Translations under genes and position numbers: made by a program
Source of the DNA: Chelativorans sp. AA-79
GTDB taxonomy: Bacteria; Pseudomonadota; Alphaproteobacteria; Rhizobiales; Rhizobiaceae
Reading direction: 5' to 3'
Assembly: GCF_029457495.1 (NCBI RefSeq)
Contig: NZ_CP120361.1
Location: 4,294,001-4,358,000 of the forward strand
DNA: 64,000 nt
Notes under the pieces: generated by a model
The model's input: only the letters and a program-made list of their open reading frames with translations
Database searches by the model: none
Told to the model about the DNA's origin: nothing
Shown here: piece by piece, positions 1-64,000 of the stretch
Layout: every line of letters begins with the position of its first letter
Numbering within the stretch: the first letter of the stretch is position 1

Positions 1-592
1 CGCTGGTGCCAAAGCCCGGGCGAAGCGGGCTCTGAAGGCCATCAACGCCTCCGCCAGTCTCAATGAGGCTGACCAGCGTCTCACCGGCCGCCGCGGACCG
101 GCGGCGTTCATGGTGCAATCGGCGGAGGGGGAATTGCGCCGGTCTGATGCCGCACTCGACCACGCCGGCAATGAGGGAGTAAAGGAGCGTGTCGCATCCC
201 GCCTCCAGCGCATCGAGGCCCAGGCTGGTCGGCGGTTGGCGAAGGGCACGGGACTGCTGGCCACCATCGGGTCGACCGCTCCCTTCGTCGGCCTTTTTGG
301 CACGGTCTGGGGCATCATGAACGCGTTCATCGGCATCTCGGAGGCGCAGACCACCAATCTCGCGGTCGTCGCGCCGGGCATTGCCGAGGCTCTGCTCGCC
401 ACGGCCATCGGCCTTGTTGCCGCTATCCCCGCCGTTGTGATCTACAACGTCTTTGCCCGCGGCATCGCCGGATACCGGCAACTGCTGGCGGATGCGGCGG
501 CTGGCGTCGAGCGGCTAGTCAGTCTCGATCTCGATTTCCGCAAGGTGCCGGCCGGTGCCGGCCCGGCTCGCGCCGCGCTGGCTGCGGAGTGA
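1..592 (+). CDS. exbB: ExbB/TolQ/MotA-family proton channel, 5' end outside window
   Basis: The reading frame is open from base 2, so the gene starts before the window. The visible 196 residues contain the typical ExbB core: a first membrane segment ([20 protein letters not shown]), the [21 protein letters not shown] stretch, then a second hydrophobic segment. ExbB and ExbD form the inner-membrane proton channel that powers TonB and, through it, outer-membrane siderophore or haem receptors. exbD starts 6 bases downstream and tonB overlaps exbD, so this is one operon. A haem receptor at 29645-31816 is a possible client, but that link is inference. TolQ is excluded mainly by the tonB neighbour. 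Confidence 0.9.
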
Positions 593-598
593 TGCGCC

Positions 599-1064
<466 letters not shown>

Positions 1065-1072
<8 letters not shown>

Positions 1073-1967
1073 TCGGAATGGGTTCGCAGGTCACGGTGCC
1101 CGTATCGCCCAACTCGCCCTATGGACCGGTGCAGGGATTGTCGTGCTGACCGCCCATGTCGGTGCTGCAGTGTGGTTTTTGCGCGAGCAGCCGGCCGTGT
1201 CCGCCGATGAGACGCCGCCACCAGCTATCATGATCGAGTTGGCCCCCGACCCGGAAGCCGTGGCGACGGAGGAAAACGAAATCGCTCCCGATCAGGAAGC
1301 CGTCGAGCAGAGCATCGCCCAACCGGACGAGATAACGGAGCCCGATGCTTCCGCTGATGTTCCTCCCGAAGATGCAAGCGAGCCTGAACCAGCTCCGGTG
1401 GAGAAAGAGTTTGCTGAGGAAGAACCGGTCACCGAGCCTGTCGATGAACCGATTGCGGCTCAAGTCGAGAATGTCGAGGTTCCGATCCCCACGCCCAGGC
1501 CGCAGCGGCCACAGCCGAAAAAGGAAGTCGCCACCAAGCCACCGAAAGAACCGGAGCCTGTCCGCAAATCACAGCGCCAACAGCTGGCAACCACCTCGAA
1601 AGCGGCAGTCCAGGCACAGGCGCGGGTGAAAGAATCGAACCGCACGGCTGCGCGTCAGACCTCGTCCGGCCTGTTTTCGTCTTCCATGACACCGGCCAAA
1701 TGGCAGTCTCGCCTCATGGCCCATCTGGAGAGGCGCAAGCGTTATCCATCAGGCGCCAGAAGGCGCGGCGAGCAAGGTGTTGCCTATGTCCGTTTCCGTA
1801 TCGACGGTTCCGGAAACGTGTTGTCTGTTTCGCTTGCCCGTTCCTCCGGCTTTACTGAGCTCGATCAGGCGGTTTTGTCGCTCGTCCGCCGAGCCTCTCC
1901 GGTGCCCGCGCCTCCGCCCGGTGTCAACAAGACAATCACCGCGCCGGTGCAATTCAGCATCCGCTAG
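1065..1967 (+). CDS. tonB: TonB energy transducer
   Basis: I start at the ATG at 1065, which overlaps the end of exbD. This gives 300 residues with one N-terminal membrane helix (about residues 15-35). A long acidic and Pro/Glu/Lys-rich periplasmic spacer follows (about 45-185). The C-terminal TonB domain (about 205-300) contains the RRKRYP motif and the sequence GVAYVRFRIDGSGNV. TonB spans the periplasm and transmits proton-motive force to TonB-dependent receptors. The spacer contains PIPTPRPQRPQPKKE, typical of the rigid TonB linker. An in-frame start at 1020 lies inside exbD and is less likely. Confidence 0.92.
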
Positions 1968-2041
1968 GACGGGAATGATCAGCTCCTGAAAGAGCGGCCG
2001 GAACATAAGTGAGGAGGAGAGGATTCGATAGGGAGGGCTGA

Positions 2042-2932
2042 TTGGACCTTCGCCATCTCCGCTACATCGTTGCCAGTGCCCGCAACGGAAGCTTCAGCGC
2101 GGCTGCGCATGAGCTCAATGTCCGACAACCGATCGTCAGCAGACGTATCAAGGAGGTCGAAGACGAACTTGGCGGTATCGCCCTGTTCGACCGTTCAACC
2201 TCGGGAGCACGGCTGACACCCACCGGTGAGGAATTTGTCACCGCGGCGCGTCGCATAATCGAAGATGTCGACCGCCTTGCCGAAAGGACAAAAGCAAGTG
2301 CCGCAGGCAAGGCGGGACGCCTTCTTGTGGGCTTCTACAAGTCGCTGTCGTCGGGGGGCTTCCGCGCTGCGTTGCGCGATTTCCGGGCGCAGTATCGCGA
2401 TATCGAGGTGGAACTGATAGAGGTTCCGTTCGTCGAACTGATTGCTGGTGTGCTTTCAGACAAGATCGACATTGCCATAATCCTGGGTGACACCGGCAAG
2501 TGCAATGTACTCAGTTCTGTCGCGCTCTGGGCGGAGCGTCTCGTGGTCGCCCTGCCGAAAGGTCACCCACTCACCGAGAAACCGATCATCTACTGGCCGG
2601 AACTAAAGGGGGAACGCTTCCTCATCAGTCATCATGACCCTGGGCCCGACATCCGACATATCCTGCTTCGCCATCTCGCCGCGCCGTCGGACCACCCTCA
2701 GATCATTACACGTCGTCTCAGCCGCGAGAGCATCCTGAGCGAGGTAGCGGACGGCCAGGGCATTGCGCTGCAATGCGAATCAGCTGTCGGCCTGTCGGGT
2801 CTCGGCGTGGTCTTCCGCCCGGTTCATGACGGTAACGGTGCAACGCGACTCGGCTATATCGCCTGCTGGAAACCGGGCAACGTCAATCCCGCCAGAGAGC
2901 ACTTTATCGAAGCCCTGAAACCGCGAAGCTGA
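2042..2932 (+). CDS. LysR-family transcriptional regulator (TraR-like of trb elements)
   Basis: 296 residues with a TTG start preceded by a GGGAGGG ribosome site. The N-terminal winged helix (residues 1-60, DLRHLRYIVASARNGSFSAA) is classical LysR, followed by a two-lobed effector domain. The start DLRHLRYIV and the SRRIKEVEDELG recognition region match the aromatic-responsive LysR subgroup. In Tn4371-like conjugative elements a LysR gene sits just before traG-trbB. Here it is directly before trbB with a 203-bp gap and no traG. It is likely to control the trb operon (inference). The ligand is unknown. Confidence 0.85.
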   Translation: MDLRHLRYIVASARNGSFSAAAHELNVRQPIVSRRIKEVEDELGGIALFDRSTSGARLTPTGEEFVTAARRIIEDVDRLAERTKASAAGKAGRLLVGFYKSLSSGGFRAALRDFRAQYRDIEVELIEVPFVELIAGVLSDKIDIAIILGDTGKCNVLSSVALWAERLVVALPKGHPLTEKPIIYWPELKGERFLISHHDPGPDIRHILLRHLAAPSDHPQIITRRLSRESILSEVADGQGIALQCESAVGLSGLGVVFRPVHDGNGATRLGYIACWKPGNVNPAREHFIEALKPRS

Positions 2933-3135
2933 TTCACCTCCGGTAGCAATTCGCGATGGTATTCTGGCTAGGCGCGCGCCGCAAATCGCGCCGAATGTTT
3001 CCTGTATTTTTTCGATCCGCTACGACCGGCTGCGAAACGCCGAAGAATAGTGTTGCAGCGGCGCAATTTGTGCCTTTCTTGATTGTCCCCGTCGCCATCC
3101 GCCCGTGATCGCGGAAGGCCGAAAACGGGGATGAC

Positions 3136-4140
3136 ATGCCGGCAGATCATCAAAACCACGAGAGACTTTCACGCGGGGCGCGCATGCTGCGCACTGCGCT
3201 CGGCCCCGCGATCGTCGGCTATCTCGAAGACCCTTCGATCGTCGAGGTGATGCTGAACCCGGACGGGCGCCTCTGGGTCGATCGGCTCAAGGAAGGTCTG
3301 ACCGATACCGGCGAAATGCTTCTGCCGTCCGATGGCGAGCGCATCGTGCGCCTAGTTGCACATCATGTCGGCGCGGAAGTTCATCCTGGTTCCCCACGCG
3401 TCTCGGCCGAACTGCCGGAGACCGGCGAGCGTTTCGAGGGCCTGCTGCCGCCTGTTGTCTCTGCACCCGCCTTCGCTATCCGCAAGCCGGCCGTCGCTGT
3501 GTTCACGCTCGCCGATTACGTCACGGCCGGCATCATGACCGCCTCACAGGCCGACGTTTTGCGTCTGGCGATCGAGAAGCGGAAGAACATCCTGGTCGCC
3601 GGCGGCACGTCTACCGGCAAGACCACGCTCACCAACGCGCTGCTGGCCGAGGTCGCAAAAACCCTGGATCGCATCGTGCTGATCGAGGACACGCGCGAGC
3701 TGCAATGCGCCGCGCCCAATCTCGTCGCGTTGCGCACCAAGGATGGCGTCGCCTCGCTTTCGGACCTCGTGAAGTCGTCGCTGCGCCTTCGGCCCGACCG
3801 CATTCCGGTCGGCGAGGTGCGCGGCAGCGAAGCGCTGGACCTCTTGAAGGCATGGGGCACCGGCCACCCCGGCGGCATCGGCACCATTCATGCCAATACG
3901 GCAATCGGCGCGCTGCGCCGGCTCGAGCAGCTCGTGCAGGAGGCTGTCATCACGGTCCCGCGCGCGCTCATCGCAGAAACCATCGACCTCATCGCCGTTC
4001 TTTCCGGCCGTGGCTCCGCAAGACGTTTGGTCGGGATCGCCCTGGTGGAGGGGCTCGATCCCGCGACCGGCGACTACCGTACCCTCAACGCACAGATCGA
4101 ACCCGATCCGCAAAGTCTTTCGAAAGGAGAAGACCTGTGA
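3136..4140 (+). CDS. trbB: Conjugal transfer ATPase TrbB (VirB11 family)
   Basis: 334 residues, the usual length. Walker A is GGTSTGKTT at about residues 155-163, a slight variant of GGTGSGKTT. A following [11 protein letters not shown]sp box, and [12 protein letters not shown] with [12 protein letters not shown], are the VirB11-type His and Walker B boxes. The hexameric ATPase energises assembly of the type IV mating pore. It is the first gene of an eleven-gene operon in which most genes overlap or abut. Its stop overlaps the GTG start of trbC. Confidence 0.95.
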
Positions 4141-4472
4141 TCCTGCCCCTCCTTACCCGTGCTCACCAGCGATTTGCCCACGGCACCATGCTCGCGTCCG
4201 CCGTCATACTGACGGCCGTGCCCGCCCGTGCCGCCGGTTCCTCTATGCCGTGGGAGGAGCCGCTTCAGCAGATCCTCGAATCCATCGAGGGACCGGTCGC
4301 CAAGATCGTCGCGGTGATCATCATCATCGTCACCGGCCTGACGCTGGCCTTCGGTGATACCGGCGGCGGCTTCCGCAAGCTGATCCAGATCGTCTTCGGC
4401 CTGTCGATCGCTTTTGCCGCCAGCTCCTTCTTCCTGTCCTTCTTCTCGTTTGGCGGCGGAGCGCTGGTCTAA
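4137..4472 (+). CDS. trbC: Conjugal transfer pilin TrbC (VirB2 family)
   Basis: 111 residues starting at the GTG that overlaps the trbB stop (GTGA). It has an N-terminal signal-like segment ending near VPARAAG and two hydrophobic helices (IVAVIIIIVTGLTLAF and IVFGLSIAFAASSFFLSFF). This is the typical VirB2/TrbC prepilin layout. After processing it would form the mating pilus. The gene lies between trbB and trbD with stop/start overlaps, and its small size and two helices fit the family. Confidence 0.9.
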   Translation: MILPLLTRAHQRFAHGTMLASAVILTAVPARAAGSSMPWEEPLQQILESIEGPVAKIVAVIIIIVTGLTLAFGDTGGGFRKLIQIVFGLSIAFAASSFFLSFFSFGGGALV

Positions 4473-4753
4473 TGACGGGGTCCCCGCTCGATTCCGAGGA
4501 AGTCCGCGGTTTCTTCGCACCGGTGCATCGCGCGCTGACCGAGCCGATTCTGCTCGGCGGTGCACCACGTTCGGTCGCCATTCTCAACGGCACGCTGGCC
4601 GGCGCCGTCGGGCTCGGCCTGCGGCTGTGGATCGCCGGGCTGGTCATCTGGGCCGTCGGTCACTTCGCGTCCGTCTGGGCGGCGAAGCGCGACGCGCAGT
4701 TCGTCGACGTCGGCCGGCGGCACCTGCGCTACCCCTCGCACATGGGCGTGTGA
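4472..4753 (+). CDS. trbD: Conjugal transfer protein TrbD (VirB3 family)
   Basis: 93 residues, start overlapping the trbC stop. A short cytoplasmic N-terminus with PVHRALTEPILLGGAPR, a signature of TrbD, is followed by one or two hydrophobic helices. The inner-membrane protein works with the TrbE ATPase in pilus assembly. Position between trbC and trbE is canonical. Confidence 0.9.
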   Translation: MTGSPLDSEEVRGFFAPVHRALTEPILLGGAPRSVAILNGTLAGAVGLGLRLWIAGLVIWAVGHFASVWAAKRDAQFVDVGRRHLRYPSHMGV

Positions 4754-4760
4754 GGTCGCC

Positions 4761-7310
4761 ATGATGAACCTCTCCGAATATCGCAAGCGCTCCGCCAGCC
4801 TCGCCGACTTCCTGCCCTGGGCGGCGCTCGTCGCGCCGGGCATCGTCTTGAACAAGGACGGCTCCTTCCAGCGCACCGCGCGCTTTCGCGGCCCCGACCT
4901 CGACAGCGCTACATCGGCCGAACTGATCGGCACGACAGCGCGGCTCAACAATGCGCTGCGCCGCCTCGGCTCCGGCTGGGCGATCTTCGTCGAGGCACAG
5001 CGCAATCCGGCGACGGACTATCCGGAAAGCCTGTTTCCGGATTCCGCCGCCGCGCTCGTCGACGTGGAACGTCGCGAGCAGTTCGAGGATAGCGGTGTGC
5101 TCTTTGAAAGCAGCTATTTCCTCACCTTCGTCTGGTTGCCGCCGGCCGAGGAAGCCTCGCGCATGGAAAGCTGGCTCTACGAGGGACGCGAGAAGAGCGG
5201 CGTCGATCCATGGGAACTGCTGAAGGGTTTTGTCGACCGCACCGACCGTGTCCTCAACCTCATCGAAGGTTTTGTCCCGGAAGCCGACTGGCTCGACGAT
5301 GCCGAGACGCTGACCTATCTGCACTCGACCATATCGGTATCCCGCCATCGCGTCCGCGTGCCCGAGACGCCGATGCATCTCGACGCGCTGCTCGCCGATC
5401 AGCCGCTCGCCGGCGGGCTGGAGCCGCGTCTCGGCGATTTCCATCTGCGCACGTTGACCGTCATTGGATTCCCGACCACGACGTTTCCCGGAATTCTCGA
5501 CGACCTCAACCGGCTCGCCTTCCTCTATCGCTGGTCGACGCGAGCGATCATGCTCGACAAGACGGACGCCACCCGGCTAGTGACGAAGATCCGGCGGCAA
5601 TGGTTTGCCAAGAGGAAGTCGGTCGCCGCCATCATCAAGGAGGTGATGACCAACGAGCAGTCGGTGCTCGTCGATTCCGATGCCGCCAACAAGGCCGCCG
5701 ACGCCGATGCCGCGCTTCAGGATCTCGGCTCCGATCAGGTCGGCGAAGCCCATGTCACCGCGACCGTGACGGTCTGGGATGCCGACCCTTCCATCGCCGA
5801 CGAGAAGCTGCGCCTGGTCGAGAAGGTCATCCAGAGCCGAGATTTCACCTGCATTGCGGAGGGCGTCAACGCGATCGAAGCCTGGCTCGGAAGCATTCCG
5901 GGACAGGTCTATGCCAATGTCCGCCAGCCGCCGATCTCGACCCTGAACCTCGCCCACATGATCCCGCTCTCGGCGGTCTGGGCCGGACCGGCAAGGGACG
6001 AGCATCTCGATGCGCCGCCGCTGTTCTATGCCAGGACCGAAGGCGCGACACCATTCCGCTTCGCGCTCCATGTCGGCGATGTCGGCCATCTGATGGTGGT
6101 TGGTCCGACCGGCGCCGGCAAGTCGGTGCTGCTGGCGCTGATGGCGTTGCAGTTCCGGCGCTACGAGAACGCCCAGGTCTTCGTTTTCGATTTCGGCGGC
6201 TCGATCCGCACCGCCACGCTGGCGATGAACGGCGACTGGCAGGATCTCGGCGGCGCGCTCACCGACGATGCGGTTTCCAGCTCCGTCTTGCTCCAGCCGC
6301 TCGCCGGCATCCACCACACGCCGGAACGGGCATGGGCCGCCGACTGGCTGGTCGACATTCTGCGACGCGAAGGCGTCGAGATCACGCCGGAGGTCAAGGA
6401 GCATCTCTGGTCGGCGCTGACCTCGCTTAGCACCGCGCCGGTCGAGGAGCGCACCATCACCGGCCTGACGGTGCTGTTGCAATCCTCCGCCTTGAAGCAA
6501 GCCCTTCGTCCTTACTGCGTCGGCGGCGCACATGGACGGCTGCTCGATGCCGAGACCGAGCGTCTCGGCGAGGCGTCCGTCCAGGCGTTCGAGACCGAAG
6601 GGCTGGTCGGCACAGGCGCGGCGTCGGCCGTGCTCTCCTATCTCTTCCACCGCATCGAAGCGCGTTTCGATGGACGTCCCACGCTGCTCGTCATCGACGA
6701 GGGCTGGCGCGCGCTCGACGATGGTGGCTTTGCGGAAAAGATCAAGGAATGGCTGAAGACGCTGCGCAAGAAGAATGTCAGCGTCGTCTTCTCCTCCCAG
6801 TCACTCGCCGACATCGAAGCCTCGCCCATCGCGCCGGTGCTGGTCGAAAGCTGCCCGACCCGTATCTTCCTTGCGAATGAGCGCGCGATCGAGCCGCAGA
6901 TCGCCACCGTCTATCGCCAGTTCGGCCTCAACGACCGGCAGATCGAGATCATCGCGCGGGCGACGCCCAAGCGCGACTATTATTACCAGTCGCGGCGCGG
7001 CAACCGCCTGTTCGAACTCGGCCTTGGGTCCATTGCGCTCATCCTGTGCGGCGCGTCCGACAAGGCCGCGCACGCGCTGATCGACGAATTGCTGCGCGAC
7101 GGCGCGCGGCCCTATTTCCTCGAAGCGTGGCTCGAAGCCAATGGGCTTCGCTGGGCTGCCGATCTCATTCCCGACCTCACCAATGTCATCGACCGGTCTG
7201 CGCAGCCGGGCCCACCCGCGGCGTCCGGAGAAACTGGCCCTGCGTCGACGAAGACCGGAGCCGGCACCGATCCCGAAACCGCCGACCCGTCATCCGAAGA
7301 GGAGATTTGA
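4761..7310 (+). CDS. trbE: Conjugal transfer ATPase TrbE (VirB4 family)
   Basis: I start at the ATG at 4761 (MMNLSEYRKR), 7 bases after trbD, giving 849 residues. An upstream in-frame ATG at 4560 lies inside trbD and is rejected. Walker A is GPTGAGKS near residue 448 and Walker B is LLVIDEGWRAL near residue 643. TrbE is the largest ATPase of the type IV secretion channel and is membrane associated. The C-terminal tail beyond about residue 810 is Pro/Gly/Thr-rich and probably disordered. Confidence 0.95.
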   Translation: MMNLSEYRKRSASLADFLPWAALVAPGIVLNKDGSFQRTARFRGPDLDSATSAELIGTTARLNNALRRLGSGWAIFVEAQRNPATDYPESLFPDSAAALVDVERREQFEDSGVLFESSYFLTFVWLPPAEEASRMESWLYEGREKSGVDPWELLKGFVDRTDRVLNLIEGFVPEADWLDDAETLTYLHSTISVSRHRVRVPETPMHLDALLADQPLAGGLEPRLGDFHLRTLTVIGFPTTTFPGILDDLNRLAFLYRWSTRAIMLDKTDATRLVTKIRRQWFAKRKSVAAIIKEVMTNEQSVLVDSDAANKAADADAALQDLGSDQVGEAHVTATVTVWDADPSIADEKLRLVEKVIQSRDFTCIAEGVNAIEAWLGSIPGQVYANVRQPPISTLNLAHMIPLSAVWAGPARDEHLDAPPLFYARTEGATPFRFALHVGDVGHLMVVGPTGAGKSVLLALMALQFRRYENAQVFVFDFGGSIRTATLAMNGDWQDLGGALTDDAVSSSVLLQPLAGIHHTPERAWAADWLVDILRREGVEITPEVKEHLWSALTSLSTAPVEERTITGLTVLLQSSALKQALRPYCVGGAHGRLLDAETERLGEASVQAFETEGLVGTGAASAVLSYLFHRIEARFDGRPTLLVIDEGWRALDDGGFAEKIKEWLKTLRKKNVSVVFSSQSLADIEASPIAPVLVESCPTRIFLANERAIEPQIATVYRQFGLNDRQIEIIARATPKRDYYYQSRRGNRLFELGLGSIALILCGASDKAAHALIDELLRDGARPYFLEAWLEANGLRWAADLIPDLTNVIDRSAQPGPPAASGETGPASTKTGAGTDPETADPSSEEEI

Positions 7311-7313
7311 TCC

Positions 7314-8063
7314 ATGACCTGCACGTCCCGACATCACCGCCTGCGCCGCATGGTCGTCGCCAGCACCACTGCGATCGGCATCGCGCTGGCCTCACCGCCG
7401 GCTTCGGCACTGATCGTGTTCGATCCGTCCAACTACGCGGAAAACGTCCTGACCGCCGCACGCTCGCTGGAGCAGATCAACAACCAGATTGCCTCGCTTC
7501 AGAACGAGGCGCAGATGCTGATCAACCAAGCGAAGAATCTCACCAGCCTGCCGACCTCGATACTGTCCGAGATTGAGGGCAATTTCTCCGAGATGAAGGC
7601 GTTGCTCGGGGAAGCCGAGAAGCTTGCCTACAGCGTGCAGGATATCGAGAGCCAGTTCGCCTCGACTTATCGCGATTTCGCCGCCGATAAGTCCGGCGAG
7701 CAACTCGTCGCCTCGGCGCGCGAACGCTGGCAGCAATCGGTCTCCGCCTTCGAGCATTCCCTGAAAGCAGGCGCCGTTGCCGTCGAAAATATCGAGGGCA
7801 CGCGCTCGCAGTCAAGCTCGCTGGTCGATGCCAGCCAGTCGGCCGTCGGCGTGCTTCAGGCAACGCAGGCCGGCAACCAGTTGCTCGCCGTGCAGGCCGC
7901 ACAGGTCGCGGACCTGACCGCCATGCTGGCGGCTCAAGGGAGGGCCGCGGCACTCGAACAGGCGCGACAGGCCGCTGCGCAGGAGCAGGCCCGCGAGCAG
8001 TTCAGCCGTTTCATGAATGGCCGCCGATACAGCCCGTCCGCCGTGCGCATGTTCCACGATTGA
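7314..8063 (+). CDS. trbJ: Conjugal transfer protein TrbJ (VirB5-like)
   Basis: 249 residues with a signal peptide (residues 1-31, cleavage near ASA) and the family motif IVFDPSNYAENVLTAARSLE right after it. A long helical, probably coiled-coil, region rich in Gln, Glu and Ala makes up the rest. TrbJ is a periplasmic or pilus-tip component of the mating pore. It starts 3 bases after trbE. Confidence 0.92.
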   Translation: MTCTSRHHRLRRMVVASTTAIGIALASPPASALIVFDPSNYAENVLTAARSLEQINNQIASLQNEAQMLINQAKNLTSLPTSILSEIEGNFSEMKALLGEAEKLAYSVQDIESQFASTYRDFAADKSGEQLVASARERWQQSVSAFEHSLKAGAVAVENIEGTRSQSSSLVDASQSAVGVLQATQAGNQLLAVQAAQVADLTAMLAAQGRAAALEQARQAAAQEQAREQFSRFMNGRRYSPSAVRMFHD

Positions 8064-8076
8064 GGAGCCTGCCGCC

Positions 8077-8508
8077 ATGGACCTGAAGATCGCCGCCCGG
8101 ATGATCGCCGTTCTCGCCATCGGCAGCGCCATGATTGCTGCCGTCATGGTGCTGCGCAGGGACGGCGCGGAGGACGCCCCCGCCCTTCGCCTCCGCCATC
8201 CGGGCGGCGAGCCCGCGCGGTCCGAACTGCTGCGTTGCCGCGATCTCGGCATGGCGGCCGCCGACGATCCAGCCTGCCTGAAAGCCTGGGCCAAGAACCG
8301 CCGCCGCTTCTTCCAGAGAGACGAGCCGCAGCGTCCGGCCGAGCCGAAGCCGGAACGCTTTGGCGCCATACCGCCTCCGGCCGAAAGCACGTTCCCCGAA
8401 CTGCTCCCAATCGCTCCGGACGATGCACCCAGACCCGGCATGGGAGAAGTCACCGGCAACACGGCCGGCGACGAGAAACCCGAAATCAGCGTGGAGCCAC
8501 GGCCGTGA
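8077..8508 (+). CDS. trbK: Putative entry-exclusion protein, TrbK-alt type
   Basis: I start at the ATG at 8077, 13 bases after trbJ, giving 143 residues. An N-terminal membrane anchor (about residues 7-26) is followed by SELLRCRDLGMAAADDPACLKAWAKNRRRFF, in shorter form RCRD...CLKAWA...RRRFF. This two-Cys motif is shared by the TrbK-alt proteins found between trbJ and trbL in Rhizobiales elements. The tail is Pro/Glu-rich. Entry exclusion (blocking uptake of a second copy of the element) is the family assignment; nothing here proves it. Confidence 0.75.
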   Translation: MDLKIAARMIAVLAIGSAMIAAVMVLRRDGAEDAPALRLRHPGGEPARSELLRCRDLGMAAADDPACLKAWAKNRRRFFQRDEPQRPAEPKPERFGAIPPPAESTFPELLPIAPDDAPRPGMGEVTGNTAGDEKPEISVEPRP

Positions 8509-9872
8509 ACGATGTCGGCGTCATCGACCGTTTCCTGGAAACGTTTACCGCCTATATCGATTCCGGCTTCGGCCTGCTCGGCGGGGAAATCGCCTTCCTC
8601 ACCTCCACGTTGATCGTCATCGACATCACGCTGGCCGGCCTGTTCTGGGCCTGGGGCGCGGACGAGGACGTGCTGCAGCGCCTTGTGAAGAAGACGCTCT
8701 ATATCGGCTTCTTCGCCTTCATCATCGGCAACTTCAATTCGCTCGCAGCCATCGTCTTCGAGAGCTTTTCCGGTCTCGGCCTGAAGGCGGGCGGCTCCGC
8801 GCTGTCCGGTTCCGAGCTTCTCCAGCCTGGTCGCGTCGCACAGGTCGGCCTCGACGCCGCCGATCCTATCCTAGAGGCGGCCGGCGAACTGATGGGCTAT
8901 CTCTCCTTCTTCGAGAACTTCGCGCAGATCATGGTGCTCATGATCGCCTGGGCGATCGTGCTGATCGCCTTCTTCCTTCTGGCGGTACAGATTTTCGTCA
9001 CACTCATCGAGTTCAAGCTGACGACGCTCGCCGGCTTCGTGCTGATCCCCTTCGCGCTATTCGGCAAGACGGCCTTCCTCGCCGAGAAGGTGCTCGGCAA
9101 CATCGTCGCCTCCGGCATCAAGATCCTGGTGCTCGCCGTCATCGTCGGCATCGGCTCCGGACTGTTCGACGAGTTCACCACCGGCATCGCCGAACAACCG
9201 ACCATCACCGATGCGCTGTCCATGGTGCTGGGCGCGCTCTGCCTGCTCGGCCTCGGCATCTTCGGCCCCGGCATCGCCACCGGCCTCGTCTCCGGCGCGC
9301 CCCAGCTTGGCGCGGGGGCGGCGGCCGGCACCGGCCTGGCTGCCGCGGGTATGGGTGCTGCCGGCTATATGGGGGCGCGTGCCGGATTGAGCGGCGGTGC
9401 TGCCGCGATCGGCGCCGGCGGGCGCATGGGTGCCGCTGCCGCCCGTGGTGGCGCGCATCTGGCCGGCAGCGCCTCCACCGCCTATGGCCTTGCCGCCTCG
9501 ACCTCCGGTCAGTCCGGAACGGGGGCCGTGGCTGCCGGCATGAGCGGCGTTGCCAAGGCCGGCGCGAGTGCTGCCGTGCAGCCGGTGAAGGACGCCATGT
9601 CGCGCGCCGCCCAATCCTTGTCCTCCAGCCAATCGGCGGGCCGCGCGGCAGCATGGAGCGTCACCGGCGGACAGTCACCCGTCGCCGGCATGGCGGATAC
9701 CGCCGCTGGCGCGTCTCCTTCAGCCGCTTCTTCTCCGCCAGCCTGGGCCACGCGCATGAAGCGCGGCCAGTCCGTGAGCCACGGTGCAACCGCCGCAGCC
9801 CACGCCGTCCGCTCCGGCGATTCCGGCGGCGGCTCCATGTCCGTTTCCCTCGATCAGGATGACCGCAGATGA
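8505..9872 (+). CDS. trbL: Conjugal transfer polytopic membrane protein TrbL (VirB6 family)
   Basis: The GTG at 8505 overlaps the end of trbK and gives 455 residues. Five to six hydrophobic helices fill the first 290 residues. The C-terminal 160 residues are a Gly/Ala/Ser-rich low-complexity tail, as usual for TrbL. The protein forms part of the inner-membrane channel. Its end overlaps the trbF start. Confidence 0.92.
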   Translation: MNDVGVIDRFLETFTAYIDSGFGLLGGEIAFLTSTLIVIDITLAGLFWAWGADEDVLQRLVKKTLYIGFFAFIIGNFNSLAAIVFESFSGLGLKAGGSALSGSELLQPGRVAQVGLDAADPILEAAGELMGYLSFFENFAQIMVLMIAWAIVLIAFFLLAVQIFVTLIEFKLTTLAGFVLIPFALFGKTAFLAEKVLGNIVASGIKILVLAVIVGIGSGLFDEFTTGIAEQPTITDALSMVLGALCLLGLGIFGPGIATGLVSGAPQLGAGAAAGTGLAAAGMGAAGYMGARAGLSGGAAAIGAGGRMGAAAARGGAHLAGSASTAYGLAASTSGQSGTGAVAAGMSGVAKAGASAAVQPVKDAMSRAAQSLSSSQSAGRAAAWSVTGGQSPVAGMADTAAGASPSAASSPPAWATRMKRGQSVSHGATAAAHAVRSGDSGGGSMSVSLDQDDRR

Positions 9873-10558
9873 ACCTCTTCAAAAGACCTTCAGTGCGCTA
9901 TGCGCGCACGCCCGAACCGGAAACTCCATACCAGCGCGCCGCACAGGCCTGGGACGAGCGCATCGGCTCGGCCCGCGTGCAGGCGAAAAACTGGCGGCTG
10001 ATGGCCTTCGGCTCGCTGATACTGGCAGGCGGATTCGCCACGGCACTGGTCTGGCAGTCGACGCGCGGCACCGTCGTGCCCTGGGTGGTACAGGTCGACA
10101 AGTTCGGCGAGGCACAGGCTGTCGCCTCGGCCGTCGCCGACTATCGGCCCACCGATCCGCAGATCGCATGGCATCTGGCGCGTTTCATCGAGCAGGTGAG
10201 AAGCATTCCGGCTGACCCGATCATCGTGCGGCAGAACTGGCTGCGCGCCTATGAATACACCACCGATCGCGGCGCAATCGCGCTCAACGATTACGCCCGT
10301 TCGAACGACCCGTTCACCAGGGTCGGCCGGCAGCAGATCGCCGTCGAGATCTCAAGCGTGATCCGCGCTTCGCCAGACTCGTTCCGCATCGCCTGGACAG
10401 AGCGTCGTTACGAGAATGGCCAGATCGCCGGCACCGAGCGCTGGACCGCCATCCTCACCGTTGTGATCCAGCAGCCGCGCACGGCCGACAAGCTGAAGGC
10501 AAACCCGCTCGGCGTCTACGTCAACGCAATCAACTGGTCGAAGGAGATGGGGTCATGA
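9869..10558 (+). CDS. trbF: Conjugal transfer protein TrbF (VirB8 family)
   Basis: 229 residues. The N-terminal sequence FKRPSVRYARTPEPETPYQR is the TrbF signature, followed by one membrane helix (about residues 44-66). A periplasmic VirB8-like domain follows. The protein bridges inner-membrane and core components of the secretion channel. Start and stop overlap trbL and trbG by 4 bases. Confidence 0.94.
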   Translation: MNLFKRPSVRYARTPEPETPYQRAAQAWDERIGSARVQAKNWRLMAFGSLILAGGFATALVWQSTRGTVVPWVVQVDKFGEAQAVASAVADYRPTDPQIAWHLARFIEQVRSIPADPIIVRQNWLRAYEYTTDRGAIALNDYARSNDPFTRVGRQQIAVEISSVIRASPDSFRIAWTERRYENGQIAGTERWTAILTVVIQQPRTADKLKANPLGVYVNAINWSKEMGS

Positions 10559-11616
10559 AGGGGGTGACAAGGAAGACCGAAGGCAGCACGGCGCGATATT
10601 CGCCGGTGCTCGCCGCAGCACTCCTGTCCGCCACGGCTCTGGGCGGCTGCGCCAACAAATACATCCCGCCGGAGATCGATTACGACAATGTCGCGCCGGC
10701 CGTTCTGAAGACCGATCCGCCCGGCAAAGTCGAGGTGGTCGAGCTGCCGAAGCCGCTCCCTTTGCCCGGCCAGTTGAAGCCGGTCGATGGCGGCAAGGCC
10801 AAACCGGAGCCGAAGGACCCGAAGGCCCGCGTCACCCAAGCGAACGAAGCTGCACGCATGCAGCCCGTCCGCGACGGCTTCATCAATGCCGTGCAGGTTT
10901 ATCCCTTCTCGGCCGGCGCGCTCTATCAGGTCTATGCCGCGCCCGGTCAGGTCACCGACATCGCCCTCCAGCCCGGCGAGCAACTCGTCGGCTCCGGCCC
11001 GGTCGCGGCCGGCGACACGGTGCGCTGGATCATCGGCGACACGGAAAGCGGCGCAGGCGATCGCAGGCAGGTGCATATCCTGGTCAAGCCGACACGGCCG
11101 GACCTCCAGACCAATCTCGTCATCAACACGGACCGGCGCACCTACCATATGGAACTGCGCTCGACGGAGAAGACCTACATGGCCTCGGTCTCCTGGCAAT
11201 ATCCGCGGGACCAGTTGATTGCGCTCCGCCGGCAGAACGCAAGAGCGATCGCCGCGCAGCCTGTGGCGACAGGGGTCGACATCTCGAAGCTGAACTTCCG
11301 CTATTCGATCGAGGGTGACAGCGCGCCCTGGAAACCGCTGCGTGCCTTCGATGATGGATCGAAGGTCTATATCGAGTTCCCGTCCGGTATTGGCAAGGGC
11401 GAGATGCCGCCGCTCTTCGTCATTGGCCCGTCCGGTAACTCCGAACTGGTCAACTACCGCGCCCGCCAGAACTACTATGTCGTCGACCGTCTGTTCGCCG
11501 CCGCCGAATTGCGTCTCGGCGACAAGACGAGCGAGAGGCGTGTGCGCATCGTCCGCACCGACGGTCGCCCGGCCAAGCGGCGCACCGCGCTCTTTGCATC
11601 GGGGCGAGGCCGATGA
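10555..11616 (+). CDS. trbG: Conjugal transfer outer-membrane core protein TrbG (VirB9 family)
   Basis: 353 residues. A signal peptide ends in a lipobox-like LGGC at about residue 28, suggesting lipidation. The N-terminal half is Pro/Lys-rich. The second half is a VirB9/CagX domain (AVQVYPFSAGALYQVYAAPG and the later SWQYPRDQLIALR). It forms the outer ring of the core complex with TrbI. It overlaps trbF and trbI by 4 bases at each end. Confidence 0.93.
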   Translation: MKGVTRKTEGSTARYSPVLAAALLSATALGGCANKYIPPEIDYDNVAPAVLKTDPPGKVEVVELPKPLPLPGQLKPVDGGKAKPEPKDPKARVTQANEAARMQPVRDGFINAVQVYPFSAGALYQVYAAPGQVTDIALQPGEQLVGSGPVAAGDTVRWIIGDTESGAGDRRQVHILVKPTRPDLQTNLVINTDRRTYHMELRSTEKTYMASVSWQYPRDQLIALRRQNARAIAAQPVATGVDISKLNFRYSIEGDSAPWKPLRAFDDGSKVYIEFPSGIGKGEMPPLFVIGPSGNSELVNYRARQNYYVVDRLFAAAELRLGDKTSERRVRIVRTDGRPAKRRTALFASGRGR

Positions 11617-12842
11617 CCAACGCACCGAATATCCCTGCCGGCGACATCAAGGCCGAACTGCGCCTTCGACCCGAGCCTCCTCGCGTGACACGGCTGTCGC
11701 GCAAGGTGCTGATCGGTCTCGGCGGCGTCAGCGCCGTCACCATTGTCGGCTCACTCTTCTGGGCGCTCGATACCAGTCAGCGCGGCAGTCAACCCGCTAC
11801 CGAACTCTACAGCACCGAAAACCGCTCGACGGCTGACGGCTTGCAGAACCTTCCGCGCGACTATACCGGCCTGCCGCGCTCGGACGTTCCAGCGTTGGGG
11901 CCGGCCTTGCCCGGTGATCTCGGCCGGCCGATCCGCCGTGCGCAAGAACAAGGCAAGTCGGTTGAAGTGCCAGTTATCGAGACACCACGTGCTGATCCCG
12001 ACGAGCAGCGCCGCCTGGCCGAGATCGAAGCCGCCCGCGTCGCAAAACTGTTTACGGACAGCCGTGGCCTACGGGCGCCAGGTCAGCAGATCGCGGGAGA
12101 AATAGCAGTGGGTAATCGCGATCCGTCGTCCGGCCTCACCTTACCAACAGAGACGTCGCCGCTCGATCCCGGCGCCGCACAGAACATGCAGGACCGCAAG
12201 CTCGCCTTCGTCAATGCCGAGGCGGATCGCCGTACCGTCAGCCCCGACCGCGTGCAGGACAAAGCCTCGCCCTATGTCGTGCAGGCTGGGTCTGTCATTC
12301 CGGCGGCGCTGATCACCGGAATCAATTCCGATCTTCCCGGCCAGATCACCGCGCAGGTCACGGAACACGTCTATGACAGCCCGACCGGATCGCATCTGCT
12401 GATCCCGCAGGGCGCGCGCCTGATCGGCCAGTATGACAGCCAGGTCGCATTCGGCCAGCGCCGCGTCTTGCTCGTGTGGAACCACATCGTCATGCCCGAC
12501 GGCACGTCCATTGTGCTAGAGCGCCTCGCGGGTTCCGACACGCAAGGCTTCTCCGGCCTGGAGGACGGAGTGGACCATCATTGGGGCCGGATTTTCCGCG
12601 CCGCGATTCTCTCGACGCTGCTAGGCATCGGTACGGAACTCTCCAGCGATGACGAGAGCGACATCGCCAAGGCCATCCGGGAAAGCGCCCAGGACACTGC
12701 CTCCGACATCGGCCAGCAGATCGTCCGCCGACAGCTCAACATCCAGCCGACGCTCACGGTGCGGCCGGGCTTCCCGGTCAGGATTGTTGTGAAACGGGAT
12801 TTGGTGATGCAGCCCTACGATGCCGCAAAGGAGCGGTCATGA
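11613..12842 (+). CDS. trbI: Conjugal transfer core protein TrbI (VirB10 family)
   Basis: 409 residues with a cytoplasmic N-terminus, one membrane helix (about 29-50), a variable periplasmic linker and the conserved VirB10/TrbI domain. Recognisable parts are SPYVVQAGSVIPAALITGIN, LLIPQGARLIGQYDS and RPGFPVRIVVKRDL. It spans both membranes and completes the type IV core. It is the last classical trb gene and overlaps the following DUF2274 gene. Confidence 0.95.
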   Translation: MTNAPNIPAGDIKAELRLRPEPPRVTRLSRKVLIGLGGVSAVTIVGSLFWALDTSQRGSQPATELYSTENRSTADGLQNLPRDYTGLPRSDVPALGPALPGDLGRPIRRAQEQGKSVEVPVIETPRADPDEQRRLAEIEAARVAKLFTDSRGLRAPGQQIAGEIAVGNRDPSSGLTLPTETSPLDPGAAQNMQDRKLAFVNAEADRRTVSPDRVQDKASPYVVQAGSVIPAALITGINSDLPGQITAQVTEHVYDSPTGSHLLIPQGARLIGQYDSQVAFGQRRVLLVWNHIVMPDGTSIVLERLAGSDTQGFSGLEDGVDHHWGRIFRAAILSTLLGIGTELSSDDESDIAKAIRESAQDTASDIGQQIVRRQLNIQPTLTVRPGFPVRIVVKRDLVMQPYDAAKERS

Positions 12843-13105
12843 CCAAACTCAAACTCTCCGCCATTCCCGACGACAAGCCCGTCAAACTGACCGTCGAATT
12901 GCCCGCTCCGGTGTTCAAGGATTTGCAGGCGTATGCCGAGGCGATCGGGCGCGAGAGCAACCAGCCTGCGCCTGATCCGGCGAGACTTGTTGCGCCAATG
13001 GCCGCCAGATTCATGGCTACCGACAAGGCGTTCCGCAAGGCCAGGAGACAATTGCCTCGACCCGAAGGTCGAAGCACAGCCGATACCGATAGCAGCTCTT
13101 CGTAG
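12839..13105 (+). CDS. DUF2274 family protein at the end of the trb operon
   Basis: 88 residues, start overlapping the trbI stop (ATGA). The sequence KLSAIPDDKPVKLTVELPAPVF is the DUF2274 pattern. This small family is found almost only downstream of trbI. Function is unknown; a ribbon-helix-helix-like DNA-binding role has been considered plausible from its size but cannot be shown here. It ends the operon; no relaxase or traG follows. Confidence 0.85.
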   Translation: MTKLKLSAIPDDKPVKLTVELPAPVFKDLQAYAEAIGRESNQPAPDPARLVAPMAARFMATDKAFRKARRQLPRPEGRSTADTDSSSS

Positions 13106-13222
13106 TTTGTGCGCCTGTCTAGCCCGCAACCTCCGGGACGCCGGCTGAGAAGCAGCGTCGCACTCTGGCGAGGTGATCAAACCGGCCCCGAACTCACGAA
13201 CAAGATATGATTTTTACGTGTT

Positions 13223-13264
13223 TGGTGCGGACGGCGGAACTCGAACCTGTACTCTCGTAAGAGT
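13223..13264 (-). repeat. tRNA-like 3' half, possible attachment-site remnant
   Basis: Read on the minus strand, this stretch ends in CCA preceded by discriminator A and the acceptor strand CGTCCGC. Before these come a T-loop TTCGAGT and a variable arm (ACTCT, loop, AGAGT) of a class II (Leu/Ser) tRNA. The T-stem pairs only in part and no matching GCGGACG 5' acceptor is found next to it, so a functional tRNA is unlikely. Tyrosine recombinases often integrate at tRNA 3' ends. A leftover att site beside the trb cluster is therefore possible. Confidence 0.4.
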
Positions 13265-13286
13265 AGCTTCAGCAGCGAGACCACGA

Positions 13287-13706
13287 CTATGGATTCGTTT
13301 GCGGCGTGGCGCTCTTGTATTTCAACATGTGGTCCAGGCTCCAAACACCGGGGCCCGCGAAAACGAGGTAAAGAAAAACGAAGCAGAAGAGGATCGCGCT
13401 GTCACCACCGTTGAGAACCGGAAAGAAGCTTTGCGGGGCATGCGCCATCCAATAGGCCACCGCCATCTGCCCGGAAAGCAAGAAAGCGACCGGCCGCGTG
13501 AACAGGCCGAGAATGAGCAAGACACCACCGACGAGTTCGAGAAGGCCGGCAATCCACGGCAGGAACAGCATGTCGGGCGAGAATTCGCTGGCGGGAAATC
13601 CGAGCAGCTTCTGCGTACCGTGCTCCAGGAACAGGAACGCGGCGACAATGCGCAGTATGCTGAGGACGCGCGGTGTCCAGAGGCTCAAAGTCTCATTGCT
13701 GTTCAT
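13287..13706 (-). CDS. DoxX family membrane protein
   Basis: I start at 13706, preceded by AGGAGCATTCC, giving 139 residues. An upstream start at 13811 overlaps nothing useful and lacks a ribosome site. Four hydrophobic helices and the motifs LRIVAAFLFLEHGTQKLLGFP and GLLELVGGVLLILGLFTRP are characteristic of DoxX/SURF4-like proteins. Some DoxX members act in thiosulfate:quinone oxidation or redox stress, but this subgroup is undefined. It lies 43 bases downstream of a run of three overlapping small genes on the same strand. Confidence 0.85.
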   Translation of the reverse strand: MNSNETLSLWTPRVLSILRIVAAFLFLEHGTQKLLGFPASEFSPDMLFLPWIAGLLELVGGVLLILGLFTRPVAFLLSGQMAVAYWMAHAPQSFFPVLNGGDSAILFCFVFLYLVFAGPGVWSLDHMLKYKSATPQTNP

Positions 13707-13749
13707 GATGGAATGCTCCTGAAATCCACAGGATTCTTGATTGATTTGT

Positions 13750-14058
13750 TCAGGCGGTGCCGGCAACGCGCATCGAGCCGAGATCCTGTCTGTCCCGTTT
13801 CCGGCACGCACTCACCAGTGCCATGGCCAGGATTTCGGTGTCGGAGGTCGGGTGCGGACGCCAGCCACATGGGCAGGCATCGATTCTGGAATGCGCCTCT
13901 GCCGCCTCGCTATAGATCGATCCGATAGCCTGTGCAGCCAGCTGCAGGACCGCCATCGGCGGTAACCCCGTTCTGTCGATGACGTGGCAAAACTCGTTCG
14001 CCAATGCCATCCGGAAATGTGCCTCGGCCTCCTCACGGCGCGATTCAGTCTTGGACAT
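13750..14058 (-). CDS. Hypothetical protein with CPCGW motif
   Basis: 102 residues when started at 14058. The protein is mainly helical, with EAEAHFRMALANEFCHVID, a PMAVLQLAAQAIGSIYSEAA segment and a CPCGW motif near residue 65 that could bind metal. It overlaps the upstream gene by 14 bases and so is part of a three-gene translationally coupled unit. I do not recognise a named family. Confidence 0.55.
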   Translation of the reverse strand: MSKTESRREEAEAHFRMALANEFCHVIDRTGLPPMAVLQLAAQAIGSIYSEAAEAHSRIDACPCGWRPHPTSDTEILAMALVSACRKRDRQDLGSMRVAGTA

Positions 14059-14464
14059 CTGTGTCACGCGGCTTCTCCATGCCTGGATTCTGGCTCTCTT
14101 GTACTTCGGGTTCGGTCTGTTTCGTGCAGGTCGATAGGAGATCGGGGTGTGTCGATGTGCCGAACCCTGAAACGAAGGCGTGCAATGCCTCACATGCGGC
14201 ATCGAGATCCCGCATCGCCGTGAAGAGCGCTTCCCGATCACACCAATGCGTCTCATACAGGGCGACGAAAATAGTATTGGCTGTATCGAGTGGTTCTGGC
14301 GCCTCATGGGCGCGCGCCAGGCTCTCGACGGCTCTTTGCCGGGCCTCGCGAACGCGTGAACGCTGCCGTTCGACTTCCGCCACGAGTTCCCGGTAGCGGC
14401 GCGTATCGATCCGTTCGGAATCGCTCGGAAGCGGGTGTCCTTCGATACTCGTGCAATGCTTCAT
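14045..14464 (-). CDS. Hypothetical helical protein
   Basis: 139 residues starting at 14464, where the ATG overlaps the stop of the preceding gene (ATGA). The central part (about residues 20-60) is rich in Arg and Glu, probably coiled coil (YRELVAEVERQRSRVREARQ). The tail is polar. No family is recognised. The tight overlaps with both neighbours support it being real and co-expressed with them. Confidence 0.55.
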   Translation of the reverse strand: MKHCTSIEGHPLPSDSERIDTRRYRELVAEVERQRSRVREARQRAVESLARAHEAPEPLDTANTIFVALYETHWCDREALFTAMRDLDAACEALHAFVSGFGTSTHPDLLSTCTKQTEPEVQESQNPGMEKPRDTDVQD

Positions 14465-14757
14465 GCAACTCGCCTCCCGTCTGGATCGCCGCTTGAGCTT
14501 CCGGTCGCGATCGTCCAGCGTTTCCGGTCGATGATCACGGTCTGGCCCGCCTGGAAAGCGGTGTTTTCGAGCGGGGGCTGTTCGACGGCCTTGCCGTACG
14601 CGAGCTTCTGCCAATGACCCGCCCGCGGACGGGCAATTTCGTACTGATCACAAGCCAGGGCGACATGTAGGTCGCGGACTCCGAATGTGCGGGCGACTTC
14701 CGTCAGCGGTTTCGACCAGACCAAGTCATAGAGCTCCGCGCGACTCATCTTCAGCAT
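14461..14757 (-). CDS. Conserved hypothetical protein, putative helix-turn-helix-like
   Basis: 98 residues starting at 14757. The opening SRAELYDLVWSKPLTEVART and following GVRDLHVALACDQYEIARP resemble a widespread group of phage- and element-associated proteins. Members begin with LYDLVWSEPM..VAK.YGVS and look like helix-turn-helix proteins followed by P.GYW.KL; here the last part is RAGHWQKLAYGK. It is first of three overlapping genes on this strand. DNA binding is an inference from the helix pattern. Confidence 0.65.
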   Translation of the reverse strand: MLKMSRAELYDLVWSKPLTEVARTFGVRDLHVALACDQYEIARPRAGHWQKLAYGKAVEQPPLENTAFQAGQTVIIDRKRWTIATGSSSGDPDGRRVA

Positions 14758-14972
14758 ATCCTTCCACCTCCCGCGGCAAGCACAGCAATACCGGCGCCAA
14801 AATCGGAAAAAGGGGCTTGCTCCGGCGCTCGCTCCTCTACGCGTCCGGCAGCCGATTTCGGTCGCGGCACCTTCAATCAAACACAATACTCGACTATAAA
14901 AGTCAAGTTTATGCAGATCGGACTAAGCATTGCCGCTCACAGCGGTCGGGGTGTTGGATTTGGAGGTCACTC

Positions 14973-15191
14973 ATGCCGGAAATGCGGAACAGATATCCCG
15001 GTCCAGACAGCTATTTCGAGCGCCCGGCCGAGAAGCTCGTGCTCGAAGGCCACCGCTGCTGGACGCGCGGCTACGTGATGCGATCGACGGAACCCTGGAC
15101 CGACGCCCAGTTGCTCTATCGCCGCATACTGGGCGACGCCAACGGGGAACAGGCGATTATCGCGTTGGCGGGTTTCGTCAAGACGAGATAA
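14973..15191 (+). CDS. Small hypothetical protein
   Basis: 72 residues. The ATG at 14973 is preceded by a clear GGAGGT ribosome site. Aromatic and charged residues are evenly spread and there is no membrane segment. I know of no named family. Its stop codon lies inside a 7-bp inverted repeat (15179-15199). A second AT-rich hairpin at 15256-15280 runs into TTTT and may end this transcript. Confidence 0.55.
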   Translation: MPEMRNRYPGPDSYFERPAEKLVLEGHRCWTRGYVMRSTEPWTDAQLLYRRILGDANGEQAIIALAGFVKTR

Positions 15192-15228
15192 CCGTCTTGT
15201 GAAAGCTCCGACCTGACGTTGAGGGCGC

Positions 15229-15756
15229 TTGACTTCCAGAAACCGGCGTGCTTCCAAAGATGAATATAAAACTCATCTTTTGGCGTCGATCTCACGCATG
15301 AAGAGTGGGGTGCAAGGGTACATGCGGAATAAAACATATATCTCTCGTCAATCTTTCCGGCGCTCGGTGATCGCTGCAGGCCGAAAGGGTATGGGTTTTC
15401 TAGCGGAGCGGCACGTGGGGATAGAGCGCCGGTTGGCGGGATTATATCTCGAGTGGGGAACTGAAAAGCGTGTTGTGTCGGCGGTCAGCCCCGCATTCAA
15501 GTTCGCGGCTCAGGGCCTTCAGCAGAACCTCGTCGAGCGCGGAATCCCCGTTCTGCAAAACGGATTCCCGATCAACCGGGGGGACTGCTCTTGCATTGTT
15601 GGATTCTCGAATCCCCAACGGGCCGAGCTCACCAACCTGTTCAACGCATCCTCCGCCTCTTCGACGCTGATCGTCGATCAAGCAAGACCGGACCAGGCGG
15701 CATTCCTGCCCCGTGATGGGCGAAGACTCTATGCGGGCCTCAAGGCGACATTCTGA
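15229..15756 (+). CDS. Possible hypothetical protein, start uncertain
   Basis: The open frame is 175 residues, or 151 if started at the ATG at 15301. The later start avoids the hairpin at 15256-15280. No family, signal peptide or membrane helix is recognised. The N-terminal part is basic and the C-terminal part has two Cys in DCSCIVGFSN. The gene precedes the ABC operon by 36 bases on the same strand, so it could share that transcript. Coding status is doubtful. Confidence 0.35.
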   Translation: MTSRNRRASKDEYKTHLLASISRMKSGVQGYMRNKTYISRQSFRRSVIAAGRKGMGFLAERHVGIERRLAGLYLEWGTEKRVVSAVSPAFKFAAQGLQQNLVERGIPVLQNGFPINRGDCSCIVGFSNPQRAELTNLFNASSASSTLIVDQARPDQAAFLPRDGRRLYAGLKATF

Positions 15757-15792
15757 GGCCAAGCCGGAAGGAACCCAAGAAAGGAGCCAACC

Positions 15793-16764
15793 ATGCTCAA
15801 CCGTCGGACCCTCCTCGCAACTGCCGCAGCGGCGGCGGTTACGCGCCCGCCAGCCGTTTGGGCCGCCGACCCGCTGACGTTCTGGGGGCCGCCGGCAGCG
15901 CCCTCCATCGTACTGGCCCAGGCCGTGGCGAGCGGTACGCTCGAAGCCATCGCTCCATCGGTTGCATTCAAGACCTGGCGCACGCCCGACGAAATGCGTG
16001 CCGGGATCAGCTCCGGCTCGATGAAGGCGGTCATCGTCCCGAGCTACGTGGCCGCCAATCTCTACAATCGCGGTCTTGGCGTGCAACTCGCCAACATTAT
16101 GACGCGCGGGCTGTTGTACATCGTGGCGGGCTCCGAAATCGGCGGCATTGCGGATCTTGCCGGCAAGAGGCTGGCCGTTCCCTTCCGCAACGATATGCCG
16201 GATTTCATTCTGCGCCGCCTTTTATCCCATGCAGGGCTCGAGCCTGGAAAAGACCTGCAGCTCGAATATGCCGGCACACCGCCCGAGGCGATGCAAATGC
16301 TGCTCGCCGGCCGCACGCAAGCCGCGCTGCTGGCTGAGCCGGCTGCGACTGCGACCATCCTCAAGGGCAAGCTGAGCATGAGCGGGCTGACGCGCGCCGT
16401 CGACTGCCAGAAGACGTGGGCCGAGGCGATCGGCGGGGATGGCTTCCTGCCGCAGGCCGGTCTTGCGGTCACGTCGGCTTTCATTGACGAGGTCGGTCCG
16501 GAAGGCCTTCGGACCCTGCAAGAAGCCCTTCAATCGGCGCTGAACTATGTGGTGAGCCATCCCACCCTGGCAGCGCTGGCATCGGCCGACGAATTCGGCC
16601 TGATGAGCCCTGTGGTCGCACAGGCAATCCCGCACAGTAATCTCGCCGCGCTACCCGCATCCTCGATCCGCCCGGAACTGGAGGCCTTCTTCTCCATCCT
16701 CGCTGACGACGATCCGCGCATCATCGGCGGCAAGCTGCCGGATGACGGGTTCTACGCGCTCTGA
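15793..16764 (+). CDS. ABC transporter substrate-binding protein (NrtA/TauA/SsuA type)
   Basis: 323 residues with a good GGAG ribosome site. The signal peptide starts NRRTLLATAAAAA and is twin-arginine-like, so Tat export is possible. The mature part follows the NMT1/NrtA fold: FWGPPAAPSIVLAQAVASG, then DLAGKRLAVPFRNDMPDF and MLLAGRTQAALLAEP. The family binds nitrate, sulfonates, pyrimidines or other small ligands; the ligand cannot be read here. It is first of five overlapping genes ending in nnrS, which points to a role in nitrogen-oxide or metal physiology rather than sulfur supply. Confidence 0.85.
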   Translation: MLNRRTLLATAAAAAVTRPPAVWAADPLTFWGPPAAPSIVLAQAVASGTLEAIAPSVAFKTWRTPDEMRAGISSGSMKAVIVPSYVAANLYNRGLGVQLANIMTRGLLYIVAGSEIGGIADLAGKRLAVPFRNDMPDFILRRLLSHAGLEPGKDLQLEYAGTPPEAMQMLLAGRTQAALLAEPAATATILKGKLSMSGLTRAVDCQKTWAEAIGGDGFLPQAGLAVTSAFIDEVGPEGLRTLQEALQSALNYVVSHPTLAALASADEFGLMSPVVAQAIPHSNLAALPASSIRPELEAFFSILADDDPRIIGGKLPDDGFYAL

Positions 16765-16805
16765 GAGCCCGCTCCGCTGCGTCGTTTTCAAAGGAGACCA
16801 TAGCC

Positions 16806-17060
16806 ATGCCAACGCAACATCCATCTCTGCTCCGCGACCGGTTCTTCGGTGGCAGCCTTGCGGCGACGATCATCGCGTTTCTCGCATGTCTGTCCACGCA
16901 CATCGCCACGATCCTCGGTATTGCAGGTGCTATCGCCTGGGTCGGGGAATTGGAGCACGCGCTGCTGTTCGCAACGATCGCCCTCGCGGGATTGACGCTC
17001 TACGCCTGGCGCCGCCACCGCCGCGCCGGCTGTGACTGCGCACCTAGGGTCGACAAATGA
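16806..17060 (+). CDS. MerF-like two-helix small membrane protein
   Basis: 84 residues with two membrane helices (about 17-38 and 46-66) and a C-terminal CDCAP motif. Layout and several stretches (ATILGIAGAIAWVGELEHAL, LAGLTLYAWRRHRR) resemble the mercury/metal transporter MerF. MerF carries one CC pair in helix 1 and one at the C-terminus. Here helix 1 has a single Cys (FLAC) and the tail has CDC. No other mer gene is near. It sits inside an ABC operon, overlapping the permease start by 4 bases. Metal handling is an inference. Confidence 0.6.
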   Translation: MPTQHPSLLRDRFFGGSLAATIIAFLACLSTHIATILGIAGAIAWVGELEHALLFATIALAGLTLYAWRRHRRAGCDCAPRVDK

Positions 17061-17854
17061 CGCGGGCCTCCTGGCTCGGACGCTATATCTGGTCAGGCTG
17101 GGCGGGCGCGACCGGTCTGTTGTGCCTGTTCGCAGCCTGGCAGACCGGCCATGAAGTCTACGGAAGCTTCGTACTGCCGTCGCCACTTGAGACGCTTTCG
17201 GCGATTGGCGACATTATACGTGCGCCCGGCTTCGCATCGGCCACGGGAGAAACCGCCGCGCGCGCAGCTCTTGGCTTCTGCCTGGCCGCGGGGCTGGGCA
17301 CGCTGGCGGGAAGCGTCGCGGGCTTCTCGTTTGCCGCTATGCGGCTCCTCAAGCCCGTCGTCGCCGTTGTGCTTTCCGTCCCGCCGATATCGTGGATCGT
17401 GCTCACGCTGATATGGTTCGGGGCGACCGGCGGCTCGGCGGTTGCGACCGTCGTCGTCGCCGCGCTGCCCATCTCCTTCGCCGGCGCGCTGGAAGGCGTT
17501 GCCACACGTGACCGGTCGCTCGACGCCATGGCACGGGTGTTCGGTGCCGGGCCGTTCCGCCGTTTCCGCACGGTCACGCTGCCGCATCTCTTGTCCTATC
17601 TCTTCCCTGCGTGGACGACGACGGTTGGAACCGCGTGGAAAGTCACAGTCATGGCCGAGCTTCTTTCCAATACCGGCGGGATCGGCGGCGAAATCGCCAC
17701 GGCACGAGCCCTGTTCGACATTGCGCAGGTGACGGCCTGGACCGCACTCGTCGTTCTCTTCGCGCTTGCCACGGACTATCTCGTACTTCATCCACTGCGC
17801 GAGGGACTTGAGCGCTGGCGCAGCGCCGGCCTGCCGTCGGGCGTGAAGCGATGA
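17057..17854 (+). CDS. ABC transporter permease (NrtB/TauC/SsuC type)
   Basis: 265 residues with six predicted membrane helices. The BPD permease signature EGVATRDRSLDAMARVFGAG lies in the cytoplasmic loop that contacts the ATPase. It forms the importer with the flanking binding protein and ATPase. Start and stop overlap its neighbours by 4 bases. Confidence 0.9.
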   Translation: MTRASWLGRYIWSGWAGATGLLCLFAAWQTGHEVYGSFVLPSPLETLSAIGDIIRAPGFASATGETAARAALGFCLAAGLGTLAGSVAGFSFAAMRLLKPVVAVVLSVPPISWIVLTLIWFGATGGSAVATVVVAALPISFAGALEGVATRDRSLDAMARVFGAGPFRRFRTVTLPHLLSYLFPAWTTTVGTAWKVTVMAELLSNTGGIGGEIATARALFDIAQVTAWTALVVLFALATDYLVLHPLREGLERWRSAGLPSGVKR

Positions 17855-18594
17855 GGCTTGCGCTTGACCGCGTCGGCCACGCCTTCCTCGGCCGGACCGT
17901 TCTCGAAGATACATCGCTTGTGCTTGCCCCTGGCGAGATTGTCGCGCTTGTGGGGCCTTCCGGCTGTGGCAAGACCACGCTCTTGCAGATCGCCGCCGGC
18001 CTTATCGAACCCCTGAAGGGCCGCGTCCGGCGGCATTATCGACGCCATGCCGTGGTGTTTCAGGAGCCTCGGCTCCTGCCCTGGTTCAATGCGCGGGACA
18101 ACATCGCCTATGGTCTTGCCGGTCTCGGTATTCCCGCGCGCCGCCGTTGGGAGGCTGCCTGCGCCAAAGCTCACGATGTGGGGCTCGAGCCTGCCGATCT
18201 CGACAAATATCCTTCCGAACTGTCCGGCGGCATGCGCCAGCGCGTGGCGGTGGCCCGTGCGTTGGCGGTGGAACCGGAGGTCGTCTACTTCGACGAGCCA
18301 TTCACGGCGGTGGATGTCGGCCTGAAGCGCGTCTTGCAGGACCTCGTCGTGGCAATGGCCCGTGAGTGCGGGTTCTCAGGCCTGTTCGTGACGCACGACA
18401 TCGCCGAGGCCGTGCGCATAGCCGATCGGCTGGCAATTCTCTCCACAAGGCAACGCGGGATCGTCGAAATCCGCGCCATTCCGGGCAGGCCGGGCGGGCG
18501 CGACAACCGCTCCGTGTTCGAGACCGTGGAAGGCTGGTCGCACGAGCCGGTATTCAGCGAACTTGTGCATGGCGAGGAGCGGCATCACACATGA
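17851..18594 (+). CDS. ABC transporter ATP-binding protein (NrtD/TauB/SsuB type)
   Basis: 247 residues with Walker A GPSGCGKTTLL (about residues 35-45), a Q-loop (VVFQEPRLLPW), ABC signature LSGGMRQR (about residue 127) and Walker B VVYFDEPF. The PRLLPW sequence after the Q-loop is typical of nitrate/sulfonate-type importers. Its stop overlaps the nnrS start. Confidence 0.93.
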   Translation: MRLALDRVGHAFLGRTVLEDTSLVLAPGEIVALVGPSGCGKTTLLQIAAGLIEPLKGRVRRHYRRHAVVFQEPRLLPWFNARDNIAYGLAGLGIPARRRWEAACAKAHDVGLEPADLDKYPSELSGGMRQRVAVARALAVEPEVVYFDEPFTAVDVGLKRVLQDLVVAMARECGFSGLFVTHDIAEAVRIADRLAILSTRQRGIVEIRAIPGRPGGRDNRSVFETVEGWSHEPVFSELVHGEERHHT

Positions 18595-19862
18595 CGGTCC
18601 TGCCAGTTGGCCACGGGACCTTCAACGCCGGTGCCGTCCATCCTCTCCTGTCAGAAGGCCTACGGCTGTTCTTCCCTCTGGCGGCGATCCACGCGATGGC
18701 TTGGCCGACCCTTTGGGTCATCGTCTTCGCGTTCGACCTGCCTCTTGCCCGCTCGGTGCCGCCCGGTCAGTGGCATGCATATGAGATGATTTTCGGAACC
18801 TACGGCGCGGCACTTGCCGGCTTCCTCACCTCGGCTGTACCGGAATGGACGGACACTCGACCGCGACAAGGTGCAAGCCTCGTTGCCCTTTTTGCATTCT
18901 GGTTGCCTGGGCGGCTCGTCGGCCTTTTGGGCGCGGACGCGCTCATGGCCGTCGCCGCGATAACGGATTTCACGTTCCTGAGCCTGCTGATGTGGTTCGC
19001 GATCACACCGATGATCGAGCGACGCTCGACACGCCATGCCTCCTTCGTAACCTGGATCGTTCTGCTCGCCGCAACCGAGGCCGCCATCCGGATGGCCTGG
19101 ATCTCCGGCCAGTTCGATCTTTCCGCGCGGCTCCTGCAAACCGCGCTCCTCATCTTCGTGCTGCTGTTCGCATTGGCGCTTTCGCGCATCAACGTCGTCG
19201 TCCTCAATCTCGCGCTTGATCCATCGGGCGAGACCACACCCTACAGGCCGCATCCCGGACGCCAGAACCTAGCCGCAGCCGCGACGGCGCTCTTTGGCGC
19301 GACAAGCCTCGCCTTTCCGGGGTCGCAGGCGCCAGCCTTTCTGGCGCTGGCGGCCGGCGCGGCGTTCATGGATCGGCTTGGCGAGTGGTTCATCGGCCGC
19401 GGCGTTCTCAAGGGCGAAGTCCTGGCGCTGGCGCTTGCCAATCTCTTTGCCGCGCTGGGGCTGATCACGCTTGGCCTCGCCGATCTGGGCGTCGCGATTC
19501 CGCCGGCTGCGGGTCTGCATCTTCTTTCAGTCGGAGCTTTGGGGACCGCCGTCATAGCCGTCTTCATTATCGCCGGGCTGCGCCATACCGGCCGGCTGCT
19601 CGTTCTGCCCTGGCAGGCCAATGCAGCGATCGTTCTGATCGTGGCCGCCTGTCTTGTCCGGGTTCTGCCCGAAGTGGGTGTTCTGAAAAGTCTCTTCGGG
19701 CCGCACTACACGCTTGCAACACTTTTGTGGGCCGGAACATTTGGGATCTGGTTGGCCGGCTTCCTGCCATTTCTTGTTCGGCCAGGTCTGGATCAGGTGG
19801 CAACCTGCGGAAGCAAACCAGGGTATGACGATACATCCGCCAAGCTTGGCGGATGTCGTTGA
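18591..19862 (+). CDS. nnrS: NnrS family haem/copper-binding membrane protein
   Basis: 423 residues starting at the ATG that overlaps the ATPase stop. About twelve hydrophobic helices. Conserved NnrS features are WHAYEMIFGTYGAALAGFL near the N-terminus and two later His-bearing segments (LHLLSVGALGTAVIAVF and the GLRHTGR loop). NnrS proteins are linked to protection from nitric oxide and are co-regulated with denitrification. The C-terminal 20 or so residues are encoded partly by a 24-bp perfect palindrome (19833-19856), so the extreme end may be atypical. A second nnrS lies at 48001-49233. Confidence 0.88.
   Translation: MTVLPVGHGTFNAGAVHPLLSEGLRLFFPLAAIHAMAWPTLWVIVFAFDLPLARSVPPGQWHAYEMIFGTYGAALAGFLTSAVPEWTDTRPRQGASLVALFAFWLPGRLVGLLGADALMAVAAITDFTFLSLLMWFAITPMIERRSTRHASFVTWIVLLAATEAAIRMAWISGQFDLSARLLQTALLIFVLLFALALSRINVVVLNLALDPSGETTPYRPHPGRQNLAAAATALFGATSLAFPGSQAPAFLALAAGAAFMDRLGEWFIGRGVLKGEVLALALANLFAALGLITLGLADLGVAIPPAAGLHLLSVGALGTAVIAVFIIAGLRHTGRLLVLPWQANAAIVLIVAACLVRVLPEVGVLKSLFGPHYTLATLLWAGTFGIWLAGFLPFLVRPGLDQVATCGSKPGYDDTSAKLGGCR
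19833..19856. repeat. 24-bp perfect palindrome at the end of nnrS
   Basis: The two 12-base halves (ACATCCGCCAAG and its complement) are perfectly self-complementary with no spacer. It lies at the last codons of nnrS and no T-run follows. It could be a terminator-like hairpin, a protein-binding site or a scar of an insertion. Confidence 0.6.
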
Positions 19863-20717
19863 GGTAGCAAGATGGAATTCGATTGCGGGGATGCGACATG
19901 ATGCCGGAACCTGAGCCAAGTCCGGACCGCGCCACCACCTGACATCATCCCGGAAATTCTCAACGGCAATCTTAGCCCACACCAACACCTCCTTGCGCCA
20001 GGACAAAGAAGCGGCCGATTGGGGCGCCTAGTGTTTTCAAGAAGGGATGCGCCCATGTCACCGCCTCGAGAGCCGACTTTTCATGAAATGTTCATTGTGA
20101 TGACCTGCCATGTGGCGACCGTCCAAGCTCCGCTTGACAAGCCAGAGCGCAGGATGTCGCCAAAGTCGCATGGTCTCTCCAGGCATGTCCGTTTTTGCCT
20201 CCACGTAGTTTCCCGATGGTGGCTGCGTCTAATATGGCACTGGACGCGATAAGCGCGATCTAGCTCGCTGAAAGCCGAGTACCCGCGCGATGCAAGGCTC
20301 CCCTGTAGGTCGTCCCCCTGAGCGGTCGTCAGTATGAAATTCAGAAGACAAGTGAAGCGTGCAGAAGAAAAGTGGAGTGAGGCAAGACAAACTCGACGAG
20401 TGCAATGTCGCAGTCGGGTGGAAAGGTTACGTTGCCATCTTCGATCAGAAGGGGAAAAAACGCCACGTTGCTGACATTGGCAATGCCAGTCCAAAGGAAC
20501 CTTTGCGCAAACTTGCACCGCATGCTGATCAGCTCCAAGTATAGGCAGGCGGGCTCATCGCATTTCGCATTCATGACTGTCGACACCCTCCCGGAGCATG
20601 CGACGGCATACTGACCCCCGATCTGTCGCGTTGGGGAATGCACCCCCCTTCTTGCCACTTTGACATGCATAGGTGCTCAGAGTCGGCATAGCAGGTTAGC
20701 AAGAAGGGGGAGGCAGA
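19863..20717. other. 855-bp stretch without a supported gene
   Basis: No frame here shows a recognisable protein. A 61-residue plus-strand frame (20359-20544) looks faintly coding but lacks a ribosome site and family. Base composition is lower in GC than the neighbouring operons. The only clear structure is the 12-bp inverted repeat at 20644-20710. Confidence 0.5.
20644..20710 (+). promoter_or_regulatory. 12-bp inverted repeat covering a ribosome site
   Basis: CCCCCTTCTTGC at 20644-20655 pairs perfectly with GCAAGAAGGGGG at 20699-20710, with 43 bases between. The right arm is the purine-rich ribosome-binding region of the TTG start at 20718. If the transcript begins upstream of 20644, the stem would hide the ribosome site. 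This is inferred from sequence only. Confidence 0.45.
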
Positions 20718-21575
20718 TTGCGTGTCGTGCAGCAATTCTTCAGACTATTGTTGGTTTCATCAATCATCGCCGGATCAGTAGCGCCCAGTTTCGCAGCCAG
20801 TAATGACGGCCCACCCAATTCACACTCCGACAGATATGGCGGTGGTTGGGAATGCGATTGGGCTTATGAGGAAGAGAATGGCAAATGTGTTCCGCTCGAC
20901 CTGCCCGCAAACGCACATGTGACAACGTGGGGCACGGATTGGGAGTGCGGTTGGGGATACAGTGAAGATGACGGCAAATGCCAGAAAGTCACACCGCCGG
21001 CCAACGGCTATATCAATGCATGGGGTGCAGGCTGGGCGTGTGAGCGTGGTTACCGGACCGAAGATGGCGCGTGCGTGAAAGTCGATGTGCCCGAGAATGG
21101 ATACCTGACGGCACGAGGCGATGATTGGAAGTGCAAGGTAAGCTTCAGCGAGCGAGACGACCGCTGTGAACGCGTTGTCGTCCCTGACAATGCCTATCTG
21201 GTCAGCAAGCCGTTCGGGAGTGGCTGGGAGTGCATTCCCGGGTATCGGGAGGTTGACGGGTCATGCGAAAAGATCATGGTTCCGGAGAATGCCTATCCCG
21301 ACTACTCGGGGTACCGACCGGGTTGGCACTGCCTGCGTGGATTCCACCGAGTAGAGGCGCGATGTGTACCGCTCAACGTGCCGGATCACGCCTATGTGTC
21401 CGCCGACGGTGACGAGTGGCAATGCGAGCGCGAGTTCCGGCGAGATGGGGGACAGTGCGTCAAGCTGACGGTTCCTGAAAACGCCCATATCGACTATTCG
21501 GGGAATGATTGGGAGTGCAACGGGGGCTACGAGCAGCACCAAAGCAGGTGCGTGGTTGAGAACGGAACGACCTGA
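20718..21575 (+). CDS. Exported protein of eight Cys-containing tandem repeats
   Basis: 285 residues with a TTG start 7 bases after AAGGGGGAGG. A signal peptide (residues 1-27, SVAPSFAAS) is followed by eight repeats of about 33 residues. Each has the pattern W-x-C-x10-C and a linker like VPxNAYxxxxG. The exact C-x10-C spacing holds in all eight. Each unit could close one disulfide in the periplasm or outside the cell. I recognise the repeat style from uncharacterised alphaproteobacterial proteins but know no function. An upstream hairpin may control translation. Confidence 0.8.
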   Translation: MRVVQQFFRLLLVSSIIAGSVAPSFAASNDGPPNSHSDRYGGGWECDWAYEEENGKCVPLDLPANAHVTTWGTDWECGWGYSEDDGKCQKVTPPANGYINAWGAGWACERGYRTEDGACVKVDVPENGYLTARGDDWKCKVSFSERDDRCERVVVPDNAYLVSKPFGSGWECIPGYREVDGSCEKIMVPENAYPDYSGYRPGWHCLRGFHRVEARCVPLNVPDHAYVSADGDEWQCEREFRRDGGQCVKLTVPENAHIDYSGNDWECNGGYEQHQSRCVVENGTT

Positions 21576-21755
21576 AGATTCGTAGGATTTGGATATCGCC
21601 ACCGATCCATTCGGTAGGCGCCCAAGAATGAGTCATAGCTGTCGGGATGTGTGGCGCCTTCTCTTCAAGGCACATCTTCCTCGTCTGATCGAGAATGCAA
21701 ACGGAGGTTTCAACCACGGGTGCGTCCCGTCGGGTCAAGCATGCTGAATTGATCG

Positions 21756-21866
21756 TCAGGTGATGGTTGATAGAGCCTCGAAAATGAGCACGCTGCCAAC
21801 TACGACGAAAAGGAAAGCTACGAGGAACCAAGCCAATCCCTTCGCGATCAAAGAGGCAAACTTCAT
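21756..21866 (-). CDS. Possible 36-residue single-helix membrane protein
   Basis: The frame begins MKFASLIAKGLAWFLVAFL and continues hydrophobic through VVVGSVLIFEA before a short polar end. It would form one membrane helix. No good ribosome site is visible, and 36 codons are short enough to occur by chance. Confidence 0.3.
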   Translation of the reverse strand: MKFASLIAKGLAWFLVAFLFVVVGSVLIFEALSTIT

Positions 21867-22075
21867 ACAGCGCGCTGTCCACCGCAGCGGATCGTCGAGA
21901 AATCCCACGATTCAATTTCCGGCTCGGCAGTTTTCGGGAGGATCGCAATAAAGACGTGTTGGGAGCACAGGGCGATGCGGGGCCGCGCCTTGAAACGGAA
22001 TTTCAACACATCGCCACAGCGTGGACCGGGGGTCCAACTGGAAAGCACCACGCCACTCCCGATTGATGCTCAAAA

Positions 22076-22109
22076 GCAAGCGCTATCGATCTTCGCCGAT
22101 AGCGCTTGC
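22076..22109. repeat. Perfect 13-bp stem, 8-nt loop hairpin
   Basis: GCAAGCGCTATCG (22076-22088) and its complement (22097-22109) flank the loop ATCTTCGC. On the minus strand the stem is followed by TTTT, so it could end a minus-strand transcript. No gene that would need it is recognised upstream on that strand. Confidence 0.5.
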
Positions 22110-22326
22110 CCCCTCATGCCCCACATTGTGGGGAATCGAAGCTGTCCCCTTCAGACTCACGCTATATCCAGAAGGGACATTGAAACCGAGGGTTCAGAAT
22201 TATATCGGTTGACGATATAGTTTGCAACGGATGAAGGCTTGGGCAGATGCGATGCTGATGTCTTTCGTAGGCGCAATCAGGCTATAATCTTCCGGCACTG
22301 GTGCTCGGGCGGAACGGAGTTAGACC

Positions 22327-22704
22327 ATGAAGAAGACCACAATGCTCGCATGCCTGCTTATCACCGGGTGCGCGGGTCTTGCGTCCGTCGCCCGGGCAGA
22401 TATGCGCATGTGGGTCGCGATCGACGACCTGAAACGCTACACGTGCCCCTCAGAAGATTGCGGTGTGACCGGCCGTTTCTTTTTTCGTGAGTCTCTGCTC
22501 GTACAGGAAACGCAAGACGGGTGGTCTCGCGTCACGCACTACAGATCCGCAGGCTGCTACGAGGGTAAATCGGCCTATGTCGAATCCGGCCCGGACGAGT
22601 GTTCCTCCGACAATGGGATCGTCCAGGGTGAATACGCTGAATGGGTAAAATCAGAATTTCTTGCTGAGGAGCGACCCGACGAGCCATTGGCGGTCCAAGG
22701 TTGA
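22327..22704 (+). CDS. Exported SH3-like small protein
   Basis: 125 residues with a signal peptide (residues 1-24; a Cys at 15 makes a weak lipobox, ITGC). The mature domain looks like a bacterial SH3 fold (LKRYTCPSEDCGVTGRFFF, then LLVQETQDGWSRVTHY) with Cys pairs. Similar small proteins occur in Rhizobiales; role unknown. A TATAAT at 22283 lies 38 bases before the ATG. Confidence 0.65.
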   Translation: MKKTTMLACLLITGCAGLASVARADMRMWVAIDDLKRYTCPSEDCGVTGRFFFRESLLVQETQDGWSRVTHYRSAGCYEGKSAYVESGPDECSSDNGIVQGEYAEWVKSEFLAEERPDEPLAVQG

Positions 22705-22856
22705 ACGCCCTGCCGCCACGATCTTCCCGATGGCCGATCCTTCGATTGATTCAGTTTTAGTAAACTTTTTCGTAACACCGGCTCCCATAGGGTTCGGCCA
22801 CCACTGCCGGCCCACGCCCGGCAATTTCAGGTTCGGTCGGTTGCGGGAGGCGGACG

Positions 22857-24194
22857 GTGTCTATTGCCGGGCATTCCAACTTTGCGTTCAAAACAATTTT
22901 GCAATTGATGCTGTTGTCGGTCCTCGTCGTCGGGGCTCCTTCGGCGGCGACTGCCAATGCAAAATATGCCGGTGTCGTGGTTGACGCCAAGACGGGCAGA
23001 ACCCTTTACGCGGATCATGCCGACGCACTGCGTTACCCGGCATCCCTGACCAAGATGATGACGCTCTATCTCACATTCGATGCGCTCAAGAGCGGCCGAA
23101 TTTCGAAGTCCACCCGCATTCCTGTTTCTCGCAACGCTGCGGCTGAGGTTCCGACGAAACTCGGTCTCAAGCCGGGCCAGACCATCACTGTGGAGCAAGC
23201 GATCCTGAGTTTGGTGACGAAGTCGGCCAATGATGCCGCGACGGCCCTGGGCGAGTTCCTGGGCGGATCGGAAGCCGGCTTTGCGCGGATGATGACGGCA
23301 AGGGCACGAGACGTTGGAATGAACTCGACCACCTTCAAAAACGCTCACGGCCTGCCAAACAGCGCCCAGAAGACCACCGCGCGCGACATGGCCCGGCTCG
23401 GTATGGCACTGCGTGACCATCATCCGGAGTACTACGACTATTTTCGGACGAGGTCCTTTACCTACAAGGGCCGCACCTATGGCAATCACAACCGATTGTT
23501 GGGCCGAGTGAAGGGCGTCGACGGCATCAAGACCGGCTATATACGAGCCTCCGGCTTCAACCTGGTCAGCTCGGTGGAAACGGGCGGTCGAAGCATAGTT
23601 GCCGTCGTTGTGGGCGGGCGCTCTGGCCGTAGCAGGAATGCACATATGATCGATCTGATTGGACGCTATCTGCCCAAGGCGTCGACGGGGCCGGACCGGT
23701 TTGTGATCGACCGCCCGGGAACCGGTGCACTGGTGGCTTCTGTCAGGCTGCCGAAAGTCGATGCGCCAGTGCCATCTGGTCGGCCCTCCGTGGAGACGGT
23801 GACTGCCTATGCCGCGGGCGACGGCACCGGCGCCAATAACGATGCAGTCGCAACGGCGATCGCGCGCCCGAAGGCGCCCGTCAAAGCGGTGGCTGCCATT
23901 GACCGCATAGCCACAGGATCAACGAACAGCGAGGGATGGGTGATTCAGATCGCGTCGATGCCATCCAAGGTGCAGGCCCGTGAGATTCTCGAACGGACCG
24001 CCCAGAAGGCGCCGGCGCTTCTTGGCGACAGTTCGGCGTTCACCGAGCGATTCACAATGGAAGGCCAAATCTATCATCGCGCCCGCTATGCCGGATTTGA
24101 GACCAAAACCGATGCATGGGATACGTGCCGAGCTCTCAAGGAGAAGAGCATCTCGTGCTATGCGGTGCCGCACGATCCAAATCAACAGTCATGA
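22857..24194 (+). CDS. dacA: D-alanyl-D-alanine carboxypeptidase (PBP5/6 family) with SPOR domain
   Basis: 445 residues from a GTG start with GGGAGG upstream. Signal peptide to about residue 34. The three penicillin-binding motifs are present: SLTK (catalytic Ser, about residue 63), SAN (about 124) and KTG (about 225). The C-terminal 75 residues (WVIQIASMPSKVQAREIL) form a SPOR domain that binds denuded peptidoglycan. The enzyme trims the terminal D-Ala of stem peptides in the periplasm. The dac letter is not certain (dacA/C/F are alike). Confidence 0.9.
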   Translation: MSIAGHSNFAFKTILQLMLLSVLVVGAPSAATANAKYAGVVVDAKTGRTLYADHADALRYPASLTKMMTLYLTFDALKSGRISKSTRIPVSRNAAAEVPTKLGLKPGQTITVEQAILSLVTKSANDAATALGEFLGGSEAGFARMMTARARDVGMNSTTFKNAHGLPNSAQKTTARDMARLGMALRDHHPEYYDYFRTRSFTYKGRTYGNHNRLLGRVKGVDGIKTGYIRASGFNLVSSVETGGRSIVAVVVGGRSGRSRNAHMIDLIGRYLPKASTGPDRFVIDRPGTGALVASVRLPKVDAPVPSGRPSVETVTAYAAGDGTGANNDAVATAIARPKAPVKAVAAIDRIATGSTNSEGWVIQIASMPSKVQAREILERTAQKAPALLGDSSAFTERFTMEGQIYHRARYAGFETKTDAWDTCRALKEKSISCYAVPHDPNQQS

Positions 24195-24273
24195 TCGTCG
24201 GGTCGCATCCATAAGCTATGCGATTTCCGATCCCGGTCGACTTGAGCCAGGGATCCCATGTCGCCGTTGTCGT

Positions 24274-24861
24274 TCAGTCCTCTATGTGCCTCAGCCCGGC
24301 GCGAAAATAGTCGTAGCCGGTGTAAAGGGTCACCAGCGCCGAAACCCATAAGAGCACGATCCCGGCCTCCGTCGTGTAGGGCACGATCTTGTCAGCTGCC
24401 GGTCCAACGAGGAGGAAGGCGACGGCGATCATCTGTATCGTCGTTTTCCATTTGGCGAGCTGCGTTACCGGTACGCTTGCCTCCAGCGCAGCCAGATACT
24501 CGCGCAGGCCGGATACGAGGATTTCTCTGCACAGGATGATGATTGCTGCCCACAAGGTCCAACCGGCGATTGTCCGGGCGGTATCGGCCGCCAGAAGCAG
24601 CAGACAGGTTGCGATGAGTAGCTTGTCGGCGATCGGATCCAGCATCTTGCCGATATTGGAGGTCTGCCGCCATGAGCGGGCAATGTAACCGTCGAGATAG
24701 TCTGTGATGCTGGCTGCAAGAAATATGAACAGGGCCGACCAGCGCGCGAACTCGCTGGACCTCAGGCTTCCCTCGAGAAAGAAGCATAACACGATCAGCG
24801 GTACGGCCAGAATGCGCGCGTAAGTCAGAATGTTGGGCAGATTGAATGCGCGCTTCGGCAT
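24274..24861 (-). CDS. pgsA: CDP-diacylglycerol-glycerol-3-phosphate 3-phosphatidyltransferase
   Basis: 195 residues, normal length. The CDP-alcohol phosphotransferase motif DG-x2-AR-x8-G-x3-D-x3-D is seen in DYLDGYIARSWRQ followed by GKMLDPIAD. The N-terminal NLPNILTYARILAVP is typical of PgsA. It makes phosphatidylglycerophosphate in the inner membrane. It converges with the carboxypeptidase gene. Confidence 0.93.
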   Translation of the reverse strand: MPKRAFNLPNILTYARILAVPLIVLCFFLEGSLRSSEFARWSALFIFLAASITDYLDGYIARSWRQTSNIGKMLDPIADKLLIATCLLLLAADTARTIAGWTLWAAIIILCREILVSGLREYLAALEASVPVTQLAKWKTTIQMIAVAFLLVGPAADKIVPYTTEAGIVLLWVSALVTLYTGYDYFRAGLRHIED

Positions 24862-24960
24862 GGAATCTTCTCGTTCTATTGTTGTGCCCCAATCAGAAGC
24901 GGATACGATCGATCAAATGCTGCCTGAACAATCGGGAACATCTGCCTTTCATTCCTTCTC

Positions 24961-25404
24961 GTGATAACTGATCGCAACCAAATGCAGAAAACCAAGCTGA
25001 AACAAATCGATTATTCGGCGCTCGCCGAATTTCGGTACATCATCCGCTGCTTTCTCGAATTCAGCGAGAACGAGGCCCTGCGGATCGGGTTGACCGCAAG
25101 ACAGCACCAGGCCCTCCTGGCTATCAAGGGGTACGGGCGAGGACAACCGATCACCGTCGGCGAACTGGCCGAACGGCTCAGGATTCGGCATCACAGCGCC
25201 GTGGAGTTGGCTACCCGGCTCAGCGACAACGGCCTTCTCGTCAAAGCGCAGGACGCAAAGGACCAGCGCCGCGTCCTGCTACAGCTGACGGACCAGGCTG
25301 AAGCCTATCTGGAGGCCTTGTCTGCAGCGCACCTTGATGAACTCTCACGCATAGAGCCGATGCTGCTACGGGTACTGCAGCGTGGTAACAGACCAGCGTC
25401 GTAA
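24961..25404 (+). CDS. MarR-family transcriptional regulator
   Basis: 147 residues from the GTG at 24961; the ATG at 24982 is an alternative. The winged helix contains ITVGELAERLRIRHHSAVEL, then the wing DAKDQRRVLLQLT, as in MarR proteins. The flanking helices would form the dimer. Its target is unknown; its neighbours do not suggest one. Confidence 0.85.
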   Translation: MITDRNQMQKTKLKQIDYSALAEFRYIIRCFLEFSENEALRIGLTARQHQALLAIKGYGRGQPITVGELAERLRIRHHSAVELATRLSDNGLLVKAQDAKDQRRVLLQLTDQAEAYLEALSAAHLDELSRIEPMLLRVLQRGNRPAS

Positions 25405-25419
25405 CCAGCTCCCATCACA

Positions 25420-25446
25420 GGCCTCTCGCCGTCAATCTTAGAGGCC
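25420..25446. terminator. Possible bidirectional terminator hairpin
   Basis: GGCCTCT and AGAGGCC form a 7-bp stem with a 13-nt loop between two convergent genes. No strong T-run on either side, so this is weak. Confidence 0.25.
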
Positions 25447-25457
25447 GAAACGGCAGA

Positions 25458-25883
25458 TTATGTGTTGTCTGACGTGCCCACCACGCGGTCGGCGGGCAAA
25501 TCCTCCATATTGGCGATCCGCTCGGCGCAGAGATCAGCAGCACCTGCCACCTGCTCTTCGAGGCCATCGATTGTGGCCCATCCACCCTCTTCGATGAGAT
25601 TATCCCGATCCCATGAACTGGCCTCCTTGATATCGGCAAAGGTGGCCTCGGCATTTACCGACGAGACGAACCCGTCGACGCAAAGATTGGCAACCAGATT
25701 CTCCCGCGCATCTTCTTTCGCCTGCGCCGCCATCGACTCCGCTGTGCCCCCGGTCACCCAGCCACCGTAGGTGAATCCGACGATCATGGTGAGAACAACA
25801 GAGGCGATGCAGGACCATGCCCAAATAGCCTTCGAGGGGCGATACTCCTGCCAGCGCTGCGAAAAGGATGTTCCATTTGTCAT
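25458..25883 (-). CDS. Conserved hypothetical single-helix membrane protein
   Basis: 141 residues starting at 25883 after a GAGGAAG ribosome site. One membrane helix (about 21-45, IWAWSCIASVVLTMIVGFTY) is followed by a periplasmic or cytosolic helical domain with Cys residues. The start SFSQRWQEYRPSKAIWAWSC and the GGWVTGGTAE motif recur in Rhizobiales hypothetical proteins. No function is known. Confidence 0.7.
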   Translation of the reverse strand: MTNGTSFSQRWQEYRPSKAIWAWSCIASVVLTMIVGFTYGGWVTGGTAESMAAQAKEDARENLVANLCVDGFVSSVNAEATFADIKEASSWDRDNLIEEGGWATIDGLEEQVAGAADLCAERIANMEDLPADRVVGTSDNT

Positions 25884-26075
25884 CGAGCTTCCTCTCACTT
25901 TTTCACGAAACCTATCAGCCTGTCATCGCTTGAGAGTATCGTGCTACGATATGAATGTGAAGGGCGACCGTTCGAAACTGCGTTGACGCGTTAAGGAAAC
26001 GTTTCCGTTACCCCGCGCAGCTATTGATCCCGCCGGAACGCTAAGAATCTGGATGGCTGAGCAAGCGGAGGCTGG

Positions 26076-26606
26076 GTGATAAAAGGACTGTGGCTGTCAG
26101 TGCTCTTTGTATCGATCCTGATTTCCGGATCACAAATCCGTGAAGGGCGCGCACAGGCAGCCAGATTGGGGAGCGAGACGGGGCTTGAACTGCCCCGCTA
26201 CGTATCGCTTGGATCAAGCAGGGCACGCCTGCGCGCGGGTCCTGGAACGCAATACTCGATTGAATGGGTCTATGTGACGCCAGGCATACCGCTGGAGATC
26301 ATTGCCGAATACGGCAACTGGCGCAAAGTGCGGGATTGGTCGAGTGCCCAGGGCTGGATGTACCATGCACTTTTGTCCGGACGCAGAACCGCTATTGTCG
26401 CGCCCTGGCAGACGGATCCCGTGCCGCTGAAGCATGAACCGTCGGACAAGGCAGCCACGACTGCCATATTAAGCCCCGGCGTGAAGGGGAGCCTGGAGAG
26501 ATGCGACGGTAGCTGGTGCCGCATTTCGATCAAAGGCGATGCTTGGCATGGTTATGTGTCACAGGCAAAGCTCTGGGGGGTCTATCCCGGCGAAGCGCTG
26601 GAGTAG
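26076..26606 (+). CDS. Exported SH3 domain protein
   Basis: 176 residues from a GTG start with GCGGAGG upstream. A signal peptide runs to about residue 27. Two SH3-like halves follow: RARLRAGPGTQYSIEWVYV with WRKVRDWSSAQGWMYHALLS, and then CDGSWCRISIKGDAWHGYVS. This is the common alphaproteobacterial SH3 protein type (DUF1058-like) found in the periplasm; some act in envelope stress. The precise role is unknown. Confidence 0.82.
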   Translation: MIKGLWLSVLFVSILISGSQIREGRAQAARLGSETGLELPRYVSLGSSRARLRAGPGTQYSIEWVYVTPGIPLEIIAEYGNWRKVRDWSSAQGWMYHALLSGRRTAIVAPWQTDPVPLKHEPSDKAATTAILSPGVKGSLERCDGSWCRISIKGDAWHGYVSQAKLWGVYPGEALE

Positions 26607-26648
26607 TTAAACAGATTTCACGTAACAAATTCTGCCATAGGAAGCAGC

Positions 26649-26975
26649 ATGCCCGCCGACGCCGGTCGCCTGTCGAACCTCAAAACCTTTCTTCTATCTC
26701 GGCTGCGTGGCGAAGCGGCTCTGGCGACCGTATTCTGGCGTGATATGATGCTCGTCGGAACGATGATTAATGCGGCGGCAACATTGGCTGCGATGGCGCT
26801 GCTGGCTTCGGAAATCCCGATCATCGCAGCGCTTCTGATGTTCCTTGCGCCGCTCCCGTGGAACTTGTTTCTCTTTTTCTCCGTTTGGCGCAGCGCCGAG
26901 AGAGCGGAAGCTACGGCCGCATTGGCAGCTAAGGCCGGCGCGACCATATGGCTTGGCGCCGCGATATTGCTGTAG
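26649..26975 (+). CDS. Small hypothetical membrane protein
   Basis: 108 residues with three hydrophobic segments (about 35-53, 57-77 and 93-107). A cytoplasmic start (LSNLKTFLLSRLRGEAAL) and the pair PLPWNLFLFFSVWR suggest a conserved small integral membrane protein. No family name is known. Confidence 0.6.
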   Translation: MPADAGRLSNLKTFLLSRLRGEAALATVFWRDMMLVGTMINAAATLAAMALLASEIPIIAALLMFLAPLPWNLFLFFSVWRSAERAEATAALAAKAGATIWLGAAILL

Positions 26976-27058
26976 CCTCCGTGACCCGAGCATGGCATTC
27001 CAGTGTCTATCGAATTTCACAGTCAGGCATACACAAGCAACGGTCCTACTTGCTTGAC

Positions 27059-27733
27059 TCAGGCGACGAGCGGAAATGGTGAGATCGGGTTGGCGCATCT
27101 CGCCCGATCGGCTTCGACTGCCGCAAAAGCCCGTCCGCTGGTGTTGGGATCACGCAGCACCCGTTCGATGAGCAGCGCGACGTCCGCGCGGCCAATGAAG
27201 CCATGCATTTCCGGATCGGCGGACAGGATTCCCTGTCCGGTGGCGAGTTGGGTGCGTAATCCTCCCGGGCGGACGATCGTGTAGGAAAGCCCGCTCGCCT
27301 TCAGGCGCTCTTCCGCGCGCGACTTCGCTTCCACCGCGTCACCGAAGGCAGCGCGGGCGCGCTCGGACATGAACGGCGCCATCTCGCCGCAGCCGATGGA
27401 GGTGACCAACACGAAGCGCCCAGCACGATGCTCGGCGGCCACCTCGATAACGTTGATGTTGCCGGCATCGTCCGCCCGCCGACCGTCCTCCGCCATTCCG
27501 CCGAGCGTGGAGACGACCTCCCGGACACCCGGCGGCGCGCTTGCGAGGGCGGCGCGGATATCGTCCTTCACGAACGCATCCCCGCGCACCACATGCGCCC
27601 CGAGCGCCTGGAGCGCGTGACGCCCCCCCTCTGAGCGCAACATGGCTGTCACCTGCACATTTTTCTCGCGCAGGACGCGCGCCAACTCGAAGCCGACGCC
27701 GCTGCTTGCACCGAAAATCAGGACGCTGCGCAT
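27059..27733 (-). CDS. NAD(P)-binding reductase, ChuY-like, last gene of haem operon
   Basis: 224 residues. The N-terminus is a Rossmann dinucleotide fold (VLIFGASSGVGFELARVL), and SYTIVRPGGLRTQL is typical of atypical short-chain reductases. In E. coli O157 ChuY reduces anaerobilin, the product of ChuW, using NAD(P)H. This gene follows hutX and hutW by 4 bases or less, which fits that job. The activity itself is inferred from context. Confidence 0.7.
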   Translation of the reverse strand: MRSVLIFGASSGVGFELARVLREKNVQVTAMLRSEGGRHALQALGAHVVRGDAFVKDDIRAALASAPPGVREVVSTLGGMAEDGRRADDAGNINVIEVAAEHRAGRFVLVTSIGCGEMAPFMSERARAAFGDAVEAKSRAEERLKASGLSYTIVRPGGLRTQLATGQGILSADPEMHGFIGRADVALLIERVLRDPNTSGRAFAAVEADRARCANPISPFPLVA

Positions 27734-27737
27734 GGTA

Positions 27738-28262
27738 TCATCGCCCCGCGCCGTTCAAGCGGTTCTCCAGTTGTGTGAAGCGATCGATCTGGTCGGCCTT
27801 GAGCGCGCCCGCCTCGTTGCGGCCGACGAAGATCTTGAACATCGCCTCACCCTTGGCATTGAAGAACTGCACCGAGGCGGTCTCCTTGCCCATGAAGGGC
27901 CGGCGCAGGTAGATGATGGCCTTGCAGTTTTCCGCTCTGAGATGCCCGCTCACGGCGCCACCGCCCCGAAGGTTGTAGAAACCGTGCCCGACGCGTCCTT
28001 CCGGCAGCGGTCCGTGGGCCTCCATGATGACGTCCTTCGTATGCACGATGATGGTAACGTCCCCCCAGGAAGCGATATCCGTCAGGGCCTCGACGAAGTG
28101 TTCGCCGGAAACACGCTTCCACATCTCTTCCGGCAGGCTTTCGACTGCCGCCTGGAGCGAGACACCGTGCTCTTCGGCAAGTAACTCCAGAATGCCGTCC
28201 TGGTTTTCGGCAAGCCGTGCCTGCAGGGTAATCAGATCGTTGTTTGCTGTGCTCTCGGTCAT
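27738..28262 (-). CDS. hutX: Haem utilisation carrier protein HutX/ChuX
   Basis: 174 residues when started at 28262, where the ATG overlaps the hutW stop. The sequence contains the family pattern SWGDVTIIVHTKDVIMEAHG, then GFYNLRGGGAVSGHL and IYLRRPFMGKETASVQFFNA. HutX/ChuX proteins bind haem in the cytosol and hand it on or buffer it. It lies between hutW and the ChuY-like gene. Confidence 0.92.
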   Translation of the reverse strand: MTESTANNDLITLQARLAENQDGILELLAEEHGVSLQAAVESLPEEMWKRVSGEHFVEALTDIASWGDVTIIVHTKDVIMEAHGPLPEGRVGHGFYNLRGGGAVSGHLRAENCKAIIYLRRPFMGKETASVQFFNAKGEAMFKIFVGRNEAGALKADQIDRFTQLENRLNGAGR

Positions 28263-29638
28263 GTTTGCGTACCTCGTGCTTGATGGTCGGTGGGAATGGA
28301 GAGTCCGGCCGCCTTGGCCAGAACGTCGTTGAAGGCGGTCACCAGATTGGCGTACCAGAAGCGCCCAGCCGTGGTGAGCAATGCCGCGGTGCCGTCGAAG
28401 GTGAGAAGGCCGGCTGCTTGCCACTGCTCGGCGAGCGGCTTAAGCAGCGTCGGCGCGTTGGACACCAATGGTGTCTCCAGCTGCGAAAGGTCGAGACGAC
28501 CCACTTCGAACCCGGCGGTGACGAAATCGCGCGTGGGCTGCAGATCGTCTGCGATGCGCATGGCCTCTATCGGCTTACGCCCCTCGCCCAGAGAGCTCGT
28601 GTAGTGTTCCAGGCTGCCGGAGAGATTGTAGCTGTAGCGGTCGAGCGACCCGCCCGCGCCCGATCCGTAGGCGAGACAATCCGCCCCTTCCTTGATGAGC
28701 AGGTTGTAAAGATTGCGCTCGCGCGTCGTGCGCGCCCAGTGGCTGTTGCTGATCTGGCGCCAGCCCTGGGCGGCGAGAAACTCGACGCCTATCCGGTACA
28801 TCGGCCCCAACTCGGGGAGCGCCACGGTATGGCCGAATTTGTTGCTGGCGATGGCCGCGTGAAGCGGTGTGCCGGGAAATATGCTGAGACCATAAAGATC
28901 CACGCCATCCGGCTCCAGCGCGGCCGCCATGCGCAGATCCTCGCGCCAGACTTCATGGGTTTGGCCCGGCAGCCCATAGATGAGGTCGAAGACCAGTGTG
29001 GCACTGTCCTTCTGCCTGATATCGTCGAGGAAGCGGATGACTTCCTCGCGGCTTGCCCGTCTGCCCTGGCGGCGACGCACCTCGGTGTCGAAGGTCTGCA
29101 CACCGATGGAGAACCGGTTTGCGCCCGCCTCCAGACAAGCATCGATCTTTTCCGCGTCGAAGTGGATGATGCGCCCCTCGACGGTGATTTCGCAATCGGC
29201 CGCCAGCGGCAGGCAGCGGCGGATCGTGCCCAGGATGCGCGACAACTCATCGGCCGAAAGCGCGCTCGGCGTGCCGCCGCCGAGATAGACGGCGTGGACC
29301 GGCCGGCAACGAATTGCGGGCTCGCAAGCCTCGCGTTCGATCTCCTCGATAATGAGCGCCACATAGTCCGCCGCCGCCTCGGGACGATAGGCATTGCGGT
29401 AGAAGCCGCAAAACAGGCAATGATTGGCGCAGAACGGCACATGAACATAAGCAAGCCGCTTTCGCCGCGCACCCGCGCTTTCTGCCAGCAGCCCTTTCCA
29501 CACCGCCGGCAGGTCCTCGGCCGGCAGCGGGCGCTTGTCTCGCCACGGCATGACCGGCGTCCGCCGGAAGAACGCGTCCCGAAGAGGATCGCCCCCGGTC
29601 TTGGCGAAATGACGGGAAATATCCACAACAGGTTTCAT
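28259..29638 (-). CDS. hutW: Anaerobic haem-degrading radical SAM methyltransferase HutW/ChuW
   Basis: 459 residues. Radical SAM Cys triad CANHCLFC (Cys70, 74, 77), followed by YLGGGTPSAL and NRFSIGVQTFD, as in HemN-related class C methyltransferases. ChuW/HutW opens the haem ring without oxygen to make anaerobilin and free the iron. A haem-uptake receptor is directly upstream and hutX directly downstream, supporting HutW over HemN. A true hemN lies at 35974. An unrelated 539-codon frame on the opposite strand is a shadow. Confidence 0.93.
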   Translation of the reverse strand: MKPVVDISRHFAKTGGDPLRDAFFRRTPVMPWRDKRPLPAEDLPAVWKGLLAESAGARRKRLAYVHVPFCANHCLFCGFYRNAYRPEAAADYVALIIEEIEREACEPAIRCRPVHAVYLGGGTPSALSADELSRILGTIRRCLPLAADCEITVEGRIIHFDAEKIDACLEAGANRFSIGVQTFDTEVRRRQGRRASREEVIRFLDDIRQKDSATLVFDLIYGLPGQTHEVWREDLRMAAALEPDGVDLYGLSIFPGTPLHAAIASNKFGHTVALPELGPMYRIGVEFLAAQGWRQISNSHWARTTRERNLYNLLIKEGADCLAYGSGAGGSLDRYSYNLSGSLEHYTSSLGEGRKPIEAMRIADDLQPTRDFVTAGFEVGRLDLSQLETPLVSNAPTLLKPLAEQWQAAGLLTFDGTAALLTTAGRFWYANLVTAFNDVLAKAAGLSIPTDHQARGTQT

Positions 29639-29644
29639 GGCCGC

Positions 29645-31816
29645 TCAGAACATCATCTTGAGCGTCGCCTCGATGCTGCGGCCGGTACCGGGCAGCTCGT
29701 CGAAGGAGGAGCGATACTCCTTGTTCGTCAGATTGTTGAGATGGACGGCGAACTGGACCCTGTCATCTTCGCCGAACGACCCACCGAAAGCGAAATTGAG
29801 CGTTCCCCAGCCCGGGAGCCTTTCGGTCTCGAGTCGGGAGGTGTCCGCGTTCAAAGAGGTTAGCTTGGTACCGGTTGCCGCCCGGACGAACAGGTCGGCC
29901 CAAATGTTGATGCCTTGCACCTCACCTTCGTATTTTACGCCCGCTCGGCCAGAAAGCTCGGGCGTGTTGCTGTTGTAGGTCGAGTAGGTGGGGAACTGTA
30001 GCTCCCGCCGCATCCAGGCACCGCTGACATAGGGCGTCAGCGATGTATTCGGCGCGGCGTATTCAGCCAGAAGCTCGACACCATATGTCGTTGCCGCATC
30101 GGCGTTCTTGTAAAGGTAGTCGGCGGCCGTCGCGCCGCCCGGGCATCCGGCCCCTGCCGTGCAGGGAACCGTCGTGACGTAGTTCTTGGCCTCCGTATAG
30201 AAGGCGGCCGCGTCGAGAACGATGCCATACGCATCATAGCGCGCGCCGGCCTCGAAGTTGCGCGAAGTCTCCGGCTCCAAGTCGGGATTGCCGTAGGTCA
30301 GCACTCCGCGGCCCGCCGTCGTGTTCGTGAAAAGCTGGAGCAGCGTCGGTGTGACATAGCCTTCGGAGTAGAGCGCACGCAGTGTTGTGTCCGGCAGGCC
30401 CGTGTAGGTGAGCCCCGCCGCGACGACGGCGCGGTCGTCGCTCCTCCCTTCATAGTCCGCCCGCGCGGGGTCGGTGGTGTCGTTCAGATCGGTCTCGATG
30501 TGGTAATAGCGAAGGCCGGTCGTCAGCTTGAAGTCCTCGGCGAAGGACCACTCGTTCTGGGCGAATGCGGACAACGTATGGATCGAGGCGTCATCCGCGC
30601 TCAACGAGGATGTGATGATCGGGAAGGGGCCGAACCCGGTGGTGACGGTGGTTGATGTCTTGTCCGTCACCAGATTGTCGGCCAGGTAGTTGAGGCCGAC
30701 AATCGTATAGTGGTCGGGGTGGAATTCCAGATCGAGCTGCGCGGTGCCGCCCCAGTTGGTGATCCGGTCGTCGGATGTCGAGGTGACATCCACGGTCCTG
30801 CCGGGCAGCGGTGCCATGACCACCTGGTTTTCGAACAGCCGGTCGACCGTCTGATAGTACACGTCGAGATGGACGTTGCGCAGCACAGGGCCGAGGTCCT
30901 TCCCGTCGTAGTAAAGGCCAATCTTGCGGCGATCGCGTTGCGGCAGATCCACCCTGAAGTCGGTTATCGGGTATTCGAGATAGGAGGGGTCGGTCCAGCT
31001 TTCCGCCTCGAGCCGATGCTGCTCTGCCTTCAGCGCAACATAGTGGTTGCGGTCCTCGCCGAAGGCGTAACCCAGATGCAGGTACAGATTGTCGTTGCTG
31101 AAGGATGTCCCGTCGAGATAGCCGGTAGAGGTGTACTGCCCCTCGGGGACTTTGCGGTCCCCGTGGTCATCCAGCCCGCCCGAGAGCCTGTAGTCGAAGT
31201 CGCCGACGGTGCCGGACACCGCAGCCCAGCCCTGCCAGCCTTTCGAGCCGGAATAGTAGGTTCCGCCAAGCTCCACCTGGACCGGCTTGTCCGCCCCGCC
31301 CTTGGTGATGATGTTGACGACACCGCCGATCGCCCGCGCGCCATAGAGCACCGAAGCCGGACCGCGCACCACGTCGATGCGCTCCACATTGGCCGGATCG
31401 ATCAGGATCGGCGTGCCGTAGGTGCTGTGGTCGGTGATTTCCTGTCCGTCGACGAGAATCGTGACGCGGGCCGAGGATTCGCCGCGGATGCGGATACGCT
31501 TCATGCCCGCAGCCGAGGCATCGACTACTTCAACGCCGGGAACGTCCCGCAGCATTTCTGCGATGCTTTCGGGCGCCTCGCGCTCAAGCTGCTCCTCATC
31601 GACAACCGTCACGGAAGCCGGATTGTCCTGCACCGAGACTTCCGTTCGTGTCCCAACGACCGTGATTCGTTCGAGCAAGGTCGCACCGTCCTGCGCATGT
31701 GCGATGCCGGTTGCGCAGGTCGCGGATGACAGCAGCAGGCCGATGGTGATGGTTTTCTTTACAGTCTGGCTTGAAGGGCTGTGCTCCTTCTGGCTGACGG
31801 TGTTTGCGTTTATCAT
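29645..31816 (-). CDS. TonB-dependent haem/haemoglobin receptor
   Basis: I start at 31816 after GGAACGG, giving 723 residues; 31843 is an alternative. A signal peptide ends near IAHAQ and the TonB box is ERITVVGTR. A plug domain follows (LRDVPGVEVVDASA, LVDGQEI, RIDVVRGPASVLYGARAIGG). The C-terminal barrel contains YGNPDLEPETSRNFEAG, with an NPDL motif like the NPNL of haem receptors, and it ends in Phe. It should bring haem across the outer membrane using TonB. The downstream hut genes support haem as ligand. Confidence 0.9.
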   Translation of the reverse strand: MINANTVSQKEHSPSSQTVKKTITIGLLLSSATCATGIAHAQDGATLLERITVVGTRTEVSVQDNPASVTVVDEEQLEREAPESIAEMLRDVPGVEVVDASAAGMKRIRIRGESSARVTILVDGQEITDHSTYGTPILIDPANVERIDVVRGPASVLYGARAIGGVVNIITKGGADKPVQVELGGTYYSGSKGWQGWAAVSGTVGDFDYRLSGGLDDHGDRKVPEGQYTSTGYLDGTSFSNDNLYLHLGYAFGEDRNHYVALKAEQHRLEAESWTDPSYLEYPITDFRVDLPQRDRRKIGLYYDGKDLGPVLRNVHLDVYYQTVDRLFENQVVMAPLPGRTVDVTSTSDDRITNWGGTAQLDLEFHPDHYTIVGLNYLADNLVTDKTSTTVTTGFGPFPIITSSLSADDASIHTLSAFAQNEWSFAEDFKLTTGLRYYHIETDLNDTTDPARADYEGRSDDRAVVAAGLTYTGLPDTTLRALYSEGYVTPTLLQLFTNTTAGRGVLTYGNPDLEPETSRNFEAGARYDAYGIVLDAAAFYTEAKNYVTTVPCTAGAGCPGGATAADYLYKNADAATTYGVELLAEYAAPNTSLTPYVSGAWMRRELQFPTYSTYNSNTPELSGRAGVKYEGEVQGINIWADLFVRAATGTKLTSLNADTSRLETERLPGWGTLNFAFGGSFGEDDRVQFAVHLNNLTNKEYRSSFDELPGTGRSIEATLKMMF

Positions 31817-31901
31817 GACCGTTCCTTTTCCAGACTTCCACATCGCGCGGAGAAGACCGGCGCAATGCGTCGATGCGAATGTTCTGTCCTTTCCTTTCGT
31901 G

Positions 31902-32270
31902 CTATTGGCCTTGCGGGATCATGTTTTGCGGCGATGTTGCGCAGTATCGAGCCAGGCCCGAAGCGGCACGTGCCTCGCACGCTTCGCCGCCGGAGACGTC
32001 CGGTTCCACCCAAGCATCCCGGTCATCGAAGGAAATGAAATAGTTGTAACGTTTCGGGTCTTCCTGGGCGTCGTGAGCAAAGGGCTCGAATCGCGCCTCG
32101 GATGCCCGGCAGACAAGCTCTTTGATGGTAATGTTCTGGTCCTCCAAGATTGCCTCGACAATCTTGGAGCGATCCTCGCACTCGTCGAGCGTATGCGTAT
32201 TGACGAAGGCAGCCGACAGCCCGCCGTCTTCCAGCGCCATCAGGATGATCATCAGGAAACCGAGCTTCAT
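31902..32270 (-). CDS. Small hypothetical protein at the head of the haem operon
   Basis: 122 residues starting at 32270 after GAGGTGATGG. The N-terminal segment MKLGFLMIILMALEDGG is only weakly hydrophobic, so secretion is doubtful. Four Cys are spread through a helical acidic protein (LDECEDRSKIVEAILEDQNI). No family is recognised. Its position 85 bases upstream of the haem receptor, with a Crp/Fnr box upstream, suggests an accessory role in haem handling. Confidence 0.6.
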   Translation of the reverse strand: MKLGFLMIILMALEDGGLSAAFVNTHTLDECEDRSKIVEAILEDQNITIKELVCRASEARFEPFAHDAQEDPKRYNYFISFDDRDAWVEPDVSGGEACEARAASGLARYCATSPQNMIPQGQ

Positions 32271-32403
32271 TCCATCACCTCTTCGCTGCAGGAGGCCGCG
32301 AAAAGGCTTCTTGATTGCGCATTGCGATTCCCCCGCCACGGATATGTGTTGCGAATTGCTTGCATCTGCGGCGCTAACAAATACTGGACTGAAATAGTCA
32401 TCT

Positions 32404-32417
32404 TTGTTCTAGCGCAA
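32404..32417. promoter_or_regulatory. Crp/Fnr-type box TTGTTCTAGCGCAA
   Basis: TTG-N8-CAA inside the larger partial palindrome CTTTG...CTAG...CAAAG (32402-32419). It lies 134 bases before the haem operon (minus strand) and 184 before the DUF454 gene (plus strand). Confidence 0.6.
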
Positions 32418-32600
32418 AGACGAAGCGAAAATGGCGTGGAAGCCGCTCAACATGACAATGTTCAATGAAGGCAGAAGATTAGGAATGAGGGAACGGATTC
32501 AAGATGCCAGCGGATGGGGCACCGGGCCCATATGCATCGCGGGCGATCGACTGCCGTCCCGTGTATTCTCAGACATTCGCGTCCAGCGAGCGGCAAGCGG

Positions 32601-32981
32601 ATGACCCTTCGACTCGTCTGGATACTTGTGGGTGTTGCGGCGACCGCATGCGGCGTTGCGGGGGCCGTGTTACCGCTCCTGCCCACCACGCCCTTCCTGC
32701 TCGTTGCTGCCTACGCCTTCGCCCGCTCCTCGCCGCGCCTTCACGCATGGCTGCTTGGCCATCCGTATCTCGGCCCCCTCATCTCCAACTGGCAGCGGCA
32801 TGGCAGCATCGATAACCGCATCAAACGTGCAGCGATCACGGTAATGATCGCAACCTTCACATTGTCCTGGCTGCTCGGCGTATCGGCCACGGTGCTTGCC
32901 ATCCAGGCGGTCGTTCTGAGTGGAGCCGCTGCATTCGTACTGACGCGCCCGAGCGGATCCCGTGGACAAAACGACGACTAG
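32601..32981 (+). CDS. DUF454 (YbaN-like) inner-membrane protein
   Basis: 126 residues from the ATG at 32601. Three or four hydrophobic segments and the pattern GVAGAVLPLLPTTPFLLVAA, then FARSSPRLHAWLLGHPYLGP, define the YbaN/DUF454 family. Its function is unknown, but it is often near haem or anaerobic genes in alphaproteobacteria. It diverges from the haem operon across a 330-bp region holding a Crp/Fnr box. Confidence 0.85.
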   Translation: MTLRLVWILVGVAATACGVAGAVLPLLPTTPFLLVAAYAFARSSPRLHAWLLGHPYLGPLISNWQRHGSIDNRIKRAAITVMIATFTLSWLLGVSATVLAIQAVVLSGAAAFVLTRPSGSRGQNDD

Positions 32982-33117
32982 CACTCGGTCGTCCGCCACT
33001 GTTTCGCGCCCATTGTTCGACGCCCTTTCTCAGGCGCGCCACCATGAGCACCTCTCGCCGTACAATCGAGACACTCTGTCGCAGCGCATCGAAAAAGCGA
33101 TATGCGGGCACCGTTAT

Positions 33118-33131
33118 TTGCTGCGGCGCAA
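33118..33131 (+). promoter_or_regulatory. Crp/Fnr-type box TTGCTGCGGCGCAA
   Basis: TTG-N8-CAA centred about 72 bases before the nirV ATG. That spacing suits a class II activator site if transcription starts about 30 bases before the ATG. Confidence 0.65.
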
Positions 33132-33196
33132 AATACGATGTCTGCAGTGATGCATTCGTTGGTCGTCAAGCTAAGAACTAGCGATTGGAGACGACA

Positions 33197-34033
33197 ATGC
33201 TCATCGCCGTCGAACCACCTGGCGTCGTGCGTGTCGAGCCCGGCACTTTCGCCTATCGGGTTGCCGGCGACTTCACCAGCGACGGTCGATCTGTCAATGC
33301 ACCGCTTGTCAGAATGCGGATCGACTATCCCCTCACGATCATGAAGACACAGGTGAGCGCGGCGGATTTCGACCGTTGCGTCGCGGACGAAGCCTGCCAA
33401 CCTCGGGATGCCGGGTCCGGGCGGCCCGACCTTCCGGCCGTGGGCGTAAGCTGGCTGGACGCTACCGCCTATGCCAGATGGCTGTCTGAGAAAACAGGAT
33501 GGCACTGGCGCCTGCCCACCGATGAGGAATGGTCGTTCGCCGCCGGCTCTCGACTCAAGGACGATGTCCTTGTCGCCGACGCGACCGGCGGTTTTGCCGA
33601 GCGCTGGCTTGCAGAATACGATGAGGAAGCGCGTCGCAAGAGCCTGGGAGAGAAGGCGCCGCGCCCCTTCGGTTCCTTTGGTGCGAACGAGAACGGCCTT
33701 CTCGACATAGCCGGCAATGTCTGGGAATGGACGGACACCTGCTTCATTCGTCAGGCTCTCGATGAGAGAGGTACGCCCGAAGGCGCCCCGACCGTCAATT
33801 GCGGTGTGCATGTCGTGGCCGGCGAACACCGCAGCTATATCTCCGATTTCATCCGCGACGCGAGATCGGGCGGGTGCTCCGTCGGCACGCCGCCGGCCAA
33901 TCTCGGTTTCAGGCTTGTGCGGGAGGGCCCAGACGAAAAGGGATCACTTCTTTCGCGTCTGCTCGCTCGCATCCGGGCAGGAACCGGCCGTCCTGGCTTT
34001 CGGCCCTGGCATGAGTGGCCGAGGGTCGAGTAG
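33197..34033 (+). CDS. nirV: NirV, formylglycine-generating-enzyme-like protein
   Basis: 278 residues from the ATG at 33197 (GGAG upstream); 33185 is an alternative. The SUMF1/FGE fold is evident: MKTQVSAADFDRCV, VGVSWLDATAYARWLSEKTG, WRLPTDEEWSFAA, FGANENGLLDIAGNVWEWT and the closing LGFRLVRE. NirV usually follows nirK in denitrifiers, but its role is unsettled. nirK is not in this window, so here nirV has its own promoter with a Crp/Fnr box. Its last 90 bases overlap the end of the opposite-strand Crp/Fnr gene. Confidence 0.82.
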   Translation: MLIAVEPPGVVRVEPGTFAYRVAGDFTSDGRSVNAPLVRMRIDYPLTIMKTQVSAADFDRCVADEACQPRDAGSGRPDLPAVGVSWLDATAYARWLSEKTGWHWRLPTDEEWSFAAGSRLKDDVLVADATGGFAERWLAEYDEEARRKSLGEKAPRPFGSFGANENGLLDIAGNVWEWTDTCFIRQALDERGTPEGAPTVNCGVHVVAGEHRSYISDFIRDARSGGCSVGTPPANLGFRLVREGPDEKGSLLSRLLARIRAGTGRPGFRPWHEWPRVE

Positions 34034-34753
34034 ATCATGAACGTCTCGGAGACGCTGAGTTCCCTCGCTGGCTATAAGGGCGAGCTGATGGGGTTCCCGC
34101 ACAATGACCTTGCGTCTTCCGCTCGCAACGAGGCCGCGTCCCTCCCAAGCGCTGAACGTGCGGCTCACCGTGTGGAGCGTCGTGCCCGTCATCTCGGCGA
34201 GATCCTGCCGGGAGAGCGGGAAGGCAAGTTCGATTCCCCTCGCTGTGCGTCTGCCGGCCTGCCGGATCAGACGCAAAACGGTTCGGGCGATGCGGTGCTC
34301 GGCATCTTCGGTGGAGAGCTCCGTGAGGCGCTGCTGCATTTCATGATAGCGCTGGCCCAGGATATTCAGCGCGTTCATGGCAACTACGGAGTGGCAGGCC
34401 ATGATCTGCCGGATGGCGTTCCGAGACCAACCGATGAGATGGCTTTCCTTGACCGCCACGACGGTCGCCGGATGATACTGGTCGCCGCTCAGCACCGCAT
34501 GGCCGGCAAGCCCGCCCGGTCCGAGATAACGCAGGATCAACTGGTGGCCGCAGGGTGTCGTTTGCGTGGTCCGCAGGTGCCCGCCAAGCACTATGTATAA
34601 GGTTGTCGCTTCATCGCCTTGATGAAAGATCGGTGCATGTTGAGTGGCGTGCACAGGGAAGCCGAGGGCCTGGATATCCTTAAGGACCTCGTACGGGACA
34701 TCGTGAAAGAGTTCCGCCTGATTGAGGATATCGAGAGCTGAAAGACACTCCAT
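33944..34753 (-). CDS. Crp/Fnr-family regulator (NnrR/Dnr-like), first copy
   Basis: 269 residues. Cyclic-nucleotide-binding-like beta-roll (about 20-130), a long dimer helix, then the helix-turn-helix RQDLAEMTGTTLHTVSRTF near residue 195. There is no cluster of N-terminal Cys as in FNR, so it should not carry an Fe-S cluster. It groups with NnrR/Dnr-type NO sensors or FixK by sequence style. The divergent alternative-oxidase gene and this gene share the palindromic box at 34833. It is a paralogue of the regulator at 39045. Confidence 0.88.
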   Translation of the reverse strand: MECLSALDILNQAELFHDVPYEVLKDIQALGFPVHATQHAPIFHQGDEATTLYIVLGGHLRTTQTTPCGHQLILRYLGPGGLAGHAVLSGDQYHPATVVAVKESHLIGWSRNAIRQIMACHSVVAMNALNILGQRYHEMQQRLTELSTEDAEHRIARTVLRLIRQAGRRTARGIELAFPLSRQDLAEMTGTTLHTVSRTFSAWEGRGLVASGRRKVIVREPHQLALIASEGTQRLRDVHDLLDPRPLMPGPKARTAGSCPDASEQTRKK

Positions 34754-34832
34754 CTATAACCCCGCCCGAGGTCCCTGCGCTGCGACAAGCAGGGTCCGGG
34801 ATGCACATGACCACCAGCGCCGGGCGCGCTCT

Positions 34833-34846
34833 TTGTCCGGGGACAA
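34833..34846. promoter_or_regulatory. Crp/Fnr-type box TTGTCCGGGGACAA
   Basis: Part of an 18-bp palindrome (34831-34848) with 8-base arms CTTTGTCC and GGACAAAG. It lies between the divergent Crp/Fnr and alternative-oxidase genes, so autoregulation plus control of the oxidase is likely. Confidence 0.7.
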
Positions 34847-35017
34847 AGACGCTGCTGAAAGGTTGGATAAGGTCTTGATGGTGCGGGCCGGGGCTGCGAA
34901 GCGTGCCGTGCTTCCGACAAGGCCGCGCGCCCGGACCAACTGAGCAGTCGATCCCGTCGGCATGCACGACACGATCGGCAACGAAGCAAGCAACCGTCCT
35001 GCCGGTGAAAATACACG

Positions 35018-35677
35018 ATGTTGGACGTCAACAAATACGATCTCAACCGTCATCGCGAACCGGTCACCTTCAGGGACCAGGTGGCGACCGGCATTTCATG
35101 GGCGATGGGATCAACAGCAAACTTGCTGTTCGGGCGCCGCTATGGTGACCGCGCAGCGGTACTTGAAACGATTTCGGCCGTGCCGGGCATGGTGGCGGCA
35201 ACGTTGCTGCATCTCAGGTGCCTGCGCCGTATGACCGATGACCGGGGCTGGGTCCGCGTGTTCATGGACGAAGCCGAGAACCAGCGCGCCCACCTCATGG
35301 CATTTGTCGCAATCCGGCGGCCAAGCAGCGTGGAGCGTTTGCTTATCGTCCTTGCCCAGGGTGCCTTCTACAACGCGTTCTTCCTGCTCTATCTACTTTC
35401 CCCACGAACGGCTCACCGGCTGGCCGGCTATCTCTCGGAAGCTGCGGTACGCGGCTACTCCCACTGCCTTGAGCGCCTCGAACGAGGCGAGCAGGAGGAT
35501 GTTGCCGCCCCTGCCTCTGCCATTGCCTACTGGAACCTCGATCCGCAGGCGCGGCTTAGCGACGTGATCGTGGCCATGCGCGAGGACGAGGCGATCCATC
35601 GCGATATCAACCACGCCTTCGCCGACGCGCTTGCGGCAGGCAATCCCGTTCCGGATCGATCACGTACCGGAATGTGA
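35018..35677 (+). CDS. Alternative-oxidase-like di-iron protein
   Basis: 219 residues. The alternative oxidase pattern is clear: LETISAVPGMVAATLLHLR, GWVRVFMDEAENQRAHLM, LSEAAVRGYSHCLE and AMREDEAIHRDINHAF. These proteins oxidise ubiquinol with oxygen in a cyanide- and NO-resistant way. Two membrane-surface hydrophobic helices are present. The second ligand motif reads NQRAH in place of NERMH, so one canonical Glu ligand is Gln. It stands divergent from a Crp/Fnr gene and before hemN. Confidence 0.82.
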   Translation: MLDVNKYDLNRHREPVTFRDQVATGISWAMGSTANLLFGRRYGDRAAVLETISAVPGMVAATLLHLRCLRRMTDDRGWVRVFMDEAENQRAHLMAFVAIRRPSSVERLLIVLAQGAFYNAFFLLYLLSPRTAHRLAGYLSEAAVRGYSHCLERLERGEQEDVAAPASAIAYWNLDPQARLSDVIVAMREDEAIHRDINHAFADALAAGNPVPDRSRTGM

Positions 35678-35711
35678 TCGACCTCAGCCAGATTCCCAAA
35701 TCTCACCGACC

Positions 35712-35725
35712 TTGCGGCAGAGCAA
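35712..35725 (+). promoter_or_regulatory. Crp/Fnr-type box TTGCGGCAGAGCAA
   Basis: TTG-N8-CAA about 250 bases before hemN. The distance is long, so the transcript would carry a long leader; weaker than the other boxes. Confidence 0.45.
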
Positions 35726-35973
35726 AGTGAGGCCCCGGGCAGTCCGCTATGAGCAATTCGGCAAGGAGACCGGGGCGCTGGTGTGCTGAGGCCTGTTTAG
35801 ATATGCGAGAATTCAGGGACGTGACGATGAGACCAAAGGTTGGCCTAGAAGAAGCTCGTGACGCCGAGTTCGCTCAGGCAAGGTTAGATCGGGCCTTAGG
35901 CCCAGACGACGACACGATGCTAAATCGATGCAGGAAGCGTCCCACTTTCTTTACCCAGAGCCGAGACAGTTAG

Positions 35974-37329
35974 ATGACGCGTTTCGATCCCACTGCCCGC
36001 TTCCAGCAGGAACGGCTGCCGCGCTATACAAGCTATCCGACCGCCCCGCATTTCTCCGATGCGATATCGCAAGAGACCTACGGAAGATGGCTCGCCTTCA
36101 TGCCAGGAGGTGTCAGCGGCTCGCTCTATGTGCACATTCCATTTTGCCGGTCGATGTGCTGGTACTGCGGGTGTCATACAACCATTACCAAGCATGATGC
36201 ACCGATTGACGACTACCTCTCGATATTGACACGCGAGATCAATCTCGTAGCCGATCGCATCGGGCAGATCTTTCCGGTACGTCATGTCCATTTCGGAGGT
36301 GGTACCCCGACGATCATGGCGCCGGGATCGTTCGTCGAACTCGTCACACTCATTAGAAAGAGGTTTCCTTTTGCTGCGGACGCTGAAATCGCCGTCGAAA
36401 TCGACCCACGCACGCTGAGCGACACAACGGTCTCGGCCCTCAGCGCAGCCGGCGTTACGCGAGCAAGCCTCGGTGTCCAAAGCCTGGATCCTGTGGTTCA
36501 GAGGGCAGTCAATCGCGTACAAGATCTCGACCAGATCGCTCGCGCGACTGAAGATCTGCGGAACGCAGGTATTTCCGGTGTGAATTTCGACCTCATTTAT
36601 GGGCTGCCGCACCAAACCGTAGTGTCGTGTGTGGAGACAGTCCTGCAGTGTGTTGCGCTGCGCCCTGACCGATTCGCAGTGTTCGGCTACGCGCATGTTC
36701 CACAGTTCAAGAAACATCAGCGCAAGATCGATGAAGCCACACTTGCCGACAGTACGGGTCGCCTCGCGCAAGCGGAAGCAATCGCGGCTCTGTTGATGGA
36801 AGCGGGCTACAAGCGGATCGGCTTCGATCACTTCGCCCTACCCGACGATGCCATAACACGAGCGCAATCGAGCGGACGGCTCCGTCGGAATTTTCAAGGC
36901 TACACCACCGATCCAGGCGACGTTTTGATCGGCTTCGGGGCATCTGCGATCGGGCGACTCTCCCAAGGCTACGTGCAGAACGAAGTCGCACTGCCCCGCT
37001 ATGCCGAGCGTATCGCCAGAGGCGAGCTCGCGACATCGAAGGGATACGCCCTGACAGCCGACGATCGCCTTCGGGCCGAAGTCATCGAACGCCTCATGTG
37101 CGACTTTCGCGTCGATGTGGACGAAGTGTGCCGGAAGCACGCCGTGCGACCCGACGTCTTGCTGCACGCGAATCAGCGGTTGTGCGATCTGGTCGCCGAG
37201 GGGCTCGTGGAGATCGACGGACCCATCATTTCCGTCTCTGAAGAGGCTTCCATTCTGGTGCGCAGCGTCGCATCGGCCTTCGACGCTTATCTCGGGTCGT
37301 CAAACAGACCCTACAGTCGTGCCGTGTGA
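35974..37329 (+). CDS. hemN: Oxygen-independent coproporphyrinogen III dehydrogenase
   Basis: 451 residues, full length. N-terminal PRYTSYPTAPHF and radical SAM CRSMCWYCGC (Cys58, 62, 65, with Cys67) match true HemN. The GGGTPTIMAP and GVNFDLIYGLPHQT motifs and the HemN C-terminal domain (about 370-430) are present. It makes protoporphyrinogen IX without oxygen, needed for haem of nitrate and NO reductases. The 296-bp upstream region holds one Crp/Fnr-type box and no convincing gene. Confidence 0.94.
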   Translation: MTRFDPTARFQQERLPRYTSYPTAPHFSDAISQETYGRWLAFMPGGVSGSLYVHIPFCRSMCWYCGCHTTITKHDAPIDDYLSILTREINLVADRIGQIFPVRHVHFGGGTPTIMAPGSFVELVTLIRKRFPFAADAEIAVEIDPRTLSDTTVSALSAAGVTRASLGVQSLDPVVQRAVNRVQDLDQIARATEDLRNAGISGVNFDLIYGLPHQTVVSCVETVLQCVALRPDRFAVFGYAHVPQFKKHQRKIDEATLADSTGRLAQAEAIAALLMEAGYKRIGFDHFALPDDAITRAQSSGRLRRNFQGYTTDPGDVLIGFGASAIGRLSQGYVQNEVALPRYAERIARGELATSKGYALTADDRLRAEVIERLMCDFRVDVDEVCRKHAVRPDVLLHANQRLCDLVAEGLVEIDGPIISVSEEASILVRSVASAFDAYLGSSNRPYSRAV

Positions 37330-37362
37330 ACGGCAGCCGAACGTGGCTACTCCAGATGTGGC

Positions 37363-38736
37363 TTATCGGCCTGCTTCACGTCCGCAGCACTTCTTGAATT
37401 TCCGGCCGCTCCCGCAGGGGCAGGGCTCGTTTCGACCTGCCTGACTACCAATGGATTTGCCAGGTAAATATCGGTTTCGCCGCATCTCCATCACGTGAGC
37501 GGCGGGTTGACCCTGGCGTACCAGATTCGCCATTGTCAGCAGATATGGGCCGGCATGATCGAAGAAACGCCTGTAGGATGCGCAGAAATAATTGAGGTTT
37601 GGCTCGCCGTCGGGCGACTCGAGAAAGCGGTGCTTGGGACAGCCGCCATTGCAGGCGAAGCGGTATTTGCACGTCAGGCAGCAGCTCGGCAGGGTGTCCC
37701 GCTTGTCGTCGCCGAACCGGCGCTGCCCGGGAGATGCGGCAAGTACGTCGAGTGGCGTCTTAGCGATGTTGCCGAGCAGATGCTGCGGGTAGACATAGTG
37801 GTCGCAGGCATAGAGATCACCATTGTGCTCCAGGGCCATTTGCTGGCCGCAGGTCTCGGCAAAGATGCAGAGGCTGGATGGTCCGCCCATCCATAGGCCC
37901 AATTGCACGTCGAAGAGCTGCACGAAGATACGCCCGACATCTTGCGCGATCCATTCGTCGAAGACGCCGCAAAGAAATTCGCCGTAGGCTTTCGGCAGCA
38001 CGCTCCAGGGCGTTACCCGTGCCCTTGCCGCGCCGTCGTCCTGCTCCGGCGGACCGGCGAGCATTCCGCCTTCCGCCGCCCGCTCGACCAGCGGAATGAA
38101 CTGCATGAACTCGACGCCCATGTCTTTGAGAAAGCGGTACACCTCCTTCGGCCGGCGCGCGTTCTGCCGGTGCACGACCGTCAAGGTGTTGAATTCCACC
38201 TTCTGGTCACGCAGGAGTTCAAGGGCGGCGACGACCTTGTCGAATGTCGGCATATCGCGGCGATCGACCCTGTAGCGGTCATGCTGCTCCCGCGGGCCGT
38301 CGATGCTGATACCGACGAGAAAGTCATTCGCCTTGAAGAAGGCCGCCCAGTCCTCATCCAGCAAGGTGCCGTTCGTCTGTATCGCGTTCCGGACGACTTT
38401 CCCTTTCGGACAATACCTCTCTTCGAGGTCCACGACTTTCCGAAAGAACTCGATACCCAGCAGCGTCGGCTCGCCGCCCTGCCATGAAAACCAGATCTCC
38501 GGCATGTCCAGCCGGTTCTGGGAGGCTATGTAGTCCCTTATGAAGATCTCGAGCACATCGTCGCTCATCCGGAATTTTCGTGTATCCGGATAAAGCCGTT
38601 CCTTCTCGAGATAGTAGCAATACCGGCAGTCAAGATTGCAGCGCGGACCTCCGGGCTTGACCATGACGTGAAACGGCATCGGCGGATGGGGAGGGCTTCC
38701 TGGCAATGAGATCTGCCTGCCTCGTTGGCTGAACAT
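37363..38736 (-). CDS. Anaerobic sulfatase maturase-type radical SAM/SPASM enzyme
   Basis: 457 residues. Radical SAM CNLDCRYC at Cys33, 37, 40, SWQGGEPTLLGIEFF, and SPASM Cys-rich region (CGQQ...CDHYVYP, CCLTCKYRFACNGGC). The last 20 residues form a SEC-C motif (CPCGSGRKFKKCC), which binds zinc. anSME enzymes turn an active-site Cys or Ser of sulfatases into formylglycine. No sulfatase is seen in the window, so the true substrate is unknown. It diverges from the second Crp/Fnr gene. Confidence 0.87.
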   Translation of the reverse strand: MFSQRGRQISLPGSPPHPPMPFHVMVKPGGPRCNLDCRYCYYLEKERLYPDTRKFRMSDDVLEIFIRDYIASQNRLDMPEIWFSWQGGEPTLLGIEFFRKVVDLEERYCPKGKVVRNAIQTNGTLLDEDWAAFFKANDFLVGISIDGPREQHDRYRVDRRDMPTFDKVVAALELLRDQKVEFNTLTVVHRQNARRPKEVYRFLKDMGVEFMQFIPLVERAAEGGMLAGPPEQDDGAARARVTPWSVLPKAYGEFLCGVFDEWIAQDVGRIFVQLFDVQLGLWMGGPSSLCIFAETCGQQMALEHNGDLYACDHYVYPQHLLGNIAKTPLDVLAASPGQRRFGDDKRDTLPSCCLTCKYRFACNGGCPKHRFLESPDGEPNLNYFCASYRRFFDHAGPYLLTMANLVRQGQPAAHVMEMRRNRYLPGKSIGSQAGRNEPCPCGSGRKFKKCCGREAGR

Positions 38737-38815
38737 GATGTGCCGACCTTTTCACATGCGAACTTGGACAAAACGACGCGTATTGTCCTTCCGAGAGCGC
38801 TTGAACTCTGCGACA

Positions 38816-38848
38816 GGATAAAGATATAGTAAAAATATATCTTTATCC
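38816..38848. repeat. 13-bp perfect inverted repeat, 7-nt spacer
   Basis: GGATAAAGATATA (38816-38828), spacer GTAAAAA, then its exact complement (38836-38848). It is much richer in A and T than the surroundings and lies between the divergent anSME-type and Crp/Fnr genes. It is likely an operator or a stem-loop. Confidence 0.65.
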
Positions 38849-38867
38849 ATATTCGGCGGTAATGACC

Positions 38868-38899
38868 ATGTCCCATGACAACTTGGAAAATGTCCCATG
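38868..38899. promoter_or_regulatory. Two direct repeats ATGTCCCATG, 22 bp apart
   Basis: Identical 10-mers at 38868-38877 and 38890-38899. Their 22-bp spacing is about two helical turns, which would place two protein molecules on the same DNA face. Candidate operator for a regulator of either flanking gene. Confidence 0.4.
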
Positions 38900-39044
38900 T
38901 TCCGCAACCGGCAAATGGCTGGGCGCCTTGCAACAGTTGACGATTTCGAGAAAGCGCGGAGCGATGTGCCCCATACGGCGATGAAAAAAGCCGCTTGTGC
39001 CGATGACGGCTGCAACATTGGATCGACTGGGCTGGAGTGAACCT

Positions 39045-39764
39045 ATGGCGCATCAACATATCCGCGACGATGTCCTGCCCGGCCTCGACCGCGCCTTGCT
39101 TCGTGGGTTCGGATTGTTCGAGGCGATGAGCGAGTCGGAGTTGGAGAACATCCTGCGCCCGGCCCGAGTGCGCCGGGTTCAACAAGGCCAAGCTGTATTC
39201 CGGCAAGGGGATGCAGCTCGTCACTTCTATCTGCTGCTCCAAGGCCGACTGAAGGTCGTGCAGGTGACTGAGGAAGGCCACCAGATTGTCGTCCGCATCG
39301 TTAATCCGGGCGAACTGTTCGGTGTCGCCAAGGCATTGCGCCGCACGGACTATCCGGGCACGGCGATGGCGGTGCTGGAGAGCACGGCTTTGGCATGGAA
39401 CTCCGCGTTGTGGGACGACATGACGGAGCATCATCCGGCGCTCACGATGAATGCCTTGCATATGGTCGCCCGGCACCTGCAGGAGCTTCATGCGCGGGTC
39501 AGGGAGCTTTCGACGGAAGACGTCGAACGCCGCATGGCGCATGCGCTGGTGCGGCTGTCGATGCATGCGGGTCGCCGTACAAAAGACGGGATCCTGATCG
39601 ACTTCCCCGTAACCCGCCAGGACATCGCGGAGATGACGGGAACCACGATCCCGACGGTGAGCCGCATTCTCGGTAGCTGGGCGGAACGAGGCCTCGTTGA
39701 AATCGGGCGTCTGCGTATCGTGCTCCGCGAGCCTCACAAGCTGTTCGATCTGGCGAGGCGGTAG
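39045..39764 (+). CDS. Crp/Fnr-family regulator (NnrR/Dnr-like), second copy
   Basis: I start at 39045 after TGGAGTGA, giving 239 residues; 38997 (GTG) and 39003 are alternatives. An effector-binding beta-roll (FEAMSESELENILRPARVRR, VFRQGDAARHFYLLLQGRL) precedes the helix-turn-helix RQDIAEMTGTTIPTVSRIL. The protein contains no Cys, so no Fe-S cluster. It resembles the Dnr/NnrR group that senses NO through haem. It lies just upstream of the nor region and is a good candidate for the TTG-N8-CAA boxes. It is a paralogue of the gene at 33944. Confidence 0.88.
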   Translation: MAHQHIRDDVLPGLDRALLRGFGLFEAMSESELENILRPARVRRVQQGQAVFRQGDAARHFYLLLQGRLKVVQVTEEGHQIVVRIVNPGELFGVAKALRRTDYPGTAMAVLESTALAWNSALWDDMTEHHPALTMNALHMVARHLQELHARVRELSTEDVERRMAHALVRLSMHAGRRTKDGILIDFPVTRQDIAEMTGTTIPTVSRILGSWAERGLVEIGRLRIVLREPHKLFDLARR

Positions 39765-39834
39765 TTCGGGTAACGAGAAGCGTCTCTGAACCTGGCGCGC
39801 TAGCGTCTCGACCCGGAATGCCCGCATGGTCGGA

Positions 39835-40062
39835 TCAATTCCCATCGATGCCGCCATGCTCCATGTTTGTCCGAATCACCACCCGAAGGTCGGCAAGGAA
39901 GTGATCGAGGTCGATGCCATGCTCGCGGCAAGCATCAGCCAGCGTGTGAAAGCGGCCGATAGGACAGCCGACACAGTGCATCCTGTAATTGAGAAAGACG
40001 CGGATCGTTTCCGGCCAGCGGCGCATGACATCATCGACATAGTGATCAGGCGTCATGGGCAT
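39835..40062 (-). CDS. DUF1858 domain protein
   Basis: 75 residues. The sequence YVDDVMRRWPETIRVFLNYR, then CVGCPIGRFHTLADACREHG, is the DUF1858/ScdA-N pattern with two Cys. Related domains occur at the N-terminus of Ric/YtfE iron-cluster repair proteins and in hybrid-cluster contexts. It is 70 bases downstream of the small membrane gene and divergent from norE. A role in NO-related repair is an inference. Confidence 0.8.
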   Translation of the reverse strand: MPMTPDHYVDDVMRRWPETIRVFLNYRMHCVGCPIGRFHTLADACREHGIDLDHFLADLRVVIRTNMEHGGIDGN

Positions 40063-40132
40063 CGTGGTTCTTCCAGCCTGTCGACTCCGTAGTTACCCTG
40101 GGGCGACTTCCGGTCCGAATGGACACGGCTGC

Positions 40133-40288
40133 CTACTGGGTAAGGAAAAGGGCCGTCGCGATCGCGACCGACAGGAGGACCGCCGTGACGGTCGCGCTCG
40201 GACGCAACGCGCCCATCCGGTGCAAGACCAGTGCAAAGAGGATGATGAGCGGCGTTGCCACCGCCAATCCGATCTGTGCATCGCTCAC
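40133..40288 (-). CDS. 51-residue two-helix membrane protein
   Basis: The frame starts with GTG at 40288, with AGGAGG 12 bases upstream. It encodes 51 residues: SDAQIGLAVATPLIILFALV, a short basic turn (LHRMGALRPS), and a second helix (TVTAVLLSVAIATALFL). Third positions are GC-rich as in neighbouring genes. It diverges from norE over a shared Crp/Fnr box and would be transcribed with the DUF1858 gene. No family name is known. Confidence 0.55.
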   Translation of the reverse strand: MSDAQIGLAVATPLIILFALVLHRMGALRPSATVTAVLLSVAIATALFLTQ

Positions 40289-40353
40289 GTGACGTATGCT
40301 CCTCCTGTGTCACTAGACAGGAGGTATTATAGCCCGAAATGAACCGAAACTGT

Positions 40354-40367
40354 TTGCGCCACGACAA
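40354..40367. promoter_or_regulatory. Crp/Fnr-type box TTGCGCCACGACAA
   Basis: Lies 64 bases before norE on the plus strand and 66 before the 51-residue gene on the minus strand, so it could serve both promoters. Its arms TTGCG/GACAA resemble the R. sphaeroides NnrR box. Confidence 0.7.
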
Positions 40368-40430
40368 TGAAGAGACCTGTTTGTTGGGTTCAATGGGACG
40401 CGACTGGAATCAGCGAGCAGTGCAAGAACC

Positions 40431-41030
40431 GTGGCCAACATCGAAGACAACCTGAAAAGCCCGGAGCATGCTGGCGCAGCGCACGGAGAGTGGAGCGCGC
40501 TGTCGGATTTGCCCGGACATCCGATGATGTGGGTCCTGATTTTCAGTGAACTGGTCGCTTTCGGCGTTATGCTGGTCGCCTTCTCCGTAGCGCGGGCGGC
40601 GCTTCCGGCGCTCTTCGCCGCCGGGCAGGCCACGCTTGATCCTTTCGTCGGCGGCTTCAATACGGTCGTGCTCGTAACAAGCGGCTGGCTTGCCGCCTGG
40701 GCGGTGCGCGCGCGGGTGGACGGCCGCGGATCAACCTCGAGTTTTGCTCTTGTCGGCGCTATCTTTTTCGGTTTGGTCTTCGTGGCAGTGAAGCTCTTCG
40801 AGTACGCGGCGAAGGTCGAGGCGGGCATCGGCCTGGAGACCGATACGTTTTTTACGCTCTATTTTCTCATCACGGGGTTTCACCTGCTGCATGTGCTGCT
40901 CGGCATTGTCATCCTCGGCGTCGTCGCCTTTTCGGGCACCGTCGAAGCCCTACGAACCGGTGCGGCCTTCTGGCATATGGTGGACCTCGTCTGGGTCGTC
41001 ATGTACCCGCTGATCTATCTGGTGGGATGA
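40431..41030 (+). CDS. norE: NorE, cytochrome c oxidase subunit III-like protein
   Basis: 199 residues from a GTG start. Five hydrophobic helices; HPMMWVLIFSELVAFGVMLV, the Glu in KLFEYAAK and FHLLHVLLGIVIL match the subunit III family as NorE. NorE is not catalytic but helps NO reductase activity or assembly. The next gene is norF. Confidence 0.9.
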   Translation: MANIEDNLKSPEHAGAAHGEWSALSDLPGHPMMWVLIFSELVAFGVMLVAFSVARAALPALFAAGQATLDPFVGGFNTVVLVTSGWLAAWAVRARVDGRGSTSSFALVGAIFFGLVFVAVKLFEYAAKVEAGIGLETDTFFTLYFLITGFHLLHVLLGIVILGVVAFSGTVEALRTGAAFWHMVDLVWVVMYPLIYLVG

Positions 41031-41037
41031 GGTGGTG

Positions 41038-41304
41038 ATGCCGTTCGATCTCGCGCGCAGCTGGGGCATCCTCGTCGTCCTGAGCCTGCTGAGCCTGTTG
41101 GGCAGCCACATCGCGTGGCCTGCACTCGCGGCTAACGCCGCCGTTCTCCTGCTCGGAATCGGCAAAGCGCGACTCATCCTGCTCGACTTCATGGAATTGC
41201 GGCATGTCCCGCGTTCCTGGCGCGCAGTCTTTGCGTGGTGGCTCGGGCTCATTGCCGCGACAGCGTGGATCACGCCTCTTTGGCCAATCCTCTGGATGCA
41301 TTGA
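41038..41304 (+). CDS. norF: NorF small membrane protein
   Basis: 88 residues from the ATG at 41038; GTGs at 41032 and 41035 are in frame. Three hydrophobic segments with KARLILLDFMELRHVPRSWR, a pattern of NorF and cytochrome oxidase subunit IV-like proteins. It follows norE by 7 bases. It is an accessory of nitric oxide reductase. Confidence 0.85.
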   Translation: MPFDLARSWGILVVLSLLSLLGSHIAWPALAANAAVLLLGIGKARLILLDFMELRHVPRSWRAVFAWWLGLIAATAWITPLWPILWMH

Positions 41305-41324
41305 TCGCACTTTCCGGTGGCTGG

Positions 41325-41338
41325 TTGTTCCAGAACAA
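41325..41338 (+). promoter_or_regulatory. Crp/Fnr-type box TTGTTCCAGAACAA
   Basis: Perfect arms TTGTT/AACAA, 112 bases before norC. It shows that norCBQD has its own promoter rather than depending on norEF. A GC-rich hairpin (GCCCC/GGGGC around 41400) lies between the box and norC. Confidence 0.7.
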
Positions 41339-41449
41339 AGAGCGGAAGAGATGTCGCGACTAGCTTGCCGACGCCTTCATCAAGCTCCATGACCCGCCCC
41401 TCCCGGCGGGGCTGCGGCAGCCTCAATCTCATCTTCGGAGAGGATCGCA

Positions 41450-41902
41450 ATGGCGGAAAGCCTCACCAAATCTGCGGCGAGAAACGTCTTCTACGGCGGC
41501 TCGCTATTCTTCTTCATCATATTCGTGGGCCTCACCGCCCACAGTCACTTCTACATGGTGGAAACCTCCACAGACAAAGCTGGCCTCACTGCGTCGGTCG
41601 CGCGCGGCAAGCACGTCTGGGAGAAGAACTCCTGCATCAACTGCCATACGCTGCTCGGCGAGGGCGCCTATTTCGCGCCGGAACTCGGCAATCTCTGGAT
41701 TCGCTGGGGCGGCGACGCGGATCCTGAAACCGCACGCGAGATACTCAAGGCCTGGATGGAGTCTCAGCCTTCAGGGATCGAAGGCCGCCGCCAGATGCCG
41801 CAGTTCAATCTGACGGACCAGGAGATGTCGGACCTTGCGGACTTCCTGGAGTGGACGAGCCGCATCAAGACCCAGAACTGGCCCCCCAACGACGCCGGAT
41901 GA
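41450..41902 (+). CDS. norC: Nitric oxide reductase cytochrome c subunit
   Basis: 150 residues. One N-terminal membrane anchor (about 15-32), haem c motif CINCH (about residues 63-67) and a Met ligand in RRQMPQF. NorC passes electrons from cytochrome c to NorB at the periplasmic face. Its stop is followed by norB within 14 bases. Confidence 0.95.
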   Translation: MAESLTKSAARNVFYGGSLFFFIIFVGLTAHSHFYMVETSTDKAGLTASVARGKHVWEKNSCINCHTLLGEGAYFAPELGNLWIRWGGDADPETAREILKAWMESQPSGIEGRRQMPQFNLTDQEMSDLADFLEWTSRIKTQNWPPNDAG

Positions 41903-41916
41903 ACGAGGAGCGAAAC

Positions 41917-43263
41917 ATGCGATACAAGACCCAACGGATAGCGCTTCTCTATTTCTACGGCGCGCTTGCCCTGTTCCTGGCCCAGGTGACGTTCGGCGTG
42001 GTGGCCGGAACCATCTACGTTCTGCCCAACACGCTTTCCGAGCTTCTGCCCTTCAACATCGTGCGCATGATCCACACCAACGCGCTGGTCGTGTGGCTGC
42101 TGATGGGCTTCATGGGCGCCACCTATTACCTCCTGCCGGAGGAGACGGAAACCGAGCTTTACAGCCCGAAGCTCGCCGTCTTGCAGTTCTGGCTGTTCTT
42201 CGTCGCCGCGGCGATTGCGGTTGTGGGCTATCTCTTCCGTATCCACGAAGGGCGCGAGTTTCTCGAGCAGCCCTTCGCCATCAAGGTCGGCATCGTCGTC
42301 GTGGTGCTGATGTTCCTCTTCAACGTGACGATGACCGCGCTCAAGGGGCGGAAGACCACGGTCACCAACATCCTCCTGTTCGGCCTGTGGGGGCTCGCGC
42401 TCTTCTTCCTCTTCGCCTTCTACAATCCGGCCAATCTCGCGCTCGACAAGATGTACTGGTGGTACGTCATCCACCTCTGGGTGGAAGGCGTGTGGGAGCT
42501 GATCATGGCATCGATCCTCGCTTTCCTCATGATCAAGCTCAACGGCATCGACCGGGAAGTGGTCGAGAAGTGGCTTTATGTCATTGTCGGCCTGGCGCTT
42601 TTCTCAGGCATCCTAGGTACCGGCCACCACTATTACTGGATCGGCGCGCCCGGCTACTGGCAATGGATCGGCTCGCTTTTCTCGACGCTGGAGGTCGCCC
42701 CCTTCTTCGCCATGGTCGCCTTTACGGTGACGATGACCTGGAAGGCCGGCCGCCGCCATCCCAACCGGGCGGCGCTTCTCTGGTCCGTCGGCTGCTCGAT
42801 CATGGCCTTCCTCGGCGCCGGCGTCTGGGGCTTCCTGCACACGCTCTCGTCGGTGAACTACTACACCCACGGCACGCAGGTGACCGCCGCCCACGGCCAC
42901 CTCGCCTTCTTCGGCGCCTATGTGATGCTGAACCTCGCAGTGATGGCCTACGCCTGGCCGGAGCTCAAGCGCCGCGCGCCCTACAATCAGTGGCTTTCCA
43001 TGGCGAGCTGCTGGATCATGTGCACGGCCATGATGGTGATGACCTTCGCGCTCACCTTCGCCGGCGTCGTCCAGGTGCATCTCCAGCGCGTGCTCGGCGA
43101 GAGCTACATGGAGGTCCAGGACCAGCTTGCCCTGTTCTACTGGATCCGCCTCGGCTCCGGCGTCACCGTTCTGGTGGCGGTGCTGATGTTCGTCTGGGCG
43201 CTTCTCGTTCCCGGCCGCGCGGCGAATACGCAGCAGGAAGGCACCATGCAACCGGCCGAATAG
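41917..43263 (+). CDS. norB: Nitric oxide reductase catalytic subunit (cNOR type)
   Basis: I start at 41917 with GAGGAG 6 bases upstream, giving 448 residues; 41899 and 41851 are in-frame alternatives. Twelve hydrophobic helices with haem and FeB ligands: IHTNALVVW, HLWVEGVWEL, GTGHHYYWIG and AHGHLAFFGAY. The lack of an N-terminal quinol-oxidase extension fits the cytochrome c-dependent type with NorC. It reduces 2 NO to N2O in the inner membrane. Confidence 0.96.
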   Translation: MRYKTQRIALLYFYGALALFLAQVTFGVVAGTIYVLPNTLSELLPFNIVRMIHTNALVVWLLMGFMGATYYLLPEETETELYSPKLAVLQFWLFFVAAAIAVVGYLFRIHEGREFLEQPFAIKVGIVVVVLMFLFNVTMTALKGRKTTVTNILLFGLWGLALFFLFAFYNPANLALDKMYWWYVIHLWVEGVWELIMASILAFLMIKLNGIDREVVEKWLYVIVGLALFSGILGTGHHYYWIGAPGYWQWIGSLFSTLEVAPFFAMVAFTVTMTWKAGRRHPNRAALLWSVGCSIMAFLGAGVWGFLHTLSSVNYYTHGTQVTAAHGHLAFFGAYVMLNLAVMAYAWPELKRRAPYNQWLSMASCWIMCTAMMVMTFALTFAGVVQVHLQRVLGESYMEVQDQLALFYWIRLGSGVTVLVAVLMFVWALLVPGRAANTQQEGTMQPAE

Positions 43264-43330
43264 AAAATCAGGCGGCGCGCGCGCTGTCGCCCCGCTTCTC
43301 CCGACCCTGCCAGTGACGAAGGACCCAGCG

Positions 43331-44146
43331 ATGATGCAGAGCGCGCTGAAAGCCGTACCCCACCCCACGTCCGATATTCCGTACTATGTTCCCGCCGGCA
43401 ATGAGTGCGCGCTCTTCGAACATGCCTGGAGGCGGCGGCTGCCCGTGCTCTTGAAGGGGCCGACAGGCTGCGGCAAGACGCGCTTCGTCGCGCACATGGC
43501 GGCGCAGCTCGGCCTTCCGCTTACAACGGTCTCTTGCCATGACGATCTTGCCGCCGCCGACCTTACCGGCCGTTATCTGCTGAAGGGTGGCGAAACGGTT
43601 TGGGTGGACGGACCGCTGACGCGGGCCGCGCGCGAGGGCGGCATCTGCTATCTCGACGAGGTCGTGGAAGCGCGCAAGGACGTGGCCGTTGTCCTTCATC
43701 CGCTGACCGACGACCGGCGTATCCTTCCGCTTGAGCGGACGGGCGAGGAGATCAAAGCGCCCGACGGCTTCATGCTGGTCGTCTCCTACAATCCCGGGTA
43801 CCAAAATCTGCTCAAGTCGCTCAAACCCTCGACGCGCCAGCGCTTCGTGGCGATCGGCTTCGATTTTCTGCCGCTCGACCACGAGGTCGCCGTCGTCGCC
43901 GCCGAGAGCGGCCTTGCCGAGGAGGAGGTGCGCCCGCTCGTGCTTCTCGCGCAGCGCCTGCGTGCATTGAAGGGGCAGGACCTCGAAGAAGGCGTCTCGA
44001 CGCGCCTCGTCATCTACTGCGCAACGCTCATCGCCGAGGGACTCGGGATCGAGGAAGCGGTGAGAGCGGCCATGATCGAACCGCTAACGGACGAGCCGGA
44101 TGTCCGGGAGGCACTCACGGAAATCGCCCGGGCCACGTTCGGCTGA
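43331..44146 (+). CDS. norQ: NorQ, MoxR-type AAA+ ATPase for NO reductase activation
   Basis: 271 residues from the ATG at 43331. Walker A GPTGCGKTRF (about residue 43), Walker B GICYLDEVVEA and sensor sequence VVSYNPGYQ, as in CbbQ/NirQ/NorQ. With NorD it inserts or activates the non-haem iron of NorB. norD follows after 6 bases. Confidence 0.95.
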   Translation: MMQSALKAVPHPTSDIPYYVPAGNECALFEHAWRRRLPVLLKGPTGCGKTRFVAHMAAQLGLPLTTVSCHDDLAAADLTGRYLLKGGETVWVDGPLTRAAREGGICYLDEVVEARKDVAVVLHPLTDDRRILPLERTGEEIKAPDGFMLVVSYNPGYQNLLKSLKPSTRQRFVAIGFDFLPLDHEVAVVAAESGLAEEEVRPLVLLAQRLRALKGQDLEEGVSTRLVIYCATLIAEGLGIEEAVRAAMIEPLTDEPDVREALTEIARATFG

Positions 44147-44152
44147 GGCACC

Positions 44153-46063
44153 ATGCTGGATTTTCTGGAACTCGAGGAGACCGTCGGCCGCGCCTGGCAC
44201 CGTCTGGTGGGCGATGCGGCGAGCTATCCTCGCTATCCTGAGCACGGGGTTACGCTGGAGGAGATGCGCGGGGCACTCGGCGTCTTCTTCCGCGGCATGG
44301 GTGGCGAAGCCGGCGTGCAACTGGCGGCAAGCGCCGGACGCTCGTTCCGCCACCGCCTCAACCTGCGCCAGCGCATCGGCATGACAGAGGAGCGGCTGGA
44401 GCAGCCGCGCCGCGATCCGAGGTCCCTCTTCCTGCCGACGAGGATCGACCTCTTCCCGTCGCGTCGACTTAACCGAATGCTCTATTTCTGGCTGGGAGCC
44501 TACTCGGTGGACGTTCCACTCACCCCCGTTGAAGAGACTGACCCCTTGTTCCGCGACCTGGCAGCGCTTCTCAAGGCAAGGGAGACGACGACCCGTGTTC
44601 TGGCTGCCCATCCCGGCCTTGGCTCCGGCTATCGCGAACTCGCCTCCGCCCTCCTCGCTGCCCGGCCGGCCCGCAAGCTGCCGGCAACCGAGCAAGGGAT
44701 CGAGCGCATCGTTGCGGCTCTCCTGGGCGGCCTGGAAGCAGGCGAACTCGACGAAATGGTCGACGCCATGCATCTGGGGCGACTTGCTGCGCCGTTCGGC
44801 TACCAGCCCTTCCTACCCGTTCCGCTGTGGGTGGATGCCGCCCACCGGCGTCCGGTGGCGCCCTGCAGCGAGGACGAGCCGACCCGCGCTGGCCCGTCGG
44901 CGCCGGTCATCGACCTGCGCAAACGCCTCGCCCACCGCCGCGAGGCAGATCAGCCGCGAAGACGGGATCCTTTCGTGCTCAACCGCTTCGAGAAGATGCT
45001 CACCCTGGCCGAGATGGTGAACGTCAACCGTCCGTCCGACGACGATGAGGACGACGAAGCGCAGAAGGCGGCCGACGACATCGAGGACCTCACCGTCTCC
45101 CGCCGCCAGCCCGGGCGGCCGGCGGCGCGGCTGAAATTCGACCTCGACCTGCCGCCCGAGGCCGTCGATACAGCGCGACTTACCGGCCTTCTCACCTATC
45201 CCGAATGGGACTATACGCGCCGCGCCTATCTGCCCGACCACTGCCGCGTGCTGACGGCAACAGCGCGCGAACACGGCGAGACATGGTCGCCCGATCCCGC
45301 CGCCCTCCGGCGCATCCGACGCGTGCGCCGGCAATTCGAGGTGCTGCGTCCACGACACCAGATTTTGCGCGCCCAGACCGACGGCGAGGAGATCGATATG
45401 GATGCGCTGGTGCGCTCCATGAGCGAAATCCGCGCCGGCGGCGCCGGCTCGGACAGGGTCTATCATGCAAGCCGTCCGCTGCGCCACGATCTGGCGGTGG
45501 CACTGCTCGTCGACGTGTCGCTTTCGACCGATGCCTGGGTGGACGGCCATCGCGTGCTTGACGTGGAAAAGGAGGCGCTGCTGACTCTGGCTCACGGCCT
45601 TGCCGCCTGCGGCGACCACAGCGCCATCCTCACTTTCACATCCCGTCGCCGCTCATGGGTGCGCGTCGAAACGGTAAAGGATTTCGACGAGCCGATGGGC
45701 ACGACGGTCGAGCGTCGCATCGCTGCGCTCAAACCCGGCTACTACACGCGCATCGGCGCCGCCCTGCGCCATGCGGCGGCGCAGCTTGCCGGCCAGCCGA
45801 ACCGCAAGCGTCTCCTCATCGTGCTGACGGACGGCAAGCCGAACGATGTCGACCACTACGAAGGCCGGTTCGGCATCGAGGACACACGTCGCGCGGTCAG
45901 CGAGGCGCGGCGACTGGGGATCGGGGTCTTCGGCGTCACCGTCGACTGCGAAGCGCAGAGCTATTTCCCTGCGCTTTTCGGCCGCGGCGGCTTTGCGATC
46001 GTCGGGCGTATCGGGCGGCTGCCCTCGGCGCTTCCGGCGATCTACCGGCAGTTGGCGCGGTAA
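44153..46063 (+). CDS. norD: NorD, VWA-domain protein for NO reductase activation
   Basis: 636 residues, normal length. The C-terminal 200 residues are a von Willebrand A domain with MIDAS motif DVSLS, then TRIGAALRHA and LTDGKPND. An acidic segment (DDDEDDEAQ) lies mid-protein. NorD partners NorQ in late maturation of NO reductase. It ends the norCBQD operon. Confidence 0.94.
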   Translation: MLDFLELEETVGRAWHRLVGDAASYPRYPEHGVTLEEMRGALGVFFRGMGGEAGVQLAASAGRSFRHRLNLRQRIGMTEERLEQPRRDPRSLFLPTRIDLFPSRRLNRMLYFWLGAYSVDVPLTPVEETDPLFRDLAALLKARETTTRVLAAHPGLGSGYRELASALLAARPARKLPATEQGIERIVAALLGGLEAGELDEMVDAMHLGRLAAPFGYQPFLPVPLWVDAAHRRPVAPCSEDEPTRAGPSAPVIDLRKRLAHRREADQPRRRDPFVLNRFEKMLTLAEMVNVNRPSDDDEDDEAQKAADDIEDLTVSRRQPGRPAARLKFDLDLPPEAVDTARLTGLLTYPEWDYTRRAYLPDHCRVLTATAREHGETWSPDPAALRRIRRVRRQFEVLRPRHQILRAQTDGEEIDMDALVRSMSEIRAGGAGSDRVYHASRPLRHDLAVALLVDVSLSTDAWVDGHRVLDVEKEALLTLAHGLAACGDHSAILTFTSRRRSWVRVETVKDFDEPMGTTVERRIAALKPGYYTRIGAALRHAAAQLAGQPNRKRLLIVLTDGKPNDVDHYEGRFGIEDTRRAVSEARRLGIGVFGVTVDCEAQSYFPALFGRGGFAIVGRIGRLPSALPAIYRQLAR

Positions 46064-46159
46064 GCCGCGTCCACAGGCCACATTGAGGTATCGACAAGAC
46101 CTCCGTAGATATCCTGATAGTTTCGGTGGGCTAAGCTCCCGTGTTGCAGGAGGAGGCAA

Positions 46160-46438
46160 TTGTGCGACCCTTTTGAACAGCATTGGTCACAAACTCGCAG
46201 GGTATGGCAACAGTTCGCTCAGTTTGACCTGATGATGAAGCGCACGGGGGTCGACCCGATTGTGGCAGCCCGTAAATCCGGTGGCGCGGCGATGGCACAG
46301 GCGCGAGACATCTGCTTGCGCTGTCTGTTAAATCGCGAATGCCAGAATTGGCTGAAAAACTCCGAGGGCTTACAGAACCCGCCAGACCTTTGCCCAAACG
46401 CCAGCTTCTTTCGCGAGTGCGTCCGCCGATCGCGTTGA
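46160..46438 (+). CDS. DUF6455-type four-Cys protein, first copy
   Basis: 92 residues from a TTG start with GGAGGAG upstream. The pattern MKRTGVDP, then CLRCLLNRECQNWL and PPDLCPNASFFREC, is the DUF6455 signature with paired Cys. Such small proteins commonly sit near nitrogen-oxide respiration genes. A second, diverged copy is at 49230. Function unknown; metal binding is possible from the Cys pattern. Confidence 0.75.
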   Translation: MCDPFEQHWSQTRRVWQQFAQFDLMMKRTGVDPIVAARKSGGAAMAQARDICLRCLLNRECQNWLKNSEGLQNPPDLCPNASFFRECVRRSR

Positions 46439-46453
46439 GGGGAACGCGAGATG

Positions 46454-47698
46454 TCAATCGGCTGTGGCCTTATCCCGATAATCCTCGATGCGAGTGTCGA
46501 GGGCCATGGTGATCTGCGGAGTGCATGGTAGCGGCGATGGAACTGCTGCGGTCTCCTCCCGACCGCGAATGCGCCTGAACAGCGCGATCAATGCCAAGAC
46601 CGCCAGGAGAGCGGAGGCATAGACGAACAAGCCCGACGGCCCGAGCCTGTTCATCGCAATGCTGGCAAAAAGGGGCCCAAGGGCTGCTCCAAGGCCGTTG
46701 AGCAGGAGCAAGCCGCGCGCAGCCGCGAGCGCGTCCCCGGCTTGCAGTCGATCGTTGGCGTGCGCCACGCATAGCGTATAGAGTGGTATTCCAAAGCCGC
46801 CGAAGAGGAAGCCGAGAGAGAGCAGCGCCGGCAGCTTGGCGTCGACGGCAAACACAAAACCCGCCCCCGCGAGCGCAGAGCCCAAGGAAGCGAAGGCAAT
46901 CACCAGCCGACGCGGAAACCGGTCGGAGAGCCACCCCAATGGCCACTGCAGGACCAGGGCACCGATCAGGACTGCCGCCATGAAGGTGGAGATGCCTGCA
47001 GTGTCGAGCCCCACTTTCTGCGCAAAGTTCGGGCCCATGCCCCAAAACGCGCTGAGCGCCAGACCGGAGAGAAATGCGCCGAGCGTACCCAAGGGCGAGA
47101 TCCTGATGAGGCGGTGTAGTCCCAATTGCGCCTCGCGTGGAATCATCGGCGGCCGGCTTGGCAACAAGGTGATCGGTACGAGGGCGAAAGAAATCAAAAT
47201 GGAAACGAGGAGGAACAATGTCATCCCCGCTGGCGGCGCCAGGTTGAGGAGCCCCTGACCCAACGCCCAGATGCCCATCGTGAACATGCCGTAAAGGGAG
47301 AGGAGCCGCCCGCGCGTGGACGCTACAGCATGGGCGTTGAGCCAACTCTCCGTTACCAGAATCATCCCGGCATAGACAAAGCCAGCAAGCGCACGGAGCA
47401 ATATCCATACCCAAGCGTCGGGCAGAAGAAGGTGAAGCAGGACGACCGCCGAGCCTATGGATGCGAAACCAGCGAAGGCGCGGATGTGCCCGGCCGAGGC
47501 CACCAGGCGGGGTAACAGCAACGCGCCCAAGGCATATCCAGCGAAATAGCACGACATCATCGCGCCTATCATCTCGCTGCGAAAGCCTTCGAGGCCCGCG
47601 CGTACCACGAGGAGCGTGCCTTGCAGCCCATTGCCCAGAACAAGGAGGCTGACGCTCACGAGCAGCGCGGCGACCGGTGTAATCGCGAGTCTTGGCAC
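46454..47698 (-). CDS. MFS transporter, YcaD-like
   Basis: I choose the GTG at 47698 (414 residues) because the frame upstream to 48091 is not hydrophobic and lacks family features. Twelve hydrophobic helices; ALLLPRLVASAGHIRAFAGF and GWLSDRFPRRLVIAFA carry the MFS loop motifs. The closest style is the YcaD group; its substrate is unknown. It is divergent from nnrS with a 302-bp gap and convergent with the DUF6455 gene. Confidence 0.82.
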   Translation of the reverse strand: MPRLAITPVAALLVSVSLLVLGNGLQGTLLVVRAGLEGFRSEMIGAMMSCYFAGYALGALLLPRLVASAGHIRAFAGFASIGSAVVLLHLLLPDAWVWILLRALAGFVYAGMILVTESWLNAHAVASTRGRLLSLYGMFTMGIWALGQGLLNLAPPAGMTLFLLVSILISFALVPITLLPSRPPMIPREAQLGLHRLIRISPLGTLGAFLSGLALSAFWGMGPNFAQKVGLDTAGISTFMAAVLIGALVLQWPLGWLSDRFPRRLVIAFASLGSALAGAGFVFAVDAKLPALLSLGFLFGGFGIPLYTLCVAHANDRLQAGDALAAARGLLLLNGLGAALGPLFASIAMNRLGPSGLFVYASALLAVLALIALFRRIRGREETAAVPSPLPCTPQITMALDTRIEDYRDKATAD

Positions 47699-47931
47699 CC
47701 CACCGATGTCAGAGCTTTCCGATATCGCGATTCCTCCCTCTTCTGCGGTACAATTGCCTTTCCTGCGCAGTAATAAGCGCCAACGATCCCCCCGGCTGCT
47801 ACCGCAACCCAATCCGGCGATGGCCAGCCATTTATGGCGGTGCATGCCCCTTGAACTGCTGCTGGAGTTCCTCCTCAACCACGGTTGAGGGGATTGGTAA
47901 CCCAATTCGCTGACTGCCGGTTTGCGCTGCG

Positions 47932-47945
47932 ACAAAGTCAGTGGA
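47932..47945 (+). promoter_or_regulatory. Crp/Fnr-type box TTGCGCTGCGACAA
   Basis: Centred about 62 bases before the nnrS start at 48001. Ten of 14 bases match the box before norE, including both arms TTGCG/GACAA. Apart from the box, the 302-bp gap 47699-48000 shows nothing clear. Confidence 0.7.
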
Positions 47946-48000
47946 TCAAGCGAGAGCAAAGATGGTGCTGTAGTCAACCTGTCAACCACACCTGCTTGCC

Positions 48001-49233
48001 ATGCCCGATTTCCGCGAGCGCTGCCCGCGCGTCTCCGCTTTCTTGCCCGCTGCTCAAGCATCGGCGGCGAAAGACGCGCCCAGTCGTTCAATGGCGCTGC
48101 TCAGCTATGGTTTCCGGCCGTTCTTCCTTGGTGCGAGCGTGTGGGCCATCCTGTCGCTTGCGCCATGGATCGGAGTCGGCATTGGCTGGGTATTTGCGGA
48201 AGGTTACGGACCCGTAGCATGGCACGTCCACGAAACCTTGTTTGGCTTTTGTGGCGCGGCGGTGGCCGGTTTCCTGCTGACAGCGATCCCAAATTGGACG
48301 GGACGTCCGCCGCTCACCGGTATCCGGCTTGCGGCTCTCTTTGCGTTATGGTGCGCTGGGCGTGCGGCCGTCCTTGCTCTCTATGCGTTCGGTCCATTAG
48401 CCGTCGCCGCAGTCGACGGCGCCTTTCTTCCCGTACTCACATGGCTGGCCGCGCGGGATGTCGTCGCTGCCCGCAATTGGCGAAATCTGAAGACCGTTGC
48501 GCTTCTTGGCTTGTTCGCCGCGGCCAATATCGGTTTTCACTACGAGTCCCTGATCGGTGGCGCTCGGGACCAGTCGACCCGCCTCGGCATTGCGGCGCTG
48601 ATCGGTCTCATGATGCTGATCGGGGGCCGCATGGCACAGAATTTCACGCATCAGTGGATGCTTGCCCGGGGAGCGGATCGACTTCCGCCGCCGTTCGGCC
48701 GCTTTGACGAGGCAGCGCTTGTCGTAGCGGGAGCGGGCCTGCTCCTGTGGGTTTTGCGAACCCACGGCATGGCAACGACCTTGCTGCTGGCTCTGGCGGG
48801 CGTTCTGCAGTTGCTGCGCATGAGCCGATGGAGGGGGCTGTCCACGTGGCGCGAACCGCTCGTTCTGATTCTGCATCTCGGCTATGCGTTTGTCGCTCTC
48901 GGCTTTTTGCTTGTGAGCGCTTCCATGATCTTTCCCGATGTGGTCCCACCAACTGCTGCACTCCATGCCTGGACGACCGGCGCAATCGGCACGATGATGC
49001 TCGGTGTGATGACACGGGCATCGCGCGGGCATACGGGGCGGCCGTTCACCGCTTCAGCTCTGACGACGGGGAGCTATGTGGCCGTTGTTCTCGCGGCGCT
49101 TCTCCGGATTGGGGCGGGTATGCTTCCTCCGATCGAGCTCTTGCTCGTCACGGCCGCAGCGATCGCATGGATGGCCGGCTTCTTACTGTTCATGATCGAA
49201 CATGCTTTGATGCTGGTGCGTAATCAGACTTAG
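48001..49233 (+). CDS. nnrS: NnrS family haem/copper-binding membrane protein, second copy
   Basis: 410 residues from the ATG at 48001; 48091 is an alternative start. About twelve hydrophobic helices. NnrS-type features are LSYGFRPFFLGASVWAIL, WHVHETLFGFCGAAVAGFLL, IPNWTGRPPLTG, GGRMAQNFTHQWM and GVMTRASRGHTGRP. This is a more typical NnrS than the copy at 18591, which lacks the FRPFF start. It is linked to NO tolerance and probably induced through the box upstream. Its 3' end overlaps the opposite DUF6455 gene by 4 bases. Confidence 0.92.
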   Translation: MPDFRERCPRVSAFLPAAQASAAKDAPSRSMALLSYGFRPFFLGASVWAILSLAPWIGVGIGWVFAEGYGPVAWHVHETLFGFCGAAVAGFLLTAIPNWTGRPPLTGIRLAALFALWCAGRAAVLALYAFGPLAVAAVDGAFLPVLTWLAARDVVAARNWRNLKTVALLGLFAAANIGFHYESLIGGARDQSTRLGIAALIGLMMLIGGRMAQNFTHQWMLARGADRLPPPFGRFDEAALVVAGAGLLLWVLRTHGMATTLLLALAGVLQLLRMSRWRGLSTWREPLVLILHLGYAFVALGFLLVSASMIFPDVVPPTAALHAWTTGAIGTMMLGVMTRASRGHTGRPFTASALTTGSYVAVVLAALLRIGAGMLPPIELLLVTAAAIAWMAGFLLFMIEHALMLVRNQT

Positions 49234-49553
49234 CAGCCTTGACGATCCCGGTGCCTCCCTTGATCCGCATGCCGCTCGGTATGGCGCCGTGCAGCCTTAT
49301 TGGTCGCACACGCTGCAAAATGGCCGGCATTGGGGCAGAAGGACGGCGGCCTATTTACGCGTATCCGATCAGCGGTCTCAATCCACTGCCGACATGCTTC
49401 CCCTTGTCGGCAAAAGAAGCATGCACGAGCAACCGCCTCCACGGTCAAGCCGCAACGGTCGTGCGCCAGCCTTTCTATATCAACCTCGCAACGCTCCATC
49501 ATCTCGCGGAGGTTGTTGCCGCGAAGCTCGAGACCCGAAAAGAAACCGTTCAT
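49230..49553 (-). CDS. DUF6455-type four-Cys protein, second copy, end of ubiTUV operon
   Basis: 107 residues; the ATG overlaps the ubiV stop (ATGA). The DUF6455 pattern is seen: MMERCEVDIERL, ACFFCRQGEACRQWI, PPSFCPNAGHF. A His/Arg-rich tail follows. Co-translation with ubiTUV suggests a role with the anaerobic quinone pathway or its Fe-S proteins, which is inference. Confidence 0.75.
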   Translation of the reverse strand: MNGFFSGLELRGNNLREMMERCEVDIERLAHDRCGLTVEAVARACFFCRQGEACRQWIETADRIRVNRPPSFCPNAGHFAACATNKAARRHTERHADQGRHRDRQGC

Positions 49554-50518
49554 GGACTCCTCCCTGCGGTTGCTTGGCAGCGTGCACCGGCAAGCGCTTC
49601 CCCGCTTTGCGCCGAAGCAAAATCGGCACCGCAGGCACCCGCCAGAAATCCGTTTGCGAAGGTCGCCTCGGGCATCATCATTGCCAATCGGCTGACTGCC
49701 TCCGCGCCTTCGAGATTCCCGTCCAGCACGCGCCGAAAGAGCTCTGTGACGGCCACCATGTCACCGCTGTGCGGCGACAGGCGGAACGACGTAACGCCGA
49801 CTGCGCACAGGCGATCGAGGTCACCCAGGAGATTGCAATGAGTGAAGGAAAGTGTCTGCACGCCGTTGATGGCGAGGAAATCCTCACCGTCGAGCGTTTC
49901 CACCTTCAGCCCGTCCGGGTCCTCGCCACAGACGAACCGGCAATTATCCTTGGTCAGGCCGTGGACGCGCGCGTGGTAGCAGCGTCCGGAGATGGCAAGC
50001 GGTACGCGACCGAATGCCCACACCTCCGGCGCGACACCACAAGACGCCGCCGCCCCGGCAAGCGTCTCGATGGAAGACATCGGCAGCTCGGGTGGGAGAC
50101 ACAGCCGGCTCGCGCCTCGTTTTGCGAGATAGTCGAGTGTACCTTCGTTGTAGACGTTGACCAGCGGGCCGATTACGAAGGGCCGGCCCCTGGGCAGATG
50201 GGCGAGTATGGTCAGGTCGTTGACCTCGATCTCCAGATCGCCGCTTGCGACCAGATCGGCGCACATCTGTCGCTCGCGCTTCAATGTAACCAGGGCCAGC
50301 GAGGAAAGGATGACCTGCTTACCGGCCCTGTGAAGCCGCTCGATGGCGTCGGGTATCCTGTCGACATAGAAGGGCATCCGCTTGGAGCAGACCACCTCGC
50401 CGAGACAGACGCGATCGACCGGCGCCTCGTCGGCGATGCGGGCATAGTAGTCGCTCCATTGGTCGGCCGTCCAGTTGAAGAGCAGCGGGCCAAGGGTAAT
50501 TGTGGGGCGTTCTGTCAT
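49550..50518 (-). CDS. ubiV: UbiV, oxygen-independent ubiquinone hydroxylation protein
   Basis: 322 residues from the ATG at 50518, with GGGGGAA upstream. U32 peptidase-like fold. Four Cys that would hold a 4Fe-4S cluster are at 38, 180, 193 and 197; the last three match E. coli UbiV numbering exactly. With UbiU it hydroxylates the quinone ring without oxygen. ubiU ends 13 bases upstream. Confidence 0.93.
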   Translation of the reverse strand: MTERPTITLGPLLFNWTADQWSDYYARIADEAPVDRVCLGEVVCSKRMPFYVDRIPDAIERLHRAGKQVILSSLALVTLKRERQMCADLVASGDLEIEVNDLTILAHLPRGRPFVIGPLVNVYNEGTLDYLAKRGASRLCLPPELPMSSIETLAGAAASCGVAPEVWAFGRVPLAISGRCYHARVHGLTKDNCRFVCGEDPDGLKVETLDGEDFLAINGVQTLSFTHCNLLGDLDRLCAVGVTSFRLSPHSGDMVAVTELFRRVLDGNLEGAEAVSRLAMMMPEATFANGFLAGACGADFASAQSGEALAGARCQATAGRSP

Positions 50519-50531
50519 GTGGATTCCCCCA

Positions 50532-51527
50532 TCAGCGCCAAGTCTTGCGGTAAGCACCGGCGGTCGTCATCTGCCCCTCGCTCAGGCGCCGGAGTTCGCC
50601 TGCGGGAATGGAATTGCCGGCGGCTTGCGCATCCACGGCGCGGCGAAAGCTCGCCACCACATCGCGAATGTAGGAGCGACTGCGCTGGCGGCCTTCGATC
50701 TTGAGCGCAGTGACGCCGGCACGTGCGAGTTCGGGGATCAGTGTCGCGGCATCGAGGCTCACCGGGTCTTCGAAGACATGGCCGCGCTTACCGCCAACGG
50801 AGAAGCAACCCTTGCACAGCGTAGGATAGGGCGCCGGTTCATCCTTCGGGACGCGGTCGATGGTGAATTCGCCAAGGCGCGAGACGAGCTCGCCACCTTC
50901 CTCCTGGTAGTGGACATGGCTTGCCGGCGAGCAGACACCGTTCATATTGGGCGACTTACCGGTGGCGTAGGAGGAGAGCGAACAGCGCCCCTCGGCCATG
51001 ACGCACAGGCCACCGAAGACGAAGACCTCCGTCTCGCACGGCACTTCCCGGTTGATGGCGGCGATCTCGGCCACGGTAAGGACGCGTGGCAGCACCACGC
51101 GCTTCACACCGAATTCTTCCACATAGAAGCGGATGGTATCGGCGTTCGACGCCGCTGCCTGCACGGAGAGGTGACGCCTCAAGTTCGGGTGTCGTTCGGC
51201 AGCATAGGCGATGAGGCCGATATCGGCGAGGATGACGGCATCCGCCCCGGCGCGGGCCGCCTGATCGACAGCCCCGTGCCAGATCTCGGCAGCGCCCGCA
51301 CGCGGAAAAGTGTTGATGGCGACGAGAATGCGCGCGCCCTTTGCATGGGCATAGGCGGCACCCCGTGCCAACTCCTCGGGCGAGAAATTGAGACCGGGAA
51401 AATTGCGCGCATTGGTCTCGTCGCGAAAACCGCAATACACGCTGTCCGCTCCGGCATCCACGGCCGCGCGGAGCGCGGCCGGCGTGCCAGCCGGGCATAC
51501 AAGTTCGAGCCTGTTGGCGTTTCCCAT
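50532..51527 (-). CDS. ubiU: UbiU, oxygen-independent ubiquinone hydroxylation protein
   Basis: 331 residues. U32 family start RLELVCPAGTPAALRAAVDA. Cluster Cys at 175, 182, 199 and 238 are each offset by 6 from E. coli UbiU Cys169, 176, 193 and 232, so all ligands are kept. It acts as a heterodimer with UbiV. The gene lies 3 bases after ubiT. Confidence 0.95.
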   Translation of the reverse strand: MGNANRLELVCPAGTPAALRAAVDAGADSVYCGFRDETNARNFPGLNFSPEELARGAAYAHAKGARILVAINTFPRAGAAEIWHGAVDQAARAGADAVILADIGLIAYAAERHPNLRRHLSVQAAASNADTIRFYVEEFGVKRVVLPRVLTVAEIAAINREVPCETEVFVFGGLCVMAEGRCSLSSYATGKSPNMNGVCSPASHVHYQEEGGELVSRLGEFTIDRVPKDEPAPYPTLCKGCFSVGGKRGHVFEDPVSLDAATLIPELARAGVTALKIEGRQRSRSYIRDVVASFRRAVDAQAAGNSIPAGELRRLSEGQMTTAGAYRKTWR

Positions 51528-51530
51528 TTT

Positions 51531-52079
51531 TCAGTCCCTGTCCCAGCGCGTCAGTGTGAGACCGGTCAGCCGGGAGGCCATCGGCATGATGTGCCGGGCG
51601 ATGCGCTCCACGCTGGCGCCTGCCGGACCGAAGATGGATGTTGCCTCCGCGAGGAGATCGAGTTCGGCATCGTCCAGAGCATTGCGCAACGCCAGCACGG
51701 CCTCTGTGTCGCCCTCGATGATGATGTCGCGGGAGAAGAACAGCGCGTCGCCGTCGGCCGCACCATGGACCAGGCCGAGGAGCGCGCCGAGCGTGCCGGC
51801 GATGCGTACGTCCCACGCGCCGGCGACCTCGCGGCGGCACGATTCGATATGCGGATGGTCCCGGCGAGGTTCAAGTCGGAAGACGAAGGGGAGATCGGTC
51901 GGATCGAGAAGAAAGACCTTCTCGGTATGGACCCCGAGCCGAGCGAAGAGCCCGGGCTGTCGCCGGCCCACGCTCTTCGCCATTTGTCGCAATAGCAGGC
52001 CGAGGGGCGGAAGCGGCAAGGGCAGCAGGAAGAGCCGAACACCCGTCGGCAGGGGAGCAAAGTCGGTAGGATGGTTCAT
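51531..52079 (-). CDS. ubiT: UbiT, SCP2-domain lipid-binding protein
   Basis: 182 residues starting at 52079; 52091 is an alternative. An amphipathic start (VRLFLLPLPLPPLGLLL) precedes an SCP2 lipid-binding domain (WDVRIAGTLGALLGLVHGA, DALFFSRDIIIEGDTEAVL). UbiT holds the lipophilic quinone intermediates in the anaerobic pathway. First gene of ubiTUV, divergent from ubiD over a shared Crp/Fnr box. Confidence 0.9.
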   Translation of the reverse strand: MNHPTDFAPLPTGVRLFLLPLPLPPLGLLLRQMAKSVGRRQPGLFARLGVHTEKVFLLDPTDLPFVFRLEPRRDHPHIESCRREVAGAWDVRIAGTLGALLGLVHGAADGDALFFSRDIIIEGDTEAVLALRNALDDAELDLLAEATSIFGPAGASVERIARHIMPMASRLTGLTLTRWDRD

Positions 52080-52113
52080 ACCGGACAGCATGCAGGGAAA
52101 GGCCGCACCGTCA

Positions 52114-52127
52114 TTGCGCCAGCGCAA
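52114..52127. promoter_or_regulatory. Crp/Fnr-type box TTGCGCCAGCGCAA
   Basis: Arms TTGCG/CGCAA are perfectly complementary. It sits in the 95-bp gap between divergent ubiT and ubiD (35 bases from ubiT and 47 from ubiD), so one site could switch on both arms of anaerobic quinone synthesis. Confidence 0.75.
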
Positions 52128-52174
52128 AGACGGCAGGAGTTTCGTACCCTCATGGAAGGTTCAAGGAGATGCTT

Positions 52175-53713
52175 GTGCCCATCCGAGACTTTCCCCCCTT
52201 TCGTGACCTGCGCGATTTTCTCGGCCATCTGGCGGAGGCGGACGATCTCGCCCGCATTTCAGAGCCCGTGTCGCTTGTCCACGAGATCACCGAAATCCAT
52301 CGCCGCGTGATTGCGGGCGGCGGACCGGCGCTCTGCTTCGAGCATGCGCGTGACGCCTCCGGGCAACGTGCTGCCGTGCCCGTCATCGTCAACCTGTTCG
52401 GTACTACGCGAAGGGTCGCGGCCGGCTTCGGAGTCCGACCGGAGCGCCTTCCTGTGCTTGGACAGGCGCTTGCCGCGCTACGAGGGCCGCAGCCCCTGAA
52501 CGGCGTTCGCGATGCGGTGAACCGCTGGCCGATGCTCAAGGCCGCCCTGCGGACGCGCGCCCAGACAATAGCCCGCCCGCCGGTGCAAACCGTGGTGCGC
52601 AGAGGCGCCGAGGTGAGCTTAAGGGACCTGCCGATCCAGACTTGCTGGCCCGCCGAGCCGGCGCCGCTCATCACCTGGCCGCTGGTGATTACCCGCTCGC
52701 CAGATGCCGACCCCGCAGATAGCGCCGGCCTCAACATCGGTGTCTACCGGATGCAGGTGCTCGATCGCGACCGCTTGATTATGCGCTGGCTGGCCCATCG
52801 CGGCGGCGCCGCCCATCACCGCGCCTGGGCGGGGCAACGGAAAGAAATGCCGGTCGCTGTTGCCATCGGCACCGACCCCGCCACCATGTTGGCCGCGGTC
52901 ATGCCATTGCCCGAGAATCTTTCGGAACTGAGCTTCGCCGGGCTGCTGCGCGGGGAGCGGCCACGCGTGGCGTCGGCCGTCAGCGTGCCGCTCATGGTGC
53001 CGGCCGATGCGGAGATCGTGATCGAAGGCTGGGTCTCCGCAACCGAGACGGCGCCGGAGGGACCCTATGGCGACCACACCGGCTACTACAACGGGATAGA
53101 GGAATTCCCCGTGATGCGGGTGACTGCGATCACGACCCGCCGCGATCCGCTCTATGTCTCCACTTTCACCGGCCGGCCACCGGACGAACCTTCGGTGATA
53201 GGGGAAGCGCTGAACGAACTCGTCCTGCCTCTCATCCGCCAGCAGATACCGGAGATTGCCGATCTCTATCTCCCGCCGGCCGCCTGTTCGTACCGGCTGG
53301 CGGTGGTCGCTATCCGCAAGCGCTATCCTGGCCAGGCGCGACGGGTGATGGCGGCACTGTGGGGGATGCTTCCCCAGTTCAGCTACACCAAGGGCATCGT
53401 CGTGGTGGACGACGATATCGACGTGAAAAGCGGTGCGGATGTGCTTTGGGCCGTCTCGACGCGGGCGGACCCGTCGCGCGATCTCATGCTCATGGAACGC
53501 ACGCCGATCGATTACCTCGACTTCGCCTCGCCGGAGCCGGGCCTGGGCGGCAAGCTCGGCATCGACGCGACGAACAAGATCGGTGCGGAGACGCGCCGCG
53601 AGTGGGGTCGGCCGCTCGCCATGTCCGTCGACATCTCCGCACGGATCGACGCGCTCTGGCCCCGTCTTGGCTTGCGCATGGATAAACCTGAAGCGGAAGG
53701 GGGAGTGAGATGA
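52175..53713 (+). CDS. ubiD: UbiD-family decarboxylase
   Basis: I prefer the GTG at 52175, which lies 6 bases after AAGGAG; the ATG at 52169 directly abuts that site. 512 residues. The UbiD signature ETAPEGPYGDHTGYYNGIEE is present near the middle, as are the prenyl-FMN domain regions. UbiD decarboxylates polyprenyl-hydroxybenzoate using prenylated FMN from UbiX, and the adjacent ubiX overlaps its stop. The pair with ubiTUV gives the anaerobic quinone module. Confidence 0.9.
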   Translation: MPIRDFPPFRDLRDFLGHLAEADDLARISEPVSLVHEITEIHRRVIAGGGPALCFEHARDASGQRAAVPVIVNLFGTTRRVAAGFGVRPERLPVLGQALAALRGPQPLNGVRDAVNRWPMLKAALRTRAQTIARPPVQTVVRRGAEVSLRDLPIQTCWPAEPAPLITWPLVITRSPDADPADSAGLNIGVYRMQVLDRDRLIMRWLAHRGGAAHHRAWAGQRKEMPVAVAIGTDPATMLAAVMPLPENLSELSFAGLLRGERPRVASAVSVPLMVPADAEIVIEGWVSATETAPEGPYGDHTGYYNGIEEFPVMRVTAITTRRDPLYVSTFTGRPPDEPSVIGEALNELVLPLIRQQIPEIADLYLPPAACSYRLAVVAIRKRYPGQARRVMAALWGMLPQFSYTKGIVVVDDDIDVKSGADVLWAVSTRADPSRDLMLMERTPIDYLDFASPEPGLGGKLGIDATNKIGAETRREWGRPLAMSVDISARIDALWPRLGLRMDKPEAEGGVR

Positions 53714-54273
53714 ATGCACGTGTCGTCGTCGGTATCAGCGGTGCGTCGGGTGCGGCCATCGGTGCGCAGGTGGTACAGATTCTGGCAGGCCTCGGCGCCT
53801 GCGTCGATCTCGTCATTTCGTCTGCCGCCGAGCAGACCATCGTTGAGGAACTGGGGCCGCATGCGCTGACCGCGATGAACGATCTGCCCGCGCGCCGCCA
53901 CAGCGCCTTCAATGTTGGCGCCGATATCGCCTCGGGCTCCACGCCGACATCCGGCATGATCGTCGCGCCATGTTCGATGCGGACGCTGTCGGCCATCGCC
54001 CACTCGCTCTCGGACAATCTTCTTGTCCGTGCCGCTGACGTGCACCTGAAGGAACGCCGCCCGCTCATCCTGATCGCCCGCGAGATGCCGCTTCACCTCG
54101 GACACTTGAGGGCAATGACGGCGGTCACCGAGATGGGTGCAATCGTCATGCCGCCGGTTCCGGCCTTCTACTTGCGTCCTCGTGACATAGATGACGTAAT
54201 CGACCAGATCGCGCGTCGGGCGGTCGATTTGCTGCGCATCGCGCCGGCGACTGCGCAGGTATGGCAGGGTTGA
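53710..54273 (+). CDS. ubiX: UbiX flavin prenyltransferase
   Basis: 187 residues. N-terminal VVGISGASGAAIG, APCSMRTLSAIAHSLSDNL and ERRPLILIAREMPLHLGHLR are classical UbiX/Pad1 motifs. It joins dimethylallyl phosphate to FMN to make the UbiD cofactor. It overlaps the ubiD stop (ATGA). Confidence 0.94.
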   Translation: MNARVVVGISGASGAAIGAQVVQILAGLGACVDLVISSAAEQTIVEELGPHALTAMNDLPARRHSAFNVGADIASGSTPTSGMIVAPCSMRTLSAIAHSLSDNLLVRAADVHLKERRPLILIAREMPLHLGHLRAMTAVTEMGAIVMPPVPAFYLRPRDIDDVIDQIARRAVDLLRIAPATAQVWQG

Positions 54274-54396
54274 CTTCTAGCTTACCAATTGAAGGCGCCA
54301 TCGCGGACGAATGAAGTGGCGTTGAGGATCGTTGGCGCTCAGTCTTCGTTGACTCTGTTTCTCCCGAGTAGACCCCATTTTTGAATCGTAGTCTTT

Positions 54397-54410
54397 TTGA
54401 TCTCCCTCAA
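54397..54410 (+). promoter_or_regulatory. Crp/Fnr-type box TTGATCTCCCTCAA
   Basis: FNR/FixK-style arms TTGAT..TCAA lie about 100 bases before the chosen FixL start at 54504. This argues against the earlier in-frame TTG at 54381. Confidence 0.6.
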
Positions 54411-54503
54411 GGTCGCGGCCCACGATCTGGAACAAGTAGATATTTGAGCCTTCAGGCTCCCGTTAACTTTGACCTGCGCTCCCCGTGCGGGAGGACCGCC
54501 CAA

Positions 54504-55969
54504 GTGACTGTGGATACGGCAATACGAGTGCGGCTCATACGCTATTGGGCAGCGATCGGCATGGCATTGGCCGCCTTTGCCATTCGATTGGGCCTAGATC
54601 CCCTTCTGGGCGTCCACGCGCCGTTCCTGTTCTTTTTACCGACTGTAGTGATTGCAGCGGCCATCGGGGGCCTGAGACCCGGCCTGCTTGCTAGCACCCT
54701 GGGCTTCCTCGGCGGGATGGCATTTGTGCCACTCGATGATGGCTTGGCCTTCGAAGAGTCCGTTAATGTTGCTGCCTACTGGGGAATGTGCCTACTGCTC
54801 GTCTGGTTCGGTCAACGACTGCACGGGGCACAGCAGCACGCTACCTCGCGCGCGAGCGAACTCGCTGCGCGGGAAGCGCATCTACGATCAATCCTAGATA
54901 CCGTACCCGACGGGATGATCGTCATCGACGAGCACGGAATCATTCAGTCGTACAGTCGAGCAGCAGAACGTTTGTTCGGCTATGCGGCTGAGGAGATGAT
55001 CGGTCGAAACGTGTCGATGCTGATGCCCCTTCAGTTCCAGAAGGAGGATCGTGGAAGCACCGTGCAGCATCTCGCAGCCGTAATGCAGCGCGTGCAGCAA
55101 AAAGGGGGAGTGGTCGATGGAGTGCGCAATGATGGCACGACATTCCCGATTGAGCTTTTCGTCGGGGAAATGACCATTGATGACAAGCGCTTCTTCACCG
55201 GTTTTGTACGTGATCTGACCGAATGGCGGGAAATGAGCTGCGCATGCAGGAGTTGCAGGCTGAACTGGTACACATCTCAAGACTGACGGCGATTGGCGAG
55301 CTAGCGTCAAGCTTGGCGCACGAGCTTAATCAACCACTGGCGGCAATCGGCAATTACCTTAGTGGCGCGCGTCGCCTCTTGAGTAAGCCCTCCGCGGGAA
55401 ACGTGATTCTGCTGGAATCTGCAATCGGCGAAGCCACCGATCAGGCATTGCGGGCTGGTGATATTATTCGCCGGCTTCGCAAGTTTGTGTCCCGTGGCAG
55501 GAGTGAGCGTAAAGTCTGCAGCCTCTCGAAGATTATGGAGGATGCTGGAGCGCTCGCTCTGATTGGGGCGAGAGAACAGGGAGCAGCCATCTGTTTCAAT
55601 CTCGATGCGGCAGCCGACCGTGTTTTCGCTGACCGTGTTCAAGTGCAACAGGTTCTCATTAATTTGATCCGCAACGCGATTGAGGCAATGGAGACATCCG
55701 AGCGCAAGGAGTTGATCGTATCCTCGCGAGCGAAGGGGGACGGGTGGCTGGAAATCAGCGTCTCCGATACCGGCCCTGGACTGGCCGGTGAAGTGGCCGA
55801 TCGGCTGTTCCAGTCATTCGTGACAAGCAAGCCGGCGGGAATAGGTGTTGGACTGTCGATCTGTCGGACAATTGTAGAAAGTCATCGGGGGAAGATATGG
55901 GCTGAGTCTCCACCGGAGGGCGGTTGCGTATTCCGCTTTACACTCCCCCAGGTCCGAGAGGATGCCTAA
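54504..55969 (+). pseudogene. fixL: fixL-like sensor histidine kinase, frameshifted and without haem ligands
   Basis: The GTG at 54504 follows GGGAGGA by 8 bases. The first frame (to 55286) has four hydrophobic segments and a PAS domain (ILDTVPDGMIVIDEHG, ERLFGYAAEEMIGRNV, DGTTFPIELFVGEM). The reading then shifts; the rest is in another frame (ELRMQELQAELVHISRL, HAELN-type box AHELNQPLAAIGNYL, N-box, DTGPG, GVGLS). Adding one A to the AAA at 55231-55233 restores a continuous FixL. The residues aligned with B. japonicum FixL His200 and Arg220 are Asp and Gly, so haem oxygen sensing should be lost. No fixJ is adjacent. A sequencing error at the A-run cannot be excluded. Confidence 0.8.
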
Positions 55970-56214
55970 ACAGCGACTGAGCCGATTATTTTTATATTCT
56001 CTACTCTGGGCGCGGCTGAGGAATGCTCGGGAGCACAAGGCTCAAGACTACCGGGCGCCCATTTCAGTCCGCAAGCGCTATCCCGGATAGCAACTAACCG
56101 CGATGATTCCCCTTGGAGGAAAGCTTCCCAAGCCCCTTGCCCAAGATGATCGCGCTCGCGGAATTCAATGGAATGACTCGGAATGGACCCGGGCTGCGAC
56201 AATTTGGTGCGTCT

Positions 56215-56228
56215 TTGCGACAGTCCAA
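56215..56228 (+). promoter_or_regulatory. Crp/Fnr-type box TTGCGACAGTCCAA
   Basis: First of two boxes before narK; less symmetric than the second. Its 3' end is one base from the next box, so only one site may be occupied at a time. Confidence 0.5.
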
Positions 56229-56229
56229 C

Positions 56230-56243
56230 TTGATCTGGCGCAA
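56230..56243 (+). promoter_or_regulatory. Crp/Fnr-type box TTGATCTGGCGCAA
   Basis: One half-site is FNR-like (TTGAT) and the other is like the nor/ubi boxes (CGCAA). Centre about 82 bases before the narK ATG. The rest of the 349-bp gap 55970-56318 shows no gene. Confidence 0.65.
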
Positions 56244-56318
56244 AGAACGAAGTCGGGACTCCGTTGATCGTGGCTTCGCTGATCCTGGACAGCCAATACG
56301 TAGCCACGGAAACGGACT

Positions 56319-59057
56319 ATGAGCCATCGCCAGCCAATGGACGGACAGACCCGCGCGCTCGCAATGAGCACCGTTGCGTTCACCGTCTGCTTCGCCGTCT
56401 GGACGATCTTCTCGATCATCGGTGTGCGCATCAAGGAGGAGCTTGGCCTGAACGAGGCCCAGTTCGGACTGCTGGTCGGCACACCGATCCTGACGGGGTC
56501 GCTCATCCGCATCGTGCTGGGCGTGTGGTCCGATCAGTATGGCGGACGGCCGGTCTATGTCGCGGTCATGCTGTCCGCCGCGGTCGCCACCTTTCTCCTT
56601 TCCTATGCCGAGACCTATCCGCAGATGCTCCTCGCCGCGCTCGGGGTGGGTATTGCCGGCGGCTCGTTCGCGGTGGGTGTCGCCTATGTGTCGCGCTGGT
56701 ATGAGACGGCGAAGCAGGGGACCGCGCTCGGCATCTTCGGTGCCGGCAATGTCGGGGCGGCGGTGACCAAGTTTCTCGCACCCTTCGTACTCGTCGCCTA
56801 TGGCTGGCAGACGGTCGCACAGGTGTGGGCTGTCGGTCTCGTCGTCATGGCGGCCGTCTTCTGGTTCACCACCAGTGACGATCCGGTGACCCGCAACCGC
56901 CGGGCGCGCGGAGAAAAACCAAAGAGCGCCTGGCTGGAACTGGAACCCCTGAAAAAGCTCCAGGTCTGGCGTTTCGCCCTCTACTATTTCTTCGTCTTCG
57001 GCGCCTTCGTGGCGCTGGCACTGTGGCTGCCGCGCTATCTTATCGGCGTCTACGGCCTCGACATCACGACGGCCGGCATGATCGCCGCCGCTTATTCGGT
57101 GCCGGCGTCGATCTTCCGCGCCTATGGCGGCGTGCTCTCCGACAAGTATGGCGCAAGACGGGTGATGTACTGGACTTTCCTTGTCTCCGTCGTGATCACC
57201 TTCATCCTGTCCTATCCGCCGACCGATTATGTCGTGCAGGGCATTAAGGGCCCGATCGCCTTCCATTTCGAGATCGGCGTCGCTGCTTTCACTGTGCTCA
57301 TCTTCGTCCTCGGCTTCTTCATGAGCCTCGGCAAGGCGGCGGTCTACAAGCACATCCCGGTCTATTACTCGGGCAATGTCGGTGCGGTGGGCGGCCTCGT
57401 CGGCATGATCGGCGGGCTCGGCGGCTTCGTGCTGCCGATCGCCTTCGGCCTCCTGAATGACTTCACCGGCATCTGGACGAGTTGCTTCATGCTGCTCTTC
57501 CTGCTCGTCGGCATTGCGCTCATCTGGATGCATGTCGCCATCCGGCGCATGGAGCGCGGGGCGACCGAACCCCAGCTTCGCAAGCTCCCCGAGTTGCCGG
57601 AGATGCAGGAGGTTCACGGGCCCAGGCAGGTTGGCGTGCTCGGCCCGCATCTGATCGAGGACTGGCGGCCGGAAGACCCCGTCTTCTGGGAAAAGACCGG
57701 CCGGCGGATCGCACGGCGCAATCTCTGGCTTTCGATTCCCGCGCTCCTTCTGTCCTTCGCGGTGTGGATGGTCTGGTCCGTGGTGGTGGCGAAGCTGCCC
57801 GCCGTGGGCTTTGCTTTCACCACCGATCAGCTCTTCTGGCTCGCCGCCCTTCCCGGCCTTTCGGGCGCGACCTTGAGGATCTTCTATTCCTTCATGCCGC
57901 CGATCTTCGGCGGACGGCTGTGGACGACGCTTGCCACGTGGTCGCTGATGGTGCCCGCGCTCGGCATCGGATTTGCCGTGCAGAGCCCGGACACGCCCTA
58001 TGTCGTGTTCCTGGGCCTTGCGCTGCTCTGCGGCTTCGGCGGCGGCAACTTCGCCTCCTCGATGGCCAACATCTCCTTCTTCTTTCCCAAGGCCGAGAAG
58101 GGCAACGCGCTCGCGCTCAATGCCGGCTTGGGCAATCTCGGCGTCAGCGTGGTGCAGTTCGTGATCCCGCTGGTCATTACAGCCGGCGTGTTCGGCTGGT
58201 TCGGCGGCGAGCCTCAGGCCGTCGCCGACGCCGGTGAGACAGGGAGGCTCTGGCTCCAGAACGCCGGCTTCATCTGGGTGCCGTTCATCGCCGCATCCGC
58301 CTTCGCGACCTGGTTTGGCATGAACGACATCGCTTCGATGAAGGCATCCTTCGCCGAGCAGGCCGTGATCTTCCGCCGCAAGCACAACTGGATCATGTGC
58401 TGGCTCTATACCGGCACATTCGGCTCGTTCATCGGTTATTCGGCCGGCTTCCCGCTGCTTGCCAAGACGCAGTTCCCGACAGTCGACGCGTTGCAACTCG
58501 CATTCATCGGGCCCCTTGTCGGCGCGATCTCGCGGTCGGCGACCGGCTGGATCTCCGACCGCTATGGCGGCGGGCGCGTCACATTCTGGGTGTTCGTGGC
58601 GATGATGGCCGGGGTGCTCGGCGTGCTTTATTTCCTTGGCATCAAGGACGAGGCTCACGCCTTCTGGGGCTTCTTCGCGAGCTTTATGCTGCTCTTCCTC
58701 GCAACCGGCGTCGGCAACGCCTCGACCTTCCAGATGATCCCGGCGATCATGCGCCAGGAGATCGCGCGGCTCGAGCCGGCGTTGAGCCCACCCGAGCGGC
58801 TGAAGCAGGCGGAGAAAGAATCGGCCGCCATCATCGGCTTCACCTCGGCGATTGCCGCCTATGGCGCCTTCTTCATCCCCAAGAGCTACGGCAGTTCAAT
58901 CGCGCTCACCGGCGGCGCGGAGGCCGCACTGTGGGCCTTCTTCGCCTTCTATGTGAGCTGCCTCGTCATCGCCTGGTTCTTCTACACCCGCCGCGGTGGC
59001 CTGCTCCATGCCGTGGAGCGGGCCCGCCAAGCCCCTGCCGTCCGTGCGGCCGAATGA
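56319..59057 (+). CDS. narK: NarK1-NarK2 fused nitrate/nitrite transporter
   Basis: 912 residues, made of two MFS domains of about 12 helices each (roughly 1-430 and 470-905). The first keeps NarK1-type FGLLVGTPILTGSLIRIVLG; the second keeps LFWLAALPGLSGATLRIFYS and the nitrate signature regions GFGGGNFASSMANISFFFP. In Paracoccus NarK1 acts as nitrate/proton symporter and NarK2 as nitrate/nitrite antiporter. The gene precedes narG by 13 bases. A long minus-strand frame opposite it is a shadow. Confidence 0.94.
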   Translation: MSHRQPMDGQTRALAMSTVAFTVCFAVWTIFSIIGVRIKEELGLNEAQFGLLVGTPILTGSLIRIVLGVWSDQYGGRPVYVAVMLSAAVATFLLSYAETYPQMLLAALGVGIAGGSFAVGVAYVSRWYETAKQGTALGIFGAGNVGAAVTKFLAPFVLVAYGWQTVAQVWAVGLVVMAAVFWFTTSDDPVTRNRRARGEKPKSAWLELEPLKKLQVWRFALYYFFVFGAFVALALWLPRYLIGVYGLDITTAGMIAAAYSVPASIFRAYGGVLSDKYGARRVMYWTFLVSVVITFILSYPPTDYVVQGIKGPIAFHFEIGVAAFTVLIFVLGFFMSLGKAAVYKHIPVYYSGNVGAVGGLVGMIGGLGGFVLPIAFGLLNDFTGIWTSCFMLLFLLVGIALIWMHVAIRRMERGATEPQLRKLPELPEMQEVHGPRQVGVLGPHLIEDWRPEDPVFWEKTGRRIARRNLWLSIPALLLSFAVWMVWSVVVAKLPAVGFAFTTDQLFWLAALPGLSGATLRIFYSFMPPIFGGRLWTTLATWSLMVPALGIGFAVQSPDTPYVVFLGLALLCGFGGGNFASSMANISFFFPKAEKGNALALNAGLGNLGVSVVQFVIPLVITAGVFGWFGGEPQAVADAGETGRLWLQNAGFIWVPFIAASAFATWFGMNDIASMKASFAEQAVIFRRKHNWIMCWLYTGTFGSFIGYSAGFPLLAKTQFPTVDALQLAFIGPLVGAISRSATGWISDRYGGGRVTFWVFVAMMAGVLGVLYFLGIKDEAHAFWGFFASFMLLFLATGVGNASTFQMIPAIMRQEIARLEPALSPPERLKQAEKESAAIIGFTSAIAAYGAFFIPKSYGSSIALTGGAEAALWAFFAFYVSCLVIAWFFYTRRGGLLHAVERARQAPAVRAAE

Positions 59058-59070
59058 ACGGAGCAACTGA

Positions 59071-62000
59071 ATGAGCCACTTTCTCGACCGCCTCACCTTC
59101 TTCCGCAAGAACGTCTCCGAGTTCTCCGGCGGCCATGGCATCGTCACAGCTGAGGATCGCGGCTGGGAGGACGGCTATCGCAAGCGCTGGCAGCACGACA
59201 AGATCGTGCGTTCGACCCATGGCGTGAACTGCACCGGCTCCTGCTCGTGGAAGATCTATGTGAAGGGCGGTATCGTCACCTGGGAGACGCAGCAGACCGA
59301 CTATCCGCGCACGCGCCCCGACCTGCCCAACCACGAGCCGCGCGGCTGCCCACGGGGCGCGAGCTATTCCTGGTATCTCTATTCCGGCAACCGCGTGAAG
59401 TACCCCCTGGTGCGCGGACGGCTCCTCAAGCTGTGGCGTGAAGCGCGCAAGGACAAGCCGCCGGTTGCTGCGTGGGCGTCGATCGTCGATGACGCCGACA
59501 AGCGCGCCTCCTATACCTCGATCCGCGGCCATGGCGGCTTCGTGCGGGCGGACTGGGACGAGGTCAACGAGATCATCGCCGCCGCCAACGCCTATACGGC
59601 GAAGAAATACGGGCCGGACCGCGTGGCGGGGTTCTCGCCCATCCCGGCCATGTCCATGGTCTCCTACGCGGCGGGCACGCGCTATCTTTCGCTGCTCGGC
59701 GGCACATGCCTTTCCTTCTACGACTGGTATTGCGACCTGCCGCCGTCCTCGCCGCAGACCTGGGGCGAGCAGACGGACGTGGCCGAGTCCGCTGACTGGT
59801 ACAATGCCGGGTTCCTCATGCTGTGGGGCTCCAACGTGCCGCAGACGCGCACGCCGGACGCCCATTTCTATACGGAGGTGCGGTACAAGGGCACCAAGAG
59901 CGCCGTGGTCTCGCCCGATTATGCGGAAGCGACCAAGTTCGCCGACATCTGGCTCCAGCCGAAGCAGGGCACCGATGCGGCGCTGGCGCTTGCCATGGGT
60001 CACGTGATTCTCAAGGAGTATCACCTCGACCGGCAGGTGCCGTATTTCGCAGACTATGCGCGCAAATATACCGACCTGCCCATGCTGGTGCGCCTCGTCG
60101 AGAAGGACGGCGCGTATGTGCCCGGGCGCTTCCTGCGCGCCTCCGATTTCGACCGCAGTCTCGGCGAGCGCGAAAATGCCGACTGGAAGACCGTCGCTCT
60201 CGACGAGACGTCGGGCAAGGTCGTCGCGCCCAGCGGCACGGCCGGGTTCCGTTGGGACAAGAAGAAAGGCCGCTGGAATCTGGAGGAGAAGGACGGAAAA
60301 GACCGCGAGATCCGGCTCAAGCTCAGCCAGATCGGCGAAGGAAGCGAAACGGTCGCCGCGGCTTTTCCTTATTTCGGCGGCCGCGCGACCGAGCATTTCG
60401 TTAAGACCGAGCACGGCGAGGTGCTCGTCCGCAACGTTCCCGCTACCCGCATGAAGGTCAAGGACGGCGAGGCGCTGGTCGCCACCGTCTTCGATCTTAT
60501 GTGTGCCAATTACGGCGTCGACCGCGGGCTCGGCGGCGAAAACGCCGCTGCTTCCTACGACGAGGACGTTCCCTGCACGCCCGCCTGGGCGGAGACGATC
60601 ACCGGCGTGCCGCGTCAAGCCATCGTTACCGTGGCACGCGAGTTCGCTACCAATGCCGAGAAGACCAACGGCCGCTCCATGGTGATCCTCGGTGCCGGAT
60701 TAAACCACTGGTACCACATGGACATGAACTACCGCGGCATCATCAATATGCTGGTGCTGTGTGGCTGCATTGGCCAGTCGGGCGGCGGTTGGTCGCACTA
60801 TGTGGGTCAAGAGAAGCTGAGGCCTCAGACGGGGTGGCTGCCGCTTGCCTTCGCGCTCGACTGGAGTCGTCCGCCGCGGCAGATGAACGGCACCTCCTTC
60901 TTCTATGCCCACACGGACCAGTGGCGCTACGAGACGCTGTCGGTTGGAGAAATCCTCTCGCCCACCGCGCCCGACGGCGACTGGTCGGGCAGCATGATCG
61001 ACTACAACGTGCGCGCCGAACGCATGGGCTGGCTGCCCTCGGCCCCGCAGCTCAAAGCCAATCCGCTGACGATCGCGGCAGAGGCCGAGGCCTCCGGGCT
61101 GGAGCCGAAGGACTATGTCGTGAAGGCGTTGAAGGCGGGGGGGCTGGAGCTTGCCTGCCACGACCCCGACCATCCGGACAACTGGCCGCGCAACCTCTTT
61201 GTCTGGCGGTCCAACCTGCTTGGCTCATCGGGCAAGGGGCACGAATATTTCCTCAAGCACCTGCTCGGCACCTATCACGGCGTGCTCGGCAAGGATCTGG
61301 GCGAGGAGGGGCACGAGAAGCCGAAGGAGGTCGCCTGGCGCGACGAGGCACCCAAGGGCAAACTCGACCTTCTCGTGACGCTGGACTTCCGTATGTCCAC
61401 GACCTGCGTCTATTCCGACATCGTGCTGCCCACTGCCACCTGGTACGAGAAGAACGACCTCAACACCTCCGACATGCATCCCTTCATCCACCCGCTGACG
61501 GCGGCAGTGGATCCGGTCTGGGGTTCGCGCACCGACTGGGACATCTACAAGGGGATCGCCAAGAAATTCTCGGAGGTGGCGCCGGAGGTTCTGGGAGTGG
61601 AGAAGGATGTGGTGCTCACGCCCATCCTGCACGACAGCCCCGGTGAACTGGCGCAGCCATTCGATGTGAAGGACTGGAAGCGCGGCGAAACGGAGCCCAT
61701 GCCCGGCCTGACGATGCCGCAAATTGCGGTGGTGGAGCGCGACTATCCGAACCTCTACAAGCGCTTTACCGCGCTCGGGCCGCTCATGGAAACGCTCGGC
61801 AATGGCGGCAAGGGTATCGCTTGGGAGACCGGGAATGAGGCCGAGGCGCTGAAGGCGCTCAACGGCGTCGTGCTCGAAGAGGGGCCGGCCAAGGGGTTCG
61901 CAAAGATCGAAAGCGACATCGACGCCGCCGAGGTCATCCTGATGCTGGCGCCGGAAACCAATGGCGAGGTGGCGGTGCGCTCCTGGAAGGCGCTATCGGA

Positions 62001-62802
62001 ACGCACGGGCCGCGACCACGCCCATCTCGCCTTGCCCAAGGAAGACGAGAAAATCCGCTTCCGCGACCTCGTCGCCCAGCCGCGCAAGATCATCTCCTCG
62101 CCGATCTGGTCGGGGTTGGAGAGCGAGCATGTGTGCTACAACGCCGGCTACACCAACGTGCATCAGTTGATCCCGTGGCGAACGCTGACCGGCCGCCAGC
62201 AGCTCTACCAGGATCACCTGTGGATGCGCGCCTTCGGCGAGGGCTTCGTCACCTGGAAGCCGCCGGTCGATCTCAAGACCGTGGCCGAGGCGCTCAAGAA
62301 CAACCATGATGGCAGTGCGCATGTAGTGCTGAATTTCATCACTCCGCACCAGAAATGGGGCATACACTCCACCTATTCCGACAACCTCCTGATGCTCACG
62401 CTCAACCGCGGTGGGCCGGTAGCGTGGATCAGCGAGACGGACGCGAAGACGGCCGGGATCCGTGACAATGACTGGATCGAGGTCTTCAACCGCAACGGTG
62501 TGCTGACGGCGCGCGCGGTGGTCTCGCAACGCGTCAATCCCGGCATGTGCATGATGTACCACGCACAGGAAAAGATCGTGAACACGCCCGGTACGGCGAT
62601 CACCGGGCAGCGCGGCGGCATTCACAACTCCGTCACGCGCACGGTACTGAAGCCAACCCACATGATCGGCGGCTATGTCCACCAGGCCTACGGCTTCAAC
62701 TATTACGGCACCGTCGGCTCGAACCGGGATGAATTCGTGATCGTGCGCAAGATGGTGGGTGCGGTCGATTGGATGGAAGAAAAATTGGAGGCCGCAGAAT
62801 GA
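59071..62802 (+). CDS. narG: Membrane-bound nitrate reductase alpha subunit
   Basis: 1243 residues, full length. FS0 cluster ligands His50, Cys54, Cys58 and Cys93 (THGVNCTGSC, RGCPRG) and the molybdenum ligand Asp222 (WYCDLPPSSPQTWGEQTD) are all in place and match E. coli numbering closely. It holds the bis-MGD cofactor and reduces nitrate to nitrite in the cytoplasm. No Tat signal other than the usual vestigial N-terminus. Its stop overlaps narH. Confidence 0.97.
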   Translation: MSHFLDRLTFFRKNVSEFSGGHGIVTAEDRGWEDGYRKRWQHDKIVRSTHGVNCTGSCSWKIYVKGGIVTWETQQTDYPRTRPDLPNHEPRGCPRGASYSWYLYSGNRVKYPLVRGRLLKLWREARKDKPPVAAWASIVDDADKRASYTSIRGHGGFVRADWDEVNEIIAAANAYTAKKYGPDRVAGFSPIPAMSMVSYAAGTRYLSLLGGTCLSFYDWYCDLPPSSPQTWGEQTDVAESADWYNAGFLMLWGSNVPQTRTPDAHFYTEVRYKGTKSAVVSPDYAEATKFADIWLQPKQGTDAALALAMGHVILKEYHLDRQVPYFADYARKYTDLPMLVRLVEKDGAYVPGRFLRASDFDRSLGERENADWKTVALDETSGKVVAPSGTAGFRWDKKKGRWNLEEKDGKDREIRLKLSQIGEGSETVAAAFPYFGGRATEHFVKTEHGEVLVRNVPATRMKVKDGEALVATVFDLMCANYGVDRGLGGENAAASYDEDVPCTPAWAETITGVPRQAIVTVAREFATNAEKTNGRSMVILGAGLNHWYHMDMNYRGIINMLVLCGCIGQSGGGWSHYVGQEKLRPQTGWLPLAFALDWSRPPRQMNGTSFFYAHTDQWRYETLSVGEILSPTAPDGDWSGSMIDYNVRAERMGWLPSAPQLKANPLTIAAEAEASGLEPKDYVVKALKAGGLELACHDPDHPDNWPRNLFVWRSNLLGSSGKGHEYFLKHLLGTYHGVLGKDLGEEGHEKPKEVAWRDEAPKGKLDLLVTLDFRMSTTCVYSDIVLPTATWYEKNDLNTSDMHPFIHPLTAAVDPVWGSRTDWDIYKGIAKKFSEVAPEVLGVEKDVVLTPILHDSPGELAQPFDVKDWKRGETEPMPGLTMPQIAVVERDYPNLYKRFTALGPLMETLGNGGKGIAWETGNEAEALKALNGVVLEEGPAKGFAKIESDIDAAEVILMLAPETNGEVAVRSWKALSERTGRDHAHLALPKEDEKIRFRDLVAQPRKIISSPIWSGLESEHVCYNAGYTNVHQLIPWRTLTGRQQLYQDHLWMRAFGEGFVTWKPPVDLKTVAEALKNNHDGSAHVVLNFITPHQKWGIHSTYSDNLLMLTLNRGGPVAWISETDAKTAGIRDNDWIEVFNRNGVLTARAVVSQRVNPGMCMMYHAQEKIVNTPGTAITGQRGGIHNSVTRTVLKPTHMIGGYVHQAYGFNYYGTVGSNRDEFVIVRKMVGAVDWMEEKLEAAE

Positions 62803-64000
62803 CCATTCGCGCCCAGATCGGCATGGTGCTCAACCTTGACAAATGCATTGGGTGTCACACCTGCTCAGTCACCTGCAAGAACGTCTGGACGAGCCGCGAA
62901 GGCGTCGAATACGCCTGGTTCAACAATGTCGAGACAAAGCCCGGCATCGGTTATCCGAAGGAATGGGAGAACCAGAAGCGCTGGAAAGGCGGATGGAAGC
63001 GCCGGAAGAACGGCGGAATAGAGCCGCGGATCGGTGCCAAATGGCGGGTGCTCGCCAACATCTTCGCCAATCCCGACCTGCCCGAGATCGACGACTACTA
63101 CGAGCCCTTTACCTTCGACTATGGGCACCTGCAAAACGCGCCCGAGTCCAAGGCTTTCCCGACCGCGCGGCCGCGCTCGCTGGTCACGGGCGAGCGCATG
63201 GAGAAGATCGAATGGGGGCCGAACTGGGAGGAGATCCTGGGCGGCGAGTTCGAGAAGCGCAGCAAGGACTACAATTTCGAGGGCGTGCAGAAGGAGATTT
63301 ACGGGCAGTTCGAAAACACCTTCATGATGTACCTGCCGAGGCTGTGCGAGCATTGCCTCAATCCCACCTGCGTGGCTGCCTGCCCGTCCGGCGCCATCTA
63401 CAAGCGCGAGGAGGATGGGATCGTCCTGATCGACCAGGACAAATGCCGCGGCTGGCGCATGTGCATCTCCGGCTGCCCGTACAAGAAGATCTATTACAAC
63501 TGGTCGTCCGGCAAATCGGAGAAATGTACCTTCTGCTTCCCGCGCATCGAGGCGGGAATGCCGACCGTCTGCTCGGAAACATGCGTAGGCCGCATCCGCT
63601 ATTTGGGCGTGCTGCTCTATGACGCCGACGCCATCGAGAAAGCGGCGAGCGTGCCCGACGAGAAAGACCTCTATCAGGCGCAGCTCGACCTGTTCCTCGA
63701 CCCCAGCGACCCGGAGGTGATTGCCCGCGCCCGCGCCGACGGCGTGCCGGACGCCTGGCTGGAGGCAGCCAAGCGCTCGCCGGTCTACAAGATGGCGATG
63801 GAATGGAAGGTCGCCTTCCCGCTCCATCCCGAATACCGCACGCTGCCCATGGTCTGGTACGTGCCGCCGCTCTCGCCCATCCAGTCTGCTGCCGAGGCCG
63901 GCAAGATGGGCCTCGATGGCGACATGCCAGACGTGCGCTCGCTTCGCATCCCGCTCCAATATCTCGCCAACCTGCTCACCGCCGGCGACGAGGAGCCGGT
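62799..64000 (+). CDS. narH: Membrane-bound nitrate reductase beta subunit, 3' end outside window
   Basis: 400 residues visible, start overlapping the narG stop (ATGA). First cluster Cys16, 19, 22 and 26 (CIGCHTCSVTC); a second group CEHCLNPTCVAACP; and CRGWRMCISGC, where Trp replaces a Cys as expected for the 3Fe-4S cluster. It carries electrons from NarI to NarG. narJ and narI should follow outside. Confidence 0.96.
   Translation, partial: MTIRAQIGMVLNLDKCIGCHTCSVTCKNVWTSREGVEYAWFNNVETKPGIGYPKEWENQKRWKGGWKRRKNGGIEPRIGAKWRVLANIFANPDLPEIDDYYEPFTFDYGHLQNAPESKAFPTARPRSLVTGERMEKIEWGPNWEEILGGEFEKRSKDYNFEGVQKEIYGQFENTFMMYLPRLCEHCLNPTCVAACPSGAIYKREEDGIVLIDQDKCRGWRMCISGCPYKKIYYNWSSGKSEKCTFCFPRIEAGMPTVCSETCVGRIRYLGVLLYDADAIEKAASVPDEKDLYQAQLDLFLDPSDPEVIARARADGVPDAWLEAAKRSPVYKMAMEWKVAFPLHPEYRTLPMVWYVPPLSPIQSAAEAGKMGLDGDMPDVRSLRIPLQYLANLLTAGDEEP

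Follow-up and report, generated by a model that had tools for sequence, protein, structure and literature searches.

The denitrification genes of the 64-kb stretch of DNA analysed here (the window) are preceded again and again by the sequence TTG-N8-CAA, which raises the question of whether these boxes mark one regulon and which kind of regulator reads them. A sequence-only reading had listed eleven boxes. All eleven were found to be present and intergenic by independent gene calling, ten of them exactly where they had been placed; the one given at 47932 starts at 47922. The box TTGTTCTAGCGCAA (32404..32417), with a CAAAG flank, lies 134 bp ahead of a doubtful ORF on the minus strand (31902-32270) and 184 bp ahead of a DUF454 gene (32601-32981, +). 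It is followed by TTGCTGCGGCGCAA (33118..33131), 66 bp before a nirV-like gene with an FGE-sulfatase domain and no adjoining nirK (33197..34033, +), and by TTGTCCGGGGACAA (34833..34846), between the Crp/Fnr gene crp1 and a divergent gene for an alternative oxidase (AOX)-like protein. Further boxes were located 249 bp before hemN, the gene for oxygen-independent coproporphyrinogen III oxidase (TTGCGGCAGAGCAA, 35712..35725; gene 35974..37329, +), 64 bp before norE and norF (TTGCGCCACGACAA, 40354..40367; COX3-like and COX4_pro, 40431..41304, +), 112 bp before norC, norB, norQ and norD (TTGTTCCAGAACAA, 41325..41338; 41450..46063, +, named from weak family matches and gene order), and 156 bp before nnrS (TTGCGCTGCGACAA, 47922..47935; gene 48091..49233, +). 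The nor cluster is homologous to one in locus L161. The box TTGCGCCAGCGCAA (52114..52127) lies in the gap that separates ubiT from ubiD, 23 bp from the former and 42 bp from the latter, and the FixK-like TTGATCTCCCTCAA (54397..54410) precedes a FixL-like gene. The last two boxes, TTGCGACAGTCCAA and TTGATCTGGCGCAA (56215..56243), are 15 bp apart and precede narK, which has two transporter halves, together with narG and the beginning of narH (56337..63998, +; narH named by position only).

The density of these sites had been claimed to be far above chance, and this was borne out, although the intergenic DNA is more than the roughly 3 kb that had been supposed. The noncoding DNA between 28.0 and 56.4 kb amounts to 3,816 nt and contains 11 TTG-N8-CAA sites, against a mean of 0.62 and a maximum of 5 in 2,000 mononucleotide shuffles. 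At spacing 8, TTG ranked first of the 64 half-sites in this DNA (runner-up 4 sites), and among TTG spacings from 3 to 15, that of 8 stood out (runner-up spacing 3 sites). The whole window contains 18 matches (mean 9.64 and maximum 16 in 100 dinucleotide shuffles), 12 of which are of the TTGY-N6-RCAA type. The matches outside the eleven were intergenic at 3053, 19993 and 24879 and within genes at 29314, 35021 and 46698; another, TTGCGCCGAAGCAA (49607..49620), lies inside the 3' end of ubiV, 54 bp before a DUF6455 gene (49230-49553, −). The single sites 32404, 49607 and 3053 may be chance matches.

A genome-wide scan had been proposed as a check on the box, and it was run on two forms, TTG-N8-CAAAG and TTGY-N6-RCAA. 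The flanked form was no commoner than its mirrored control (81 versus 80 rows in 5.76 Mb), and TTGY-N6-RCAA gave 176 sites versus 159; but the flanked rows are concentrated in this cluster and a second island, with 12 in the window, 12 in a second 60-kb stretch, which was delimited only after the rows had been seen, and 57 in the remaining 5,638 kb. Strict rows, in which position 4 is C or T in both arms, numbered 10, 3 and 18, respectively. Ten of the 18 outlying strict rows fall within genes and eight are intergenic; inspection of translations by eye, without a family search, revealed no denitrification gene after any of them. The second island carries nirK, fixL, cbb3 genes and, beside nirK, a third Crp/Fnr gene of the same kind as the two that had been counted in the window. 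By hand count, TTGA occupies both arms in 14 of its 25 intergenic boxes, one arm in 7 and neither in 4.

The arms of the window boxes are different. At 12 sites (the eleven and 49607), 20 of the 24 arms are TTGC or TTGT, three are TTGA and one is TTGG, and a TTGCG or CGCAA arm is present in eight of the eleven boxes, one more than had been counted. With the second-island boxes mostly of the TTGA type, two kinds of box coexist in this genome. The window boxes show the features of NnrR-type operators (CG beside the outer TTG/CAA, AG flank) and fit the published NnrR consensus ctTTGcgnnnncgCAAag (PMC1274295). TTGAT-N4-ATCAA-like FNR/FixK arms are not characteristic of the window; its TTGA arms are limited to 54397 (both) and 56230 (one), and FixK could bind these mixed boxes. 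In alphaproteobacteria, nor, nnrS, hemN and nir are NnrR targets (PMC1274295; PMC6710368).

Two Crp/Fnr regulators are encoded in the window, Crp1 (33944..34753, −; helix TLHTVSR) and Crp2 (39045..39764, +; helix TIPTVSR). Crp1 lacks a cysteine set of the FNR type, and Crp2 contains no cysteine at all. In a tree of 116 regulators, Crp1 falls in a 19-row, AOX-linked clade (support 98/99) and Crp2, on a long branch, in a 27-row clade (99/87); the nirK-side regulator groups with Mesorhizobium-type rows. The genome has three regulators assigned to the NnrR group, a name that rests on neighbours and organisms, as the tree was built without experimentally characterised members; the helix carries LH in 95 of the 116 rows. 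According to the papers on the alphaproteobacterial NnrR regulon (PMC1274295; B. diazoefficiens NnrR, PMC6710368), the likeness extends to the box, the nor/nnrS/hemN/nir targets and Crp/Fnr regulators without FNR-type cysteines. The present cluster differs from the regulon described there in lying beside conjugation genes and in having three NnrR-group paralogues, ubiTUV/ubiDX and an AOX-like partner. The repeated box matches an already described kind of switch for nitrate-respiration genes.

A syntenic island was found on a plasmid of Chelatococcus daeguensis TAD1 (L323:231-13258), a strain whose record gives a power-plant biotrickling filter as its source. The island contains seven boxes in 1,138 noncoding nt and none in 11,890 coding nt, and these precede norE, crp/nnrS, ubiT/ubiD, nirK (two boxes), crp1/AOX-like and a pseudoazurin gene. 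One anaerobic or NO-type Crp/Fnr regulon over the denitrification genes, as the sequence-only reading had proposed, is supported by box density, genomic confinement, the match to the NnrR consensus and this boxed synteny.

The inclusion of oxygen-free ubiquinone synthesis in the regulon is likewise supported. The genes ubiV, ubiU and ubiT (U32, U32 and SCP2 domains; 49550..52091, −) were named from their domains and order, which is repeated in TAD1, and they face ubiD and ubiX (52169..54273, +). A box precedes ubiT in 48 of 68 testable loci, 9 of 77 having been dropped for want of a ubiT match or of 160 nt upstream. A FnrL site is reported at RSP0466/ubiD in R. sphaeroides, and among the DNR targets predicted in 2010 are a U32 peptidase and a lipid carrier that, judged from their place, are ubiU and ubiT (PMC2908626). 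That account of DNR/FNR core regulons resembles ours in having NnrS, nitrate reductase, a nitrite transporter, the U32 peptidase and the lipid carrier as DNR targets and FnrL at ubiT/ubiD; it differs in that the phrase 'alternative oxidase' is absent from its main text (PMC2908626). Ubiquinone membership is not a new proposal, and 26 of the 48 boxed loci are FNR/FixK-like at both arms. Arm type before ubiT was not associated with the presence of an NnrR-like protein, either for two non-A arms (4/26 versus 3/22, p = 1.0) or for any non-A arm (15/26 versus 7/22, p = 0.089, not significant).

Two other readings of the boxes have to be considered. One is that they are FNR/FixK (oxygen-type) operators, to which the ubiquinone genes lend some colour, as the boxes before ubiT have TTGA at both arms in those 26 loci and at one arm in 15 more, and a FnrL site lies at RSP0466/ubiD; the TTGA arms of 54397 and 56230 point the same way. 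The TTGC/TTGT predominance in the window, together with the separate TTGA-rich box type of the second island, makes this reading quite unlikely. The other is chance, which would draw on the box having only six fixed bases and on genome-wide counts near those of the mirrored control. It is extremely improbable given 11 sites against 0.62 expected in local intergenic DNA, with no other half-site or spacing alike, and boxes at syntenic genes elsewhere; intergenic enrichment and boxed synteny refute a chance origin for the cluster as a whole. We consider, with a probability of roughly 0.8, that the boxes are NnrR/DNR-type operators of a mobile denitrification regulon in which crp1 and the AOX-like gene form a separate module with a remodelled metal site. 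The boxes would be bound by NnrR/DNR-type Crp/Fnr activators without Fe-S cysteines, presumably NO-responsive, and the cluster would be able to move as a block. NO from the resident NirK would bring the regulators into their DNA-binding form, and these, once bound to TTG-N8-CAA, would activate nor, nnrS, hemN, nar/narK, ubiTUV/ubiDX and the crp1/AOX-like pair.

Two proposed members fared less well. Haem salvage had been assigned to the regulon, and nothing beyond the lone 32404 box, about 590 bp from the start of the TonB receptor gene with the doubtful ORF intervening, speaks for it. HutW occurs in 14 of 297 genomes of the order, including this one, and 12 of the 13 other genomes were compared over 7.0-7.5 kb each (G073 was left out). 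No box in these 12 hutW stretches carries TTG[CT] on both sides, and the haem-uptake claim was dropped. In one of them (L258) a box with mixed arms lies 387 nt before a TonB gene, and another (L249) has four weak boxes in stretches called noncoding. As for fixL, a TTG-N8-CAA is indeed present, but it is FixK-like, both of its arms reading TTGA, and a frameshift divides the gene in two (54504-55286 and 55223-55969).

The regulon confirms and slightly extends the known scheme in which nitrate respiration is switched on together with oxygen-free ubiquinone and haem synthesis; the novelty lies in the paired AOX-like gene. It was found that crp1 and the divergent AOX-like gene recur together at 19 loci, with near copies among them (L166/L167/L175, L165/L169 and L323/L324). 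A strict box lies in the interval beside crp1 at 17 of the 19; in G287 and G454 the crp1-AOX interval has none, even with one mismatch. Counted alike, the 300 nt upstream of the AOX gene contain a strict box at 15 of 19 linked and 4 of 49 unlinked loci. The distance from the box to the AOX-like start is 390 nt in L171, a NirK-like gene separates the pair in L168, and the two weak boxes of the unlinked locus L101 fall just beyond the 300-nt rule, at 308 and 323 nt upstream. L162 has a Crp1-clade regulator and no AOX within the 20 kb examined. In the window, box 34833 is 80 bp from crp1 and 171 bp from the AOX-like start, and so may serve crp1 first. Searches for AOX matched 38 of 385 genomes in one sample (30 loci inspected, 29 new and the window, 2 crp1-linked), 9 of 297 in the order sample (2 linked) and 19 of 398 in the phylum sample (3 linked, already counted); 7 of 21 plasmid records were examined. 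Five of the 19 linked genes (the window, G287, G454 and two plasmids) were found by AOX search independently of crp1, and crp1 adjoins all five. The pairing is a new observation: in the open-licence literature, neither a Crp/Fnr-AOX pair nor the ligand changes described below were found.

The AOX-like protein (35018..35677, +) belongs to the AOX family by PF01786, and its AlphaFold model (pLDDT 84.6) has the AOX fold (TMq 0.83 to 5zdp and 3vv9). AOX has six ligands, E123, E162, H165, E213, E266 and H269 (PMC9246349). Compared with trypanosome AOX (3vv9), the window protein shares the fold and E123, H165, E266 and H269, and has Q89 and S140 in place of E162 and E213. All 19 linked proteins, which form one clade (support 100/100), depart from the six-ligand set with Q at E162 and A or S at E213, whereas 48 of 48 unlinked proteins have E at both (L105/L106, a fragmented gene in G280, and L329, from Photobacterium and without a readable motif, are left out). 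E123, H165, E266 and Y220 are conserved in 19 of 19 and H269 in 18, G287 having Q at this third ligand; at the third position of the EEEA motif A, R, Q, D and E all occur. Judged from sequence, the metal site of this AOX-like protein is remodelled and its gene sits in an NO-type regulon, and because two metal-holding residues of the family are gone, it may do something new.

What it does can be read in three ways. An ordinary cyanide- and NO-resistant quinol oxidase, with other residues replacing the two ligands, would explain the fold (TM 0.83 to the trypanosome enzyme) and the conserved residues; canonical AOX genes elsewhere also adjoin NO-defence genes, and an NO donor induces AOX in Sphingopyxis granuli (PMC6472365). 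That all 19 proteins lack two of the four glutamate ligands, and that the EEEA residue varies, makes it doubtful. A non-enzyme, that is, a quinol- or metal-binding partner or sensor with the fold kept, fits the complete loss of both ligands across the clade, the third loss in G287 and the near-constant pairing with the regulator gene; it sits poorly with four of six ligands and the tyrosine being kept in 18 of 19, and we hold it to be unlikely too. Our own proposal, tentative and a little short of an even chance, is that the clade, with an NnrR-type regulator and box of its own, is a hitherto undescribed component of bacterial NO metabolism or denitrification and not a normal quinol:oxygen oxidase, which may perform quinol-linked NO or nitrite chemistry or act as the regulator's partner reporting the quinol/NO state. 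As cited in PMC1274295 and PMC6472365, Vibrio fischeri AOX is NO-responsive under NsrR, which likewise places an AOX-family member under NO-type control. The regulator there, NsrR, is a repressor of the Rrf2 family, whereas an NnrR-type Crp/Fnr gene is the neighbour here, and two iron ligands are missing from the protein.

If a diverged AOX, in which half of the glutamate ligands have been exchanged, has been kept for use with NO, the di-iron carboxylate family would gain a new function, and denitrification at the oxygen border a new player. This would also be a caution against taking 'alternative oxidase' annotations beside Crp/Fnr genes as oxygen-consuming oxidases. The plasmid-borne copy in C. 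daeguensis TAD1 makes the protein testable. The dN/dS values of the AOX-like gene were 0.09-0.13 in four pairs, so the protein is under purifying selection; such low values fit a non-enzyme and an enzyme equally well.

TTG-N8-CAA matched the window 18 times. The sequence-only reading had placed eleven of these 14-bp boxes before anaerobic operons and proposed that they form one regulon. All eleven were present, one displaced by ten bases, and our own gene calls and family searches put every one of them in intergenic DNA. The 11 sites in 3,816 noncoding nt at 28.0–56.4 kb compared with 0.62 in shuffles (2,000 shuffles, largest 5). In the same noncoding DNA, the 63 alternative half-sites gave 4 sites at most, and TTG/CAA at other spacings gave at most 3. 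Across the genome (5.76 Mb, three contigs), TTG-N8-CAAAG gave 81 rows versus 80 for the mirrored control, so the total was unremarkable, but this form crowded into the window (12 rows, 10 sites) and a second island, C1:1558001–1618000 (12 rows, 10 sites; delimited only after the rows had been inspected), with 57 rows in the remaining 5,638 kb. The second island contains genes for a FixL-like protein, cbb3 oxidase, arginine deiminase, NirK and one Crp/Fnr protein. By hand count, its 25 intergenic TTG-N8-CAA boxes carried the FNR/FixK-like TTGA at both arms in 14 cases, at one arm in 7 and at neither in 4; three of the last four lie at nirK, at the Crp/Fnr gene and near genes for heavy-metal ATPases in the cbb3 cluster. 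Two box types are therefore kept in this genome, and the window cluster is mainly of the second, non-TTGA type.

The box motif and most of its targets are already known from published regulons. The NnrR motif was given as ctTTGcgnnnncgCAAag and found upstream of most denitrification genes (nir, nor, nos, nnrS) in the set studied, with candidate sites also at hemN (Rodionov et al. 2005, PMC1274295). Sites listed for B. diazoefficiens precede norE, norC and hemN1 (PMC6710368). Predicted DNR targets include RSP0465, a U32 peptidase, and RSP0466, a lipid carrier, together with nitrate reductase and a nitrite transporter, and FnrL was reported at RSP0466/ubiD (Dufour et al. 2010, PMC2908626); by our identification RSP0465 and RSP0466 are ubiU and ubiT. 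In P. aeruginosa, Anr controls ubiUVT (PMC10247376). The sequence-only observation holds. The regulon proposed from it is of the right kind and largely published, and its inclusion of haem uptake and fixL is unproven.

Comparison of hut loci gave no support for haem uptake as a member. UbiU was present in 77 of 297 genomes of the order, and a box lay within 160 nt upstream of ubiT at 48 of 68 testable loci (best other half-site, 19). TTGA occupied both arms in 26 of the 48, one arm in 15 and neither in 7. The TTGA-free boxes showed no association with an NnrR-like protein (4/26 boxed loci with it, 3/22 without; p = 1.0). The window FixL-like sensor gene (54504–55969) is split over two overlapping frames, a PAS part and then a kinase part, and is therefore probably non-functional; an intact FixL-like gene is found in the second island (L033:15719–17107).

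Three genes of the NnrR group, a name given from neighbours and organisms, were found in the genome: Crp1 (33944–34753, minus strand), Crp2 (39045–39764) and one adjoining nirK. Sequence identity between Crp1 and the others is 40 and 38%. A 116-row tree placed Crp1 in a clade of 19 rows (support 98/99). Crp2 had a long branch within a clade of 27 rows (99/87), and the nirK-side regulator grouped with Mesorhizobium rows in a set of 19 (100/99); B. diazoefficiens was on a neighbouring branch. None of the three has the FNR-type cysteine set; from kinship, they would sense NO. The recognition helix has LH in 95 of 116 rows, and only Crp2 has IP there. With this exchange and no cysteine at all, Crp2 possibly has an altered DNA preference, perhaps for TTGTT/TTGTC arms.

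Divergent from crp1 lies a gene for an AOX-like protein (35018–35677, plus strand). When the three regulators were used as queries against a genome collection, the best 80 of at least 536 relatives included 17 Crp1-clade loci (L161–L177). An AOX gene adjoined crp1 in 14 of these 17 (in L168 with a NirK-like gene between); L162 had none in the stretch read, and in L170 and L177 the sequence stops too close to crp1 to judge. No AOX was seen in the stretches read at the other 63 of these best 80 loci. Within 1.5 kb on each side, 28 of 29 loci from the order also lacked it, and the single exception, L038 in genome G287, belongs to the Crp1 clade. Together with the window, G287, G454 and plasmids pTAD1 and pCO-6, which were recovered by searches using the AOX protein only, 19 crp1–AOX loci were obtained. 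A strict box was present in the interval beside crp1 at 17 of the 19; G287 and G454 had none between the two genes even with one mismatch allowed. A box lay within 300 nt upstream of 15 of the 19 linked AOX genes (exceptions L168, L171, G287 and G454), compared with 1/35 and 3/14 unlinked ones, a few of which had short upstream stretches. G287 has a box, TTGCGCTGCGACAA, between the AOX-like gene and nirK (L260:16266).

In its AlphaFold model (pLDDT 84.6), the AOX-like protein shows the AOX fold (Foldseek TMq 0.83 to trypanosome AOX). T219 and Y220 are residue numbers of trypanosome AOX. Alignment to 3vv9 had an offset of 73, then 75, which places E50, Q89, H92, S140, E191 and H194 at 123, 162, 165, 213, 266 and 269, the metal-ligand positions of trypanosome AOX (PMC9246349). 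Among 67 AOX sequences (19 linked, 48 unlinked), position 162 was Q in all 19 linked and E in all 48 unlinked sequences; position 213 was A (17) or S (2) in the linked and E in 48/48 unlinked ones. Position 269 was Q in one linked row, G287. The linked rows formed one clade (100/100), and dN/dS values of 0.09–0.13 in four pairs showed that the gene is maintained.

NO defence is also a setting for AOX elsewhere, since plasmids of Azospirillum and Sphingomonas carry canonical AOX genes next to Rrf2 regulators and truncated haemoglobins, and in Sphingomonas also a flavohaemoprotein. In L325–L328, from Azospirillum and sphingomonad plasmids, canonical AOX has genes for haemoglobin, flavohaemoprotein or NO dioxygenase in its neighbourhood, and in two cases it lies beside Rrf2-family regulators. 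In contrast to canonical plasmid AOX, four further examples of which on named plasmids retained NERMH and EEEA, the clade described here differs in both regulator and metal site. The open-licence papers searched do not account for this AOX-like clade and its link with an NnrR-type regulator of its own. The AOX-like protein may be an ordinary oxidase, a non-enzymatic partner or an enzyme of new N-oxide chemistry, and these are about equally likely.

A related island was found on both pTAD1 (Chelatococcus daeguensis TAD1, L323) and pCO-6 (L324), comprising norF-norE, DUF1858, a Crp/Fnr gene, nnrS, ubiVUT, ubiDX, nirK-nirV, crp1, the AOX-like gene and pseudoazurin. L323:231–13258 has seven boxes, all within 1,138 noncoding nt. 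The L323 Crp/Fnr protein encoded beside nnrS was 57% identical to the nirK-side regulator of the window genome versus 52% to Crp2. Window nirV (33118–34033 including its box) has retained the box and has no adjoining nirK; because nirK adjoins nirV in L161, L162, L164 and L323, it seems to have been lost here, and a nirK is present in the second island. Conjugation genes trbB, trbE, trbJ, trbL, trbG and trbI (3184–12842) adjoin the denitrification cluster, which points to an integrative mobile element; the ends of this putative element were not found. A second nnrS (18591–19862) lies behind an ABC transporter gene and is followed by a box, TTGCGCCAGGACAAAG, at 19993–20006, with no clear gene beyond. 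At the DUF6455 gene (49230–49620 region), a putative box lies within the end of ubiV. Upstream of the window, a by-eye reading of L308:7829–12890 gave a HasA-like haemophore gene, genes resembling those for type I secretion and haem oxygenase, and another DUF454-like gene; a box lies near this stretch at L308:13164.
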